The position numbers and the translations under genes were made by a program. From Aradus depressus (Eukaryota; Arthropoda; Insecta; Hemiptera; Aradidae), in NCBI GenBank assembly GCA_963662175.1, contig OY759222.1:17184222-17248221 (forward strand): 64,000 nt of DNA, written 5' to 3'. Shown one piece after another: positions 1 through 64,000 of the stretch. Every line of letters begins with the position of its first letter. The stretch's first letter is position 1. The notes below the pieces were generated by a model, which searched no databases, was not told the DNA's origin, and saw only the letters and a program-made list of their open reading frames with translations.

Positions 1-425
1 CTTAGCTATACAATTAATATGTAGTACTAGCCATTAGATTATTATTTTAGTTATTTCTTAACTTAATATTTCTATACCTACGTAGAATAATGTTTTTACT
101 AACTAAAAGTGTACATTGCTGTATATGGTCAGTAATAGATATATAAATGTCGTTTTATGCGTATAATCTTATTTATTTATTTTTTTATAGATCTATTTTT
201 TTTTTTTTTATAAGTCTATATTTTTTAAATTATTTATAGGTACATTTTTTTTTTTTTATCCAGATTATCCAGAGCCCCATGAGGATGACAACTAACAACA
301 CCGCCATACATAGTCAAAATAGGGCCTATCTTTAAAGAGTCTGGTCGCCAGTTCCAAAGAGTGTTCACTCTCCCCCTAAATTCGTCCCTTCGTCAAATTG
401 CCTGAAAAGCGATAGTTGTCTTCAG
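1..425. other. AT-rich, unassigned
   Basis: The first 240 bases are AT-rich with T runs. From 250 to 425 the sequence is more GC-rich but no open frame or known element is recognised. It should lie within or beyond the POT-like gene. Confidence 0.4.
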
Positions 426-719
426 AGAGCGCCGATAGTTCAGAGATAGTTTCCTTGCTTGGTTCGAATTCCGGCCGAGTCTCTTACATTTTTTATCTGG
501 AAGATTTTTTAGTTGGGAGATTAAAAAAAAAAAAAACTTGAGCACGCCGTCTTTCTGGATACGACGTTAAGCAATGGTCCCGAACCTGTGCAGGAACTTG
601 TTAAAGGTTCCTGCCCTATGCATCTAAACAGGTAGTCAAAATATACCATTTCCACAGTAGAGTCGGAGTCATGCAGTAGACTATTATGACCTCATAGTTG
701 AAGCCCGGGCAAGAGTCAC
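426..719 (+). mobile_element. tRNA-headed SINE, diverged copy
   Basis: The tRNA-like head (GCGCCGATAGTTCAG, box B GGTTCGAATTCC) is followed by the family body (ACGCCGTC, GTTAAGCAATGGTCCCGA, CACAGTAGAGTCGG, TAGTTGAAGCCCGGGCAAGAGTCA). A poly-A run sits inside the linker. Confidence 0.8.
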
Positions 720-796
720 AAAAACAAACAACAACATTTTGTCTTATAACCTGATAATCGTAGTTGTTTAAAAGGTCCAATTTTGATATAATTTTC

Positions 797-1289
797 AGAC
801 GTCGCACAATGTGAAATTTATGAGTTTTGATTTTCAAAATTCGAGCTCCCGCTCAATTTTTGATCAATTTGGATGAAACTAGGTGCAAAATATTTGTGAA
901 AGCTGGCTTTTTATCAGGTAACTGCGGGTTTCACAATCAATGAATCCATTAAAACCACCAAAAGTGGCAAAAATAGCCAATATATTGAATTTGGACCACT
1001 TTAGGCCAAAATGACAACATTAGGACCACTTTTGGCTAAAATAAATATTGAATTCGTAATCAGCGACCCAAAAAACATTCATTTAAGTTGTAAAAATCCG
1101 TTAACAAAAACTTAGACAAAAAAAAAAAAAAATTTCGCGGGGTTTAGGCAGCTGTCAATTGGCATATAATACCATGATTGTGAAACCCGCAGTTACCTAG
1201 TTTCATCCAAATTGATCAAAAATTGAGCGGGGACTCGAATTTTGAAAATCAAAACACATAAATTTTATACTGTGCGTCGTCAGAACTTA
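797..1289. repeat. MITE-like element with ~90-bp terminal inverted repeats
   Basis: The left arm 797-887 (GACGTCGCACA... AATTTTTGATCAATTTGG) is repeated inverted at 1197-1288. A second matched block, GTAACTGCGGGTTTCACAAT at 919-938, pairs with 1175-1196. The interior is AT-rich with two copies of a 'gaccactttt/ggcc' phrase. No coding capacity and no superfamily assignment. Confidence 0.7.
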
Positions 1290-1800
1290 TTTTCAGTGAA
1301 GTTGCTATGGGAGGTGTAAGTTGATAAAACGTTTTATTCAAAACTATCTACATTTGCCTGATTTCTGGCACATTTTTGATTTTGACATTCAACGAAAATT
1401 TGTTTATTAGATTCTAAACTGTGTGGGTGGGATGTGCTACTGATGATGACGCTGTTACATTGAAAATCAGCGGGAATAAAGTGTACCTTCATACCTACTA
1501 GGAAAAGCTCTCTTGATAAGTGACGTCATGGTGAGAAGCACAGTTCCTCCAACATACGTCAGGGAACTGAAATAAATTATCCTGAAATATACCAAATATA
1601 ATTATTTTTAACATTAGCAACAATTGAAGGAGTGATCAGAAGAATATATATAGCGCAACACAAATTTTCATAGCGATTAAAAGTTCCTAAATCACGTGTT
1701 GTTGAACCTGTTATGTTGCTTCTTTTGAGAATTTTGAGTAACTCTTTTGTGTTCTCTGTGAACATAACACGCCTTCAAAATGTCGTAGGTGAATCACACT
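1290..1800. other. Unassigned, with a decayed hammerhead-like phrase
   Basis: At 1425-1460, GTGTGGGTGGG is followed by CTGATGATGACGCTGTTACA. This matches the insertion at 25261-25720 but has lost the right half of stem II. Nothing else is recognised. A 62-codon open frame on the minus strand (1577-1765) has no support. Confidence 0.4.
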
Positions 1801-1804
1801 TAGC

Positions 1805-2014
1805 ACGAATTAATCAATTATGTTGACGCTCTCCCTCTAAAGCCAATCGACCCTTTGGGCTAAAACTCAATATTTCACTTACATTTCCTTCTGAATCCTC
1901 ATACTAAATTGAGTTGAGCCCCCTCTGATTCTCCGCTCCCCCCCTTCGACTGATTCCGCTGAAAATTAATAGGTCTCGTCCTTATACGGCTTTACACATG
2001 AAATTTCGTGCCAA
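1805..2014 (+). repeat. CGE repeat, partial
   Basis: Contains the CGE phrases AATTAATCAATTA, GGGCTAAAACTCAATATT, TGATTCCGCTGAAAATTAATAGG and ends at AAATTTCGTGCCAA, where SINE 2015-2230 begins. Confidence 0.65.
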
Positions 2015-2230
2015 TAGTTAGTTATTATGACTCATGCCCGGGCTTTAACTGAGAGGTCATATCGCCTACTACCAGAGCGCTCGTTCGTCACTCTGGTGGA
2101 CATGAGCCCGACTCTATTGTGCGAGTCCTAAATTGTTATTCACCTAGGGCAGGGGTCTTTAAGGACCCCGGTTTCAAACCCTTGAGCTCAGAAGGCAAGC
2201 ACGCATACCACTGAGCTACCGGCGCTCTCT
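2015..2230 (-). mobile_element. tRNA-headed SINE with internal deletion
   Basis: Reads from the tail (TTAGTTATTATGACTCATGCCCGG) to the head (CACTGAGCTACCGGCGC). The middle, including the GTCCCATCCGAAGGACGG block, is deleted. Confidence 0.8.
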
Positions 2231-2590
2231 CTAGTAAAATATATATTACATTTGGGAATAATAATAGTAGTTCTAATTCGGTAAATTATGTTTTTTCAAA
2301 ATTTGTTTTTCCCTGAGTTCGATCATTTTTATAGAAGAAGTTGCTAAGTGCATGTTTATTTCATAACACTTTAACTTTGTTATCGATATTATTGTAATTC
2401 TACCAAAATTACAGTTAAATGAAGAGTCTATTTTAAAAAATGCAGGCCTAAACAAAATCCACCAAAAGTATAAAATTCAAACAAAGATAATTTAAAACAA
2501 TTTTGTGACATAACATGTTCATCCACTTGCTCCTTTATTTATTGCTAAAATAATTAAAAAATAAATAAATAATATAAAAAAAAAGGTTAC
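2231..2590. other. AT-rich intronic stretch
   Basis: Nothing recognised. A 60-codon minus-strand frame at 2273-2455 has neither splice sites nor family resemblance. Confidence 0.4.
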
Positions 2591-2732
2591 TTAATTTTTC
2601 CAAAATATGAATCTGATAAAATGGCTCCTATAAGAACGGCAAAGTATTTCAAAAAATTAAAGGAATGTAAAACGCGGGTTACTTCATCATCTTCTAATTC
2701 GAGCATAACTTGAAAGTAGAGAGTCATCAAAC
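2591..2732 (-). CDS. POT/SLC15-like peptide transporter, internal exon
   Basis: The minus strand reads an acceptor (TTTCAG) before 2732 and a donor (GTAACC) after 2591. The 142-nt exon has 2+46x3+2 phasing and no stop. It encodes LMTLYFQVMLELEDD and, later, FLKYFAVLIGAILSDSYFGK. This matches the end of TM1 to TM2 of proton-coupled oligopeptide transporters, in which a GA(x)2ADS(x)2GKFK signature follows TM2. Integral membrane importers of di- and tripeptides are expected for the family. The split codon (A|GT, Ser) joins it to the exon at 3831-3924. The following exon, from TM3 on, was not found and must lie left of the window or be missed. Confidence 0.82.
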
Positions 2733-3029
2733 CTGAAATTTACAATAAACACATTTTTAGTAAATAAATATGAGTCGATTAGATACAAAACCAGCTTTAT
2801 CCACTTTTTTTTGTTACAATTCTATGAAGGGGGGAAATATAATAATGGATATTATAGTTGACATATAATAATACACCTTAAAGGTCAGTCCAATGTAGGT
2901 ACGTTATTGTTTTATTTATTCATTTATAATTTTTTATTTATTTAGATTTTTTTTCTTCATTCATTTATATTTGATTAAATTGTTTTTTTTAAATATATAT
3001 TATCGTTACATTGTTTTCTTTCTTTTCTA

Positions 3030-3185
3030 TATCTCACACATTGGGACCTGATGATGGGACGTAAGAACGTCCCGAAACATAGTTGGGATAAAGACACATC
3101 CGAAGAGTTTTTTTTGAAAAATAGTTATTTTAATTTTTATTAAATTGAAAAATGTGTCTACTTATTATAAATGTATCTATGTATT
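3030..3185 (+). mobile_element. Hammerhead-bearing element, partial (copy A)
   Basis: The core at 3048-3084 is followed by GTTGGGATAAAGACACATCC and an AT-rich segment ending ATGTGTCTACTTATTATAA. The same segment is found inverted at 46795-46920, so it is a repeat family. Left boundary and TSD are not determined. Confidence 0.55.
3048..3084 (+). ncRNA. Hammerhead-ribozyme-like core A
   Basis: CTGATGA (3048-3054), one extra T, a perfect 7-bp stem II (3056-3062 with 3067-3073, loop AAGA), GAAAC (3074-3078), then ATAGTT, giving a two-pair stem III AC/GU closed by ATA. Flanking stem I pairing is weak in cis. Confidence 0.55.
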
Positions 3186-3199
3186 AATTTTTTTTTTTT

Positions 3200-3456
3200 A
3201 GGCAGTTATTAGAGTTATTATGTTAAGCCTCTTCCTTAACCCCGCCTTTCCTCTTGGTCGATTTAGCTGAACAACGACAGGTGTCGTCGTTAGAGAGTTT
3301 CTGGATTCACATATACAATTTCTTGTCGATACATTCATTCTATCGGAAGTTATCGTGTTCCCAGTCAGACACACACAAAAAATTAAATTCCGTTGAAAAT
3401 CAACATAGAATTTTTGACCTTTTACATAAATTCCCCTATACTTCGTATAATATATA
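3200..3456 (+). repeat. CGE repeat, 3' part
   Basis: Begins inside GCAGTTATTAGAG and carries the GATACATTCATTCTATCGG hairpin module. Ends with CCCCTATACTTCGTATA, then a TA repeat. Confidence 0.7.
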
Positions 3457-3830
3457 TATATATAATAACTTTGATTCTGTAGACGTTCTTTTCTACACTT
3501 CCTCCCGTCCTGGAACTCTTGTATTTTATTTTATTTCTGGTGAGTTTCAAAACGACATAAATCCAAAGTTAGTTTCAAAACCAGATATATCCTGAATATT
3601 TTATAAATAAATACAATCTCAGAGTTGAAATTTAAGGATGTGTATCCTCTACTTTATACTAATGTACAGGTGATTTCATGAATTTGTATCATTTCATCCA
3701 CATGAAATATAAAGTGTTTTTTTTTTTTTTTTCTAGAAAAAATAAGAAGTATGAATGTTGCTGGTTTTTGAATCTAAACGACTATATCTTGTATTATCTT
3801 ATTTTCAAAATAAAATATCATGAAACTTAC

Positions 3831-3924
3831 TTTTCAAACCACTTTCACAGAGATGTTCAAGCAACATACTTCCAAGAAGGACATATACAACTCTTGGAAA
3901 CTGATTATCAGGCATGCTTATAAT
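3831..3924 (-). CDS. POT/SLC15-like peptide transporter, TM1 exon
   Basis: Acceptor TTTCAG precedes 3924 and donor GTAAGT follows 3831. The 94-nt frame (31 codons plus 1 nt) reads IISMPDNQFPRVVYVLLG then SMLLEHLCESGLK. It aligns without gaps to the YPxxVxFIIxxEFCERFxFYGxR block that opens POT-family transporters and continues in phase into exon 2732-2591. The ExxER motif that carries proton coupling in canonical members reads MxxEH here, so this is a divergent member or a changed mechanism. That reading rests on alignment by eye. A residual alternative is that the gene is a decaying paralogue. Confidence 0.75.
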
Positions 3925-4049
3925 CTGAAATATACCTATTGTATAAAAAATAAGCTCAAGATATTTTATATGTAATGTATAATATTTTTTTATTTGTGAA
4001 ATTAGGGTTAAAAAGTAACTCCAATTTAGAGAGAGAAAAAAAATATATA

Positions 4050-4458
4050 CAGTAGAACTTCGATTAACTGTGTTTGCGATTAACCGTGGTCTGTAAGTAG
4101 TAAGTATAGGTTCCTAGAAACTTGCGAGGCTGATTCAGAGTACGATGACAATTATGGCAGTTTTGACGCTAAAGAAGAAAACATTCAGACAAGTCAAGCA
4201 ATGGAAGCAGTTGATGTCCTCCTCAACTTCCGCGAACAAGAAAATTTTGACTTCCATGAATTTGAAAAAAAATAGAACTGAAGTAAGGAAAATCGTTAAT
4301 AGAAGGATTACTTTATATTTCAAGTCTTGATAACGTTATAACATGATAATGTACACACATATGTAATTCGTTAAATAAAAAATATCTCGATTAACCGTGG
4401 TTTTCATTTATCCGTGTGACCTCCCCCCCCATTAGCCCGGATAATCGAGGTTCTACTA
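4050..4458 (+). mobile_element. pogo/Tigger-like DNA transposon remnant
   Basis: Termini AGTAGAACTTCGATTAA and, inverted, AGTAGAACCTCGATTAT are flanked by TA at 4048-4049 and 4459-4460. The interior reads ADSEYDDNYGSFDAKEEN and AMEAVDVLLNFREQ, then a stop near 4275, resembling the acidic C-terminal end of jerky/Tigger-type transposases. At 409 bp it is an internally deleted copy, lacking the DDE core. Confidence 0.75.
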
Positions 4459-4482
4459 TATATAAAACAAAAAATAGTCGTG

Positions 4483-4597
4483 ATACTTAACATTTTTGCA
4501 GAGATATTGTGAAACACTTGATAAAAATATATATTATATATTATTTGTGAAATAGACAATATTTTTTAAAAACATACGTTTTCTTTATTTTTAAAAA
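4483..4597 (+). repeat. Terminal segment of the hammerhead-associated element
   Basis: GATACTTAACATTTTTGCAG, AGATATTGTGAAACACTTGA and GTGAAATAGACAATATT occur in the same order as at the right end of insertion 7633-8368 (inverted). No ribozyme core is seen in this piece. Confidence 0.5.
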
Positions 4598-4599
4598 AT

Positions 4600-4825
4600 A
4601 GTCGGTGAATCAACATCTATATACTTCCCTAGCAATAATTAATTAAGTTTTCGGTGTCCCTTCAAAGCCAATCGACAATTCGGACAGAAACTCAATATCT
4701 GACATACATCTGGCTGAAAATTAGTAGGTGTCGTCCTTAGAGAGTGTTGAATTTACATACGCTCGTGTCAATACATTAGTGTCAATACATTACAATGGCA
4801 GTTATTCAAGTTGAAACACAAAACC
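4600..4825 (+). repeat. CGE repeat, 5' end
   Basis: The 5' signature GTCGGTGAATCA, then TACTTCCC and TAATTAATTAAGTTTTCG, continues through GGTGTCGTCCTTAGAGAG to two TCAATACATTA modules. Confidence 0.65.
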
Positions 4826-5514
4826 CTGCTAGAGTTTGAAAATATCACATCATCTTAATTATCAAACGTCATGATAAGTTATAAAGCCCCATAATAAGAT
4901 GGACAATCTCGTAAATACAAAAAGATAAAATAAAATAAAGAAATTAATAAATATATACACATATGTATGTACATTTTATTCGATGTTTATTATAAGTAAC
5001 CATTTTAAAGTAGGTACATTTTAGGTTAATAAAGTTCTGTTGAAGTTTTTGGCATTTTTAACTATTTAACACAGAATAAAACTAAACGTATTAAATTAAT
5101 AATCAAGAGTATTATCTTAATACATAAACCATATACAAACACGTAGGACACAACAGCTCATCGACACCGATCTAAACTCGTAGTTGACTTGTACGCATGC
5201 GCTACGCATCCCCCTCCATAGCGTTTCATGTTTGTCTTTTTATGTCGAGGTATTTCGATTTACTAGTTTCGCTAAAGAAGTGCACTTCAAGAAATGTGTT
5301 GTACCAAACGTTCAGCAATTAGGATCAACAAAACAGTGCAAGGCTCTGTTAGGTTCTCTAATTATGAGGTTTTAAAATAACAAAAAATATCGCACATTTT
5401 AACACTTAAAATAACTGTTAAAATTAATTGTAGAATTGCTAAATAACAAGAAAAAAACATGTCATTGTATCTTTTCAACAATGACATACCTAACCTACTT
5501 TCAGTTTTTTTTTT
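4826..5514. other. AT-rich, unassigned
   Basis: The block 5150-5350 is more GC-rich (CATGCGCTACGCATCCCCC) but gives no convincing exon. Confidence 0.35.
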
Positions 5515-5846
5515 TTTGTGGCCTTAGCTTTTCGCCATAGCCAATTTATTCAATATTAAATTTACACCTTTGCATTCACCGACCCTGAAAACTGCACAAT
5601 ACTACCATATATGTCAGTGTTGTTTGATGCCAATAATGTGGTGTAGCAAAAAGGCTGTGTTACCAATTTCTCTACAGTGGATAACATTGTTAAACTTTCA
5701 ATTCGATATTTGCTACAACTCATAATCAAGTGTTCCAGAGTCTCGACCTCGTCACAATGCCTACACTTGGAGGTTTCGGTCAGACCTATTCTGTGCAGAT
5801 ACCATCCACAAATACCTTGATTAGCTCTCAGTCGGCAAATTGACTT
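5515..5846 (-). mobile_element. Non-LTR retrotransposon 3' fragment
   Basis: The minus strand from 5845 reads CRLRANQGICGWYLHRIGL, then SKCRHCDEVETLEHLIMSC. This is the CCHC-like C-terminal end that follows the RT/RNase H region in many LINEs (CxxC...H...C). Upstream domains are absent. Confidence 0.75.
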
Positions 5847-5849
5847 TCA

Positions 5850-6769
5850 GTTAGATACAAACTATCACTATTTATTATTGGACATCAATTATTTATTATT
5901 TTTTTATTATTCGATTTTGGGTTGTATGAGATTTTCAGGTAATACATTAATTTTTATGCAGCTATGCATCTCCCAATTTCAAATTATCGACTTAAACCAT
6001 AATAAATAAATAAAACAAACTGGATTTGAACCACATAAATATTGTCTATTCTACAAGAAATTTGTAGAAATATTTTCTGAGTGCGAATCATACATATAGT
6101 AACATCAGGTAGGTAAGAAGGGTTTGAATTTTCAACTAGGAAATCCCCGTTTCTAGAGATTTATGTTAGGAATTTCTTTGATTTGAAATATTTTTTATCT
6201 TTAAAACAAAAACAAAAAAAAACATTATAGCTAAACAGGTTACTTCATAGTTTAGAACAACAATAAATAAAGCCGCTAAAAATAACATTTGTATGAATAA
6301 ACAAATTTATTCTAACTAAACCAGTTCTGTCCAAGTAGTGTGATGGTTATTTTTATTACATATATCATTAATTGTAGTCAATATATATTATCATTATTTG
6401 ATTTTTATCTTTATTTTGTTATAATTTTAATTTATATCATCATTATTATTCATTTAGTTATTTTAAAGATATGAAAAACTTCTGATTTTAATTTTATTAA
6501 TGTTCTCATGCTATCAATAATAATTTCATCGTTAAATGATCATCAAAAAGAACATTCACGCATATAAATAAGTTTATCTTGTTAGTATGTAATAATTTTG
6601 AGATTTACTACGGTTATTGACAACAACAAAAAAAAAAGGGAAGAAATTATTTCAGACCAAAGAAATTGCTAACTTTAAGACACTGGGATTTCCTGGTTGA
6701 ATGTTCAACCCTTACCTACCTGAAGTACCTATGTGTATGATTCGAACTCAGTGAACATATCTAGTTCAT
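5850..6769. other. AT-rich, unassigned
   Basis: Contains one more piece of the hammerhead-associated family (AATATTGTCTATTCTACAAG at 6039-6058, followed by AAATTTGTAGAAATATTTTC). GGTAAGAAGGGTTTGAATT at 6112-6130 recurs inverted near 6705. No gene seen. Confidence 0.35.
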
Positions 6770-6958
6770 AACTAAACCTGACGATATGGTAATTCGAAAA
6801 TCGGTAGTTTATGTACATATTTCTTGTGGAATAGACAATATTAAAAAAATAATAATAAGTTTTATTTATTTATTATAAGTTTCCACAATATCTCAATCTT
6901 AGGGTTTAAATTATAATAATGTTAAACGTTTCGGAAGATACCTCCCATCCTCAGTCAT

Positions 6959-6960
<2 letters not shown>
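6770..6960. mobile_element. Two opposed pieces of the hammerhead-associated element
   Basis: The plus strand has a degenerate core (CTGACGA at 6778, GAAAA at 6796) followed by GTGGAATAGACAATATT. The minus strand has core E at 6954-6925 followed by AGATATTGTGGAAAC. The pieces converge on about 100 AT-rich bases. Confidence 0.5.
6925..6954 (-). ncRNA. Hammerhead-ribozyme-like core E
   Basis: CTGAGGA (6954-6948), extra T, stem II GGGAG/CUUCC (6946-6942 with 6937-6933), GAAAC, GTT. Stem III is the palindrome ACGT. Stem I is weak. Confidence 0.45.

Positions 6961-6993
<33 letters not shown>
6961..6993. repeat. (TA)n microsatellite
   Basis: Uninterrupted alternating TA of about 33 bases. Confidence 0.9.
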
Positions 6994-6996
<3 letters not shown>

Positions 6997-7632
6997 TGGG
7001 CTAGTGCTTTGCACCTAGGGACCTAAGCATCCAATGCTCTTTTCACTTCCCAGGAAGCACTGGGCTTCCACCTTACCGTTTACACTACCAATAATAAGTC
7101 CTTCATGAAGGACCCGGTCTCCCAGTTTTTTTATTGAATCTGAAAATGCTCCCGTAGTCCAATCTTCTTTTATGATCACATCTTCACCAAAAATTAGGGA
7201 TCTTGTCAGAGCATATGCCCAGGAAGTGTGCCACCGTCTCGTCTTCTCCACATCTGTCACTGTGTGTCTATTGAACGGACCGTGTCCTGTGAGAACTCCA
7301 GTCAGTTGCCAAAGCTCGTTCCTTTTGAAGTTCAGGATCACATCCTTCAACACCTTGGACTCCCCTCCCAGGAACATCTTCGACTGTCTACGTCTGGTTA
7401 TTTCTCTCCATGACTAGTCCAAAAGGTCTCTCTAGTCTAGTTTTTAATCAGGGTTCAGTATACCTCTCGAGATATTCCTAGTACTGTTTCTGGCTCGATG
7501 AAGGGCTTACATGAACCTTCCTTGGCTAGTCGGTCTGCCTCCTCGTTTCCCTGAATCCCCGAGTGGTCGGGGAGCCATTGTCCCACATTCCCTTACTAGC
7601 TTTCTGATTTCAGCGCTGGCAAGTGCTGCTTA

Positions 7633-8368
7633 GTAAGAAGTATAAATAAAAACTAATGTTTTTTAAAAATATTGTCTATTTCACAAGATATTTTGTGAAT
7701 ATCTTGTGATTTTTTTATTTGCAATCTATATACAATATATACATAATAATCAAATATGTGGTCAAAAAAGAAAAAAAATATTACAACGTCACTTGATGGG
7801 AGAAGCCAGCCAGCGCTGACACTCCCTCGAAAGTTAATTGTCATTATTCACTATCCTCAGAGAGAAGATCAGAGGCCAACTCCTGTTCAAACGGCGGGGA
7901 GGATTGTCAGGATGGGAATGCGAGGAAAGGTCTTTATGCGAGAAGATTTTGTTTCTGTGGAATGATTGGAATCGGGATGTGATTAATTCATTCAGAGAAG
8001 TTTCAACTGGAATGCTTGGATACGATTGATGTTGGATTGTTTAGCTGTACCCCAAAGTTCGAGTCCGTAGGTCCAAATTAGACGTACAATGTCTTGTATA
8101 TCGTAAGTTTGTTGTTAGTAGTAAGTTTCGATTTTGATCCAAGTAGTCGACGTAACAGTCCGTATCTTCGATTCAGTTCTTGTCGTTTAAGTCGTGTATG
8201 TGGGTTCTACGTAAGTCTACTGACTAGGTAAAACCGATGTAGCGAACTTGGTTTGTAGAAGAAATCAGGGAGTTTTGGGAAATAGACAATATTTTAAAAA
8301 AACATTCGTTATATTTATATTTTTTATTAAGTATTTCACAATATCTCTGCAAAATGTTAAGTATCATT
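7633..8368. mobile_element. Hammerhead-associated (Penelope-like?) insertion with 12-bp TSD
   Basis: 736 bp between direct repeats AAGTGCTGCTTA (7621-7632, 8369-8380) inside the LINE. Inverted arms AATATTGTCTATTTCAC (7669-7685) and GGGAAATAGACAATATT (8278-8294) mark its ends. The right end reads TTTCACAATATCTCTGCAAA. This is the same terminal phrase as in insertion 15679-15962. A second LINE fragment lies within it. Confidence 0.65.
7790..8262 (-). mobile_element. Jockey-like LINE RT C-terminal fragment, nested
   Basis: The minus strand near 8100 reads IQDIVRLIWTYGLELWGTAK then NINRIQAFQLKLLR. This is the conserved block after the RT domain in Jockey-clade elements. Downstream the frame is broken. 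It lies wholly inside insertion 7633-8368. Confidence 0.75.
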
Positions 8369-8533
8369 AAGTGCTGCTTATCTATCTAAGATTTTCACCT
8401 TCTCCACGTCACTATTCATTACCTCTCGTCTAGGTGCGCAATATTTTATATCAGACATTTCCTTAGTAACTATAAAATTATCAATTCTTGATGATTTTGT
8501 ACTTACTTTTTAGTCCATTTAATGAGACCTGTA

Positions 8534-8563
8534 TTGAGGACGGGAGGTGGCTCTCGAAACGTT
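8534..8563 (+). ncRNA. Hammerhead-ribozyme-like core G (C3 changed)
   Basis: TTGAGGA (first C replaced by T), extra C, stem II GGGAG/CUCUC (8542-8546 with 8551-8555, one G-U pair, loop GTGG), GAAAC, GTT. Same subfamily as core E but with a different stem II strand, and pairing is retained. The C3 change should abolish activity. Confidence 0.4.
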
Positions 8564-8675
8564 TAACGTTATTATAATTCAAGCCGATGACTTACACTAC
8601 ATTGGTTGATATATAGCTGCATACAAATACAAATAAGAGATTATTTATAATTTAAATAAAATAAAATATATTTAC

Positions 8676-8768
8676 CGACGAAAACACATCATTCTGTTCG
8701 TCTGATCTGCTTGGCGGAGAAGGATGACCTTCTGGAGGAACGTTTTGCTCCTCAGGTTGCACATTATT
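8676..8768 (-). CDS. Candidate N-terminal exon of the POT/SLC15-like gene
   Basis: A 93-nt stretch is open in one minus-strand frame and is bounded by an acceptor (TTTTTAG) and a donor (GTAAAT). It encodes 31 residues rich in Pro, Glu, Gln and Ser (NNVQPEEQNVPPEGH... DVFSS), a typical disordered cytosolic leader. It starts and ends in phase 0, which fits the phase-0 start of the TM1 exon at 3924. Base composition is visibly less AT-rich than the surroundings. No homology can be claimed for such low-complexity residues. An exon further upstream carrying the start codon was not identified. Confidence 0.5.
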
Positions 8769-8819
8769 CTAAAAATTCATTGTTTTGTTCTAATTAATTA
8801 TAATAAAGTTCAAATAAAA

Positions 8820-8930
8820 TAAATCGTTTTGAAATATTGTCTATTCCACAAAAAAAAAAAAAAAACTGCATACATAAACCAGTTTTGTCATTACACCATC
8901 GTCAGGTTTAGTTATAAACTAAGTTTGCAC
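8820..8930 (-). repeat. Hammerhead-associated element fragment
   Basis: On the minus strand CTAAACCTGACGATGGTG is followed by AAAACTGGTTTATGTATGCA and GTGGAATAGACAATATT, in the order seen at 6770-6850. The GAAA box has decayed. Confidence 0.5.
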
Positions 8931-9000
8931 AATAAGTCCGAGTTTCTCAACATATAATTTGCTGAGTATACACTATTATACCACTCTTCTTGTGTCTATT

Positions 9001-9261
9001 TTACACGGAGAAAACTATATTATTGCGGCAAGAAGATATCTTTGTATAGATTGGATAGTAAAACACTATTCTCATCGAGAGAATAATCTATAATCCACTA
9101 TTCCCTATCACCTAGTGGTGTCTACTATTCCCTATCACCGACACAAACTACAGAATACAATTTTTTTGCCGCTAAAAGAAATTTGCTTTGCCGCAAGAAC
9201 ATTTTTTCTTACCACAAGAATACTATTCTTGTCACAAGAATATATTTTTCTTGTGTGTGAA
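9001..9261. repeat. MITE-like element with ~45-bp imperfect TIRs
   Basis: Left TTACACGGAGAAAACTATAT and the inverse of the right end, TTCACACACAAGAAAAATAT, align over about 45 bases. The interior repeats short CAAGAA/TTCTTG words. Superfamily unknown. Confidence 0.6.
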
Positions 9262-9713
9262 TGTATAATGGATCTGTAAAAGACCCACAGCCATGCTCAG
9301 CTCAACTTAATATTTCTCTTCCACTCTGAAGTAACAGTTTAAGAATTGCTTGATTTTCTATTCTTAAAGCAGTGTTGTCAGTATAAGTTAATTTTCATAA
9401 AATGCATTAAGTATGCAGTTTTCCGTTGGTCTGCGAAACATTGTTCCTGATGAAATAATTTATTTTTAATGCACTAACCATCTAAAACTTGCAATGAAAT
9501 AAGATAAAATAAATCACATTTCTTATCCTCTATAGTAACATCTGTAACAAATTTTTCAAATGAAACTTTTTTTGTATTGGATTAATGTGAAATTTTATAA
9601 TTGAACGTTATTAGGCAAATGTCATGCAGATGGATGATGGGAATCTGAACCTCAATTGAAGCTTTGGCAATTAACAGTAATCTTTACATTCCGTTCAATA
9701 GACACCTACATAT
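9262..9713. other. Unassigned spacer
   Basis: No open frame or repeat family recognised. Confidence 0.4.
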
Positions 9714-10984
9714 CAGCGGATCCAGAAAAGTTTTTGGGGCGGTCATAAGAAATGTTGAAAAAGCTGGAGTATGTTTGTGTGTGTGAATGAGTGGGTGCTT
9801 CAAGAAACTGTAATTTAGGCCTATTTTACATGTTTTTTTAATTTTGCATACACAGCTATAACAATAGAAAATGTCAATTTTTAATACAAAATAGCAATTT
9901 ATGCATACTACATAATTATGAATCATTCAGTAACACTTTATATAAATATTTTAAAAAAGAGAAAATAATTCTAAAGCTGAAGTTCTAAAAAAACTGTAGG
10001 TTGGGTACGTTTCTGCATAGTATATGTACATGATTTGTAGGTTTGAATATTCAATATATGTTATTATTTCGATAGATAAATTTTTCTTTTCTGGACCAAC
10101 CTAGTTAGTATTATGTATATTGCAGGATAAAATATATAACTATTAACAATATTTATTACTTACCATAACGTAACGGTTTGCTAGTACGGCTCGTAGTTGG
10201 TTTATAATAAATAATGTTGTGCAATGTTATAATGCACGTTCAACCGAAAACTAATACTAAAAAATAACATTACACCGTTGTGAAATTTAAATCTTTATAT
10301 TTACACTTTTGAAAAATGTACTTTACAACTTCCCTATTTTAGGAAGCACTTTTGAAAAAATTTATAATTTTTAGGTTAGGTTAGGTTTTATGACTCATGC
10401 CCAGGCTTTAACTACGAGGTCATATCGCCTACTACCAGAGCGCTCTTTCGTTTCTCTGGTGGACATGAGCCCGACTTTACAGTGGGACTCCTAAATTTTG
10501 ACTACACTAAATTTTTATTCACCTAGGGCAGGGGTCTTTAACGAGTATCTGATATCGTACAGGCTCGGGACCATCGCTTAACGTCCCATCCGAAGGACGG
10601 CGTACTTAAGTTTATTTAATCGGTTATAATTTTTATTTCTAGAATGTGTAATAAGTAATTATCATTGTATACTTTCGAAAATCGTAAATTATGTATTCTA
10701 CTATGCATTTGTAAATTAGTGTTTTAGAGTGGCTATAATTTTTCTTAAATATTTTTTTTTTACAATATTGGTTCTAGATAAAACCAATATTGGTTTCAAT
10801 ACTAGATTGAAATTGATATCATTACACATTTTTAGCCAATATGGGGATTGAATTTCTAATATTGGACCAACTTAGCGCTTTAAATTTCTACCGGGATGCT
10901 TTTTTCTTATAATTTAAACATTGGTACTTGATTTTGAAAGGGGGGGGGGCTTGCCCCAATGGCTCCTGTCTGGATCCGCGCATG
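9714..10984. mobile_element. hAT-like non-autonomous element
   Basis: CAGCGGATCCAGA opens the left end and TCTGGATCCGCGCATG closes the right end as inverted repeats. G runs lie just inside both (TTGGGGCGG; GGGGGGGGGGCTTGCCCC). Both flanks share CATAT but an exact 8-bp TSD is not clear. SINE 10374-10623 is nested inside. No transposase frame remains. Confidence 0.6.
10374..10623 (-). mobile_element. tRNA-headed SINE, 5'-truncated, TSD present
   Basis: Starts with a TTAGG-type tail (GGTTAGGTTAGG) and ends at CTTAAGTTTATTTAATCGG, without the tRNA head. Flanked by TTATAATTTTTA at 10362-10373 and 10624-10635. Confidence 0.85.
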
Positions 10985-11384
10985 CATATGATAGAAGACA
11001 AGTCAGTCCCACCTGTGGAGAAGACAAGACAGTAGCCTCACTTCCTGGGTTATGCCCGGGTTATGGTAGGACGAGAATTCACCTTTTTGGTAGAGAGTAG
11101 GATCAAAGAGGAAGATAGACAACGGGGTTAGACTTAGTATTGCTAACGAAGCTTAATATTATTATGTACGCAGCAGAGACGGCTTAAGTCGGCTGAGGGC
11201 TGAACTGTGATAAACAATTAGATTATCTTTCTTTAATAAGAGAAATGATTGCACACCGGACGATTGTGGCTCCCTGGCCAGCTACGAACCCTGTTTGATT
11301 TTCCTCTGGTTTAGCGATTTTTTTGCATTCCTTTAAATTCGCGTTTGTAACTACTAAATAAATGTAACATTTTTAGTAAAATAT

Positions 11385-11712
11385 AGTTAGTGATTATATC
11401 TCATGTCCGGGCTTCAACTACGAGGTAATATCGTCTACTACCAGAGTGCTCTTTTGTCACTGGTGGACATGAGCCCGCCTCTACTATGTAAGCCCTACAT
11501 TTTGCCTAAATTCAACCAAGTGGTAGGGGAGGGTGTCTTTTTAACGAGTACCGCCACATCGTACAGCCTCGGGACCATCGCTCAACGCCCCCATCCGAAG
11601 GACGGCATGCTCAAGTTTATTTAACCACTTGGATAATATAAACTAAGGGCCTCGGCCGGGTTTCGAACTCGCAATGTTGAACTTAGTCAGCACTGAGCTA
11701 CCGGCGCCCTCT
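11385..11712 (-). mobile_element. tRNA-headed SINE, near full length
   Basis: Tail TAGTTAGTGATTATATCTCATG, body, and head CACTGAGCTACCGGCGCC are all present. Confidence 0.85.
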
Positions 11713-13183
11713 CTGTCTAGTTTAGAGAGGGGAAAGGAGAACGACACAAAGAAAATGATAAAATATATATATTTTTTCGAATGTTCAATAATGTTTGAAC
11801 AATTGGAGTAAAGAGATCAAAATAAGTCAGAAATATAATGAAGGAAACACACTTACCAGTTTTGTGCTTTGCGTTGTCACTTCCGTCATTATCAAAATAC
11901 TTTGTCAACTTAAATGTTTCTACCTAATTATATTCATTATTTTACTATCATCATTATTTTTAATCATAAGCCTATTCGTATACACTTTAACAATAAACCC
12001 GAAAAATCAACCTCTATTCTCATAAATGAGAAAGAAAGACTTTAATAATAAATACACTTAACTATAAACTTAAGGTATATTATTATTATTACTACAATTA
12101 TATTATTTATTTAATGTCATGTGGTATATATTTTACATATATTACAGATGATTAGAAAGTTGTATGGAAAAATAAAATAAACATAGTTACAATAATACAT
12201 TTTTATTTGGGTTACTTATCATAATTACACAATAAAAATAAGAACTATCTTTAAAGAATGAATACAGTTTAAACAAGACATCTTATTTTCATTTTGAAAA
12301 TACATATATTGCATATTATATCATCTTTAAAATAGTATATTAATTGGATACATTTTTACAATTTATCCTTCATTTTATGAAGAACTAAATGCTACACACT
12401 ATACAAAAACTTCAGTTCATTCATACATGTTTGTGTTTTCACACTAACTTATATACATAAATAGACATATATTACTAGAAGATGTACCAAGGAAACTTGC
12501 TGAGACGTTTTCGATGAAATTATTCGTCATCTGAAATTTTTTTGCCAAAGCTATCTCTCTTTTACCATCGAGTTGAGCAATTTATTTATTTTTATTATAA
12601 TTTCTCTAAATTTTCATATTAAATTGAAATAAATTAAAAGAATAAATTAAAGTTTTGCTTTGTTGTTTTGAGAATTTGTTAACGGTCAAGTTACGCTCTC
12701 AATATATATATATTGTCCCACACAATACAGTGAAACTGTCCCGAGAACTGCTATTAGTAAAAGAACGAAACTTTTTCCTGAGACACAATTACTATATTTT
12801 TATTAGAAAACAAAAATACAATTTTTGAACAGTTATTCGTAAGAGCAGGCTTCATAAACGCAATTTTTCATTTATAATAAAAGCGAATTCTGAGGTTAAA
12901 ATATGTTTACAATTTTTCCATTTTACAGAATTCAGGAATCAACTTATTTCCTCGATACGATTTTTGTGTTTTTAATTTTGAAAAAATTATGTTTAGAACC
13001 TACAACTGAACAAATTCAGTCCACCTAATAAAAATAAGCTTACAAATAACTGTTTAAAAATGGAATGTTTGTTTATTAAATGAAATATAAACGTTGAATC
13101 CAAGGTATTCATTTACAGAGAGCCGTTGTCGAGGTAATGTCACTGCATAAGTTATGGGAGACATTCTAAAGGTATTTAATAGT
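11713..13183. other. AT-rich region downstream of the kinase stop codon
   Basis: Probably the kinase 3' UTR near 13184 and then intergenic or POT-gene intron. GACGTTTTCGATGAAATTATT at 12503-12523 resembles an inverted, decayed hammerhead core. A donor-like ACTG|GTAAGT (minus, 11857) ends a short open frame, but its phase does not fit exon 8768. Confidence 0.35.
13072..13077 (-). terminator. Candidate poly(A) signal for the DRAK-type gene
   Basis: AATAAA on the minus strand, about 110 nt after the stop codon at 13184. Several other AATAAA motifs occur further downstream, so the true site is not fixed. Confidence 0.3.
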
Positions 13184-14675
13184 TTATATGAATGGTTTCA
13201 TGGTGGGAGGACTGGACTTTCTGCGGACTTTGTCATTCTCCAAGTTGGGGGCTATGGGAGATGAGAACGACTTCCTGTCAGGTCGACTGTTGACGACCGG
13301 CACCACGCCGCTGTTGAACAGTTCAACCGTCTTGGCCACATTGGACAGAGGCTGCTGTTTCAACTCCATGGGGGTCATGTAGTACGGCTTTTTGGGTTTT
13401 TTCTCCTCTTCTTGAGAGGACTTGCTCGTCTCTGAAGAGAAGGACTCCGACCGAAGGTATTTGGGAGGTGGTGCTTCCACTCCAAGCCTCAATGGTTCAG
13501 CTTCTTTGTTTTCAATCTCTATTTCTTCTTTTACATCACACTCTTCTATATGGATCGTTGGCAGCCCTGTACTCTTCCTTGGCATCCTTTTCTTCGACTT
13601 GTGTCTGCTGATTCTGATGTCAGGGATGAAGAGTCTGAGGGCGTTAGGCCCTGTGGGGAATCTTGATGCAATTTTGTCATCCATGTCTGAACTGCTCATG
13701 GTCACTTCCAACGATGTTTTGGTGACAACTTCTTGGTGCTTGTTGTACGCGGAAACTAGCTGTGCTACAGAGAACCTTGGTTCGTCCTCTTCCGTTGACT
13801 CCCCTCCTAGCCTTCTCAAATCCTCTTCCGAACTAGTTACTCCCTCCGTCAGCGACATAGAGTCTGAACTTGCTGGTGATTGTGGGTGATTTTCTTCCTC
13901 TGTTTCTTTAAAAACCTCTTCCGCATCTTTCAATTCCAATCGTCTATTAATATTATTATTCATAACATCATTACTTTCTTCTTTATTTTCTGGTACAGAG
14001 TTTCTGAAATTATCTTTATTTTCTTGAAGGTTGGATTCTAAATGTCTAATATTTTCTTTATTGTCATCGCGGTTTCCTCCAACAGATGCACTGCTAAGTC
14101 TTCTAATAATGTCCATAACTGGTTCATCGTCTTCTTTGCCTGCGGTGTTTTCTGCATCAGAGATACTCATAACAGACGAATTGACAGACTCATCTCCTTT
14201 CACATTGATAATACTAGGAAATGCTTTTGTCTTTTCGTCGACTCCTTCTTGTAGGTTGAGCACACTTCTATAAAGGTTGAGAACTTCTTGCGACTTGGAG
14301 AAACTCTTGAGTCCGTACAACTTCTCCCTAGATCGGCTCATGACAGACTCCTTCATGAGGGCTCGTTCCCTCGACTTGGAGACGAGGGACATCTGACTCT
14401 CGCACATTCTCCGGGTCCTATGATACTGCTGCAGAAGGGTTGTCTTCCTCAGACTTTTCTCTGAGTTGCGGGACATCACTTTCTCAAATAGGGCTTCCCT
14501 CGATTTGGACAGATAGTTGCGCAGATTTTGGTTGGACGGCTGTTGACATGAGGAACATCCGACTCGTCGGTTCTGTTCTGTCTTGGCGGCTTGACGACGA
14601 CTGCTCAGACGAGAAGTTTTGCGATTCTTGGCCAACCAGGGATGTTTTAGGCATTCCTTGGCAGTCATCCGCTCA
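13184..14675 (-). CDS. Drak: STK17/DRAK-type kinase, terminal exon (end of kinase domain and long tail)
   Basis: The acceptor TTCTAG precedes 14675. The exon completes the Ser codon AG|T of exon 18596-18417 and reads SERMTAKECLKHPWL, subdomain XI of DAPK-family kinases, then about 480 residues of tail to a TAA at 13186-13184. The tail is low complexity and probably disordered. It has a basic Ser/Arg block with recurring S-(K/R)-S-x-E motifs (first ~130 residues), an acidic Ser/Glu/Asn block, and a basic C-terminus with several RKS/RRKS-type possible phosphosites. Vertebrate STK17A/B are near 370-415 aa, so most of the extra length is this tail. The antisense open frames across this exon are shadows. 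Confidence 0.93.
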
Positions 14676-14750
14676 CTAGAACAAAGAAACGAAAAAAATT
14701 AATGAAACGAACGAACATTTTCGCTACAAGATATACACATATACACAGAC

Positions 14751-14955
14751 AACTTAAGCATGCCGTCCTTCGTATAGGACGTTGAGCGATGGTCCCGAGC
14801 CTGGGCGGTGTCAGGTAACTAAACCCGGGTAGGCAAAATTTAAAACTGCCATAGTAGAGTCAGGGTCATGTCCGAGAGCGACGAAAGAGCGCTCTGATAG
14901 ATGATATGATCTCGTAGTTAAAGTCCGGGCATAAGTCATAATAACTAACTAACTA
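14751..14955 (+). mobile_element. tRNA-headed SINE, headless copy
   Basis: Starts at AACTTAAGCATGCCGTCC and ends with the TAACTAACTAACTA tail type. Confidence 0.8.
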
Positions 14956-15471
14956 TAGATAAATAAAAAAAACATTTATTGCAATAAAGAATACGAGCTT
15001 TGTGGCAATGAGTGGGGTTCGTTACAAAATACAAATTCTTATAGTTATATTCTTAAGTTCCATAAAAAATAATAATAATTAGTAAATATGTAACAATATA
15101 AACAAATAAGTAATACGAATAATAACTTAATATAAAAAAATAAATAAAATAAAAATAAATAAATATGAATCAATAAATACCGAAAATCAAAAACAATACA
15201 AAATTATATTAAAAAAACAAAAATTTTGAAAAGGGAGAAATTGTTCATATTCATATCTTGTTCATAATCGTATCTGTGATAATTTTTGAAAACTAAAAAC
15301 ACAATTTGCGAGAATAATTACATAATAAATAAAGTGAATTTGTTTTGGGAGATTAGTTTTTCAAAAATTCATTATACTTCAATAACTGTCAGAAATCATA
15401 ATATCTTATAAGAAATAAATTAAATAACATTTTGTTTGATTTCTGAACCTTTTGTGAAAAATTCATAAAGT
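14956..15471. other. AT-rich intronic stretch
   Basis: A/T homopolymer-rich. Nothing recognised. Confidence 0.4.
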
Positions 15472-15790
15472 CTTCGGTGAATCACCGGCAATGTACTTCC
15501 CCGGAACGAATTATAATTATAATTATTCATAATTATTAACTTTTCGTGAACCCCCCTTCCCTCCAACCGATGTTGCTGAAATTTGACAGGTTATCTCCTC
15601 ATTGGGTTATGAAATCACATATGAAATTTAGTGTCGATACTTTCATTACAACCGCAGTTATTAAAGTTTTTGAGTTAATGAGAACTGACATTATTGCAGA
15701 GATATTGTGAAATAATTCAAATGAACTTAAAAGAAATAAAACTTGTTTATTTATGATATTGTCTAATTTCACCAACTATATTTACATGGG

Positions 15791-15819
15791 AGTACTTTCG
15801 GTATTTCTACCATCCTCAG
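15791..15819 (-). ncRNA. Hammerhead-ribozyme-like core F1
   Basis: CTGAGGA, extra T, stem II GGUA/UACC closed by a GAAA tetraloop, GAAA, then the self-complementary AGTACT as stem III. Confidence 0.5.
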
Positions 15820-15864
15820 CCAAAAGCATAAGAGATACGACTGTCTTATCTCTTATGCTTTTGA

Positions 15865-15893
15865 CTGAGGATGGTAGAAATACCGAAAGTACT
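15865..15893 (+). ncRNA. Hammerhead-ribozyme-like core F2
   Basis: Mirror copy of F1 in the other palindrome arm: CTGAGGA 15865-15871, stem II 15873-15876 with 15881-15884, GAAA 15885-15888, AGTACT. Confidence 0.5.
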
Positions 15894-16192
15894 CCCATGT
15901 AAATATAGTTGGTGAAATTAGACAATATCATAAATAAACAAGTTTTATTTCTTTTAAGTTCATTTTTGAGTTAAGCCCCTAATTCCCCCTCCACTTTGGC
16001 CGATTTGACTGAAAATCAATAGGTGTCGTCCTTAGAGGGTTTTCGATTCACATATACAATTTTGTGACGATATATTCATTCTATCGGGAGTTATCGTGTT
16101 GGAAAACATAAAATTCAGTTGAAAACTCCGCATCGAATTTTTGACAGATTAAGTAACTTCCCCTATACTTCGTATAGCTGAAGAAGTTAAAA

Positions 16193-17119
16193 ATACATTG
16201 TTGATATTTTTAACTTTACAATTGATTCTGAGTCTATCTGATGTCAACTATTTGAGAAGAATTTTTTACCTATTTAATAATATTTTGACAGCATATCTTG
16301 CAGATTTATACAGAAATTTAAAAAAAAATGTAAGTGTTGGCATAAATATCATGTTACTTCGTTTTTACGAGGACAGGTTCAGTCATTTAAATATGCATGA
16401 GGTATTATCACTGTCTTTAGTCCTGTACATAGATATCAGAGCTGTACCATCTCAAAGCTATCAACGTATCATTACGAACTCAAATGCATCAATAACGTGT
16501 ATATATATATTGCTAATTTAATTTTTTATAAATATTTAATATTTATAACGAAGTTTATCCATTTAAAATCTCCCCTTTAAATAATCTACAAAGCAATATA
16601 AGAACCCACCTTTCCAGGGTAATGACTATGTTAAATTTAAAAAGAGCAAAAACTACATATTTTCTATCATTTCTCAATTTTAAAATTATCTACATACCTA
16701 TAAAATTTAAAACCTTCCACTTGCAGTTAATGATCGGTAGCTATCCATTCCAAAGAAATGACAATTTACATTTTTTTGTAAATCTAAAGACGATTTCCTT
16801 TACATTTTCCCATTCAACCAACGAATATATATTACTTATCATTTTCTGCAGAAACATTGTGAAACACTTCATAAAAAATATACGTTTTTTAAAAAAAAAT
16901 TTCAATGAATAACGTGGATACTGCAAAATAACATAATCGATAGAGAGAACCATTTCAAAATGTACCACGAATTTTATAACAATATTTTGATATTCGTTTT
17001 CCTCGACTCTGAAGACATAAAATTCTGTTTACATTTAAATATTTAATTTTTTTAAATTTATATTTACTTTTAGTTACCAGTATTGTGTTTTTAATTATAT
17101 AAGAAATGTATTTGAATAC
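16193..17119. other. AT-rich intronic stretch
   Basis: At 16845-16885 CTGCAGAAACATTGTGAAACACTT marks another fragment of the hammerhead-associated terminal repeat. Several open frames of 90-107 codons here are AT-rich chance frames. Confidence 0.4.
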
Positions 17120-17808
17120 TAGTTAGTTATTATGACTCATGTCTGGGCTTTAACTACGAGGTCATATCGCCTACTACCAGAGCGCTCTTTCGTTGCTCTG
17201 GTGGACATGAGCCCCGACTCTACTGTGGGCCAGGGGCGTGCCCAGGATTTTATTTCGGGGGTGATAGTACATATTCTTCTATATATATATATATATATAT
17301 ATTGACATCAAGAGTTAAACGATTCAATCTATCTTGGCTAGTACTATTTCTGATATAGCTTTTCATACGTCTAAGGGTTGAGAAAGACCGTTCACTTGTT
17401 GCTACAGAAACTGGAATTGTAGCTCAATTTTTCAAAAAACCTGTGAATTGTTGGGAAAATGTTCTTGTCACATTGTTTTATGCTTGAAATTAAATATTTT
17501 CGAATTGCTTTCTCTACCCAAGGTCAAGTTCACCAGGATCCGCACGACCTCTAGTAGGAAAATGTTTTATGTCAAATTATTCCATGCAAGTAAAAATAGT
17601 TTTATTATTTACAAAAATGACAATTTTTTGTTAAATTTTGTTCTCCCATATCCCCCATCTAAGTACTTTTATGCCCCTGCTGTGGGCGTCCTAAATTTTG
17701 TGTACCGAGGTTTAGTAAGGTAGGTAGGGATATTTAACGAGTACCTGACATCGCACAGGCTCAGGACCATCGCTTAATGTCCCATCCGAAGGACCGCGTT
17801 CTTGATTT
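17120..17808 (-). mobile_element. tRNA-headed SINE, headless, split by a hAT element
   Basis: Tail AGTTAGTTATTATGACTCAT to ACTCTACTGTGGGC (17230), then the body resumes at 17688 and ends near GGACCGCGTTCTTGA. The interruption is 17231-17679. Confidence 0.85.
17231..17679 (-). mobile_element. hAT transposon remnant with 8-bp TSD
   Basis: CAGGGGCGTGCCCAGGATTTT opens it and ATGCCCCTG closes it. The 8-bp duplication CTGTGGGC flanks it (17223-17230, 17680-17687). The minus strand reads IPVSVATSERSFSTLRRMKS then TSQDRLNRLTLDVN, the C-terminal dimerisation (hATC) motif of hAT transposases. Only this end of the gene remains. Confidence 0.9.
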
Positions 17809-18640
<832 letters not shown>

Positions 18641-18786
18641 TCAGGAACTTTGAGCTCATAAAGAGCCAGTGAGCCATGTTCATAAATGAGAAGGCTAATA
18701 ACGCCTAGTGAATTTATATATAATTGAATAAAATATTCAAAAATAAATTGTTTTATAAATGAAACTTAAAAATAAATGGATCATTT

Positions 18787-19169
18787 GAGGAGTTTGGAGC
18801 CAGAGCGGACCAACCCACAATTTTTCGGAAAATGAGTTATTACCATCCTGATGTTGGCATAGGTTCCCTTTTTTCAAAACCAGTGTGGATCACTTAGTTT
18901 CTTCACTTCAGTGATAGATAGCAGCACTTTAAGTTTAGTCCACAAATATTTTGTGCATATATTTTCAAAGTCACAATGGATCATACGGCCTTCAAAAACT
19001 TTATAGAACACAAAAAGGGATCACTCATCCAATACTATTCTAAAATTTCAAATATAAATAAATATTTGGGGCCCATTTATGGAGATAAACAAAATGTACT
19101 CAATTTTCAATTGCCCTTTTCTTCCTGTTCAGTTTCAACCAGTTGGTCCGCTCTGGCTCCAAACTCCTC
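18787..19169. repeat. MITE with perfect 28-bp TIRs
   Basis: GAGGAGTTTGGAGCCAGAGC at the left end is exactly inverted at the right end over 28 bases. Flanked by ATTT (18783-18786, 19170-19173), possibly TCATTT. It lies within the 722-bp intron between kinase exons. Confidence 0.8.
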
Positions 19170-19318
19170 ATTTAACCTTTGATTTATCTGTAGTAAAAAT
19201 TAAATACAAGCTACTGTAACAACAGTTGTTAAAAGTAAACAACGTAATTGGCCAATAAATCGGGCATTTAAATAAAAACGTTCATAAAATAAAGATATCC
19301 GATAAGATTTGGACGTAC

Positions 19319-19367
19319 CAAGTGTCCGCAGCTAGGGTTATTGGTTCATAATGTAGAATTTCCGGAG
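19319..19367 (-). CDS. Drak: STK17/DRAK-type kinase, APE-motif exon
   Basis: A 49-nt exon between acceptor TTTCAG and donor GTACGT. With the flanking split codons it reads (A)PEILHYEPITLAADT(W), the activation-loop end (APE, subdomain VIII) and the conserved Asp of subdomain IX. Phase is right on both sides. The exon is too short to be seen as an open reading frame alone. Confidence 0.9.
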
Positions 19368-19419
19368 CTGAAACAGAAAATTTTTTTTTTGCATTAAATT
19401 AAATATATATGAATAAAAC

Positions 19420-19505
19420 CATTTTGTCTAAATCTACAAAAAATGTATACATAAAGTGTATCCGGTTTCGGCTTATGTCATCGACAACACTAAGTTTAAC
19501 AGTGA
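19420..19505 (-). repeat. Fragment of the hammerhead-associated family
   Basis: The minus strand reads TCGATGACATAAGCCGAAAC then TTATGTATACA and GTAGATTTAGACAAAATGG, the same order as at 6770-6850. The core is altered (UC in place of CU before GAUGA). Confidence 0.35.
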
Positions 19506-20815
19506 CATTTAAGTTTGTTAGGTTGTCATGTTTATAAAATTCTCAGGTTACATGAGATTACCTAAGACTGTGACACCCTGTCCCCTAGGAAAGTACCTGA
19601 GAAGAGAAGTCCTACCTTAACATAACATTTACATTATTTAAATATTTGAGTTGCAAATTATACAATAAAATAAAAATGACATATAGTCCTTACTTCTTAT
19701 ATATACGATGTATTCTAATATAAACAGTTGAGCTATGTTCAGTTTATTGAATATGTAAATGGACGAAATTACAAAAGTTTAATTAACTATCGTAAAGCCG
19801 CCTGGAATTATAGATTTGAGCTAGTTTCACAATTTAATTATTAATAATATATAAACAGGAAGATGTTTTTTATTTTTATTTTTTGTTAGTTTTTTCAAAG
19901 GATCATTTAAGTTAATTTTGTAAATTACTGCATTTGTATTTGAATTATTTTATTTTTATTTTGTCACTTTTATATATGTGTATTATCGAGTAGAAATATA
20001 AGAGATAACCCCTCAGACGGTCAATTTGACCATGAGTATTGTCTGTCAATATTATTATTATATTCTAATATAAACCCCATTTTACATATTTTTATCATTC
20101 ATTCATCTATTTTATTATTATTTTCGTTCTTCTTTCTCTTCACACTTTTTCTCTGTCCATGATAACCGTTGCAGTTTTTCGCCCTAAAACCACAATATAT
20201 CTCTCTTTTTCACACTTACTCTATATAGCCCTTACTTTCTATAAATAATTTTATTTCAAACCTTGTCTGGACATCCATTCTTCTTTTTTATAGTTAACCA
20301 TCATTGTATTATGCTCTGTCGACTTTTATTAATTTATTTTCTTCATATTCTACAGATTCTTTATTACATGCATTCTTCTGTTTATATACATAGATACTTT
20401 CATTTCTTAATAATTAAGCTGTTCATATTAATTTTTTATGTATTTATATTTATAGTTGTCTAGTTTTTGTCCACTGTAACACTAATTTATTTATTTTTGT
20501 ATTTATTTCCTTGTACGGTATACTGATACTTTATTTCGTTGTTTCCTTACATTATTGACTCTGTATGTATTTATTCTTAGGGGACCTCGTTTCTAGAATA
20601 ACATTTCTTTACATTTCATTCTTTATTTTAAATTTATTATTATCATATTTTCTTTATTTTATTTCATTATATTATTGACAACTCATATAAGTTTGCAAAT
20701 GTTATGTTAAAGTAGGACATTTATTCTTTTGTATACAACAGAGAATTTAGACCTCAGGTCAAAAAATATTTTTGTGAATAATTAGGATTTGTTTAAATTA
20801 ATTAATTATACTTAC
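19506..20815. other. AT-rich intronic stretch
   Basis: Pyrimidine- and T-rich on the plus strand. No element or exon seen. Confidence 0.4.
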
Positions 20816-20942
20816 CAACATATTCTGGAGTTCCAAGAATTTCATGAACCTCAGATCCATCCAAAATTACCCTGGAGATCTCAAAATCGCACACCTTCAC
20901 ATCACAGTCAGGGAATTCACCCATCATCACCAAATTTTGAGG
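20816..20942 (-). CDS. Drak: STK17/DRAK-type kinase, catalytic/activation-loop exon
   Basis: 127 nt between acceptor CAG and donor GTAAGT. It starts at PQNLVMMGEFP, the continuation of the HLDIK catalytic loop from exon 49530-49392, and includes VKVCDFEISRVILDGSEV and ILGTPEYV(A). The Mg-binding DFG motif is read as DFE (codons GAT TTT GAG). All other hallmarks (PQN, GTPEY-VAPE) are intact. Whether DFE is normal for insect DRAKs cannot be decided from this window. Confidence 0.93.
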
Positions 20943-21075
20943 CTGAAAAACAATAAAAAATTTTGTCATTATTCTATTAGTGATAAATAAAATTGATAAA
21001 CATAGAACTTATCTTTACAGCTTGGAGAATGTATACGAACTTATAATATATATACATACATATTTTATGTTCTCT

Positions 21076-21600
21076 CTACTTTTGGATACACGAATCACAT
21101 GGAAACTAAATATATAGTTACAGAAAACTACATCAAGCATATTCACGACTTAACACCCTCTACCCTCTCATAAACAGAAACACGCCACATAAACACATAT
21201 GTACTATTCTGCTATGCAAAACACTCCTACTTCCACTTCTAACATCCGCCTGTCCAGTCTGAATCGGTACCAGCAACACCAACATGAAACGACTTCAAAC
21301 ATTTCAAAATAAAATACTCCGAATAGCATCTAACGCACCCTGGTTTCTCAGGAATCACAAAATTCACGAAGAACTGAGAGTTCCTCTATTCGCAGCTCAC
21401 ATTGAGAAGCTTGTGAAGAATCACCATGAAGGCCTTGTGCATTGTTCCGGGGCTGTACACTACAGTCTAGGTGCGCCTACTCCTGGAGGCGACTCAAACA
21501 AAGACTGTACCAGGACTTCCTATTTTAAACCATTTATTTTATATATTTGTGTAAAGCTTATTGTATCTTGCTGGTTCAAATAAATGTTGTTCATTCATAA
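21076..21600 (+). mobile_element. Jockey-like LINE 3' end
   Basis: After a broken start, the frame reads MKRLQTFQNKILRIASNAPW, HEELRVPLFAAHIEKLV and HCSGAVHYSLGAPTPGGD, the C-terminal region of a Jockey-clade RT. An in-frame TGA and later shift show decay. The 3' end is AAATAAATG-rich. The same family is at 51975-52590 in the opposite orientation. Confidence 0.85.
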
Positions 21601-22591
21601 ATTATCTTTTAAGTTCTCTTATTGATATATAAGGTCTATTATATGTGCGTACATTCTTCAAGCTGTATTGTTTCTAAAGTTTCTATCTCTCTCTCTATAT
21701 ATATATATATATGTATATAAGAACACAAAGTATATAAATAAGAGAACATAAAAGGCAACATATGAAATATTCCGCACAAGGAAATGTTTTTTTAAGGTCT
21801 ACAAATTTTATGCTCTTAGATATTATCAATTAGCCACCTAAGACTAAAATCAAAGGTAAATTACTTTCATTCTTCAAGATATAAACTTTTTTTCTCACTT
21901 AACGTAATAAATTATAACAAATTACAAAGAAAGCCGGTACTATAACCTTACGAATCGCAGAGATATTTATCTAAAAATCTTTATTGCTTCTGTATTAAAT
22001 GTTGCGACAATTTTATTTGTTTATTTACTATCTAAATTCATGTTAGAAATGTAATAAAATATATTTGTGTTACAGGATTTTGTAAAAATTATATTCTATG
22101 AAACAATTGTTGTTTCCATGGTGAATATTGATTTCATTATGTTCCAAAGAAAATTTCACGTTATATGTTATGAAACAAATGTTTCCATTATTATCGTTCA
22201 TGATTATATGAATATGAGGTATAAAAAAAGTAAGAATTGTGAGGGTATGGAACCCTTATCACGCGAGGCCATCCTTGACCGGTTGTTTAAGAATGCAATC
22301 TGCGAAGGTAAGTCGCCAATTTATGGAGGTTAGATGTCTTGTTGCATCGGTAGAACATACATCTGGGAATGACTGCACCTGAACCAATGCGCACTGCAAT
22401 TTCCCACCAGTGACGCTATAACTCATCTTACAACCTGACTGTGTTCATGTTGATACAGAGGATGCAGGGTGTCTCGGAATGGTAGCCTCCGGTAGTGGTT
22501 ATACATCAACTTGGCAGTGGAACTGATAACTCGCAACATGAAGTTTACCATGTGAAGAATACGTCTGAGTCTTTGATTAGTCCTTCTAATT
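21601..22591. other. Intronic, unassigned, with one GC-richer block
   Basis: 22240-22560 is clearly less AT-rich. On the plus strand, an acceptor-like TGTTACAG (22075) and a donor GCGAAG|GTAAGT (22308) bound an open frame ending GMEPLSREAILDRLFKNAIC. No homology is recognised and it may be part of an unknown transposon. Confidence 0.3.
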
Positions 22592-23088
22592 CTATCCATA
22601 CGTCGTATAGGGGAAGTTATGTACTCGGCTAGAAATTCGATTGATACTTCCCCATCTCGAATTATTGGTTAGGTTAGGTTAGGTTTTATGACTCATGCCC
22701 GGGCTTTAACTACGAGGTCATATCGCCTGCAACCAGAGCGCTCTTTCGTCACTCTGGTGGACATGAACCCGACTCTACTGTGGGAGTCCTAAATTATACC
22801 CTAAATTTTCATTCACTTAGGGTAGGGGTCTTTAACGAGTACCTGACATCGTACAGGCTCGGGACCATCGCTTAACGTCCCATCCGAAGGACGGCGTGCT
22901 TAAGTTTATTTTACCTCCCAGATAAAATAAACTAAGGGCCTCGGTCGGGTTACGAACCCACGTTCTTGAGCTCAGAAGGCAAGCACGCATACCACTGAGC
23001 TACCGGCGCCCTCCGAATTATTTGTGATCAACAAAATTTTCACTCCCTCTAAACTCTTGACTGAAAATCATATTATCGATATGTCGTT
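22592..23088 (-). repeat. CGE repeat interrupted by a SINE
   Basis: The 3' end CGTATAGGGGAAGTTATGTA lies left of the SINE (22667-23013) and the module GACTGAAAATCATATTATCG lies right of it. Confidence 0.55.
22667..23013 (-). mobile_element. tRNA-headed SINE, full length with TSD
   Basis: 347 bp from the TTAGG tail (GGTTAGGTTAGGTTAGG) to the head (CACTGAGCTACCGGCGCC). TSD CGAATTATT at 22658-22666 and 23014-23022. Box B reads, inverted, GGGTTACGAACCC. Confidence 0.92.
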
Positions 23089-23091
23089 GCC

Positions 23092-23894
23092 TGATCGTAG
23101 AATTATGCAGATCATGATGTGCCTGGGCATTTCGTAAAATGCCGGCTTTTCATCATATAAACAACTAATATCCGCCATATCGCTCAATATCGATTCTGTA
23201 GGGTGTCCAAAGTAATAATAAATAAAACAAAATATAGAAAATATATATGTGCTTGCCTTCTGAGCTCAAGATCGAGGGTTCGAAACCCGGCCGAGGCCCT
23301 TCATTTATTTATCTGGGAGGTAAAATAAACTTATTGCCGTCCTTCGGATGGGACGTTAAGCGACGGTCCCGAGCCTGTACGATTTCAGGTACTCAATAAA
23401 GCCCCCTTGCCCTAGGTGAATAAAAATTCAGGGTAGGCAAAATTTAGGACTCCCATAGTAGAGTCAGGCTCATGTCCACCAGAGTGACGAAAGAGCTCTC
23501 TGGTAGTAGGCGATATGACCATAGTTAAAGGCCGGGCATGGGCCATAATAACTAACTAGAAAATATATAAAATCGTTTAATGTTATAAAATTTTACAAAT
23601 ACCCTCTTAACAATGAATAAATTACGAAATCGTATTTAAATTTGTTTTGACGCAGCCATCTCGCGCGCACATAAACAAAGCGGGGATAGCCACTAGTGGC
23701 GTAAAATGTAACTATTTCACGATATGCCCAGCCATATCATGATGTTTGGAATATCGACAAACGTATTGCATCGATCCGCCCGACTTTTCATTGGGCACAT
23801 TATGATATGACCGCTAGACAATAGAGCAGATCATGAAATGGCGGCACTTCACGAAATGCCCAGGCACATCATGCTCTGCCCAATTCTACGATTA
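23092..23894. mobile_element. DNA element with ~70-bp TIRs, SINE nested inside
   Basis: Left TGATCGTAGAATTATGCAGA, inverted right TAATCGTAGAATTGGGCAGA. Both continue through GATGTGCCTGGGCATTTCGT. About 490 bp remain when the SINE is removed. No TSD or transposase is visible, so the superfamily is unknown. Confidence 0.7.
23249..23559 (+). mobile_element. tRNA-headed SINE, head partly missing
   Basis: Starts at GTGCTTGCCTTCTGAGCTC, so box A is lost. Box B GGTTCGAAACCC is intact. It ends with the CATAATAACTAACTA tail. Confidence 0.88.
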
Positions 23895-23918
23895 GACGAC
23901 GATAGATATATACATATA

Positions 23919-24264
23919 GGTTAGGTTAGGTTTTATGACTCATGCCCGGACTTTAACTACGAGGTCCTATCGCCTACTACCAGAGCGCTCATTCGTCACT
24001 CTGGTGGACATGAGCCCGAATCTGCTCTGGGAGTCCTAAATTTTGCCTACCCTAAATTTTTATTCACCTAGGGTAGGGGTCTTTAACGAGTACCTGACAT
24101 TGTACAGGCTCGGGACCTTCGCTTAACGTCCCATCCGAAGGACGGCGTGCTTAAGTTTATTTTACCTCCCAGATAAAATAAACTAAGGGCCTCGGACGGG
24201 TTACGAACTCACGATCTTGAGCTCAGAAGTCAAGCACGCATACCACTGAGCTACCGGCGCCCTC
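23919..24264 (-). mobile_element. tRNA-headed SINE, full length
   Basis: Tail GGTTAGGTTAGG, complete body, head CACTGAGCTACCGGCGCC. Flanked by similar TATATACATAT-like words. Confidence 0.9.
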
Positions 24265-25260
24265 TTATATACACATATATATATATATATATAAAATATT
24301 TCAAAAAAATAAAACTGCATGGGATATACTTTAAATTATAGAAATGTTCTGAAAAGTATTCTTTCTCATTTGCGTGAATATTATGGAGATGTGTCTCTTA
24401 TTCAAACCTGATTTCGATTAATTTTTCGCTACCGCCATCTAAGCGGTGCCTAATACGCAACATGTTTCATCATAAAAAAAATAATGTTTCTGTATGTTTC
24501 TTTATGGTATGTATGATGTTGACATATGGAAAAGTTTCCGCCCATTGTATATTTTCATTTTAAGTGATAAAGATCAATGGAAAACAAAGAACTGGACTAA
24601 AGATTGAAATGAAACCGCAGACTCTCTTGTACGATGTGGGCAGGTTGGAACAACTACGCACAACGTATTTACATATTTATTAACGGGTTGTAAATTTTTT
24701 ATACAGAGAAAAAACAGAAGGACATATATAACAAGATAATCATACGTAGAATACTCTTTTAAGAAGTCGTCGGTGAATCATAGACAATGAACTTCCCCAA
24801 AATTAATCAATTAATTTTTCGCTCCTCCTCCAAAACCAGTTGACTTACATAGAGCCTCCTAAATCCTAAAACTAAATTTTGTGCGAAGTACAGGGGAAGT
24901 TACGTAACCGGTCAAAATGTTCGATGTAGAGTTTCCAACGGAATTTTATCTTTCCGGCCTCTAGATTCCAAATATGAAAAAAAATGTCTGTCTGTGTGCC
25001 TGGGAAAGCGATACTCCCGATAGAATGAATGTATCGACATGAAATTTTGTATGTGAACCCAGAACCGTCTAAAGACGACACCTGTTGTTTTTCAGTCAAA
25101 TCGATCAAAGGAAAAAGAGAAGAATCTGCAAAATTTCTGAGATATCAGCTGAAGGGAAGGGAGGTTCAGGGGAGGGGGCTCGATTAAAACCTTAATAACT
25201 GCCGATGTAATGAATGTATCGACACAAAATTTATTATTAGGCTTTAAGAGCATCTATGTA

Positions 25261-25720
25261 TTTTTAATATCGTATTTATTTTTTTTATATATTTTATTTT
25301 ATTTATTATATTATATGACAATAATTTCATTGGCTGTATGGTGCAAAAATATTTTATGTTACTATTATGTACAGACTTATTGTATTTATTAGAATAAATG
25401 GTTTTTGCATGTTGAGAGAATGAGTGAACCTGGCTAACCCCACCCCTTAGAGCTATGCCAGTTGTCTTCTAACCGCTGTGCTGTGTGGGTGGGGTAAGTT
25501 ATTTTTATAATTTTATTTTCTTACTCTATACCCTGATGCTTTAAGAATTATTTATACTTTTTACTATTTGTATATTTTATTATTCTATGATAGATGAACC
25601 ACTGATGATGACGCTGTTGCGTCGAAAACTAGTTCTGTTGTAAAATAAAACAGTTGGAAGACAACGTCTTTTATTTCTATTAGAACTCTCGTCCCACAAC
25701 ATCTTACTATCACAAATGAA
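25261..25720 (+). mobile_element. Hammerhead-bearing insertion with 10-bp TSD
   Basis: 460 bp between CATCTATGTA at 25251-25260 and 25721-25730, inside a CGE copy. It includes core B and an inverted pair AGTTGTCTTCTAAC (25462) / GTTGGAAGACAAC (25654). No open frame of note. Confidence 0.75.
25602..25635 (+). ncRNA. Hammerhead-ribozyme-like core B
   Basis: CTGATGA (25602-25608), extra T, perfect stem II GACGC/GCGTC (25610-25614 with 25619-25623, loop TGTT), GAAA, and the 8-nt palindrome AACTAGTT (25627-25634) as stem III, then C as the possible cleavage base. Confidence 0.55.
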
Positions 25721-25858
25721 CATCTATGTAAGTCAACTGTTGAATATTGCCGCGAACGGTCGGCTGGTTTTGGAGGGGGGAGCGAAAAATTAATTGATTA
25801 ATTCTTTCTGGGGAAGTACATTGACGGTGATTCACTGTTTCATCATGAATCTAGCCTC

Positions 25859-26137
25859 TGGTACCGTGCTTGCCTACTGAACTCAAGATCGCGGTTTCGA
25901 AACCTGGTCGCGGGTCCTCAAGTTTTTTATTTGGGAGGTGAAAACATTTTGAGCACGCCGTCCTTCGGATGGAACGTTAAGTGATGATTCCAAATCGGTA
26001 CGACGTCAGGTACTCGTTAAACTCGAATCAACCTAGGTAGGCAACATTTAGGACTCCCACAGTAGAGTCGGGGTCATGTCCAAGACGAAATAGCGCTCAG
26101 ATGGTAGGCGATTCGACCTCGAAGTAACAATAACTAA
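25859..26137 (+). mobile_element. tRNA-headed SINE, diverged
   Basis: GTACCGTGCTTGCC, GGTTTCGAAACC, GAGCACGCCGTCCTTCGG and CACAGTAGAGTCGGGG are in order. It ends CAATAACTAA. Confidence 0.8.
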
Positions 26138-26194
26138 TTTTGTGTCAATGCATTCATCAGATCGGCAGTTTTTGGGGGCAGGGTTCTTGATACG

Positions 26195-26435
26195 TGAATT
26201 GGGGGGAGGCTAACACAAAAACTCTAATAACTGCCGTTGTAATGAACGTATTGACACGAAATTTCATATGTAAATTCAAAACCCTATAAGGACGACACCT
26301 ATAAATTTTCAACGGAATTGATTTTCTGTATTAAGCTTTTCCCTTCCCTTCGGCCGATTTGGCTGAAAATCAATAGTTGTCGTTCTTAGAGAATTCTGAA
26401 TACACGTTATCTCCCTCTTCCCTTTGGCGGATTCT
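26195..26435. repeat. CGE repeat pieces
   Basis: The minus module AATAACTGCCGTTGTAATGA is followed by the plus module GGCCGATTTGGCTGAAAATC. Confidence 0.55.
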
Positions 26436-26844
26436 CTAAATCCACCAAAATCGGATAGAACCCTAAAAGTTCATCGAATATAGAGTAATTCATTTTAATT
26501 GAGAAATGTGTCAATTGAATGATGCACTCACTGGTGACAGACAGACAGAGGAATGTCATAAATGAAGAAAATGATGGTTAGGGAAGAAAAAACCTTCAAG
26601 GTTCGCTGAAGAAGAAGAAGTATGACAACAAGAGATGATTATGCAATGGAAGGGAGGGTCGCGAAGACGGAGCGATGTAAACATCCCACACAAGACTTCA
26701 GGAAACAGAACCACCGCTCTGAATGGGCGTACCTTGAGATAGTTATCGCAGGCTCCGTAAATGAGAAACTCACCGCCAAATTATCTACTTTAGTATGGAA
26801 ATGAACACCGAAAGTATACTTCCTCAGCGTGAATTAATCAACGA
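26436..26844. other. Unassigned
   Basis: Purine-rich. The open frame at 26622-26804 has no support. Confidence 0.35.
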
Positions 26845-26890
26845 AGTTAGTTATTGTGAGTCATGCCCGGGCTTTAACTACGAGGTCATA
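26845..26890 (-). mobile_element. SINE tail fragment
   Basis: Only GTTAGTTATTGTGAGTCATG through TACGAGGTCATA remains. Confidence 0.7.
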
Positions 26891-26894
26891 ACCT

Positions 26895-27210
26895 GGTTTT
26901 CTAGTTTTCACAGGGTGTATACATACTTGACAAACGAATGACGTGAAAACCTCATACCTGACTGAAAACACAAGAAATGAACAAACATACTGAACTATGG
27001 GGTTCTGCCATAGCTTCCAATCATCAATAGCCAATGCTCCATATTTCATCTCTAACACAACCTTTCTTTAGTATCCACATTAATCCTCTATCTGTGCCCT
27101 CCCTTCTGCCACACTTCCTGAACGATGCCTTAAGCACCAATGGCCTAGAGACCTTCTCAGATAAGTCAGTGACAATGATTATTATATTATAGATAGATAT
27201 ATTTGCCATA
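26895..27210. repeat. Unclassified repeat, related to 31680-31800
   Basis: The inverse of 26990-27060 (GAAATATGGAGCATTGGCTA, CCCCATAGTTCAGT) matches AATAAGGAGCACTGGCTATT and CTCCATAGTTCATCAAGT at 31717-31780. Confidence 0.45.
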
Positions 27211-27288
27211 AATGAGTGTCACCAATGGGTGATTTCTCCTCTCTTGACATTTTTGCTATTTTCTCTTTTTTAGCACATTTGCTTGTAT

Positions 27289-27517
27289 AGGTTAGGTTTT
27301 ATGACTCATGCCCGGGCTTTCACTACATTGTATATCGCCTATTACCAGAGCGCTCTTTCGTCGCTCTGGTGGACATGAGCCCGACTCCACTGTGTACCTA
27401 CTACTAAGTTTATTTTACCTCCCAGATAAAATAAACTAAGGGCCTGTGTCGGGTTTCGAACCCACGATCTTGAGCTCAGAAGACAAGCACGCATACCACT
27501 GAGCTACCGCCGCCCTC
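27289..27517 (-). mobile_element. tRNA-headed SINE, internally deleted, TSD present
   Basis: Tail AGGTTAGG, head GAGCTACCGCCGCCCTC. TSD TTTGCTT(G/C)TAT at 27278-27288 and 27518-27528. Confidence 0.88.
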
Positions 27518-27872
27518 TTTGCTTCTATATATTCTTTTTATATAAAATCTAATGTCTGTAAGTTTGTGTTTTATATACTCCTAAACTTCGAACCGATTTT
27601 GTACTTATGTTCAGCAATTATGTTGGTCGAGTCACCGAGAAGGTTTAGAACATAGTTTTATCCCACCCTTACCCCACCCACGCATTTCGTGCATTCGCTT
27701 ATGGAACAAAAATTATTACACGAATTGGCGTAAAATGTTTTGTATAGAGCACTGGAAATGTTTCGACTTCTTTCTACCTCACCCCCGTTACCATATAAAT
27801 TGATGACGTACATACAATTTTTACTATCAATAAAATAAAAATAAAAACAAAATTGAATTTTTATTTACAAAT

Positions 27873-27875
<3 letters not shown>
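27518..27875. other. Unassigned intronic
   Basis: No element recognised. Confidence 0.35.

Positions 27876-27876
<1 letters not shown>

Positions 27877-27936
<60 letters not shown>
27877..27936. repeat. (TA)n microsatellite
   Basis: About 60 bases of uninterrupted TA, likely length-polymorphic. Confidence 0.95.
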
Positions 27937-27939
<3 letters not shown>

Positions 27940-28103
27940 GAAGGTCCGTCTGTGTGAGGCTTATAAGATGCGAAATTGTCAAAGCTATTGCGCTCAAACA
28001 TTGCGACGCAAGGCGGGTTTAACTGGTACATTATAAATTTGTTAATGTGTGTTCGTAAATAAAATAAAATACTGGGTGTAAACTATATTTTCTCCAATAA
28101 TAC

Positions 28104-28269
28104 GTTAGTTAGTTATTATGACTCTTGTCATATCTCCTAGTACCAGAGCGCTCTTTCATTGCTCTGGTGGACATGAGCCCGACTCTACAGTGGGGGGTCT
28201 TTAACGAGTACCTACATCGCACAGGCTCGGGACCATCGCTTAACGATCCATTCGAAGGACGGCATGCAG
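28104..28269 (-). mobile_element. tRNA-headed SINE, partial
   Basis: Tail GTTAGTTAGTTATTATGACT, CAGAGCGCTCTTTC, GGCTCGGGACCATCGCTTAA. No head. Confidence 0.8.
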
Positions 28270-28917
28270 TTGTTTTGTACCTATAAAAATATCGTCAAAT
28301 AAATATAAAAAGCAGTAACAGAATCAATTCTAATTGACCTGTAAAGAGCTCATCCTTTCTGCCCTAGTTGGTAGTATACGATAACAAAACAAAACATTAT
28401 CCTGACAAAGAGACCTCCATAGTGGGTCTGTCTGTTCGACCTTGCTACAGTTGCCAGTTCCAGTGCCCTGCCCGACTCCACCAAACTAATGGACTGTATA
28501 AATTCGGACAGTCCTCCTACACAGTTTCGCTTCGCCTGCCTCTACCCGCTCCGCCTACGAGGCCAGGTGACCTCACTTCGTTCATTCTTACTTACATGTA
28601 AGGTGGCCCTCATACACTATCTAGACGAGAATGGACCCATTCTAAATACTTTATTGAGTCAATACTAGTCTTATTTTAATGAAAGGCTTTTAAATATTAA
28701 GTCATTTCATGAGGATTAGTGAACAACTATAAATATATATTAAAGAATACTTTATGGGAAACATTTGTATTCTTAAATACGGAAAATATTGATGTCATTT
28801 CTCCTGTATGCTTTTAAAAGGACCAGAGCTATTTTCATAAATATCCAAATGACAAAATAACATGTTGTGATAATGAAAATTATGTTGTTAAATAAAAAAA
28901 ATAAATAAATAAATATA
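28270..28917. other. Unassigned, GC-richer at 28350-28610
   Basis: 28350-28610 has Cys/Pro-rich chance frames and TATAAATTCGG but no recognisable gene. Confidence 0.3.
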
Positions 28918-29605
28918 ATTTACCACATTTCCTGTAGAAATTTTATCTCTGGTCTTTTACTAAATTTTGATTTCTACAATAGTTTTCGAAAAGGGCCCTA
29001 AAAAAATATGAAAAGTTCAAAACGTGCAATTTTTACGAAAGTACACGTATTTAAAAAAAAATTCAATTAACCAACTTTTCATTTAGATTTCTAAATAGAT
29101 GCCATTTTTAATAATTTTCAATAATATTAAATCTAATCCAAAGATTTTCAAATTATCTTATTGGGTTAACAGGGAAAATGAATAGCATAGAATTTACGAG
29201 ACATTGATCACATTGAAACTAAAATCAAAAGAAAAATCGTAAAAAACTAAATTCTTAAAACTATTTCAATCCTTTTTTTCTGTTTTATATTTTGGCCATT
29301 CTTCAAATCAAAGTTATATAATTTTGGGCATATATATTGTGTACATATAAATAAATAACAGTACCTACCTTCTTTGCGCATCAATTTTACTGTTAATTCA
29401 CACCTACTTAGTTCATCACATCTTAGCCTAAACAACAACTCTCTGTCCACCTTCACATCTCATAATCTCAATTCTCTTCTCTACACTAATTCAAAAACAG
29501 CTGATGGCCGTGTTTTGTTTTCTACTCATTTGTTTTAAAAGAAAATACATTCTTATTATTCATTTTCTCATTCAGTTGCTTCTTGGATTTTATAGAAAAT
29601 AAAAA
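28918..29605 (-). repeat. Interior of a large TIR element, inverted relative to 47175-48236
   Basis: Shares, in inverse order, TTTCCTGTAGAAATTTTAT, CCAAAGATTTTCAAATTATC, CTTTGCGCATCAATTTTACT, CTCTCTGTCCACCTTCACAT and CAGCTGATGGCCGTGTTTTG. TIRs were not found on this copy. Confidence 0.65.
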
Positions 29606-29691
29606 TAATTAATTTTTACATATTAATAATTTAAATGTCTGTATTTTTTATACACCACACTGCATTATAACATTAGTAATCAATTTATTGG

Positions 29692-29735
29692 ATTGCCAAG
29701 ATCACGGGTTCGAAACACATCCGGTTTTACTTCCC
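29692..29735 (+). repeat. SINE head fragment
   Basis: Box-B phrase ATCACGGGTTCGAAACACATCCGG without the rest. Confidence 0.4.
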
Positions 29736-29954
29736 AGCTATAGGCGAAGATTCGTAATCTTCAGTCTATTTGTGTGTCTGTGAACAAGATAACTCAAAAA
29801 AAAAACACCAAATTTTAAGTTTAATATCCAGAATCTTCCAATAACGACAACTATTGAGTCGAATCGCCCAAATCAGAGGGGCGGCTCAACTCAAAAAAAC
29901 ATAATAACTGCCGATATCGTCACGAAATTTTATATGTGAATCCAGGTCTAAATA

Positions 29955-30203
29955 AGGCTCAGTGGTATGCGTGTTTGTTTACTGAGATCAAGATCGCAGG
30001 TTCGAAACATGGTCATGGGTATTACTGTTTCTGGAGATACAGAAACCTTGAGCACGCCGTCCTTCGGTTGGGAAGTTAAGCGATGGTCCTGAGCCTGTAC
30101 GATTTCAGGTACTCGTTAAAGACCAGGCTGAAGTCCACCAGAGTGACGAAAGGGCGTTATGACCTTGTAGTTAAAGCCCGGGGATGAGTCACGTAACTAA
30201 CCA
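29955..30203 (+). mobile_element. tRNA-headed SINE, diverged
   Basis: GGCTCAGTGGTATGCG, GGTTCGAAACATGG, CACGCCGTCCTTCGG. The 3' part is shortened. Ends ACGTAACTAACC. Confidence 0.82.
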
Positions 30204-30320
30204 TATTAGTTTTGAGCGAATTTGACTAAAAAAAAGGGTGAGGGGAGGGGGCTTAACTCAAATACTCTAATAACTTCCAATGTAATGAACTATCGACACG
30301 AAATTTTATATAAGAATTGA

Positions 30321-30628
30321 GAGGGCGCCGGTAGCTCAGTGGTTTGCGTGCTTGTCTTCTGAGCTCAAGATCGTGGGTTCGAAACTCGACCGAGGCCCTT
30401 AGTTTATTTTATCTGGGAGGTTAAGCGATGGTCCCGAGCATGTACGATGTCAGGTACTCGTTAAAGACCCCTACCCTAGGTGAATGAAAATTTAGTGTAG
30501 GCAAAATTTAGGACTCCCACAGTAGAGTCGGGCTCATGTCCACCAGAGTGACGAAAGAGCGCTCTAGTAATAGGCGATATGACCTCGTAGTTAAAGCCCG
30601 GGCATGAGTCATAAAACCTAACCTAACC
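30321..30628 (+). mobile_element. tRNA-headed SINE with perfect 12-bp TSD
   Basis: Head GGCGCCGGTAGCTCAGTGG (box A) and GGTTCGAAAC (box B), body with a 40-bp deletion, CCTAACCTAACC tail. TSD TATAAGAATTGA at 30309-30320 and 30629-30640. Confidence 0.93.
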
Positions 30629-30734
30629 TATAAGAATTGATTAGTCGCTGACTAAGACACCTACTGGTTTTCGAAAGAAATCGGCCGCAAAATCTGCACT
30701 GGGGAAGTAGATTGCCGGTGAATAACCAATGAGT

Positions 30735-31090
30735 GAGATATGATATTGATCTGCGGGGTAGCCCCTCTTCGGAGGTACGGCCCTGACCGATAAGTTCCCC
30801 CATTGGCTGACTCACCTCCCGGGTGAACCTGTGTGGGAAGTTACAAGATTTACTGCAGGAAGTGCTTGTCTTCTGGGGACACTCACTGCCTTGGTCCAGC
30901 CACTGTCTGTGAACCCTCAGGATGTCACAACGTTAGAGTCCTATCAATGAACAGCGGGAATCCAACCCCCCACAGGGGTTATTTACAAACATCCACAGAG
31001 AATTCGAACCCACGTCCGGGGTGAGTCCAGATAATCCAAAGAAAGCCCTACGCTCTAGTCCATACATCCCCGGTTAAACCATAACCTGGT
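30735..31090. other. GC-rich block of unknown nature
   Basis: Contains CACCTCCCGGGTGAACCTG and CCCCCACAGGGG. No frame or family is recognised. It may be part of an unknown repeat. Confidence 0.3.
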
Positions 31091-31496
31091 AATTAGATAC
31101 GTCATATAATTTTGTATAACAAAATAGTTCATAAATTACAAACATTAGCAGATATTAAATCTTAGAATACAATTAAATAATGACAAAAATTAAATAAATA
31201 ATATAAAATAAATTAATAGAAAATTAATATTAATAAATACATAAGATAATTATACTATTTAAAATAAATTTTGAATTAAAAATATTTTATTTTTATTTTT
31301 TTTAAGATTCTTCTCATGCCGCTTCCGATAAATAAATTAACATATAACAATAAAGTAAATAAGCAATACAATAATAATAATAATAACAATATTAAACAAA
31401 AGTAATTAAGTAATAAACTTATAGAATATTGATGGAGGATCTCTGTCAAGAAAATAAAAATGAAAACAAAGTATGAATCACATTATATCCCAGGCC
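31091..31496. other. AT-rich spacer
   Basis: Mostly A/T. Nothing recognised. Confidence 0.4.
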
Positions 31497-31612
31497 GACC
31501 CTTATGTTTTATCTGGAAGGTGAAAAAACCTTGAGCACGCCGTCCTTTGGATTAGATGTTAAGGGACAGTCCCGAGTATTTATGATGTCAGGTGCTCGTT
31601 AAAAACAGGGGA
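31497..31612 (+). mobile_element. SINE body fragment
   Basis: TTATCTGGAAGGTG, GAGCACGCCGTCCTTTGG and GATGTCAGGTGCTCGTTAAA. Confidence 0.75.
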
Positions 31613-32413
31613 CCGACTAGAGGATTAATGTGGGTACTAAAGTAGGAAAATAATTGTTTGTACCTGAATTTAGCTTATTTGGTGACGAAGAGAATATTGA
31701 GATCGTTGGAGATGTAATAAGGAGCACTGGCTATTGAAGATTGGAAACTTTGGGAGAACTCCATAGTTCATCAAGTCCACATTGACTTGAGTATTGCGTG
31801 ATATATTAGTCAATTTGTACTCAGGTTAATATTGATTTTTTGCCTAGTAGTCTTAAGGCGGCCACACACGATCAAGTTTGTGAAATTTTTCAAGCCGTAT
31901 ATTCTGGGAAGGATTGATAAAGTTCAAGAAATTCAGTGAATTTATCTTTTCTCCACGTCCTTCCGTCCATTATGTTAACTGATTATTATATACAATTGAA
32001 AATTAACACAAGAATCCACTAATTAATAATTAAATAATTAATCAAACTAATAATACAACTCAACTAACAATAACAAGAAACGCTGACAACAACTGATAAC
32101 ACTGGAATAACAACTTATAAAGATGAAATCTTCCGCTATCAGACAGAAGAACTACAAGTTTGAGGGTTTGATGATTTGATGGCTTGACGATGCTATACAC
32201 GATCAAACTTACTTGTCAAATAGTCAGTCTTCAAACTTAATTTCTGACAAAATCAGAAATCCATCAAACTCACCATCAAGCCTTTGAACTGACATATTTA
32301 CCCCACACATGATCAAATTAGTTGTTAGTGAGAAGATTCCACGTCATTCGTTTGTAAAGTATGTACCCCTGTATCAACTAGAAAACCAGATTTCAGATTG
32401 AATTATTATCTTA
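31613..32413. other. Unassigned
   Basis: 31680-31800 is related to 26895-27210. CAAGTTTGTG... near 31870 and ATCAAACTTACTTGTCA near 32200 repeat a 'gatcaagttt' phrase, possibly arms of an unrecognised element. Confidence 0.35.
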
Positions 32414-32426
32414 TACTCTCTCCCAT

Positions 32427-32672
32427 AGAGGACGCCGGTAGCTCAGTGGTATCCGTGCTTACTTACTGAGCTCAAGTTCGCGGGTTCGAAACCCGGACGA
32501 GGCCCTTAGTTTATTTTATCTGAGAGGTGTTCCCGAGTCTGTACGATGTGAGCTACTCGTTAAAGACCCCTGCCCTAGATGAATAAAAATTTAGGGTAAC
32601 CAAAATTTAGGACTCACACAATAGAGTCGGGCTCATGTAGTTAAAGCCCGGGCATGAGTTTCAATTACTAAC
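32427..32672 (+). mobile_element. tRNA-headed SINE with 13-bp TSD
   Basis: Head CGCCGGTAGCTCAGTGG, box B GGTTCGAAACCC, two internal deletions, AATTACTAACTAC tail. TSD TACTCTCTCCCAT at 32414-32426 and 32673-32685. Confidence 0.92.
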
Positions 32673-32685
32673 TACTCTCTCCCAT

Positions 32686-33114
32686 TAGAAATATTAATGT
32701 ACCAGCTTCTGAAAATTTATAACTAGTTATATAAGAAGAAGAAGTGGGAAAGAAACGCTAATTTCATTGTATTTAGTAGAACGAGGAGCTAAATATATAG
32801 GAATCAGATTAAAAGTTAATTAATTATCGTTAATTTGTTTCAAATTTAAATGTTGCCTTTCGGACATTTCAAATAACTGGCTACTGGCTTCAATGTTACA
32901 GTGTTATTATGTTGTTAGAGAAGGAATTAATGTTTTTATTTTTTGTCTTATTAACTCTCCAATTTAAGGTTAGATGATTTTTTGTTTTAGTAATCTTCAG
33001 TTCAGAACAATTTTATTAAGAAATAATAGGATATATCTTTCTCATATTGTGGGAATAATGGGTGCCAATTGGTTGCTAGTTGAAAGAATAATATGGGGAC
33101 GACGTACTTCTTTA
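32686..33114. other. Unassigned intronic
   Basis: AT-rich. Nothing recognised. Confidence 0.35.
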
Positions 33115-33340
33115 TTAGTTAGTTATTTTAACTCATGCCCGGGCTTTTAATTTCGAGGTCATATCGCCTACTACCAGAGAGCTCTTTCGTAGTTCTGGTG
33201 TACATGAGCCTGATTCTACTTTAAGCTTACTAAACTTTGCCTAGCCTAAATTTTTATTCACCATGGTTAGGGGACTAACGAGATATCGTACAGGCTCGGG
33301 ACCACTGCTAAACGTCCCTCCGAAGGACGGCGTGCTCTGG
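33115..33340 (-). mobile_element. tRNA-headed SINE, headless
   Basis: TTAGTTAGTTATTTTAACTC through CGAAGGACGGCGTGCT. Confidence 0.82.
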
Positions 33341-33471
33341 TTGAACATAATCTGTTTTATATATTTCATTAATATTTTTCCTTTTATTGTTATTTATTCT
33401 CTTTATATTCAATAAAATAAGTTTATTGTCAATTTCCAGGTACTAACCTCCTGTTGAAGTTTGTTAGTTAG

Positions 33472-33736
33472 TTATGATTCATGCCCTGGCTTTAACTACG
33501 AGGTCATATCGCCTACTACCAGAGAGCTCTTTCGTCACTCTTGTCGAGTCCGACACTACTATGGGAGTACTCAATTTTGCCTAGCCTAAATTTTTATTCA
33601 CCCCTATCCGAGGTCTTTAACGAGTAACTAACATCGTACAGGCTCGGGACTATCGCTTATGGTTCCATCCGAAGGAGGGCGTGCTCAAATTTTTTCTTGG
33701 TTAAGAATCCGCGATCTTGAGCGGCAAGCACGCTAC
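33472..33736 (-). mobile_element. tRNA-headed SINE, head mostly lost
   Basis: TGTTAGTTAGTTATGATTC through GAAGGAGGGCGTGCTC, then GCGATCTTGAGCGGCAAGC, with the box-B stretch deleted. Confidence 0.82.
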
Positions 33737-33864
33737 ATCTCATCTTATCATATATTAGTCAGTTATAGTACATTAGCTTATTGTGTATATTATTCGTACA
33801 TAGAGCGGAAAATATCTACTATATATAATAACTATCGATGTAATCTAGATATCGAAATATTTTG

Positions 33865-34105
33865 TATGTTGCGGATTTGGCTGAAAATCCAAGGGTGTCG
33901 TCCTTACACAGTTCTCAATACAAGGACAAAATTTCGTGTAGATATATTCATTCTATCGGGAAGTATCAAGTATCACAGACATACAAGACATTTTTTTTTT
34001 CAATTTTGGAAATCAGTGTGAAAACATAAAATCCGTTGAAAACTCAACATCGAAATTCTTACCGATTACATAACTTACCCTATACTTCGTATAGCAAGGA
34101 GAAAT
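33865..34105 (+). repeat. CGE repeat, 3' half
   Basis: TTGGCTGAAAATCCAAGG, ATATTCATTCTATCGGG, TCAACATCGAAATTCTTACC, ending CTATACTTCGTATAGC. Confidence 0.7.
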
Positions 34106-34555
34106 AAAACACCATCTGAAAGATAGACGATGGAAGGGTATGGAATCAAGTTACAGTGAAAAATACTTGAGAGACAAGACATGAAAAATAAGGTCCTCCC
34201 TCTGACCTTCAACTCCAAAATAAAAAAATGATACTTGATGCAAATTTTCGAAAAAGATAAATAAGCAGGAACGATTAGAGCAGTATTATTATTCAAAACA
34301 GTCGGCGTTGAAGTTACCGCAGGTCCTGCTGCCACTTAAGGTGACGAACACAAAATGACTTGTCTACTTCACACAAATGAGACTCCTTCATTTTTTTTTC
34401 TTAAATTTTCATATTTTTTCTTTCATGGCTATATACAGAAAGGATAAAAACTCAACAAAATAAATCAAATGTCAATCCAATGGAAATAATACGAGATTCA
34501 TACTACGTAAATATCATACATTTTTTTAAATAAGAAAATTTTTCGTTTGATTTCT

Positions 34556-34800
34556 CCGGCTATACAAAGTATGAGGGAAGTTATGGCATCGATGAAAAAT
34601 TTGATGTTGAATTTTCACCGGAATTTCATGTTTTCCGTCTACTGATTCAAATTTCCTGTCTGTGAACACAATAACTCCCATAAGAATGAATATTTCGTCA
34701 TTCCCAGAACGACATAAGAATGACACCTATTGGTTTTCAGCAAAAACGGGCAAGATTAGGGGGAAGCTTTACACAAAAACTCTAATAAATGGCTGCCTAG
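34556..34800 (-). repeat. CGE repeat next to the minisatellite
   Basis: Starts GCTATACAAAGTATGAGGGA and ends at ACACAAAAACTCTAATAAAT, 20 bases before the first 37-bp unit. Confidence 0.65.
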
Positions 34801-34820
34801 CTATTCACGAACTTCTTTTA

Positions 34821-37800
34821 TACAAACTGAAACAGGGATATACCCGACTATTATTTATACAAACTGAAACAGGGATATACCCGACTATTATTTATACAAA
34901 CTGAAACAGGGATATACCCGACTATTATTTATACAAACTGAAACAGGGATATACCCGACTATTATTTATACAAACTGAAACAGGGATATACCCGACCATT
35001 ATTTATACAAACTGAAACAGGGATATACCCGACTATTATTTATACAAACTGAAACAGGGATATACCCGACTATTATTTATACAAACTGAAACAGGGATAT
35101 ACCCGACTATTATTTATACAAACTGAAACAGGGATATACCCGACTATTATTTATACAAACTGAAACAGGGATATACCCGACTATTATTTATACAAACTGA
35201 AACAGGGATATACCCGACCATTATTTATACAAACTGAAACAGGGATATACCCGACTATTATTTATACAAACTGAAACAGGGATATACCCGACTATTATTT
35301 ATACAAACTGAAACAGGGATATACCCGACTATTATTTATACAAACTGAAACAGGGATATACCCGACTATTATTTATACAAACTGAAACAGGGATATACCC
35401 GACTATTATTTATACAAACTGAAACAGGGATATACCCGACTATTATTTATACAAACTGAAACAGGGATATACCCGACTATTATTTATACAAACTGAAACA
35501 GGGATATACCCGACTATTATTTATACAAACTGAAACAGGGATATACCCGACTATTATTTATACAAACTGAAACAGGGATATACCCGACTATTATTTATAC
35601 AAACTGAAACAGGGATATACCCGACTATTATTTATACAAACTGAAACAGGGATATACCCGACTATTATTTATACAAACTGAAACAGGGATATACCCGACC
35701 ATTATTTATACAAACTGAAACAGGGATATACCCGACTATTATTTATACAAACTGAAACAGGGATATACCCGACTATTATTTATACAAACTGAAACAGGGA
35801 TATACCCGACTATTATTTATACAAACTGAAACAGGGATATACCCGACTATTATTTATACAAACTGAAACAGGGATATACCCGACTATTATTTATACAAAC
35901 TGAAACAGGGATATACCCGACTATTATTTATACAAACTGAAACAGGGATATACCCGACTATTATTTATACAAACTGAAACAGGGATATACCCGACTATTA
36001 TTTATACAAACTGAAACAGGGATATACCCGACTATTATTTATACAAACTGAAACAGGGATATACCCGACTATTATTTATACAAACTGAAACAGGGATATA
36101 CCCGACTATTATTTATACAAACTGAAACAGGGATATACCCGACTATTATTTATACAAACTGAAACAGGGATATACCCGACCATTATTTATACAAACTGAA
36201 ACAGGGATATACCCGACTATTATTTATACAAACTGAAACAGGGATATACCCGACTATTATTTATACAAACTGAAACAGGGATATACCCGACTATTATTTA
36301 TACAAACTGAAACAGGGATATACCCGACTATTATTTATACAAACTGAAACAGGGATATACCCGACTATTATTTATACAAACTGAAACAGGGATATACCCG
36401 ACTATTATTTATACAAACTGAAACAGGGATATACCCGACTATTATTTATACAAACAGAAACAGGGATATACCCGACTATTATTTATACAAACTGAAACAG
36501 GGATATACCCGACTATTATTTATACAAACTGAAACAGGGATATACCCGACCATTATTTATACAAACTGAAACAGGGATATACCCGACTATTATTTATACA
36601 AACTGAAACAGGGATATACCCGACTATTATTTATACAAACTGAAACAGGGATATACCCGACTATTATTTATACAAACTGAAACAGGGATATACCCGACTA
36701 TTATTTATACAAACTGAAACAGGGATATACCCGACTATTATTTATACAAACTGAAACAGGGATATACCCGACCATTATTTATACAAACTGAAACAGGGAT
36801 ATACCCGACTATTATTTATACAAACTGAAACAGGGATATACCCGACTATTATTTATACAAACTGAAACAGGGATATACCCGACTATTATTTATACAAACT
36901 GAAACAGGGATATACCCGACTATTATTTATACAAACTGAAACAGGGATATACCCGACTATTATTTATACAAACTGAAACAGGGATATACCCGACCATTAT
37001 TTATACAAACTGAAACAGGGATATACCCGACTATTATTTATACAAACTGAAACAGGGATATACCCGACTATTATTTATACAAACTGAAACAGGGATATAC
37101 CCGACTATTATTTATACAAACTGAAACAGGGATATACCCGACTATTATTTATACAAACTGAAACAGGGATATACCCGACTATTATTTATACAAACTGAAA
37201 CAGGGATATACCCGACTATTATTTATACAAACTGAAACAGGGATATACCCGACTATTATTTATACAAACTGAAACAGGGATATACCCGACTATTATTTAT
37301 ACAAACTGAAACAGGGATATACCCGACTATTATTTATACAAACTGAAACAGGGATATACCCGACTATTATTTATACAAACTGAAACAGGGATATACCCGA
37401 CCATTATTTATACAAACTGAAACAGGGATATACCCGACTATTATTTATACAAACTGAAACAGGGATATACCCGACTATTATTTATACAAACTGAAACAGG
37501 GATATACCCGACTATTATTTATACAAACTGAAACAGGGGTATACCCGACTATTATTTATACAAACTGAAACAGGGGTATACCCGACTATTATTTATACAA
37601 ACTGAAACAGGGATATACCCGACTATTATTTATACAAACTGAAACAGAGATATACCCGACTATTATTTATACAAACTGAAACAGGGATATACCCGACTAT
37701 TATTTATACAAACTGAAACAGGGATATACCCGACTATTATTTATACAAACTGAAACAGGGATATACCCGACTATTATTTATACAAACTGAAACAGGGATA

Positions 37801-38044
37801 TACCCGACCATTATTTATACAAACTGAAACAGGGATATACCCGACCATTATTTATACAAACTGAAACAGGGATATACCCGACTATTATTTATACAAACTG
37901 AAACAGGGATATACCCGACTATTATTTATACAAACTGAAACAGGGATATACCCGACTATTATTTATACAAACTGAAACAGGGATATACCCGACTATTATT
38001 TATACAAACTGAAACAGGGATATACCCGACTATTATTTATACAA
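34821..38044. repeat. 37-bp minisatellite, 87 units
   Basis: The unit starts TACAAACTGAAACAGGGATA and ends TACCCGACTATTATTTA. The first unit starts at 34821 and the truncated last one at 38040, exactly 87x37 bases apart. Units are almost identical. Known variants are T>C in GAC(T/C)ATT at 34997, 35219, 35700, 36181, 36551, 36773, 36995, 37402, 37809 and 37846, CAAACAGAAAC near 36452, two GGGGTATA units near 37540-37580, and CAGAGA near 37646. 37 is not a multiple of 3, and each frame meets TGA within about three units, so it is not coding. Confidence 0.98.
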
Positions 38045-38642
38045 ATGAACTGCATCATAATTACATACTCAAAGTGATAAACATGGCAAATCCAAGACTT
38101 CCCAAGGACCTAGCTAAAGAGGTTATTAAAAGGAATGTGCTCTGGTTCGACGGATAAATATAGTCTGTTAATAACATCGAGATATGGAACACACAGTTAT
38201 CAAATATACGGAATAGTTTAAAAGAGCATTATCGCAATCAGTTCAGGAGGAAATTAAAACTCAGACCGGTACTTGCTAGGTAGGGAACTGGAGTTCCGCG
38301 ATTCAGTTATTAGTTACTTACAGAGTGACCTACCATTGTCAAGTATTAGATTTATAATTAAACCTAGAGGTGAACTGTTGCATCTAAGCTATACACCTAT
38401 CAATCAATATACCTCCGAAGATATGGACTTTGTATGCCCAATGTGTTACAGCCCCTGTAAAGAAGATCTATATCACTTCCTCATTACCTGCTCCAAATAT
38501 GATGATTTAAAAAATAAAATATTTAAAAACAACGTAGATACTTCATTTATGTTGGAATTATTAAATGGTAAAAATTGGCAGCTACTGGTAAATTATTGCA
38601 AAAAGGCTTACGATTTCAGAAACTGTGAATTAAATAAATAAA
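38045..38642 (+). mobile_element. LINE 3' end abutting the minisatellite
   Basis: Directly after the last unit one frame reads ELHHNYILKVINMANPRL and KEVIKRNVLWFDG, then stops. A shifted frame (38273-38641) reads FVCPMCYSPCKEDLYHFLIT, the C-terminal CxxC...H...C zinc-like motif of LINE ORF2, ending AAATAAATAAATAG. Frameshift and stops make it a pseudogene. Confidence 0.7.
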
Positions 38643-38667
38643 TAGGAACAAAGATATATATATATAT

Positions 38668-38880
38668 GGGACGTTAAGCGATGGTCCCGAGCCTGTACGA
38701 TGTCAGGTACTCGTTGAAGACCCCTGCCCTAGGTGAATAAAAATTTAGGGTAGGCAAAATTTAGGACTTCCACAGTAGAGTCGGCCTCATGTCCACCTGA
38801 GTGACGAAAGAGCGCTCTGGTAGTAGGCGATATGACCTCGTAGTTAAAGCCCGGGCATGAGTCATAAAACCTAACCTATA
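38668..38880 (+). mobile_element. tRNA-headed SINE, 5'-truncated
   Basis: Starts GGGACGTTAAGCGATGGTCC after a short TA run and ends CATAAAACCTAACCTATA. Confidence 0.88.
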
Positions 38881-38884
38881 TAAA

Positions 38885-39075
38885 ATCAAGTTTTTCTAAA
38901 GCAAAAATCTTCAATCTAATCCAAAGGTATTTTCCTATTTAGTTGACACGGAAAATGAATAGCATAGAATTGAGAATACAAAATTGGGTTTATTTAAACT
39001 TAACCTACTTAATAGAATAAAAAAATACATTTGGAAAATAAAAAATAAATTATTTACAAAAAATTCTTACTAATT
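38885..39075. repeat. Fragment of the large TIR element family
   Basis: AATCTAATCCAAAG and ACACGGAAAATGAATAGCAT match 29130-29190 and 47640-47690. Confidence 0.5.
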
Positions 39076-39099
39076 CCTAAAACTATATTATTCTCTTTT

Positions 39100-39190
39100 A
39101 GTATGAGTATGGAGGAAGAGCAAAAAATTAATTGATTAATTCGTTCTGGGGAAGTACATTGCCATTGATTTACTAACAACTTTTTATTTT
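39100..39190 (-). repeat. CGE repeat, 5' end
   Basis: AATTAATTGATTAATTCGTT, CTGGGGAAGTACATTGCC and the remnant of the terminal palindrome. Confidence 0.65.
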
Positions 39191-39759
39191 ACTCCCCCAA
39201 CTATATAATAAATTGAGTAATTACGAAAGATAAGAAGGTCTTGGTTTTATTTTCAATGATGGCCGACACGTCCCATTTTGGGAATTTCAATGTATAAAAC
39301 TTAATTGAGTATAGAAAAAAAAGAAAAAAAATCAAAAAAAGATGAGAGAAGGGTGCCGTGTGTGGTCTCGCACCAACACCCCTATGACTTATTCATGGAT
39401 TTGTCAAAAGAACTGTGAACGCTCTGTAGAATTTTAAAATCTCGTCCACCACCAGCTCTGTGTTCCTGTCTGCGACCGAACCCAAATATAGACACTCGTC
39501 ATTAACATATTTGAATTTGGTTGACTATTTTTGTACAAATCCATTGGAATTTTCTTGTTTTTAGGCTGGTCCATGTTTGTATAAGGAAGTTGTCGTCAAG
39601 ACGGAACGCGAACTTGAGATAGTAACGGAAACGTATTATGGTTTGAAGGTTCTTCAAACAAGTTCGACTCTTTTAAATGTGTGCGTGTGATTTTCAGAAA
39701 TTATTTAAAAAAATTGTTGAGGAAGCCCAATATTTGGGAGCGCCAATGACGTAGGGCAA

Positions 39760-40335
39760 TGACAATAAATATGACGATAGAAGATAGGGACCAGGTCGCA
39801 TCTTGTAAAGGTTTAGAAACTGGCTTAGCTTCTTCCATAAGAGTGCAGAACTCTGTAGCATAGAGATTTGGAAAGATGTGCAACGTCTAAAGGCTGGAAG
39901 ATGACAATAGAATATAGTGACTACTTCGCATCTTGTAGAAGAATAAAAACTTGCTTCGCTTCCAACAGAAGAGCACAGAAATCTATAGCACAGAGATTTG
40001 GAAAGATGTCCAACGTCTAAAGGCTGGAAGATGACAATAGAAGATAGGGACAACTTCACATCTTGTAGAAGAATTAAAACTTGCTTCGCTTCTTCCATAA
40101 GAGACGTGGCTACTTCGCATCTTGTAGAAGAATAAAAACTTGCTTCGCTTCCAACAGAAGAGCACAGAAATCTATAGCACAGAGATTTGGAAAGATGTCC
40201 AACGTCTAAAGGCTGGAAGATGACAATAGAAGATAGGGACAACTTCACATCTTGTAGAAGAATTAAAACTTGCTTCGCTTCTTCCATAAGAGTGCAGAAC
40301 TCATACGTAGCACAGAGACTTAAAAAGAGTTGCAA
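39760..40335. repeat. Degenerate ~130-bp tandem repeat
   Basis: About four units built from GACAATAGAAGATAGGGAC, CATCTTGTAGAAGAAT, AAACTTGCTTCGCTTC, GCACAGAGATTTGGAAAGAT and CAACGTCTAAAGGCTGGAAG. Units start near 39775, 39904, 40033 and 40220, and one carries an extra partial unit of about 57 bases. A 213-codon minus-strand frame across it is a by-product of the periodicity. Confidence 0.85.
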
Positions 40336-41060
40336 CGCCTAAATTGTTAAAAACCGTCAAGCTGAGGATGTTCCCAAACCTTATTTCCAAGAAGACATCG
40401 GTGGCTTCTAAGTATCAAGGACCTGGTAGCAGTAGAAGAACTTGGAAGAATGAGCTGAGGAGAAAAGAAAAGAGAACAAGTTGAGAAGGAGTTAAAACTG
40501 TCAGAAGATGAGTGTCGCTATTGAGCTGTTTCGTAGTAATGGCTAGGATCCTACATGATGAAACTACAGGTCTCCAAGTAGGAGAAAACCGCTCATTGGT
40601 TGCCTCTTACGAGAAAAAAGAAAGTTCATTCATAGAAGACCCCTGGCACGCATCCTTCTTGCAGGTCCTCAAAGGAAGTTTGTAGATACTCTGCATTGTA
40701 CTGAACTGTTCTTGTTCATTGTGAAATCTCTACGTTGTGTTGGAGGTCATATGGTGGGCATTATTATGTAAATTATAAATTATATTGGAATGTCGGGTGG
40801 ATATATGCCAGAAGAATCAACGTGCTGTGTACACTTTGAATGCCAAAAAAGCTTCATGAAATATGCGTATATTCTCTACGCTTTACTCGTGATTCTTGCG
40901 TAAGGAGCAAAAATTAAGTAGTTCCACAACATGCGTTGAGAAATTATGTGGAAAAGATCAATGGTACAGGATAAAATATTGACTTTACTCAAAATGATAA
41001 TAATTGCAGATAACTCATTTTACTCCCTTAAGTATAGGGGAAGTTAAGTAATTGGTTAGA
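40336..41060. other. Unassigned, moderate GC
   Basis: Follows the tandem repeat. No frame is convincing. It may be the rest of the same unknown element. Confidence 0.3.
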
Positions 41061-41240
41061 AAGGGCTTTTAATAATTGAAACAACTCGAAAAACCGATGG
41101 TCAGCCATGTGCAAAGGATGCAGAAGGCTGAAACCCCACCAAGACTGAGGTTAGTAATCCCGGAGGGAAACAGAGGACGAGGAAGACCCAGGAAGATGGG
41201 TCGATGGAGACGCAAAGAACCTCCTGTCCAGAGTTCTGCT
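41060..41240 (+). mobile_element. LINE RT C-terminal fragment
   Basis: HVQRMQKAETPPRLRLVIPE then GNRGRGRPRKMGRWRR resembles the GHVxRM...GxRxxGRPRxxW end of many LINE reverse transcriptases. A related piece (VAEDQEAGRRKDWGRR) may continue at 41430-41560 after an AT-rich interruption. Confidence 0.55.
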
Positions 41241-41623
41241 GCATCCTCAATTACATTTACTAAACTTAAAACTTTTTTTTCTTTTATTTATTCTAGAATT
41301 TGTTCAAAAACAATAAGGGTTCACTTGAGAATAAATGATAAAATAATAAATAATACAAAATATTTAAAACAAATAACAAGAAGTGAGAAGCAATAAAGAA
41401 AAGAATATGTATAAAAAAATAAATAGTAAATATGGAGAAGGGAGGAGACCACGGGAGGCCAGCACTGCCCAACTGTCCAGCAGTGGCGGAAGACCAAGAG
41501 GCGGGACGTCGAAAGGACTGGGGCAGAAGGGGAGAATTTAGTCATCACCTTGAAATATGTCGTGAAAAAAAAAATATATATATATATAAAGTAGATCGCA
41601 AGGCCAACGCACGAGGATTGTGT

Positions 41624-42050
41624 GTACATCCCCAGCCAAAATTTAATAAATTAAGTTTTAGCTCTCCCTCCAAAATCAGTAGACCGTTTGCGCTAATATT
41701 GTACAGTTGACACAGGGGGCTCCTGCAGTTATTAGAGTTATCAAATTGAGCCTCCCCCTAATCCCCTTCTGCCCTGATTTGACTGAAAATCGATAGGTGT
41801 TGTCCATATGGGGTTTTGGTCACACATATAAAATTTCGTGTCGATACATTCATTATATCGATAGTTATTAGTGTTTTTATATTAAGCCTCCCCCTAATCC
41901 CTTCCTTCCCTTTGGTCGATTTGGCTGAAAATAAATTCATTCTATCGGGAATTATCGAGTTGACAGACACAAAGACAGACTTTTTTTTTTTCATATTTAG
42001 GATCTCCCGATTCCATAACTTCCCTTATGCTTCGTATACCTGGGGAAGTA
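41624..42050 (+). repeat. CGE repeat, near full length
   Basis: From GTACATCCCCAG to GCTTCGTATACCTGGGGAAGTAG. Two internal TTCGTGTCGATACATTCATT-type modules, then the AGACAGAC(T)n segment, then the terminal hairpin and CTGGGGAAGT, inverse of the 5' ACTTCCCCAG. Confidence 0.8.
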
Positions 42051-42461
42051 GAAGAGAGTGGGTTGGAGACTTCAGGATTTCTGATCCATATCAAATAATC
42101 TTTATCATAAAAACCAGCTGTCATTCAAGTCTCTTTATTACCACCTCTCTCTCCCCTTCAAACTCAGAATTAATTCCAGGTTCATTCTTACATTATGGAT
42201 TTCTCGTTTCTTTTTAAAATAATATAAAAAAAGCCGATCAAAAGAAATGTTTAAACAGTGCCTTTATATATTGCGTAGCATTGTGAGAGAGTTAAGATTA
42301 TTTTTCTTTGGGGCGGCGTCAAGAGTTTCTGAGTCTCCTTAAGAGAGAGAACCCACAGCTTTCCACATATAGATACAAAACACCATCTGTGTCTACTATA
42401 GTCTTTTATTTTTATCATTTCTTCTTTTAGTATCGCTTTTTTGCTTTCACTCTTTTTACTT
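42051..42461. other. Unassigned intronic
   Basis: Nothing recognised. Confidence 0.35.
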
Positions 42462-42575
42462 CCCCCAGCAGTACGAAGTATAGAGAAAGTTATGTAATTG
42501 GTTAGAAATTCGATGGTGAGTTTTCAATGGAATTTTCTATTTTCCGACCTCCTGACTCCAAGTTTGGAGTTAAGG
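42462..42575 (-). repeat. CGE repeat, 3' end
   Basis: ACTTCCCCCAGCAGTACGAAG, TATGTAATTGGTTAGAAATT, CCGACCTCCTGACTCCAAG. Confidence 0.65.
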
Positions 42576-42704
42576 AAAACTGTTAAACATTAACGTTTAA
42601 CTACTCGTTATTTTATTTCTCTGGTCTTTGGGCAAAAGGGCTTAGGTCAGAATAAGTCTTGTGATCCAAAGGACAAGTGCATTTAAATATTATTACCATA
42701 TGTA

Positions 42705-43341
42705 CAGGGGTGTAACCAGGGGGGCAGGGGGGGGGGGGGGGGGGGAGGGGGGCGCGTGTGCCCCCCTGGCCAGAGCAAAAAACCAAGATAAAAATTAAAT
42801 AAACTAAAAAAATTGTTTTTATTAAAAATGAATTGCTTGCAAGTTACCTTTCAAATTTCCCGTGCATCTGATTCCTAAATCAGCAATCAGCTGTTACATA
42901 AATGTACATGTACAAAACAAGTCATATTACATTTATTTAAATATATATGAATTCGATCATTTCATTTCCTCGCTCAAAATCGTCATTTATGTTATACTTT
43001 ATACTCTTAAAGCTGATTTTACATGCGCAGTAAAAGTGCAAAGCGCAACAGTAGCAAATGCACGCTATTGGATATGAGTCATTTAATTCTAAAAGCACAG
43101 AAACCACTGTGCATTTGCTGCTGCTGCGCTTTGCATTTTTGCTGCTCATGTAAAGTCAACTTAAGTATTACAGTCAGTGGTTACCTCAGGGGAAGCTTCT
43201 AGTGGTACGAGTCTCCCAAATAACAAAAGGTCTGCAACGCTAACTGCGGGTTGTGCCCCCGGGAGTCTATACCCCCACCCTCGTAGCCTAACTTTGCCCC
43301 CCCCCCCCCCCCCCCTGCTCAAAATCCTGGCTACGCCCCTG
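42705..43341. mobile_element. hAT-type non-autonomous element with 8-bp TSD
   Basis: CAGGGGTGTAACCAGG at the left and CCTGGCTACGCCCCTG at the right are inverted repeats. TSD CATATGTA at 42697-42704 and 43342-43349. Long G runs (42719-42752) face long C runs (43299-43316). A foldback of about 60-bp arms (43007-43165) lies inside. No transposase frame. Confidence 0.9.
43007..43165. repeat. Foldback MITE nested in the hAT element
   Basis: The left arm TTTTACATGCGCAGTAAAAG and the inverse of the right arm TTTACATGAGCAGCAAAAAT align for about 60 bases through GCAAATGCAC. The loop is about 45 bases. Confidence 0.65.
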
Positions 43342-43489
43342 CATATGTAACTGATTGTTGGAATATTCTACTTTGTTTATATTTAATATTTTTATTGAAA
43401 TAATATTTCAAGTAACATAAATGTATTTTACCTGATTTGCAGGACTTTTTCCAACCTTCAGAAATTCCCCTCCTAAAATTCAAATTTGC

Positions 43490-44180
43490 TGACTTAACCC
43501 CTTTTGTCCGAACATCCGACCTCCATATTCCAAGTATGAAATAAAAACGTCTGTCTGTGAGTCTATGAACATGATAACTCCCGATAGAATGAAAGAGTCG
43601 TCACGAATTTTTATACGTTCATTCAGAACCCTTTAACGACGTCACCTATTGATTTTCAGTCAAATTGACCAAAGGGAACAGGGAACAATTATATATAAAT
43701 ATATCGAGGGCGCCGGTATCTCAGTGGTATGCGTGCTTGTCTTCTGAGCTCAATAACATGGGTTCGAAAACCGACCGAGGCCCTTAGCTTATTTTATCTG
43801 GGAGGTAAAATAAACTTAAGCACGCCTTCCTTCGGATGGGACGTTAAGCGATGGTCCCGAGCCTGTACGATGTCAGGTACTCGTTAAAGACCCCTGCCCT
43901 AGGTGAATAAAAATTTAGGGTAGGCAAAAGTTAGGACTCCCATAGTAGAGTTGGGCTCATGTCCACCAGAATGACGAAAGAGCGCTCTGGTAGTACGTGA
44001 TATGACCTCGTAGTTAAAGCCCGGACATGAGTCATAAAACCTAACCTAACCTATAAATATATCGAGACACGATTCATTGAATATTAGCGCAAACGGTGAC
44101 TGGTTTTGTAAAAGGAGCAAAAAGTTAATTGATTAATTTGTTCTGGGGAAGTATGTCAAAAGTGATTCACCGACTTTTTA
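43490..44180 (-). repeat. CGE repeat split by a SINE
   Basis: Piece 43490-43707 (CCCGATAGAATGAAAGAGTC) and piece 44064-44180 (GATTAATTTGTTCTGGGGAAG, GTGATTCACCGAC) flank SINE 43708-44051. Confidence 0.7.
43708..44051 (+). mobile_element. tRNA-headed SINE, full length with 14-bp TSD
   Basis: Head GGCGCCGGTATCTCAGTGG, box B GGTTCGAAAACC, complete body, CCTAACCTAACC tail. TSD TATAAATATATCGA at 43694-43707 and 44052-44065. Confidence 0.93.
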
Positions 44181-44189
44181 TTATTATTA

Positions 44190-44440
44190 TATTACTCCTA
44201 TTTTGTTAATTAAGGTTATCATTTAGAAATAGTTTGTTTATAATTTTATATATCGAACTGGATCCATCGATTACTGAACACAAACTCACAACACCTTCAC
44301 CACAAACATCCACTCAAGTCATTAGAAGGCCCTGAAGAAGGAAATAAATAGTTTTCGAAACGTTGGCCAAATTTTGAATTTTTAATTTACACTACAAAAC
44401 CTCGAATTCCTTCTACATTGAAAATATACTGTCCACTCTA
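44190..44440 (+). mobile_element. Hammerhead-bearing element (copy D), borders not fixed
   Basis: Non-CGE segment between CGE pieces 44064-44180 and 44445-44530, with core D in the middle. Confidence 0.5.
44328..44368 (+). ncRNA. Hammerhead-ribozyme-like core D
   Basis: GGCC (44328-44331), CTGAAGA, extra A, stem II GGAAA/UUUUC (44340-44344 with 44352-44356), GAAAC, GTT, GGCC (44365-44368). The two GGCC strands form a perfect 4-bp stem I. Stem III is the palindrome ACGT. The best stem I in the window. Confidence 0.6.
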
Positions 44441-45081
44441 GTAATTTGTCAAAAATTTGATGTTATCATAAAATATACTAAATTTCGTGTCAATACATTC
44501 ATTAGATTGGCAGTTATTAGGGTATTTGAATTGAGTAATACGAATAACAACTATTCTATGGTCAGTTTGCGATTAGTGAGTGAATGAACGTGTTGGAAGA
44601 ACACGTAGACCCATCTCAATAACTACCACATTCCTCTTCTCAAACCGCATTGAACTTTTCTTTTTCTTCTATTTTCACTCCTTGACGTTCCTTGGATCTT
44701 AATTAGACCGTGGGAAGACGGAGGAATGAAACAGATTCCAGGATGGAATATATATACGGAATTGATACCAAGATTCCACAATATGTTAAAATCCAAAAGA
44801 TCAACAAACCATGGTGTATATAAAATTGGAAATATTTATATCAAATTGTTAGATTCATGTATATAGATAACTTCATCAACTGAAATTTTTACTACATGTA
44901 TTTTTATATACAAGATATTTAAATATAAGGTACTTATATTATACAATAAATGTCAGAATTTCTTGGATGCATATTTTATTCAATAGAATTTTCATTCACC
45001 ACAAGAAATAGTTTTGCTAGAGAATGTATCTTGTTTTATTTAATATGGGACGAAGCTATTACATTGTAGAAAGTGACTATT

Positions 45082-45660
45082 TTTTATTTATTTTATTTTT
45101 TTATTTTTATTCAACGTCGCATCGACTTCAGGGTCATTAGCGATGACTATTGTGTCTACATGTCCTCGTAGATTTTTTGCATCTTTAATGAAATGGATGA
45201 GTCCGTTGTATTCGTATATTTGGAGTCGTTTTTTCATGTCAGTAGTTTATATTTGTTTCTTAATGCGGTGTAGTTTGTGCAGTTAGTCAGTATGTGTTGT
45301 ACTGTGAGCTCTGTGTAGTCCTGGTTGCAGGAGCATGTCGCCTAAGTCCAACAAGTAGGTAGCAATGTGTCAGTTTCCTATGTCCAAGTCTTAGTCTTGT
45401 GATGATCACCGTGTCTCGTCTGTTCATGGTGCTTGCAGGTTTCCACGGCTTGTTTACTTCTTTTATTCTTCGTAGTTTGTTGTCTCCCATCAGAATCCAT
45501 TCATTGTTCCAGTGTTGTTCAATTTTTCTTCTGAAGTAGGTCAAAAGGTCTTGTGCTCTGTTAATTATTTGTTGAGGCAATAAGGGGGAGAGTGCAGCGT
45601 CTTTTGCTGCAATGTCTGCTTTATCGTTCCCAGGAATCCCATGTTCCAACATGGGACGGG
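45082..45660 (-). mobile_element. RNase-H-bearing LINE 3' end
   Basis: The minus strand reads LEHGIPGNDKADIAAKDAAL (end of RNase H), VIITRLRLGHRKLTHCYLL, then after a shift CSCNQDYTELTVQHILTNC, the C-terminal CxC...H...C motif. The 3' tail is A/T-rich (AAATAAAATAAATAAAAAAT). Confidence 0.85.
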
Positions 45661-45744
45661 ATCCAAATTAGTTTTATTTTTTTCTGTTTTTCAATTAATT
45701 TTGAATCGCCTGAATCGAGCTAAAATAAACGTTCAATGTTTTTT

Positions 45745-45932
45745 CACCTCCCAGATAAAATACCTAAGGGCTTCGGCCGGGTTTCGAACCTGCGATCTTG
45801 TGCTCAGTTGGCTAATATCCCAGGTTTCCCTCTATTCTGGTCCCCTTCTTATAAGTTACCGCTCTCGTATCGATTGGGATAAGCAACTGTCCCGAGCTTG
45901 TGCGATGTCAAGTACTCGTTAAAGACCCCTGG
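45745..45932. mobile_element. Two SINE fragments in opposite orientation
   Basis: 45745-45812 is a minus-strand head piece (GGGCTTCGGCCGGGTTTCGAA). 45874-45932 is a plus-strand body piece (AGCTTGTGCGATGTCAAGTA). Confidence 0.7.
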
Positions 45933-46794
45933 TAAAAGGTTGTAGTGAAATCACTTTTGTTGTATAGTTTTTCGTTCCATACAATGGTACAATTTTAGTA
46001 GGTTCCTAAAATTGTATTCCAATTTCTTAATATAATTCCACAAATAATCTTTTTACAATAATTCTACTTTTGTCTTGTTAAATATTTTTTAACCATATTT
46101 CAAATAAGAAGCAGGCTGTGAGAAAAAGAATAGATTTAACAGAAGAATCCCGCATAATAACGGTTATATTTCACGTCTTGTATTTGGATGACAACCATTA
46201 GTTCTCATCTGTTAGTACTTTGTAGCAGTCATCATGAGATGAGGTCTTAAGAGGCTTTCTTGGCCATCAGTCACATCTTAAGAAACCTCTTCAACATTTC
46301 TCTTCATTCTCTTTTTTCTTTTTTTTTTTTTTTTGTTATTTTTCCTACATATTTCCAACTGTATATAAGTATCCATTCTTCTTAAAGACGGGGATCCACC
46401 AAAAAGATAAACTGAGGAATGTTAAGTTTAAAAATATATTTGATGTGATCATTACAGGACTATCTTATACCAACTACTTCATTACAGATCACTCTCTTTC
46501 TCTCATTCAATTCATTTCATACTACTTCTACTTTCTTTCTGAGCGTGATTCTGAGAGTGACTCTTTATAATAATAATAAATTTATTTCCGTTAAACAAAT
46601 ACATGATAATAGGATACGTCAAAAGAATTTATACAATAAGATAGCTTATAAATTAGATTTATAACTACTTGAGTCTAACACATCTATGATTAGTAGTAAT
46701 AACAAAACTATTAAAAAAAGTAAAATTAAATTAATAAAAACTGAACAAATAAATACTTAAAAATATATGAGTACATAAACAAAATTAATACGAT
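45933..46794. other. Unassigned intronic
   Basis: T- and A-rich. TAAGAGGCTTTCTTGG (46247) and CTTAAGAAACCTCTTCAA (46276) nearly pair. No element is named. Confidence 0.35.
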
Positions 46795-46920
46795 ACGTTT
46801 ATAATAAGTAGACACATTTTTCAATTAAATAAAAATTAAGATAACTTTTTTTCAAAAAAAAAAAAAAATCTTCAGAAGTGTTTTTATCCCAACGATGTTT
46901 CGGGACGTTCTTACATATAA
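46795..46920 (-). repeat. Hammerhead-associated element, core truncated
   Basis: The minus strand reads GTAAGAACGTCCCGAAACAT then CGTTGGGATAAAAACAC and ATGTGTCTACTTATTAT, matching 3061-3180. The CTGATGA half is missing. Confidence 0.55.
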
Positions 46921-47099
46921 CTGTATAACCAGTTATGCCAGTATGAAATGAATTTGAGAAAAAAAAGGGGGGGGGAGAGTAATCTGTAAAAAGGTGGTTG
47001 GTATAAGAAAGTCAACACTACATAATTTTTTCTTTTAATTAAGAAAAATATCAATAAAAAAAAAAAAATTCATAATTCGTTGCTATACACAGTTAATAA

Positions 47100-48430
47100 G
47101 TTTTGAATTAAGCCACCCTCTAATCCCTTACTGAAAATCAATAGATGTCGTCCTTATAGGATTTTGGGTACATATGACGGGGTTAGAATCAAAGTGGTCT
47201 AAGTGACATTTTCAAAATTTTGAAGAAACAGTGCATTAAGCTCTCAACTGATTTAAAAATTCTATAATTTATCGAAACCGGAAATATTTTGTCTTCTGTA
47301 ATGAATAAAAAATACACACATTTAAATTATTAATATTTAACAATTAATTATATTTATTTTTCTATAAAATCCAAGAAGCAACTGAATTAATAAATAAATA
47401 ATATGAATGCATTTTCTTTTAAAACAAATGAGTAGAAAACAAAACACGGCCATCAGCTGTTTTTGAATATGTGTAGAGAAGTCAATGGTGTGTGGTCTGG
47501 GTTGAGATGTGAAGGTGGACAGAGAGTTGTTGTTTAGGCTTAAGATGTGATGAACTAAGTAGGAGTGAATTAACAGTAAAATTGATGCGCAAAGAAGGTA
47601 CTGTAATTTATTTCGGAAATTCTATTCTATTCATTTTCCATGTTAACCCAGTAAGATAATTTGAAAACCTTTGGATTAGATTTAATAAAAAAAAAAAAAA
47701 AAAAAAAACATATGGTATCTTTAGAAATCCAAATGAAAAGTTGGTTAATTGAATTTTTTTCAAAATATGTGCACTTTCTTAAAAATTGCACGTCTTGAAC
47801 TTTGGATATTTTTTTAGGGCCCTTTGCGAAAACTACTGTAGAAATCAAAATTTAGTAAAATACCAGTTATACAATTTTTACAGGAAATGTGGTGATTTAT
47901 TTATTTTAATATTTATTATTTTCTATTATATATTTATTTAATTGTTTTAATTTCACAAAATTTGTTTACCACACTTCTGCTTTTATGGTGAAAGTTGCTG
48001 TTAGCAAACCATAAAATTGATAAAAATCTTAATTTCAAGGTCACTATTGATATGTTTAAGTTACTTGTTCATGTCACCAAAATGGAATAAGTGATTAGCC
48101 ACTAGATCTCAGCACTGGCTAGGATTTCACTTGTACAACTTTTTTTCTGAACAGAACTATCATTTTTGTAGCAGATTATGCACAACGAAAAATTTTCAAA
48201 AATGTCACTAGGACCATTTTGATTCTAAACTCGTCATATATAAAATTTCATGTCGATACATTGATTCTGTCGGCAGTTATTAAAGTTTTTACATCAAGCC
48301 TCTCCACTAATCCCCTCCTTCTCTTTGGTCGATATGGCTGAAAATCATAGGTGTCGTCCTTATGGGGTTTTGAATACACTTATAAAATATTTATATAAAA
48401 GTTATCACGTTCATAGACACACACAGCAAT
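47100..48430 (+). repeat. CGE repeat split by a TIR element
   Basis: CGE 47100-47174 ends at GGGTACATA and resumes at 48237 with TATAAAATTTCATGTCGATA. Confidence 0.65.
47175..48236. mobile_element. ~1.06-kb TIR element inserted in CGE
   Basis: TGACGGGGTTAGAATCAAAG and inverted TGACGAGTTTAGAATCAAAA continue as about 50-bp TIRs (GTGACATTTT..AAAATTTT). The flanks suggest a TA or ATA duplication. The interior matches 28918-29605. No transposase frame. Confidence 0.7.
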
Positions 48431-48934
48431 TGTTAAGTGCTCCATAGTCTGTTGTTTACAATGAAACAATAAATCTTCGAGAAAATAAACAAACGAGAGA
48501 TAGATAAATCTAATAAAACAATTTGTGTTTTGTTTAAAAGAACATTTGTTCCATTCTAAATGATCACTTAGTGAGTGATCACTTAGTGCTTAGAACGAGC
48601 TCTAAAGAAGGTAGGGTTCACATTCTAAGTGTCTGATCCTATCTTCAAGTATTGTGTGTAGTTACTTAGTGACTTAACAATCAGGTACTTAGTTGACTTT
48701 TTGTACAAACATTTGACGTACACAATGGTTGCACCTTCACAATGCACTCTCCACCCGACTGCAAGTAAAGCAGTGCAATTTAATTGGACTCAGATACTAG
48801 AACAATGGGCTACTTGTTGTCAATAGCCATTAGCTTCCGTCTGTCTGTCGCCATGTAGAAACTATTCCAACAACGGATTTGTATAACATTTTGTTCTAAG
48901 GTCTTCAATGAAAACTGATTGGACAATCATAATT
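48431..48934. other. Unassigned, with short repeats
   Basis: GATCACTTAGTGAGTGATCA at 48562-48581 is nearly palindromic and its CACTTAGTG word recurs downstream. Nothing else seen. Confidence 0.35.
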
Positions 48935-49268
48935 ATAAAATTTGTGTCGAAAAATTCATTAAATCGATAGTTATTATGGTTTTTGAGTTGAGCCCTCCCT
49001 CTTAACTCCCCCTTCCCTTCAGCTGATATCGCTGAAATTTGACAGGTTATGTCCTTATGGGGTTCAGGTCACACATATAAAATTTCATGTCGATACATTC
49101 ATTCTATCGGGAGTTATTGTGTTCACAGACCCACAGTCAGGCAGCATTTTTTTTTTTTTTTTTTTCCATATTTGGAATCTGGATGACGAAAAACATGAAA
49201 TTTTGTTAAAAACTCCCCATCGAATTTTTGACCGATTACCCTGTATTTTGCAGAACTGGGGAAGTAAA
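48935..49268 (+). repeat. CGE repeat, 3' two-thirds
   Basis: Two modules (GATACATTCATTCTATCGGG at 49093-49112), an 18-T run, ending CAGAACTGGGGAAGTAAAA, about 110 bases from a kinase exon. Confidence 0.75.
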
Positions 49269-49391
49269 AATGAATTTCGAGATATTTTAATATTCAATAT
49301 GTATATGGCATATACGATATATGGCACATACTCATATCTCATTGGCATGAAGCTCTGATTTAGGACCCTTGTACATCTAACGTCAACTCAC

Positions 49392-49530
49392 CTTGATGTC
49401 CAGGTGGGCTATCTTCCTGTGATGAAGATAAGCGAGTCCTTCCACAACGTCCTGTATAAATTTGACAACATCCCTCTCGTAGGGCACCAGGTTGTCATCA
49501 ATGATGGTCTGCATGTCTCCACCAGGAGCG
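49392..49530 (-). CDS. Drak: STK17/DRAK-type kinase, hinge to catalytic-loop exon
   Basis: 139 nt between acceptor TTTACAG and donor GTGAGT. It reads (F)APGGDMQTIIDDNL, then RDVVKFIQDVVEGLAYLHH and KIAHLDIK. The last is the HRD-loop variant H-L-D-I-K typical of DRAK/DAPK kinases, with catalytic Asp and Lys present. The split codon TT|C gives Phe, so the hinge is VMEFAPGG as in family members. The downstream intron runs about 28.4 kb to the next exon. Confidence 0.93.
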
Positions 49531-49589
49531 CTGTAAACAATATAAACACATCTTTAGTAGATCCATGGATCAGTAGTCATCTCTCATAA

Positions 49590-50089
49590 TTTTAAATAAT
49601 ATGACCGCTCGCAAAACAAAATTTCAGTCAGGATCAAAACTGGCTTCTACTAATACTCAGTAAGGGCAATTACCGATAGAAAGGTACTATTATAAATATA
49701 TTAAATTAAAGACATAAATATTTTTAAAAAGCAATTTTTTTTTCAAGTCAATATTATTTCAAAGTTACGATAAATTTAACATTTGATCTATATATTAGTA
49801 AATAAGTCTGTAAATAGTATATTGCAACCGGTTAATAATAAGTTATTGATTTAACTTAAACCGATTAATAAGTTGTTTTTGATTTTACCTTAACTGATTA
49901 ATAATAAATTCTTTTTGAATTTTCTTTAACCGTTTAATTTTATTTTTATTTTTATTAATTCTTTATTTTGAATATTTACAATCGGTAATAAAACCGTAAG
50001 TAAATTTTATGATACAATTAAAAAAATTAAATAAGAATAAAAAAAGAAGAAAATAATAATAAATAAAATTTTAAAATATATATTTATAT
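49590..50089. other. AT-rich intronic stretch
   Basis: Contains a loose three-fold repeat of a TTAACCG(A/G)TTAATAA phrase (49829-49945). Confidence 0.4.
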
Positions 50090-50278
50090 TTTTTCGTGTC
50101 GATAAATTCATTTTTTTGGGAGTTATTGTGTTTACAGAGAGAGGGTTTTTTTCTTTTTGATTATTGGAGTCAGGAAGTGGGGAAAGCGGTTTTACGTCGA
50201 AAACTCAATTTCGAATTTTTGACCGATTAAATAACTTCCTCTATACTTCGTATAACTGAGGAAGTACAAATTCAGTTC
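50090..50278 (+). repeat. CGE repeat, 3' end
   Basis: TTTTCGTGTCGATAAATTC to CTATACTTCGTATAACTGAG. Confidence 0.7.
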
Positions 50279-50347
50279 GAAAGATCAATGCATTAGGTTT
50301 AAAAAAGAAATAAAGGGATTATAAGAGCTGCATATATATAATACAAA

Positions 50348-50686
50348 GGGCGCCGGTAACTCAGTGGTATGCGTGCTTGTCTTCTGAGCTCAAGAACGAG
50401 GGTTCGAAACCCAACCGAGGCCCTTAGTTTATTTTATCTGGGAGGTAAAATAAACTTAAGCACGCCGTCCTTCGGATGGGACGTTAAGCGATGGTCCCGA
50501 GCCTGTACGATGTCAGGTACTCGTTAAATACCCCTATTCTAGGTGAATAAAAATTTAGCGTAGGAAAAATTTAGGACTCCCGGAGTAGAGTCGGGCTCAT
50601 GTCCACCAACGTGATGAAAGAGCGCTCTGGTAGTAGGCGATATGCCCTCGTAGTTAAAGCTCGGGCATGAGTCATAAAACCTAACC
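50348..50686 (+). mobile_element. tRNA-headed SINE, full length
   Basis: Head GGCGCCGGTAACTCAGTGG, box B GGTTCGAAACCC, complete body, CCTAACC tail. Flanked by TATATAATA words. It ends about 90 bases from the kinase exon at 50776. Confidence 0.92.
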
Positions 50687-50775
50687 TATATAATAGAACT
50701 TCATTAATAATCTCCTTTAGACATCCCAAACATGATAAATTTATTTTGTTAATATTTCGTAAATGGTTTACTTAC

Positions 50776-50988
50776 AACTCCATGACGATGATGAACTCTG
50801 ATGGTGTCTGGAAAACATCATGAAGACGTATGATGCGGGGTGACGGAGAGCAGAGCGACAGAAGTGCAATTTCGTGATGAATCTCTTTGGTGGCATCTTC
50901 ACCATAACGTAGTCTAGAAGAGAATTTGGCCGCCAGGGTCTCTCCAGACTCCAGGCTCCGACAACGGCGTACTGACGCGAACATACCC
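50776..50988 (-). CDS. Drak: STK17/DRAK-type kinase, N-lobe exon
   Basis: 213 nt between acceptor TTTTCAG and donor GTAAGT. It encodes (R)GMFASVRRCRSLESGETLAAKF and HHEIALLSLCSPSPRII through EFIIVME. Visible parts are the second half of the Gly-rich loop, the ATP-binding Lys (AAKF), the alpha-C Glu (HHE) and the strands leading to the hinge. It starts with the third base of a split codon, so the upstream exon must end two bases into a codon. The whole kinase domain from here to 14675 is uninterrupted. Confidence 0.93.
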
Positions 50989-51071
50989 CTGAAAACAACA
51001 ACATCAATATTAGAACGATCTTTAATAAGGAGGAAAATTCCTCTAAAAAAGAGAAAATATGTTTTTTAAAA

Positions 51072-51435
51072 AAACTTCGTCGGTGAATCACTGGTGATGT
51101 ATTTCCCCAGAACGAATTAATCAATTAACTTTTCGCTTCCTCTCCAAAACCAGTCGACAGTTTGGACTAATAATCAATATTTCACTTAAACAGGGGCTTC
51201 TTAATTCTCGTACTAAATTTCGTTTCGATACATTCATTCTATTGGGTGATACAGATACCATATTCACAGATACCCACACACAGACCAAAATGTGAGGGCT
51301 TCTAAATCCATATACTAAAAATTGTCTGTGTACTCGATAGAATGACTCAGGCTGTTGGAAAAAAATTCCGGTGAAAACTCCGCATTGAATTTTTGACCGA
51401 TTACATAACTTACTCTATACTTTGTGGAAGTAAAA
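51072..51435 (+). repeat. CGE repeat, short but with both ends
   Basis: CGTCGGTGAATCACTGG and TTTCCCCAGAACGAATTAAT at the 5' end. The 3' end is decayed (CTATACTTTGTGGAAGT). Confidence 0.75.
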
Positions 51436-51779
51436 ATACGAAGTATATTCTCATCTATAAGATGGAAAAATTGTGTTGTTTACTTCAAGAATGTATTGAC
51501 CCTGGATTTATTTATTATATATTTTATATAGTCCTTCAACCCTTCGCATCATCCGGAAACTACAACATTAATAAGGACATGGAGAAGATTATAATAAACC
51601 TCGGATCAGGAATAGTCTTCCTGTTTCGTGAGAAGTTTGACGTCCATGGCGCTGAAACCCAATCTTCTAACAAAACGTAGATGGGATTCTGTTTAAGGAA
51701 GTCATTTAATCTTAGGTACTTTTATAGAATTTATTCTCCACTTATTTAAACCCCCAGGTACATGAAGTTATAGGAATTC

Positions 51780-51965
51780 GAAATTGAGTTTTCATCGGAT
51801 TTTTATGTTTTCCGATGAAAAGAAAAATCTGTCTTTCCCTACATGAATAAAATAACTCCCGATGAGATGAAATTGAACCATGAAAATATGTGTATCCAAC
51901 AGACGCCCCAAGGACGACTAAAACTCAAATAACTGCCGATGTAATAAATGTATCGACAAGTTTAG
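51780..51965 (-). repeat. CGE repeat, partial
   Basis: AACTCCCGATGAGATGAAAT and ACTGCCGATGTAATAAATG, ending where the LINE at 51975 begins. Confidence 0.6.
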
Positions 51966-51974
51966 TATGAAAAA

Positions 51975-52590
51975 ACCAAAAAAAAAACATTTATTTGAAC
52001 CAGCAAGATACAATATGCTTTACACAAATATATAAAATAAATGGTTTAAAATAGGAAGTCCTGGTAGTCTTTGTTTGAGTCGCCTCCCAGGAGTAGGCGC
52101 TCCTAGACTGTAGTGTACAGCCCCAGAACAATGCACTAGGGCTTCGTGGTGGTTCTTCACTAGTTTCTCAATGTGAGCTGCAAAAAGAGGAACACTCAAT
52201 TCTTCGTGGATCTTGTGATTCCTGACAAACCAGGGTGCGTTTGTTGCTATTCGGAGTACCTTATTCTGAAATGTTTGTAGTCGTTTCATGTTAAGTGTTG
52301 CTGGTACCGATACAGACTGGACAGGCGTATGTTAGAAGTGGAAGTAGGAGTTTTTTGTACAGGAGAATGGTACATGTGTGTTTAAGTGGCCTGTTTCTGT
52401 TTATGAGAGGGTAGAGGGTGTTAAGTCGTGAATATGCTAGCTGTAATTTTCTGTTAATGTGTAGTTTCAATGTGAGTCGTGTATCCAAAAGTACTCCAAG
52501 ATAGCGCACACCCTGGTCCTTGGGGTTCCAGAGAATTGGGGAATTACTGACAAACATAAATGATGCACACACAGCTCATAACAATATTAT
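51975..52590 (-). mobile_element. Jockey-like LINE 3' end
   Basis: The minus strand reads KDQGVRYLGVLLDTRLTLKL, LLPLLTYACPVCIGTSN, then after a 1-nt shift MKRLQTFQNKVLRIATNAPW and VHYSLGAPTPG. This is the thumb and C-terminal region of a Jockey-clade RT, the same family as 21076-21600. Confidence 0.88.
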
Positions 52591-52694
52591 TATATTAAAA
52601 AGAAATACATTTTTATTTTTGCTATAAATGTTAATCTTTCAAAAATGTAGATATTTTTCGGGTTTAGGGGGGGGGGGGGGGGGATTCCATCCTG

Positions 52695-52870
52695 GGGAAT
52701 TTTGTCAGGGGGTTCTGTATTCACATATAAAATTTCGTGTCGATACATTCATTCTATCGGGAGTTAACGAGTTCACAAACACACGTACAGACACATTTTC
52801 AAATTTGTAATATGGAGGTCGGAAAGCATGAAATTCCATTGATAAGTCCGCATCGAATTTTTGACCGTCA
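52695..52870 (+). repeat. CGE repeat, partial
   Basis: GATACATTCATTCTATCGGG module, ACACACGTACAGACACATTTT, GCATCGAATTTTTGACCG. Preceded by a 13-G run (52670-52682). Confidence 0.7.
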
Positions 52871-53308
52871 GTAAAAAATCTAAACAACAAACAAGATAGA
52901 CAGAAGCTGAAGTGAATAAATTACTGCAAATTAATAAGAACACTGAGAGAAATAAATCATGTTCAGAGTTCTGATGGGGTATTAATCAATATTCGGAGAA
53001 TATTTAAATTTTTAAGTCTTTTTTGAAAAATAAAAATACAAAAAAACTGTTTCACATTATTAGAGCAAATCAATTTTAAAATATTATAAATGGCTACTGT
53101 TTTATCTTCACAATCGTGTTGTGAAAAATAAGAGAGTCAAAAAATCTATCGTTCACACCAGACAAACATGATGGAGTTCACACAAGCAGGACTTGTGGAC
53201 GTGGGTCTCTTTAAGGAATCAGTACCATTTTGAGATATATTTGTATTAATTTAAATTCATTTTGACTTCATATATTGGTAATTTTAAAAAATCTAATGCA
53301 TATTTGGA

Positions 53309-53571
53309 TAGTTATTGAGACGTATGCCTGGGCTTTAGCTATATGGTCATATCGCCTATTACCAGACTTCTTTTATTTATGGCTCTGGTGGACATGAGCC
53401 CGACTCTACTATGGGAGCCCTAACGAGTATCGGACATTGTACAGGCTCGGGACCATCGCTTAACCTCTCTTCTGAAGGAACATAGGTAAAAAACCTAAGG
53501 ACCTCGGCCGGCTTTCGAACCCGCGATCTTTAGCTCAGTAAGCAAGCACGCTACTTCTGAACCGGCCCCCT
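53309..53571 (-). mobile_element. tRNA-headed SINE, diverged
   Basis: CGTATGCCTGGGCTTTAGC through GTACAGGCTCGGGACCATCG to the head (CGAACCCGCGATCTTTAGC). Internal deletion. Confidence 0.82.
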
Positions 53572-53649
53572 GTAGATTTGAATATATAATGGATATGATA
53601 CAGTACTTTGTCCAGGAATGGATAGTGGGAAAATAGCAATGGTGTTGGT

Positions 53650-53775
53650 CACGAAATACGAATGACGGGAACCCTATTCTTGTAGATATCTTTCGACCTG
53701 ACTGGCCGACATAGGAAGCCCCACATTCGCAGGTAATTCGGTAGACCCCCCCTAAGGGGTGGAAACTTACTATGA
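53650..53775 (-). mobile_element. GIY-YIG endonuclease fragment, Penelope-like element
   Basis: The minus strand from 53752 reads GGVYRITCECGASYVGQSGR then KISTRI. The G-V-Y...C-x-C-G-x-x-Y-V-G-Q-x-G-R pattern is the GIY-YIG core as it occurs at the C-terminus of Penelope-like retroelements. The frame opens at HPLGG and loses similarity after about 28 residues. No RT sequence was recognised beside it. Confidence 0.75.
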
Positions 53776-54323
53776 TTGTATGATACCCGAACAGCTCATA
53801 AAGTACGGGACGTATGAAAAGTTAACACGCAAAAAATAAAAAAAAAATTTTCTCAGGCCGCCTTCCGCTGGTAGTTGAGAAGTCTTCCATAGTAGGAACA
53901 ACGATCGTGTCTTTATGGACTCCCCAGAAGGGAACTAGATCTTGACCATATGAAGCAATCCATAAACAACAAACAAGGGACCATATCCGGATCATATAAG
54001 GGCGGTCATATAAGGACCATTTCAAGAACATATGAGTACTTATATCAATGGTCAGTGAAATACCTTGTGGAATATTCATATCTTGTAACTCCATCTGCAT
54101 CATTAATTATATATATAAGAAAATATTAGACATAAACTTCTTAGCTCAAATAAATTGTAACAGTAATTCTAGATGTTGCGAACTGAATCATTTATAAGTT
54201 TAATATTTGTAACAACATTAAAGAGCTTCGGATGGGACATAGGCGTTGGTCCCGAGCTTGTGCGATGTCAGGTACTCGTTAAAGACCACTACCTTATGTG
54301 GATAAACCTAGGTAGGTAATATT

Positions 54324-54493
54324 CTGGGGGTATTGAGGGTCAGTCAATGATGAAAACACTATTCAAATGCCAACGTTTCGATATATTTCATATCATCATC
54401 AGGGCCTAACAAACATAGGGGAATCAAGAATACAAAATTATAATGAGTGATCGATTAAAATTTTTGAATTCTACAGTCGCTAGCAAACATCTA
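54324..54493 (-). mobile_element. 170-bp hammerhead-bearing insertion with 16-bp TSD
   Basis: Direct repeat CTAGGTAGGTAAT(A/G)TT at 54308-54323 and 54494-54509. The insert has no frame. Core C lies in the middle on the minus strand. Its flanks do not resemble the SINE, so this is a separate small mobile unit. Confidence 0.8.
54369..54406 (-). ncRNA. Hammerhead-ribozyme-like core C
   Basis: GGCC, CTGATGA (54402-54396), extra T, stem II GATAT/ATATC (54394-54390 with 54384-54380), GAAAC, GTT, GGC. GCC/GGC gives a 3-bp stem I. Stem III is ACGT. Confidence 0.6.
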
Positions 54494-54659
54494 CTAGGTA
54501 GGTAATGTTTAGGATTCCCACAGTAGAGTCGGGTTTATGTTTACCTGAGTACTCTGGTAGTAGGCGATATGGCTTCGTAAAGCCCGGCCATGAGTCATAA
54601 TAACAAACTATAGTCTCAGTGAAAAAGGTAGACTCTCTAAAATCTCTGTTTACACCACT

Positions 54660-55640
54660 TTTTACTTTTACAAGGTATAGGGGAAGTTATGTAAGCTGTC
54701 AGAAATTATATGTTCAGTTTTCACCGAAATTTAAGATTTTTCGTTTCATTGATTACAAAAATGAAAAAAAAAATAATGTGTGTTTATGAACACAATAACT
54801 CCCGGTAAAATGAATGTATCGACACGAAATTTTATATGATTTTCCCCTTCCTGAGCCAAACACCTTTCGATATTCAGCCAAATCGACCAGAGGGAAGGGG
54901 GGATTAGGAGGGACTCAACACAAAAACTCTAATATCGGCCGTTTTAATTAATTATTCTCTACAAAATTTCACTGACATTGTGGCGCTTCTTCTTTAAAAA
55001 AAAATAATTAATTTATTTTAACAGTTTTTTAATATTCATAATGTTTGTACTTTTTGTGCATCACATTACATACAAATTTTATGTCTATACATTCATTACA
55101 ACGTCAGTTAGTAGAGCTTTCGATTTAATATCTCTTTTCCCTTTGTCCGATTATGGCTGAAAATCAAAAAATTATATAGATATACATAAAATTTCGTATG
55201 GAAAAAAATACCAATATTTGAGGGCTTAGAAATCCATGTACTAATTTTTTGTCAATCGAATCGGCAGTTATTGAGATGATATATTCATTACATTGGTAGT
55301 TATTGAGGTTTTTGAATTGAGCCTCCTCTGATCCCCCCTTCGGCCGATTTGGCTGAAAATCAATAGGTGTCGTCCTTATGGATTTCTGAATACTCATATA
55401 TTTCTGACCGATTACATAACTTACTCTATACTTTGTGGAAGTAAAAAGACGAAGTATATTCTCATCTATAAGACGCTCTGATGACTTCAACAAAAACTCT
55501 AATATCGGTCGTTGTAATGAATTATTCTGTACAAAATTTCACTAACGGGACGACACCTATTAGTTTTCAGCTAAATAGACCAAAGGAAAGTGGGGGATCA
55601 GAGGGGCTCAACTCAAAAAGCCTAATAACGAGTTAAAGAT
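54660..55640. repeat. CGE repeat mosaic
   Basis: Minus piece from GGTATAGGGGAAGTTATGTA to about 54960, plus piece 55060-55480 ending CTATACTTTGTGGAAG, minus piece 55490-55640. Confidence 0.6.
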
Positions 55641-55690
55641 CCTGACAATTTAAAGACAGTCATTAAAAACCCTGACGATAGGAGATTAAA

Positions 55691-55823
55691 CCTCGTAGGC
55701 AAAATTTAGGACTCCCACAGTAGAGTCGGGCTCATGTGCACCAGAATGACGAAAGAGCGCTCGGGTAGTAGGCGATATGACCTGGTAGTTAAAGCCCGGC
55801 CATGATTCATAATAACTAACTAA
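55691..55823 (+). mobile_element. tRNA-headed SINE, 3' half
   Basis: CGTAGGCAAAATTTAGGACT through CATGATTCATAATAACTAAC. Confidence 0.85.
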
Positions 55824-55829
55824 AACTAA

Positions 55830-56160
55830 TTTATTTTTCATAACCATTTAAACCGTAAAAACGCAGCTTTAAGTATGGTTGAGGATTTATTCAAGATGGA
55901 TGGTTTAGTTAAGCGGAGAATGAGTGGTCGCTCACCGCGAATGAATGGTTCGCTCTCCGCGAAGGCAGTTCAGGTTTAAAGACGTCGGTGTCTAATGGTG
56001 AGAAGTGCTATTCACAAAAGGAGACCGAAGTTTTTAATGATGGCATGACGTAGGCTGAAATATCCCTGGGCACATGATCGGAATTTTACACGGTCAATAT
56101 GGCTGAAAGTCTTCCTAATTATATGTGTACCTCCACAAGTAAGTTACCTATGTATGTACA
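55830..56160. other. Unassigned, moderate GC
   Basis: GAGTGGTCGCTCACCGCGAA and GGTTCGCTCTCCGCGAAGG form a short repeat. No gene or element recognised. Confidence 0.3.
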
Positions 56161-57160
56161 ATGAGAATGCCGAACTATGTACTTCCCCAGCACAAATTAA
56201 TCAATTAAGTGTTCGCTCTCCCTTCAAAGCAATCGACTAATTGAGCTAAAACCCAATATTTGAATATTTATTAGGGTATTTGAGTCGTGCCCCTTACTTG
56301 ATAACCTCTTCACTGGCAAGGATTTCGCGCAAAAAATAATAAACAACTTTATTGAGTTTTAAATGTAAATAGAAAATTTCATAGGTTATGAATGTATATA
56401 ACCTTGGCAGTTATTGGAATTTTTGAGTTAAGCCCCCTCCCGTTTCGACTGATTCCGCTGAAAATGAATAGATGTCGTCCTTATAGGGCTTTGAATTTTT
56501 ATATGAAATTTTGTGTCAACACACTCATTACAACGGCAGTTATTAGAGTTTTTGTGTTAAACTTCCCCCGCAATTTCCTCTCCATTTGGGCCGCTTCGGC
56601 TGAAAATTGATAGATATCGTCCTTAGAGGGTTCTGGTTACCCATATAAAATTTCGTGACAATACATTTATTCTATCGGGAGTTAGCATGGTCACAGACAC
56701 ACTTCCTCAGCTGTACTAAGTTATGTAATCGGTCACAAATTCGATGCTAAGTTTTCAACTAAATTTCATGTTTCCAAATTCTTAATTCCAAAAATGAAAA
56801 AAAAAAATTCTTTCTAAGTGAGAGTGTACATATCTACACGATAACTGCCGAGAGAATAATTGCAGATGTTATGAATTTAATTGACATGCAATTATACATA
56901 TAAATTTAAAAGCAGAAAAGGGTGACAACTATTAATTTCCCCCAACTCGACTTACCCTACTAACAGCCGATGTAATGAATTTATCGACACAAAATTTAGT
57001 ATGAGGATTCCGAAGTCATTTTCTAAGTCAAATGTTACGTTTTAGCTCAAACGGTCGATTGACTTAGGTGTGAGGAGAAAAACGTAACTAATTCGTGCCG
57101 GGAAACATGAAATCTAGTTGAAAAATCCGAATCAAAATCATCATATATTTCGTACAGCTG
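56160..57160. repeat. CGE repeats, head-to-head
   Basis: Plus copy 56170-56715 from TACTTCCCCAGCACAAATTA to TCCTCAGCTGTACTAAG, then minus copy from 56715 to about 57110. Confidence 0.65.
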
Positions 57161-57930
57161 AGGAAGTGTGTCTGTGACCACGATAACTCCCGATAGAATA
57201 AATGTATCGTCAAGAAATTTTCTATGTGAAACTGGAACCCTCTATGGACGATATTTATTGATTTACAGCCAAATCGGCCAAAGTGAAGGGGGGATTATGG
57301 AGGAAGATCAACACAAAAACTCTAATAACTGCCGTTTTAATGAATCTATTGACACAAAAGTTCATATGTAAATTTAAAGCCCTATAAGGACGACATCTAT
57401 TCATTTTCAGCGAAATCAACCGAAGGGGAGGGGGCTCAACTCAAAAAATTCCAATAACTGCCAATGTTATGAATATATCGATATGAAATTTTATATTTAA
57501 ATTTAAAATTCAATAAAGTTGTTTATTATTTTTTTGCTAGAAATCCTTGCCATTGAAGAGATTACTCAAATATTGGGTTTTAGCCCAAACAGTCGATTGC
57601 TTTGAAGGAAGAGCGAAAACTTAATTGATTAATTTTTGCTCGGTAAGTACATAATTAGGAAGATGGAAGCCAATTCCTGCCATATTGACCGTTTAAAATG
57701 CCAGGGTCATTGTTGCGTTTTAGCCCAAACGGTCGATTGACTTTGATGGGAGAACGAAAACGTAACCGATTCGTTCTGGCGAAGTACATAGCCGGTGATT
57801 CACCGACAACTTTTTTTATTTTTCGAATCAGGGGGTTGGAAAACACCCCCTTGAACACACCATATAGAATTATTGACCGATTACATAACTTCTCCTATAC
57901 GTGGGGATGTAATAATAATATTATTCCAAT
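57160..57930. repeat. CGE repeats, mosaic
   Basis: Minus copy (CTCCCGATAGAATAAATGTA at 57188) through AATTGATTAATTTTTGCTCGG, a second minus 5' end with GTACATAGCCGGTGATT (57783), then a plus 3' end to about 57910. Confidence 0.65.
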
Positions 57931-58034
57931 GTCCTTGGAACCCCTTTATATAAGTTGAAGTACCCGAGGCGTACTCACATTATTCAATTATTCACACATT
58001 TTCCATAGATGAGGAAGAAATACTGGTACTTAAC

Positions 58035-58114
58035 CTTAGATATTGTAATATATGATTGACTGTGACGAATTGGAGTTTGGCTTCCTCCTCAGTGGTATTA
58101 AACTGGGGAGTCAT
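58035..58114 (-). CDS. Candidate first coding exon of the DRAK-type gene
   Basis: The minus strand has an ATG at 58114 followed by 26 open codons (MTPQFNTTEEEAKLQF... HILQYL) plus AG, then a good donor (AG|GTTAAGT). The AG joins in phase to the G opening exon 50988 to give Arg: YL-R-GMFASV. The fusion would place residues 17-26 on kinase strand beta-1, but the first glycine of the G-x-G loop would be Leu. A short upstream frame (MKDELSSYI...) precedes it. The evidence is phase, donor, composition and the promoter-like block upstream. An unseen exon could replace it. Confidence 0.4.
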
Positions 58115-58164
58115 GAGGGCCGAGGTCTATTTTACATATGTATGAGGACAATTCATCCTTCATC

Positions 58165-58200
58165 GGCTCTGATACTAATGGACGCGCGGGAGTCTTTATA
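58165..58200 (-). promoter_or_regulatory. Candidate core promoter (TATA box plus initiator)
   Basis: On the minus strand TATAAAG lies at 58200-58194 and TATCAGAG at 58172-58167, an initiator-like TCA with its A at 58170, 30 nt from the first T. This is the usual TATA-Inr spacing. The segment is clearly richer in GC than the repeats around it and sits about 55 nt before the candidate ATG at 58114. Confidence 0.35.
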
Positions 58201-58389
58201 GTTGGCCGCTCTGCGCACACCTGTCTTCAGAGGTACAATAAGAACAAAAGGATGAATGGAATCATATGAGTGTACCAATAAGGAGCTACGCTTTGCTTCC
58301 TAATACCAGCTTAACTTCTTTATCAGGAAGTCTTCTGGAAACTTTAACTCCTTGTCTCTTTTGAAACTAGGAGAAAAATAGTGATATAA

Positions 58390-58563
58390 TGGGTAATTAA
58401 ATCCACTGGTGAATCACTAGCGTTGTACTTCCCGAGCTCGAAAAATGAACTAAATTTCCACTGTCATAGGAGTTAAAGTCGATAACTCCCGATAGAATAA
58501 ATGTATCGTCACGAAATTTTGTATGTGTAACCTCTATGGACGATATTTATTGATTTTCAGACG
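58390..58563. repeat. CGE fragments
   Basis: GGTGAATCACTAGCGTTGTA (plus 5' end) then CTCCCGATAGAATAAATGTA (minus module). Confidence 0.55.
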
Positions 58564-58891
58564 AAGAAACCCACATATTTATAATTCCGAAAGTATTAGA
58601 GTCCTGAGCTCCCAACTTCTTCACAGTGCGCAGATGGCTTGGGAGATGATCACAGTACACTTAACTCATTTTGCCCATTTTTCGACTTAACAACGTATTC
58701 CCTGGACCATATATAAGTGCCTATCAATTTTCAGTGAAATCGGTGAAAGTCAAGAGGGGATCAGCGTTGATTTTTAATCAAATTAATTTGAGTTCAGAAA
58801 CTCAATCATCCCCCAAGCCATCTGCGCTCTGTGAAGAAGTTGGGAGCTCAGGACTCTAATACTTTTGGAAATATAAAAATGTGGGTTTCTT
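58564..58891. repeat. MITE with ~90-bp TIRs
   Basis: AAGAAACCCACAT... GTATTAGAGTCCTGAGCTCC ... TTCTTCACAG is repeated inverted at 58801-58891 with few mismatches. Some CGE sequence is present in the interior (58705-58780). Confidence 0.8.
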
Positions 58892-59394
58892 GGTATCTTG
58901 TAAAATTGCGTACGTTCTCGGTTAAATACAATTAATCTACTTTTTTGAGGAATCATTCACGAAATAACTGCATTTAACCATTTATTAACTACGGCAGACT
59001 ATTCCAAGTGAAGAAGGTGTTTTCGGTTAAATTAACGCTCAACTTAGCAGAGGCATCACAGGGGATGATTACGTAACTAAGGGAAAATCTAAGAAAAGAT
59101 TAACAATATTCATTTCCATTCACTTCTATAGATTTAGAAGGTATATCATTAATAATGATGCAAACATAATTTATTTATTCCAAAAACTGGATTTACACAA
59201 TTAATGCAAAAGTAAAAAGGTGCTGCCCTGAATTTAGGCTTACCAATTTATTCCCACAGAAATAAAGTTTTGGTTATAATGACTCACCACTAGCGCGGGT
59301 TCGAATCCTGAGAGTTTTTATTCCATAGATACAATGAAATTGGCAATATCCAAGTAAAATAACTATATCAAAATCAGTGAGAGATTAGACTACA
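58892..59394. other. Unassigned
   Basis: A lone GCGGGTTCGAATCCTGAG at 59294 resembles a tRNA/SINE box B. Nothing else seen. Confidence 0.35.
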
Positions 59395-59930
59395 AAAGTA
59401 TAGGGGAAGTTATGTAATCGATCAAAAATTCGATGTGTCTATGGCACGGTGTATACGATAACTCTCGATTGAATATATGTATCGACACGAAATTTTATAT
59501 GAATATCCAGAAGCCTTTAAGGACAACACCTGTTGATTTTCAGTCAAATAGGCCAATGATAAAGGGGGATTAGGGGGGAGGCTTAACACAAAAACTCTAA
59601 TAACTGCTCCTAAATGGTATTGACGTGAAATTTCATATGTAAATTCAGCAGAAGGGGAGGAGGGAGGTAAAAGGAGGGTTTAACTCATAAATCCTAATGT
59701 AATGGAAGTATCATCATGAAATTTTATACATTCAAATTCAAAATTCCATAAGAATGGCAAAAATCGAAACACAATTTGTGAGGATTCAGAAGCTATTATG
59801 TACCTAAGTCAAATATTGGGGGGTAGCCTAAACAGTCGATTGAATTTGAAGGGAGAGTCAAAACGTAATTGATGCATTTCTCGCTGGGGAAGTACATAGC
59901 CGCTGATTCACCGACAAATATTTTCTCATT
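59395..59930 (-). repeat. CGE repeat, near full length
   Basis: From AGTATAGGGGAAGTTATGTA through three diverged modules to CTGGGGAAGTACATAGCCG and CTGATTCACCGAC. Confidence 0.75.
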
Positions 59931-60254
59931 ATTATCAAATTATTTATTTAAAAAAAAAAATTAAGTTTTTATACTTTCACAATATACCCATAGAAGGGGA
60001 CAAATGTGTGTGGGTTTTGTAAAGATATTTGTGACTGATCCGTAGGAGGGAAAATGTAGAAAGTATTTTACAGAAATAATGCCAAGAAATATACATATAT
60101 ATTATGTATTATGTAATACAACAAGATATATGTATGTACATAAGCTGAAAGTATGTTATAACTGACTGAGAACTCGCACCCTGGCAATAGAACGCCTGAA
60201 GATGGTTCTTGTAGAGGTAGTCAATTTTTTGATACAAGAGGCTGCCTAAAAAAA
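59931..60254. other. Unassigned
   Basis: CCTGAAGATGGTTCTTGTAG (60190) resembles a decayed hammerhead start without the GAAA half. Confidence 0.3.
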
Positions 60255-61075
60255 ATAGTTGTCGGTAAATCACTGGAAATGTACTTCCTCAGTATGAATT
60301 ATTAAATTAAGTTTTCGCTCTCCCTCCAAAACAATTGAACGATTGAAGTACAGAGTAGTTAAGTTTAGGTTTTATAACTCATGCCAGGGCTTTAACTACG
60401 AGGACATATCGCCTACTACCAGAGCGCTCTTTCTTCACTCTGGTGGACATGAGCCCGACTCTACTTTGGGAGTCCTAAATTTTGCCTGCCCTAAATTTTT
60501 ATTCACCTAGGGCAGGGGTCTTTAACGAGTACCTGACATCGTACCGGCTCGGGACCATCGCTTAACATCCCATCCGAAGGACTGCGTGCTTAAGTTTATT
60601 TTAACTCCCACATAAAATAAACTAAGGGCCTCCGTCGGGTTTAGAACCCACGTTCTTGAGCTCAGAAGGCAAGCACGCATACCACTGAGCTACCGGCGCC
60701 CTTGTTCAGAGTAGTTGACTTACATAGGGACTTGAATATATTGTGTATCGATACATTCATTACATTACATTAGGGTTTTTACATTGAAGTCCCTCCTTTG
60801 AACTTCGAATTTTTTTTAAGACAATTTGTCTGAAAATCACGATGAGTTCAGATTTACGTATAAAATTTCATATCAATACATTTATTATAACGGTACTTAG
60901 AGGTTTTGAGTTAAGTCTCTCCCCTATTCTCCCCTTCTCTTTGGCCGTTATGACTGAAAACTAATAGGTGTCGTCCTTAGAGGGTTTTGTAAAACTTGTT
61001 TATTTATAAAATTTCGTGTCGACACACAAAAGAACAGACAGACAGACTTTTCACTTTCCCAGCTAAACGAAGTAT
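60255..61075 (+). repeat. CGE repeat split by a SINE
   Basis: 5' end GTCGGTAAATCACTGG to AACGATTGAAGTACAGAG. It resumes at 60717 and runs to GCTAAACGAAGTATAGG. Confidence 0.7.
60361..60706 (-). mobile_element. tRNA-headed SINE, full length with 10-bp TSD
   Basis: Tail AAGTTTAGGTTTTATAACTC, full body, head CACTGAGCTACCGGCGCC. TSD CAGAGTAGTT at 60351-60360 and 60707-60716. Confidence 0.93.
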
Positions 61076-61575
61076 AGGGGAAGTTACGTAATCGGTCAGA
61101 AATTAAATTCAGAGTTTTCAACGAAATTACATATTTTCCAACTTCTTAATCCCAAAAATGAAAATAAATTTCTGTTTGTCCTGTGAATACGATAACTCCA
61201 GATAAAATGAATGAGTCAACACGAAATTTTGTACATGTATCCAGAACCCTCTGAGGACGACACCTATTAGTTTTCAGCCATATCGACCAAAGTGAAGAGG
61301 GAGAATAGGGGAGAGACTTAACTCAAAACTTCTAATAACTGCAGTTGTAATAAATGTATTAACACGTAATTTTCAGTCAAATTGCCTTAAAAGAAAGTCG
61401 AGGTTCAAAGGAGGTACTTCAACGCAAAACCCCTAATAACTACATAGAATGAATGTATCGACCTGAAATTTTATATTTAAATTCAAAACCCCATAAGAAT
61501 GGCACCTATACATTTTTCGCAAAATCTGTTGAATGGAGGGGGGGAAGCAGAGAAAGGTGAAGGGGGCTCGACTCA
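61060..61575 (-). repeat. CGE repeat, target of the RTE insertion
   Basis: Starts CGAAGTATAGGGGAAGTTAC. Modules GATAAAATGAATGAGTC and AGAATGAATGTATCGACC. The same copy continues at 62161-62400. Confidence 0.7.
61441..61575. repeat. Left copy of the RTE target duplication
   Basis: TACATAGAATGAATGTATC to GGGCTCGACTCA. About nine differences and one small indel from 62161-62290. Confidence 0.85.
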
Positions 61576-62160
61576 TCATCATCATGGGCGCAACAACGCA
61601 TCTCTGAGTCGAGGCCTCCTGGATTAACCTTCGCCAGTCCCGGTCCTGTGCAGCTGCCCTCCAGTTCCTGACTCCAAGTAGGATCCTCGCATCATGCACA
61701 ACACCGTTTTTCCAACGTAGCTTCGCCCTCCCAACACGTCTGGTCCCGTGGATTTCCTCTAGTAATGTCATCTTTGGCACATCATGGTCTCCCATACTTG
61801 CCAAGTGTCTTGCCCATCTTAGTCTGTGAAGTCTTACAAACCTTACTACGTCCGGTTCTTGCGACAAAACGTATAGCTCCTTCTCCTCATAGACACATCT
61901 ATAAATGCAACTTAGGATCTTCCTTTCGTGAATCAGGAGTACTTGTTCGTCAGTCTTTGTTATTGTCCATGTTTCAGAATCGTAAATTAACACTGGTCGA
62001 ATCAAGGTTTTGTAGAGTTCCAGCTTTGTTGCCCTAGAAAGCAAGTTACTTCTGACGCTGGAGACCAAACAAACAGCGGTTGTACTTGGTGATCCTGCTT
62101 CTTATTTCATTTGAGAGGTTATTGTCCACATTAACCTGACACCCTAGGTACGTGAACTCG
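61576..62160 (-). mobile_element. RTE-like LINE 3' end with ~130-bp target duplication
   Basis: The minus strand reads YEFTYLGCQVNVDNNLSNEI at the truncated 5' end, then after a shift LLSRATKLELYKTLIRPVL, YDSETWTITKTDEQVLLIHE, RKILSCIYRCVYEEKELYVL, RLRWARHLASM and RRVGRAKLRWKNGV. This is the C-terminal RT region of RTE-type LINEs. The 3' end is CCATGATGATGATGA. Direct repeats 61441-61575 and 62161-62290 flank it. Confidence 0.9.
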
Positions 62161-62290
62161 TACATAGAATGAATGTATCAACCTAAAGTTTTATATTTAA
62201 ATTCAAAACCCCATAAGAATGGCACCTATAAATTTTTCACAAAGTCTGTTGAATGGAGGAACCAGAGAAAGGTGAAGGGGACTCGACTCA
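62161..62290. repeat. Right copy of the RTE target duplication
   Basis: TACATAGAATGAATGTATC to GGACTCGACTCA, then CGE sequence continues. Confidence 0.85.
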
Positions 62291-62399
62291 AATATTGTAA
62301 TAACTGCCGATGTAATCAATGTATCAATGTAAAAACTCCTCATCACATTTCTAACCGATTACATAACTTGTCCTATACTTCGTACGATATAGCTTGGAG

Positions 62400-63055
62400 A
62401 ATAAATTGTTCACAAGTGTTCCAACCCGCACATATACGAATACATCTACACTTTGTAATATGAGTATATGATTATTCGTAGAGAAAATTAATAGCTTCAT
62501 CTACGAAACGTCATAATCAAAGAATAAAAGATTAAAAAAGCAGATCTATACTTTGGCTTGTCATATTTTCTGAACTGCGTGGGTTACGAAAGTACTATCT
62601 CATACAGCCAATCTTACTGAATTATGACTCAATCTTTCTGTATTTTTTTTATTTATGAAAGTCAGAAAAAATAATACAAAGACATGTAAATATATAATAG
62701 ATGGCGTGTTTGATTAATATTCAAAAAAATGCCAATTTACTTTTAGAAAACTACCAATTCAAAAGTGTTATCTTAAAAGAGTAACTATAATTATTTTGAA
62801 TTGGACTTCAGGTTCATGAATTTATATCTTGTTATCGTACTTAACGAGCATGAACCTTTCTAGACTGAATAGGATAAATTGTTCAGTGTTTGTTTATAAA
62901 ACAATGGGGAATTTATTTAAATTGTTTAGCAAAAGGTCAGTATTAAATGGCGAGGATTGTTACAGAGAGAAGAATCATTCATAAAGAAAGCGTTCTTTTT
63001 TCAAACTAAGCAATCCAACATGAAGCAACCAGGCATTTCAACACAATCTTCATTA
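62400..63055. other. AT-rich, unassigned
   Basis: Nothing recognised. Confidence 0.4.
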
Positions 63056-63059
63056 ATAA

Positions 63060-63290
63060 AATAAGTCGTCGGTGAATCACAAAAATCATAAATAAGAAAT
63101 TTTATGTCGATACATTGATTACATCGGCAGTTATTAGCTTTATGTTATGCCTCCCCCTAATCACCCCCTTCCCTCAGGTCGATTCAGCTGAAATTCGATA
63201 AGTTTCGTTATTAGAGGGATCTGGGTTCACATATAAAATTTCGTGACGATACATTCATTCTATCGGCAGTTATTAGAGTTTTTATATTAT
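63060..63290 (+). repeat. CGE repeat, partial
   Basis: AAGTCGTCGGTGAATCACAA (5' end), two modules (GATACATTGATTACATCGG; GATACATTCATTCTATCGG). Confidence 0.7.
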
Positions 63291-63519
63291 ACCTGCCGGT
63301 CAACACGACCGAAAGAATAAAACAATAGTTTACATTTCACAATCATATTTTTAGTTTAAGTTTAATTAACTTCAGTTCCCAGTCAAACGTTACTCGGATT
63401 CAAATTACGCTTTCTTAAAGTTTGAACTCCAACGAATTTGCCAATCGGCAAAGTAGGAGAGTTTACCGAAAGCATCGTCATGCGTGTTACAACAAAACGC
63501 GCGACAATTTTAAAATCTC

Positions 63520-64000
63520 TCCCAAAAACTCCGCACGGTGGTGCAATGTTTACCTAAAATGAAAAGACTATTTAAGACTAACTGGATATTGTAGGATGAA
63601 AGCCGTATAAAGGGAATAATAATTGTTTTTTTAAAGTACATTTAGTTCTCTCAGCTGAACGAGAATGAAATACACAAAATATTAGTATGTTGTAACAAAA
63701 TAATCAACACAAATTTAAATCAACCATTAAAATTTTCATCAGTCTAGTCATCTAGTCTTACAATAAGAAGTAGTAAGTATCCTCAATTAAATAAGCCTTA
63801 CTTTTATTTTTTTTTTTCATCTGAAATGTATTCTTTACTATTTCATTCTCGTTCAGCTGAGAGAACTAAATGTACTCTAAAAAAACAATTATTATTCCCT
63901 TTATACGGCTTTCATTGAATACATTCTACAATATCCAGTTAGTCTTAAATAGTCTTTTTATTTTAGGTAAACATTGCACCACCGTGAGGAGTTTTTGAGA
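63520..64000. repeat. Foldback element with ~155-bp TIRs, cut by the window end
   Basis: The left arm from CTCCCAAAAACTCCGCACGG through GTTCTCTCAGCTGAACGAGA (to ~63675) is inverted at ~63838-64000. The arms differ by a few substitutions and a short indel. AT-rich loop. Right boundary not visible. Confidence 0.85.

Follow-up and report, generated by a model that had tools for sequence, protein, structure and literature searches.

Hammerhead-like cores of the window

The window analysed here, a 64,000-nt stretch of the Aradus depressus genome, contains eight hammerhead-ribozyme-like cores. An earlier note had placed them at 3048(+), 25602(+), 44332(+), 54402(-), 6954(-), 15819(-)/15865(+) and 8534(+) and, when the window letters were checked, the core was found at 8 of these 8 coordinates. 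The count of seven in its title does not hold, as its list has eight positions. These represent six families: the cores at 15819(-) and 15865(+) are arms of one palindrome, and those at 6954(-) and 8534(+) are homologous, sharing 84% identity across 51 bp from the core onward. Seven of the eight have CUGANGA, a stem II and GAAA; at 8534, C3 is replaced by U.

The core at 54372..54402(-) is composed of CUGAUGA and a following U, the stem II GAUAUg/uAUAUC, GAA, and the stem III ACGU. Cleavage is predicted from the sequence after the U at 54372, and stem I pairs GCC (54403-54405) with GGC (54369-54371). This core is within a short head-to-head insertion of a Penelope-like element (PLE) at 54318..54494(-), in which a pseudo-LTR (pLTR) arm (54318-54462) is joined to a piece of the tail in inverted orientation (54462-54494; +81 to +113). 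The arm spans -60 to +84 relative to the core and is 94% identical to the tandem-array unit described below. The core at 44332..44364(+) has CUGAAGA and then A, stem II GGAAA(U)/(G)UUUUC, and stem III ACGU, with a stem I of GGCC (44328-44331) and GGCC (44365-44368). At 25602..25635(+), CUGAUGA and U are followed by stem II GACGC/GCGUC and the stem III palindrome AACUAGUU, with a predicted cut after C; in its stem I, ACCA (25598-25601) faces UGUU, which is UGGU in the copy at locus L166. A relic core of this family, in which stem II is broken, is at 1440..1466(+).

The core at 15790..15819(-), with CUGAGGA and U, stem II GGUA/UACC, stem III AGUACU, stem I UGG/CCA, and a predicted cut after C, is in one of the two head-to-head arms of a 247-bp palindrome (15719..15965; self inverted match of 98%). 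The core in the other arm (15865..15894, +) is like it, except that an A facing a C breaks the first pair of stem I. As the palindrome is near perfect, a transcript through it would fold as a hairpin, which is a point against hammerhead folding of this pair. The core at 3048..3084(+) has CUGAUGA and U, a 7-bp stem II (GGGACGU/ACGUCCC), and then ACAUAGU, in which 2 bp (AC/GU) are possible and a palindrome is absent. A 5'-truncated copy of its family, from which the 5' half of the core is gone, is at 46777..46914(-). This half-core at 46914(-) and the relic at 1440 were absent from the earlier note. The core at 6925..6954(-) has CUGAGGA and U, stem II GGGAG/CUUCC, and stem III ACGU, and its degenerate relative at 8534..8563(+) has UUGAGGA and C, stem II GGGAG/CUCUC, and ACGU.

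A blind descriptor (CTGANGA, 0 or 1 nt, a stem II of at least 4 bp, GAAA) run on both strands of the window returned 7 matches. Each has exactly one extra base after CUGANGA, as the earlier note had described, and none is without it. In 60 Markov-3 simulations the mean was 0.13 matches for 0 or 1 nt and 0.03 for 1 nt, with a maximum of 1. The window cores were all missed by Rfam: nothing in the whole window was at gathering level and the hammerhead was absent up to E=10. A genome search with RF00008 gave 0 matches, and control genomes were likewise silent.

Pairing of the stems and genome copy number

That stem II is kept by pairing, with sequences that differ between the families, is borne out by 28 of 28 pairs, a score reached by 4 of 5040 permutations; the families were picked for this test partly for their pairing stem II, stems I and III being outside the criteria. 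For stem I, seven families together form 18 of 21 pairs, a count that 24 of 5040 permutations reach. Within the window, the first three stem I pairs are all present at 44332, 54402, and 15819, two of three at 25602, 6954, 8534, and 15865, and one of three at 3048. They are therefore complete in 3 of the 8 window cores, a point against activity. Stem I had not been reported in the earlier note.

The palindromic stem III stood in 7 of 8 representatives (six from the window or window families and two from fetched loci) and failed in the 3048 family, where the window copy has ACATAGT and most of the matches listed (100 of 971) have ACATCGT, which is not a palindrome. The sequence at 25602 is AACTAGTT vs AACCGGTT, the commonest among the matches listed for that family (100 of 2055), a difference expected from the decay of CpG on both strands. 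As RNA, stem III of this family is mostly AACCGGUU and that of the window copy is AACUAGUU, so the change may be CpG decay rather than compensation, which counts against reading it as covariation. When folded, the 44332 monomer forms stems I and II and the 25602 dimer forms stem III. Most lone cores are without a clean hammerhead fold, a further point against. Among 86 distinct genome cores from the listed places, the mean stem II was 3.44 vs 2.72 for recombined halves (maximum 3.10 of 500). As the pattern used required a T directly behind CTGANGA and a C directly ahead of GAAA, the part of this test that compares 0 with 1 extra base is biased.

Exact patterns gave 3077 genome matches for the 54402 family vs 1 for the reversed control. 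For the 25602, 44332, 3048, and 15819 families there were 2055, 650, 971, and 8430 matches, respectively, each with a reversed control of 0. There are thus thousands of genome copies, with one fixed core and several unrelated paired stems around it. The pattern CTGANGAG had 40 genome matches (reversed control 2), of which 16 pair over at least 4 bp when one base is skipped and 11 when none is. By longest run, no extra base is favoured in 26, one extra base in 11, and 3 are ties, in a pattern that forces a G...C end pair. These counts (26 vs 11) rule out that most CTGANGAG matches keep the extra position.

A start codon as the reason for the extra base is also unsupported in the families checked. 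The hammerhead AUG of the 54402 family meets a stop after two codons, with the first Met of the PLE frame 149 nt past C3, and in the 44332 family A stands at the extra-base position instead of U.

Association with Penelope-like elements

The earlier note had compared the cores with hammerheads of the Penelope type, and in 3 of the 6 window families (54402, 25602, and 15819) the core does adjoin a PLE reverse transcriptase (RT) frame. For the 54402 family, a tandem array has seven cores at 3123-bp steps, with one step of 3132. One unit of this array contains an 841-aa stop-free frame with RT and GIY-YIG domains (RVT_1, E 6.6e-6; GIY-YIG, E 2.2e-4; both just below the Pfam cut-off) that has 146 homologues, the named ones among the 120 listed being mostly insect. 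The core is just upstream of this frame, once per tandem element. For the 25602 family, two +/+ cores are 2970 bp apart, and the 1.2 kb read from the interval between the two holds an open RT/GIY-YIG frame. The tandem order is therefore seven cores in a row for 54402 and two for 25602, the other families being judged among the matches listed (the first 100). A 15819-type core is 232 bp from a third PLE frame, in head-to-head order; their adjacency is seen directly, and they would be parts of one element. The pairwise identities of the three PLE proteins are 28, 33, and 42%, and the cores of all three families have CUGANGA, the extra U, and GAAA. No ORF link was established for the 44332, 3048, and 6954/8534 families, which is a point against a PLE origin for these.

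The features of PLEs that were found include RT with a C-terminal GIY-YIG in one ORF, the tail signature, and head-to-head pLTRs. In the window itself, Pfam gave no match for six ORFs. Among 145 of the 157 stop-free window pieces of at least 62 aa, RVT and GIY-YIG were absent and only Pkinase, zf-RVT, and two weak matches were returned. A tblastn search of 121 PLE proteins against the window gave a single 25-residue match within 53672-53752(-).

Insertions of the 54402 family are mostly head-to-head pairs; the arms of its copies are inverted, and one arm bears a 30-nt tail. Counted downstream from C3, 24 copy ends fall in a cluster at 71-92 nt and 21 in another at 109-121 nt. With the cut predicted at 31, the clusters lie about 40-61 and 78-90 nt past it. 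They correspond to the two PLE 'tail' positions, away from the cut, except at locus L144, where homology ends within one base of the predicted cut, a point against this separation. All 13 of the head-to-head pairs counted have one near end and one far end. Insertion probably left most copies in the window as dead by-products.

Identity, alternatives and possible role

The motifs are very probably minimal type I hammerheads in the pLTRs of several PLE lineages of a true bug, judging from their sequence. This kind is already known, from the match to published minimal PLE hammerheads. The core and the vestigial palindromic stem III are common to both, as are the pLTR location, tandem layout, and large copy number reported for them (Cervera & De la Pena 2014; Lunse, Weinberg & Breaker 2017). 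As far as citations of those papers show, the present motifs are set apart by this host, the six families in one window, and the extra base between A9 and stem II. Such hammerheads are described as being without helix III and as possibly acting as dimers, which needs a palindromic loop III and tandem copies (PMC7761336, PMC6466107).

A PLE hammerhead that is active with protein and internal starts of reverse transcription have been reported (PMC11167929), and the PAc hammerhead of Poseidon in Anolis carolinensis is, in that account, like those here in its site at the pLTR-ORF junction, its internal starts, and its tail. According to the same source, the PAc ORF opens where stem II starts, C3 and G8 precede it and the cut lies 26 bp farther on, so that PAc would have the same extra U. 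Unlike PAc, the AUG of the 54402-family hammerhead does not open the PLE frame and the 44332 family has A for U. The Penelope elements of Adineta vaga also have head-to-head inverted pLTRs with an optional 31-bp tail on one, but the excerpted account mentions no hammerhead (PMC3846280); in the present set, one near and one far end occur in 13 of 13 counted pairs.

The metazoan retrozymes share type I hammerheads in tandem repeats but are described as non-autonomous, with canonical hammerheads that have loop-loop contacts and RNA circles of about 170-400 nt (PMC7229834). It is highly improbable that the cores belong to retrozymes or other hammerhead satellites, that is, to short non-autonomous tandem repeats with small circular RNAs. 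The type I stem order and the absence of a PLE frame near most window copies would fit, but the tandem unit, as measured for the 54402 family, is 3123 bp with an RT frame rather than an ORF-less 170-400 nt, and the Rfam models have no match in the window. Chance matches in AT-rich DNA have a vanishingly small probability. At least 120 viral-contig stretches do have the loose pattern, and in 10 of 120 there was a core whose stem II pairs, four of these 10 loci being identical in sequence. By eye, the three of these loci with ORFs listed look like phage or prophage DNA; prokaryote genome contigs gave 1 match to a stricter pattern. Against chance are the 7 matches seen in the window vs 0.03 expected and the 3077 vs 1 in the genome control.

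That the cores are decayed relics, hitch-hiking as pLTR sequence with no copy an active ribozyme, is rather unlikely. The incomplete stem I of 5 of the 8 window cores and the failure of copy ends to gather at the cut site are in its favour, as are the reports that the anole element needs protein for activity and that hammerhead mutants have no effect on insertion in vitro (PMC11167929). Yet the core is kept across PLE lineages at 28-42% protein identity while the stems change and still pair, which speaks for the elements rather than for every copy in the window. It is quite improbable that the cores are a conserved non-ribozyme hairpin, for example a signal for protein binding or for the start of RT, that happens to retain CUGANGA...GAAA. 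The PLE protein may bind nearby, the initial 172 nt of the ORF are reported to be required in the minimum anole template (PMC11167929), and no more than about 120 nt separate the cores from the clustered ends. However, the letters conserved on either side of stem II are those of the hammerhead core and are followed by A15.1/U16.1 and H17, and stem I pairs above chance; a binding hairpin needs neither stem I nor a palindrome.

For the present motifs, it can be proposed that the transcript of tandem units would bring two cores together, that the palindromic stem III (ACGU, AGCU, AGUACU, or AACCGGUU) would pair core to core, and that the dimer would cut after the U or C following stem III and free a unit-length RNA. 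The palindromic stem III fits such dimer action, and whether dimers cleave in the animal is about evenly balanced. Help from a protein is likely by analogy with the report for the anole element. Because reverse transcription seemingly starts downstream of the cut, the cut junction could not template its own body. Cutting and copying would thus compete at the junction, and the ribozyme would separate mRNA units or end the cycle, rather than make insertion ends.

In a more speculative proposal, considered unlikely, the palindromic stem III would be the RNA-RNA dimer contact of a retrotransposition complex, in which two templates are held core to core by one PLE protein dimer so that both nicked target strands are served at once. 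Cutting by that dimer would end the cycle, and the protein-assisted form would be marked by the constant extra base that separates A9 from stem II. Two templates held together would explain the head-to-head pairs and their near and far arms in 13 of 13.

Eight scattered motifs thereby become a defined system, with several PLE lineages in one insect genome and full units arrayed in tandem. Read as starts of reverse transcription, the copy ends cluster some 40-90 nt beyond the predicted cut, and this places a sharp constraint on how cutting and copying can be related.

Hammerhead-like cores of the window

A blind scan of both strands was conducted with the pattern CTGANGA, 0 or 1 extra base, a stem II 4 bp or longer, then GAAA. 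It identified seven sites, at 3048(+), 25602(+), 44332(+), 54402(-), 6954(-), 15819(-) and 15865(+), with one extra base in all seven. In 60 third-order Markov simulations, the mean chance expectation was 0.13 sites with 0 or 1 extra base and 0.03 with one, the maximum being 1. An eighth site, 8534(+), has a U at position 3; cores are present at all eight coordinates named in the earlier note. Their independence is incomplete, since 15819(-) and 15865(+) are the arms of one palindrome (15719-15965) and 6954(-) and 8534(+) share homology that starts at the core, leaving six families. Two relic cores, 1440(+) and 46914(-), add to the set. The palindrome has sub-threshold matches to the microRNA families mir-302 and MIR6274, probably due only to its long hairpin.

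Other features were seen in the window. The longest open frame, 13184-14698(-), is 71% identical to Halyomorpha halys death-associated protein kinase 3, which marks the host as a true bug; it is a long exon, belonging to a death-associated protein kinase-like gene. A satellite (37-bp unit, 87 copies, 99% matches) occupies 34817-38049. Tandem repeats of 130 and 189 bp at 39771-40292 overlap each other and a 214-aa open frame. A dispersed repeat, about 250-360 bp long, is present at 10371-10617 and elsewhere, several copies being about 90% identical within the 64 kb.

Stem pairing and the extra base

Seven families were compared: 54402, 44332, 25602 (represented by its copy at locus L166), 15819, L128, 3048 and 6954. 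Stem II, which the earlier note held to be kept by pairing, forms 28 of 28 pairs across families; 4 of 5040 permutations reach this, stem II pairing being a selection criterion. In stem I, scored over its first three base pairs, pairing holds in 18/21 cases (24/5040 permutations; mean 9.6), in 17/21 with the window's own 25602 copy (48/5040), and in 15/15 over the five families without 3048 and 6954. Among the window cores, only 44332, 54402 and 15819 have a complete stem I, and the 3048 copy forms one pair of three. The proposed palindromic stem III is found in seven of eight representatives (ACGU, AGCU, AGUACU, AACCGGUU) and fails for the 3048 family; AACUAGUU is the expected product of CpG decay on both strands of AACCGGUU. 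Folding gave stems I and II from 44332 alone and a stem III dimer from 25602; folding the remaining cores alone gave no clean hammerhead.

In the genome (697.7 Mb, 74 contigs; window at G000:C8:17184222-17248221), the pattern CTGANGAT N{8,24} CGAAACGTT has 1532 + 1545 exact matches against 0 + 1 when reversed, and its GG-type subset 430 against 0. With reversed controls of 0 throughout, there are 2055 matches for 25602, 650 for 44332, 8430 for 15819 and 971 for 3048, the last requiring stem II and the 3' flank but not the 5' core. At about 135-690 kb of G000 contig C1, the first eight 15819-type head-to-head pairs are spaced 65-77 kb apart (one interval is double) and have an identical 74-bp offset, a pattern suggestive of a large segmental duplication in tandem, close to the end of the contig.

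A G directly after CTGANGA is the reading of a canonical hammerhead lacking the extra base. Replacing T with G there gave 40 genome matches (reversed control 2) against 3077 with T. Of these 40, 16 pair over at least 4 bp if one base is skipped and 11 if none is, so some cores do look canonical, but few. The extra base of the 44332 family is A in nearly all 100 matches listed and C in one; such remarks on variants rest on the first 100 places per pattern, from one or two contigs. In 200 kb sampled as 20 stretches of 10 kb, two of which flank the window, a looser scan found 14 matches: one extra base in eight (U3 in one of them), no extra base in three and two extra bases in three. Among viral contigs, two that by eye resemble phage DNA carry three hammerhead-like cores each, L110 (about 4034, 3728 and 3340, minus) and L111 (about 2317, 1446 and 921 in plus-strand coordinates, minus matches); they lie outside same-strand long ORFs, and five of six have an extra U after CUGANGA.

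In the anole Penelope-like element (PLE), the ORF is reported to open where stem II starts, core positions C3 and G8 preceding the start codon (PMC11167929), so an extra U may be inferred there too. The AUG made by the extra U in the 54402 family is not the start of the PLE frame: a stop follows it after two codons, and the PLE frame has its first Met 149 nt past C3.

Penelope-like elements and copy ends

Seven consecutive 54402 cores are present on contig C1 at a step of 3123 bp, with one step of 3132. One unit of this array, L172, has a stop-free frame of 841 aa matching RVT_1 (E 6.6e-6; 26.4 bits, cut-off 29.6) and GIY-YIG (E 2.2e-4; 21.9, cut-off 22.6). Its protein has 146 homologues, the named ones among the 120 listed being mostly from insects. 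Two same-direction copies of the 25602 core lie 2970 bp apart, and L173, 1.2 kb of the intervening sequence, is a single open frame of 400 aa (RVT_1 3.4e-8; GIY-YIG weak, 0.019). In L141, a 15819-type core at 8137(-) and a third PLE frame, at 8369(+), are arranged head-to-head, and the two would be parts of one element. The three proteins share 28, 33 and 42% pairwise identity.

Thirty loci were compared with L172; three of them, L156, L169 and L170, have no match to it. L144 was left out of the end count because its homology stops at +31, at most one base from the predicted cut, and gives way there to unrelated sequence. This one copy ends at the predicted cut, although the search pattern itself also ends there. 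The remaining 26 loci and the window have their downstream ends in two clusters, one of 24 ends at 71-92 nt after C3 and one of 21 ends at 109-121 nt. Measured from the predicted cut, these lie about 40-61 and 78-90 nt downstream. Overlapping loci enter these counts more than once, and ends at 71 are alignment limits from a divergent subfamily. Both clusters are reminiscent of PLE structure, with its body end and tail (PMC11167929; PMC3846280). One near and one far end are found in 13/13 head-to-head pairs counted (L142/143, L149, L150/151, L152/153, L154/155, L157/158, L159, L163, L164/165, L166/167, L168, L171 and the window copy 54318-54494); the single arms L145, L146, L147 and L148, the same-direction pair L161/L162, and L160/L161, whose arrangement is ambiguous, stand outside this count. 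A tail optional on one of two inverted pseudo-LTRs is already reported (PMC3846280), so this pattern sharpens a known trait.

Possible role of the hammerheads

The ends would be the starts of reverse transcription. If reverse transcription does start beyond the predicted cut, the cut junction could not template its own body. For PAc, the hammerhead of the anole Poseidon PLE, insertion in vitro is unaffected by hammerhead mutants, and protein is needed for cutting (PMC11167929). For these reasons, the role favoured for the hammerhead is to cut multimeric mRNA into units or to terminate the cycle, rather than to make insertion ends. The position of the cores, their pairing, their linkage to PLEs and the copy ends are observed; cleavage as dimers, help from protein and function itself are predictions from sequence. 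A literature search brought up no report of a hammerhead ribozyme in a hemipteran retrotransposon, judged by titles and the opening of abstracts. Minimal PLE hammerheads that lack helix III and may act as dimers are in print (PMC7761336, PMC6466107, PMC6155905, PMC7229834). The minimal PLE hammerhead is therefore an already known kind, to which the present set adds a member.
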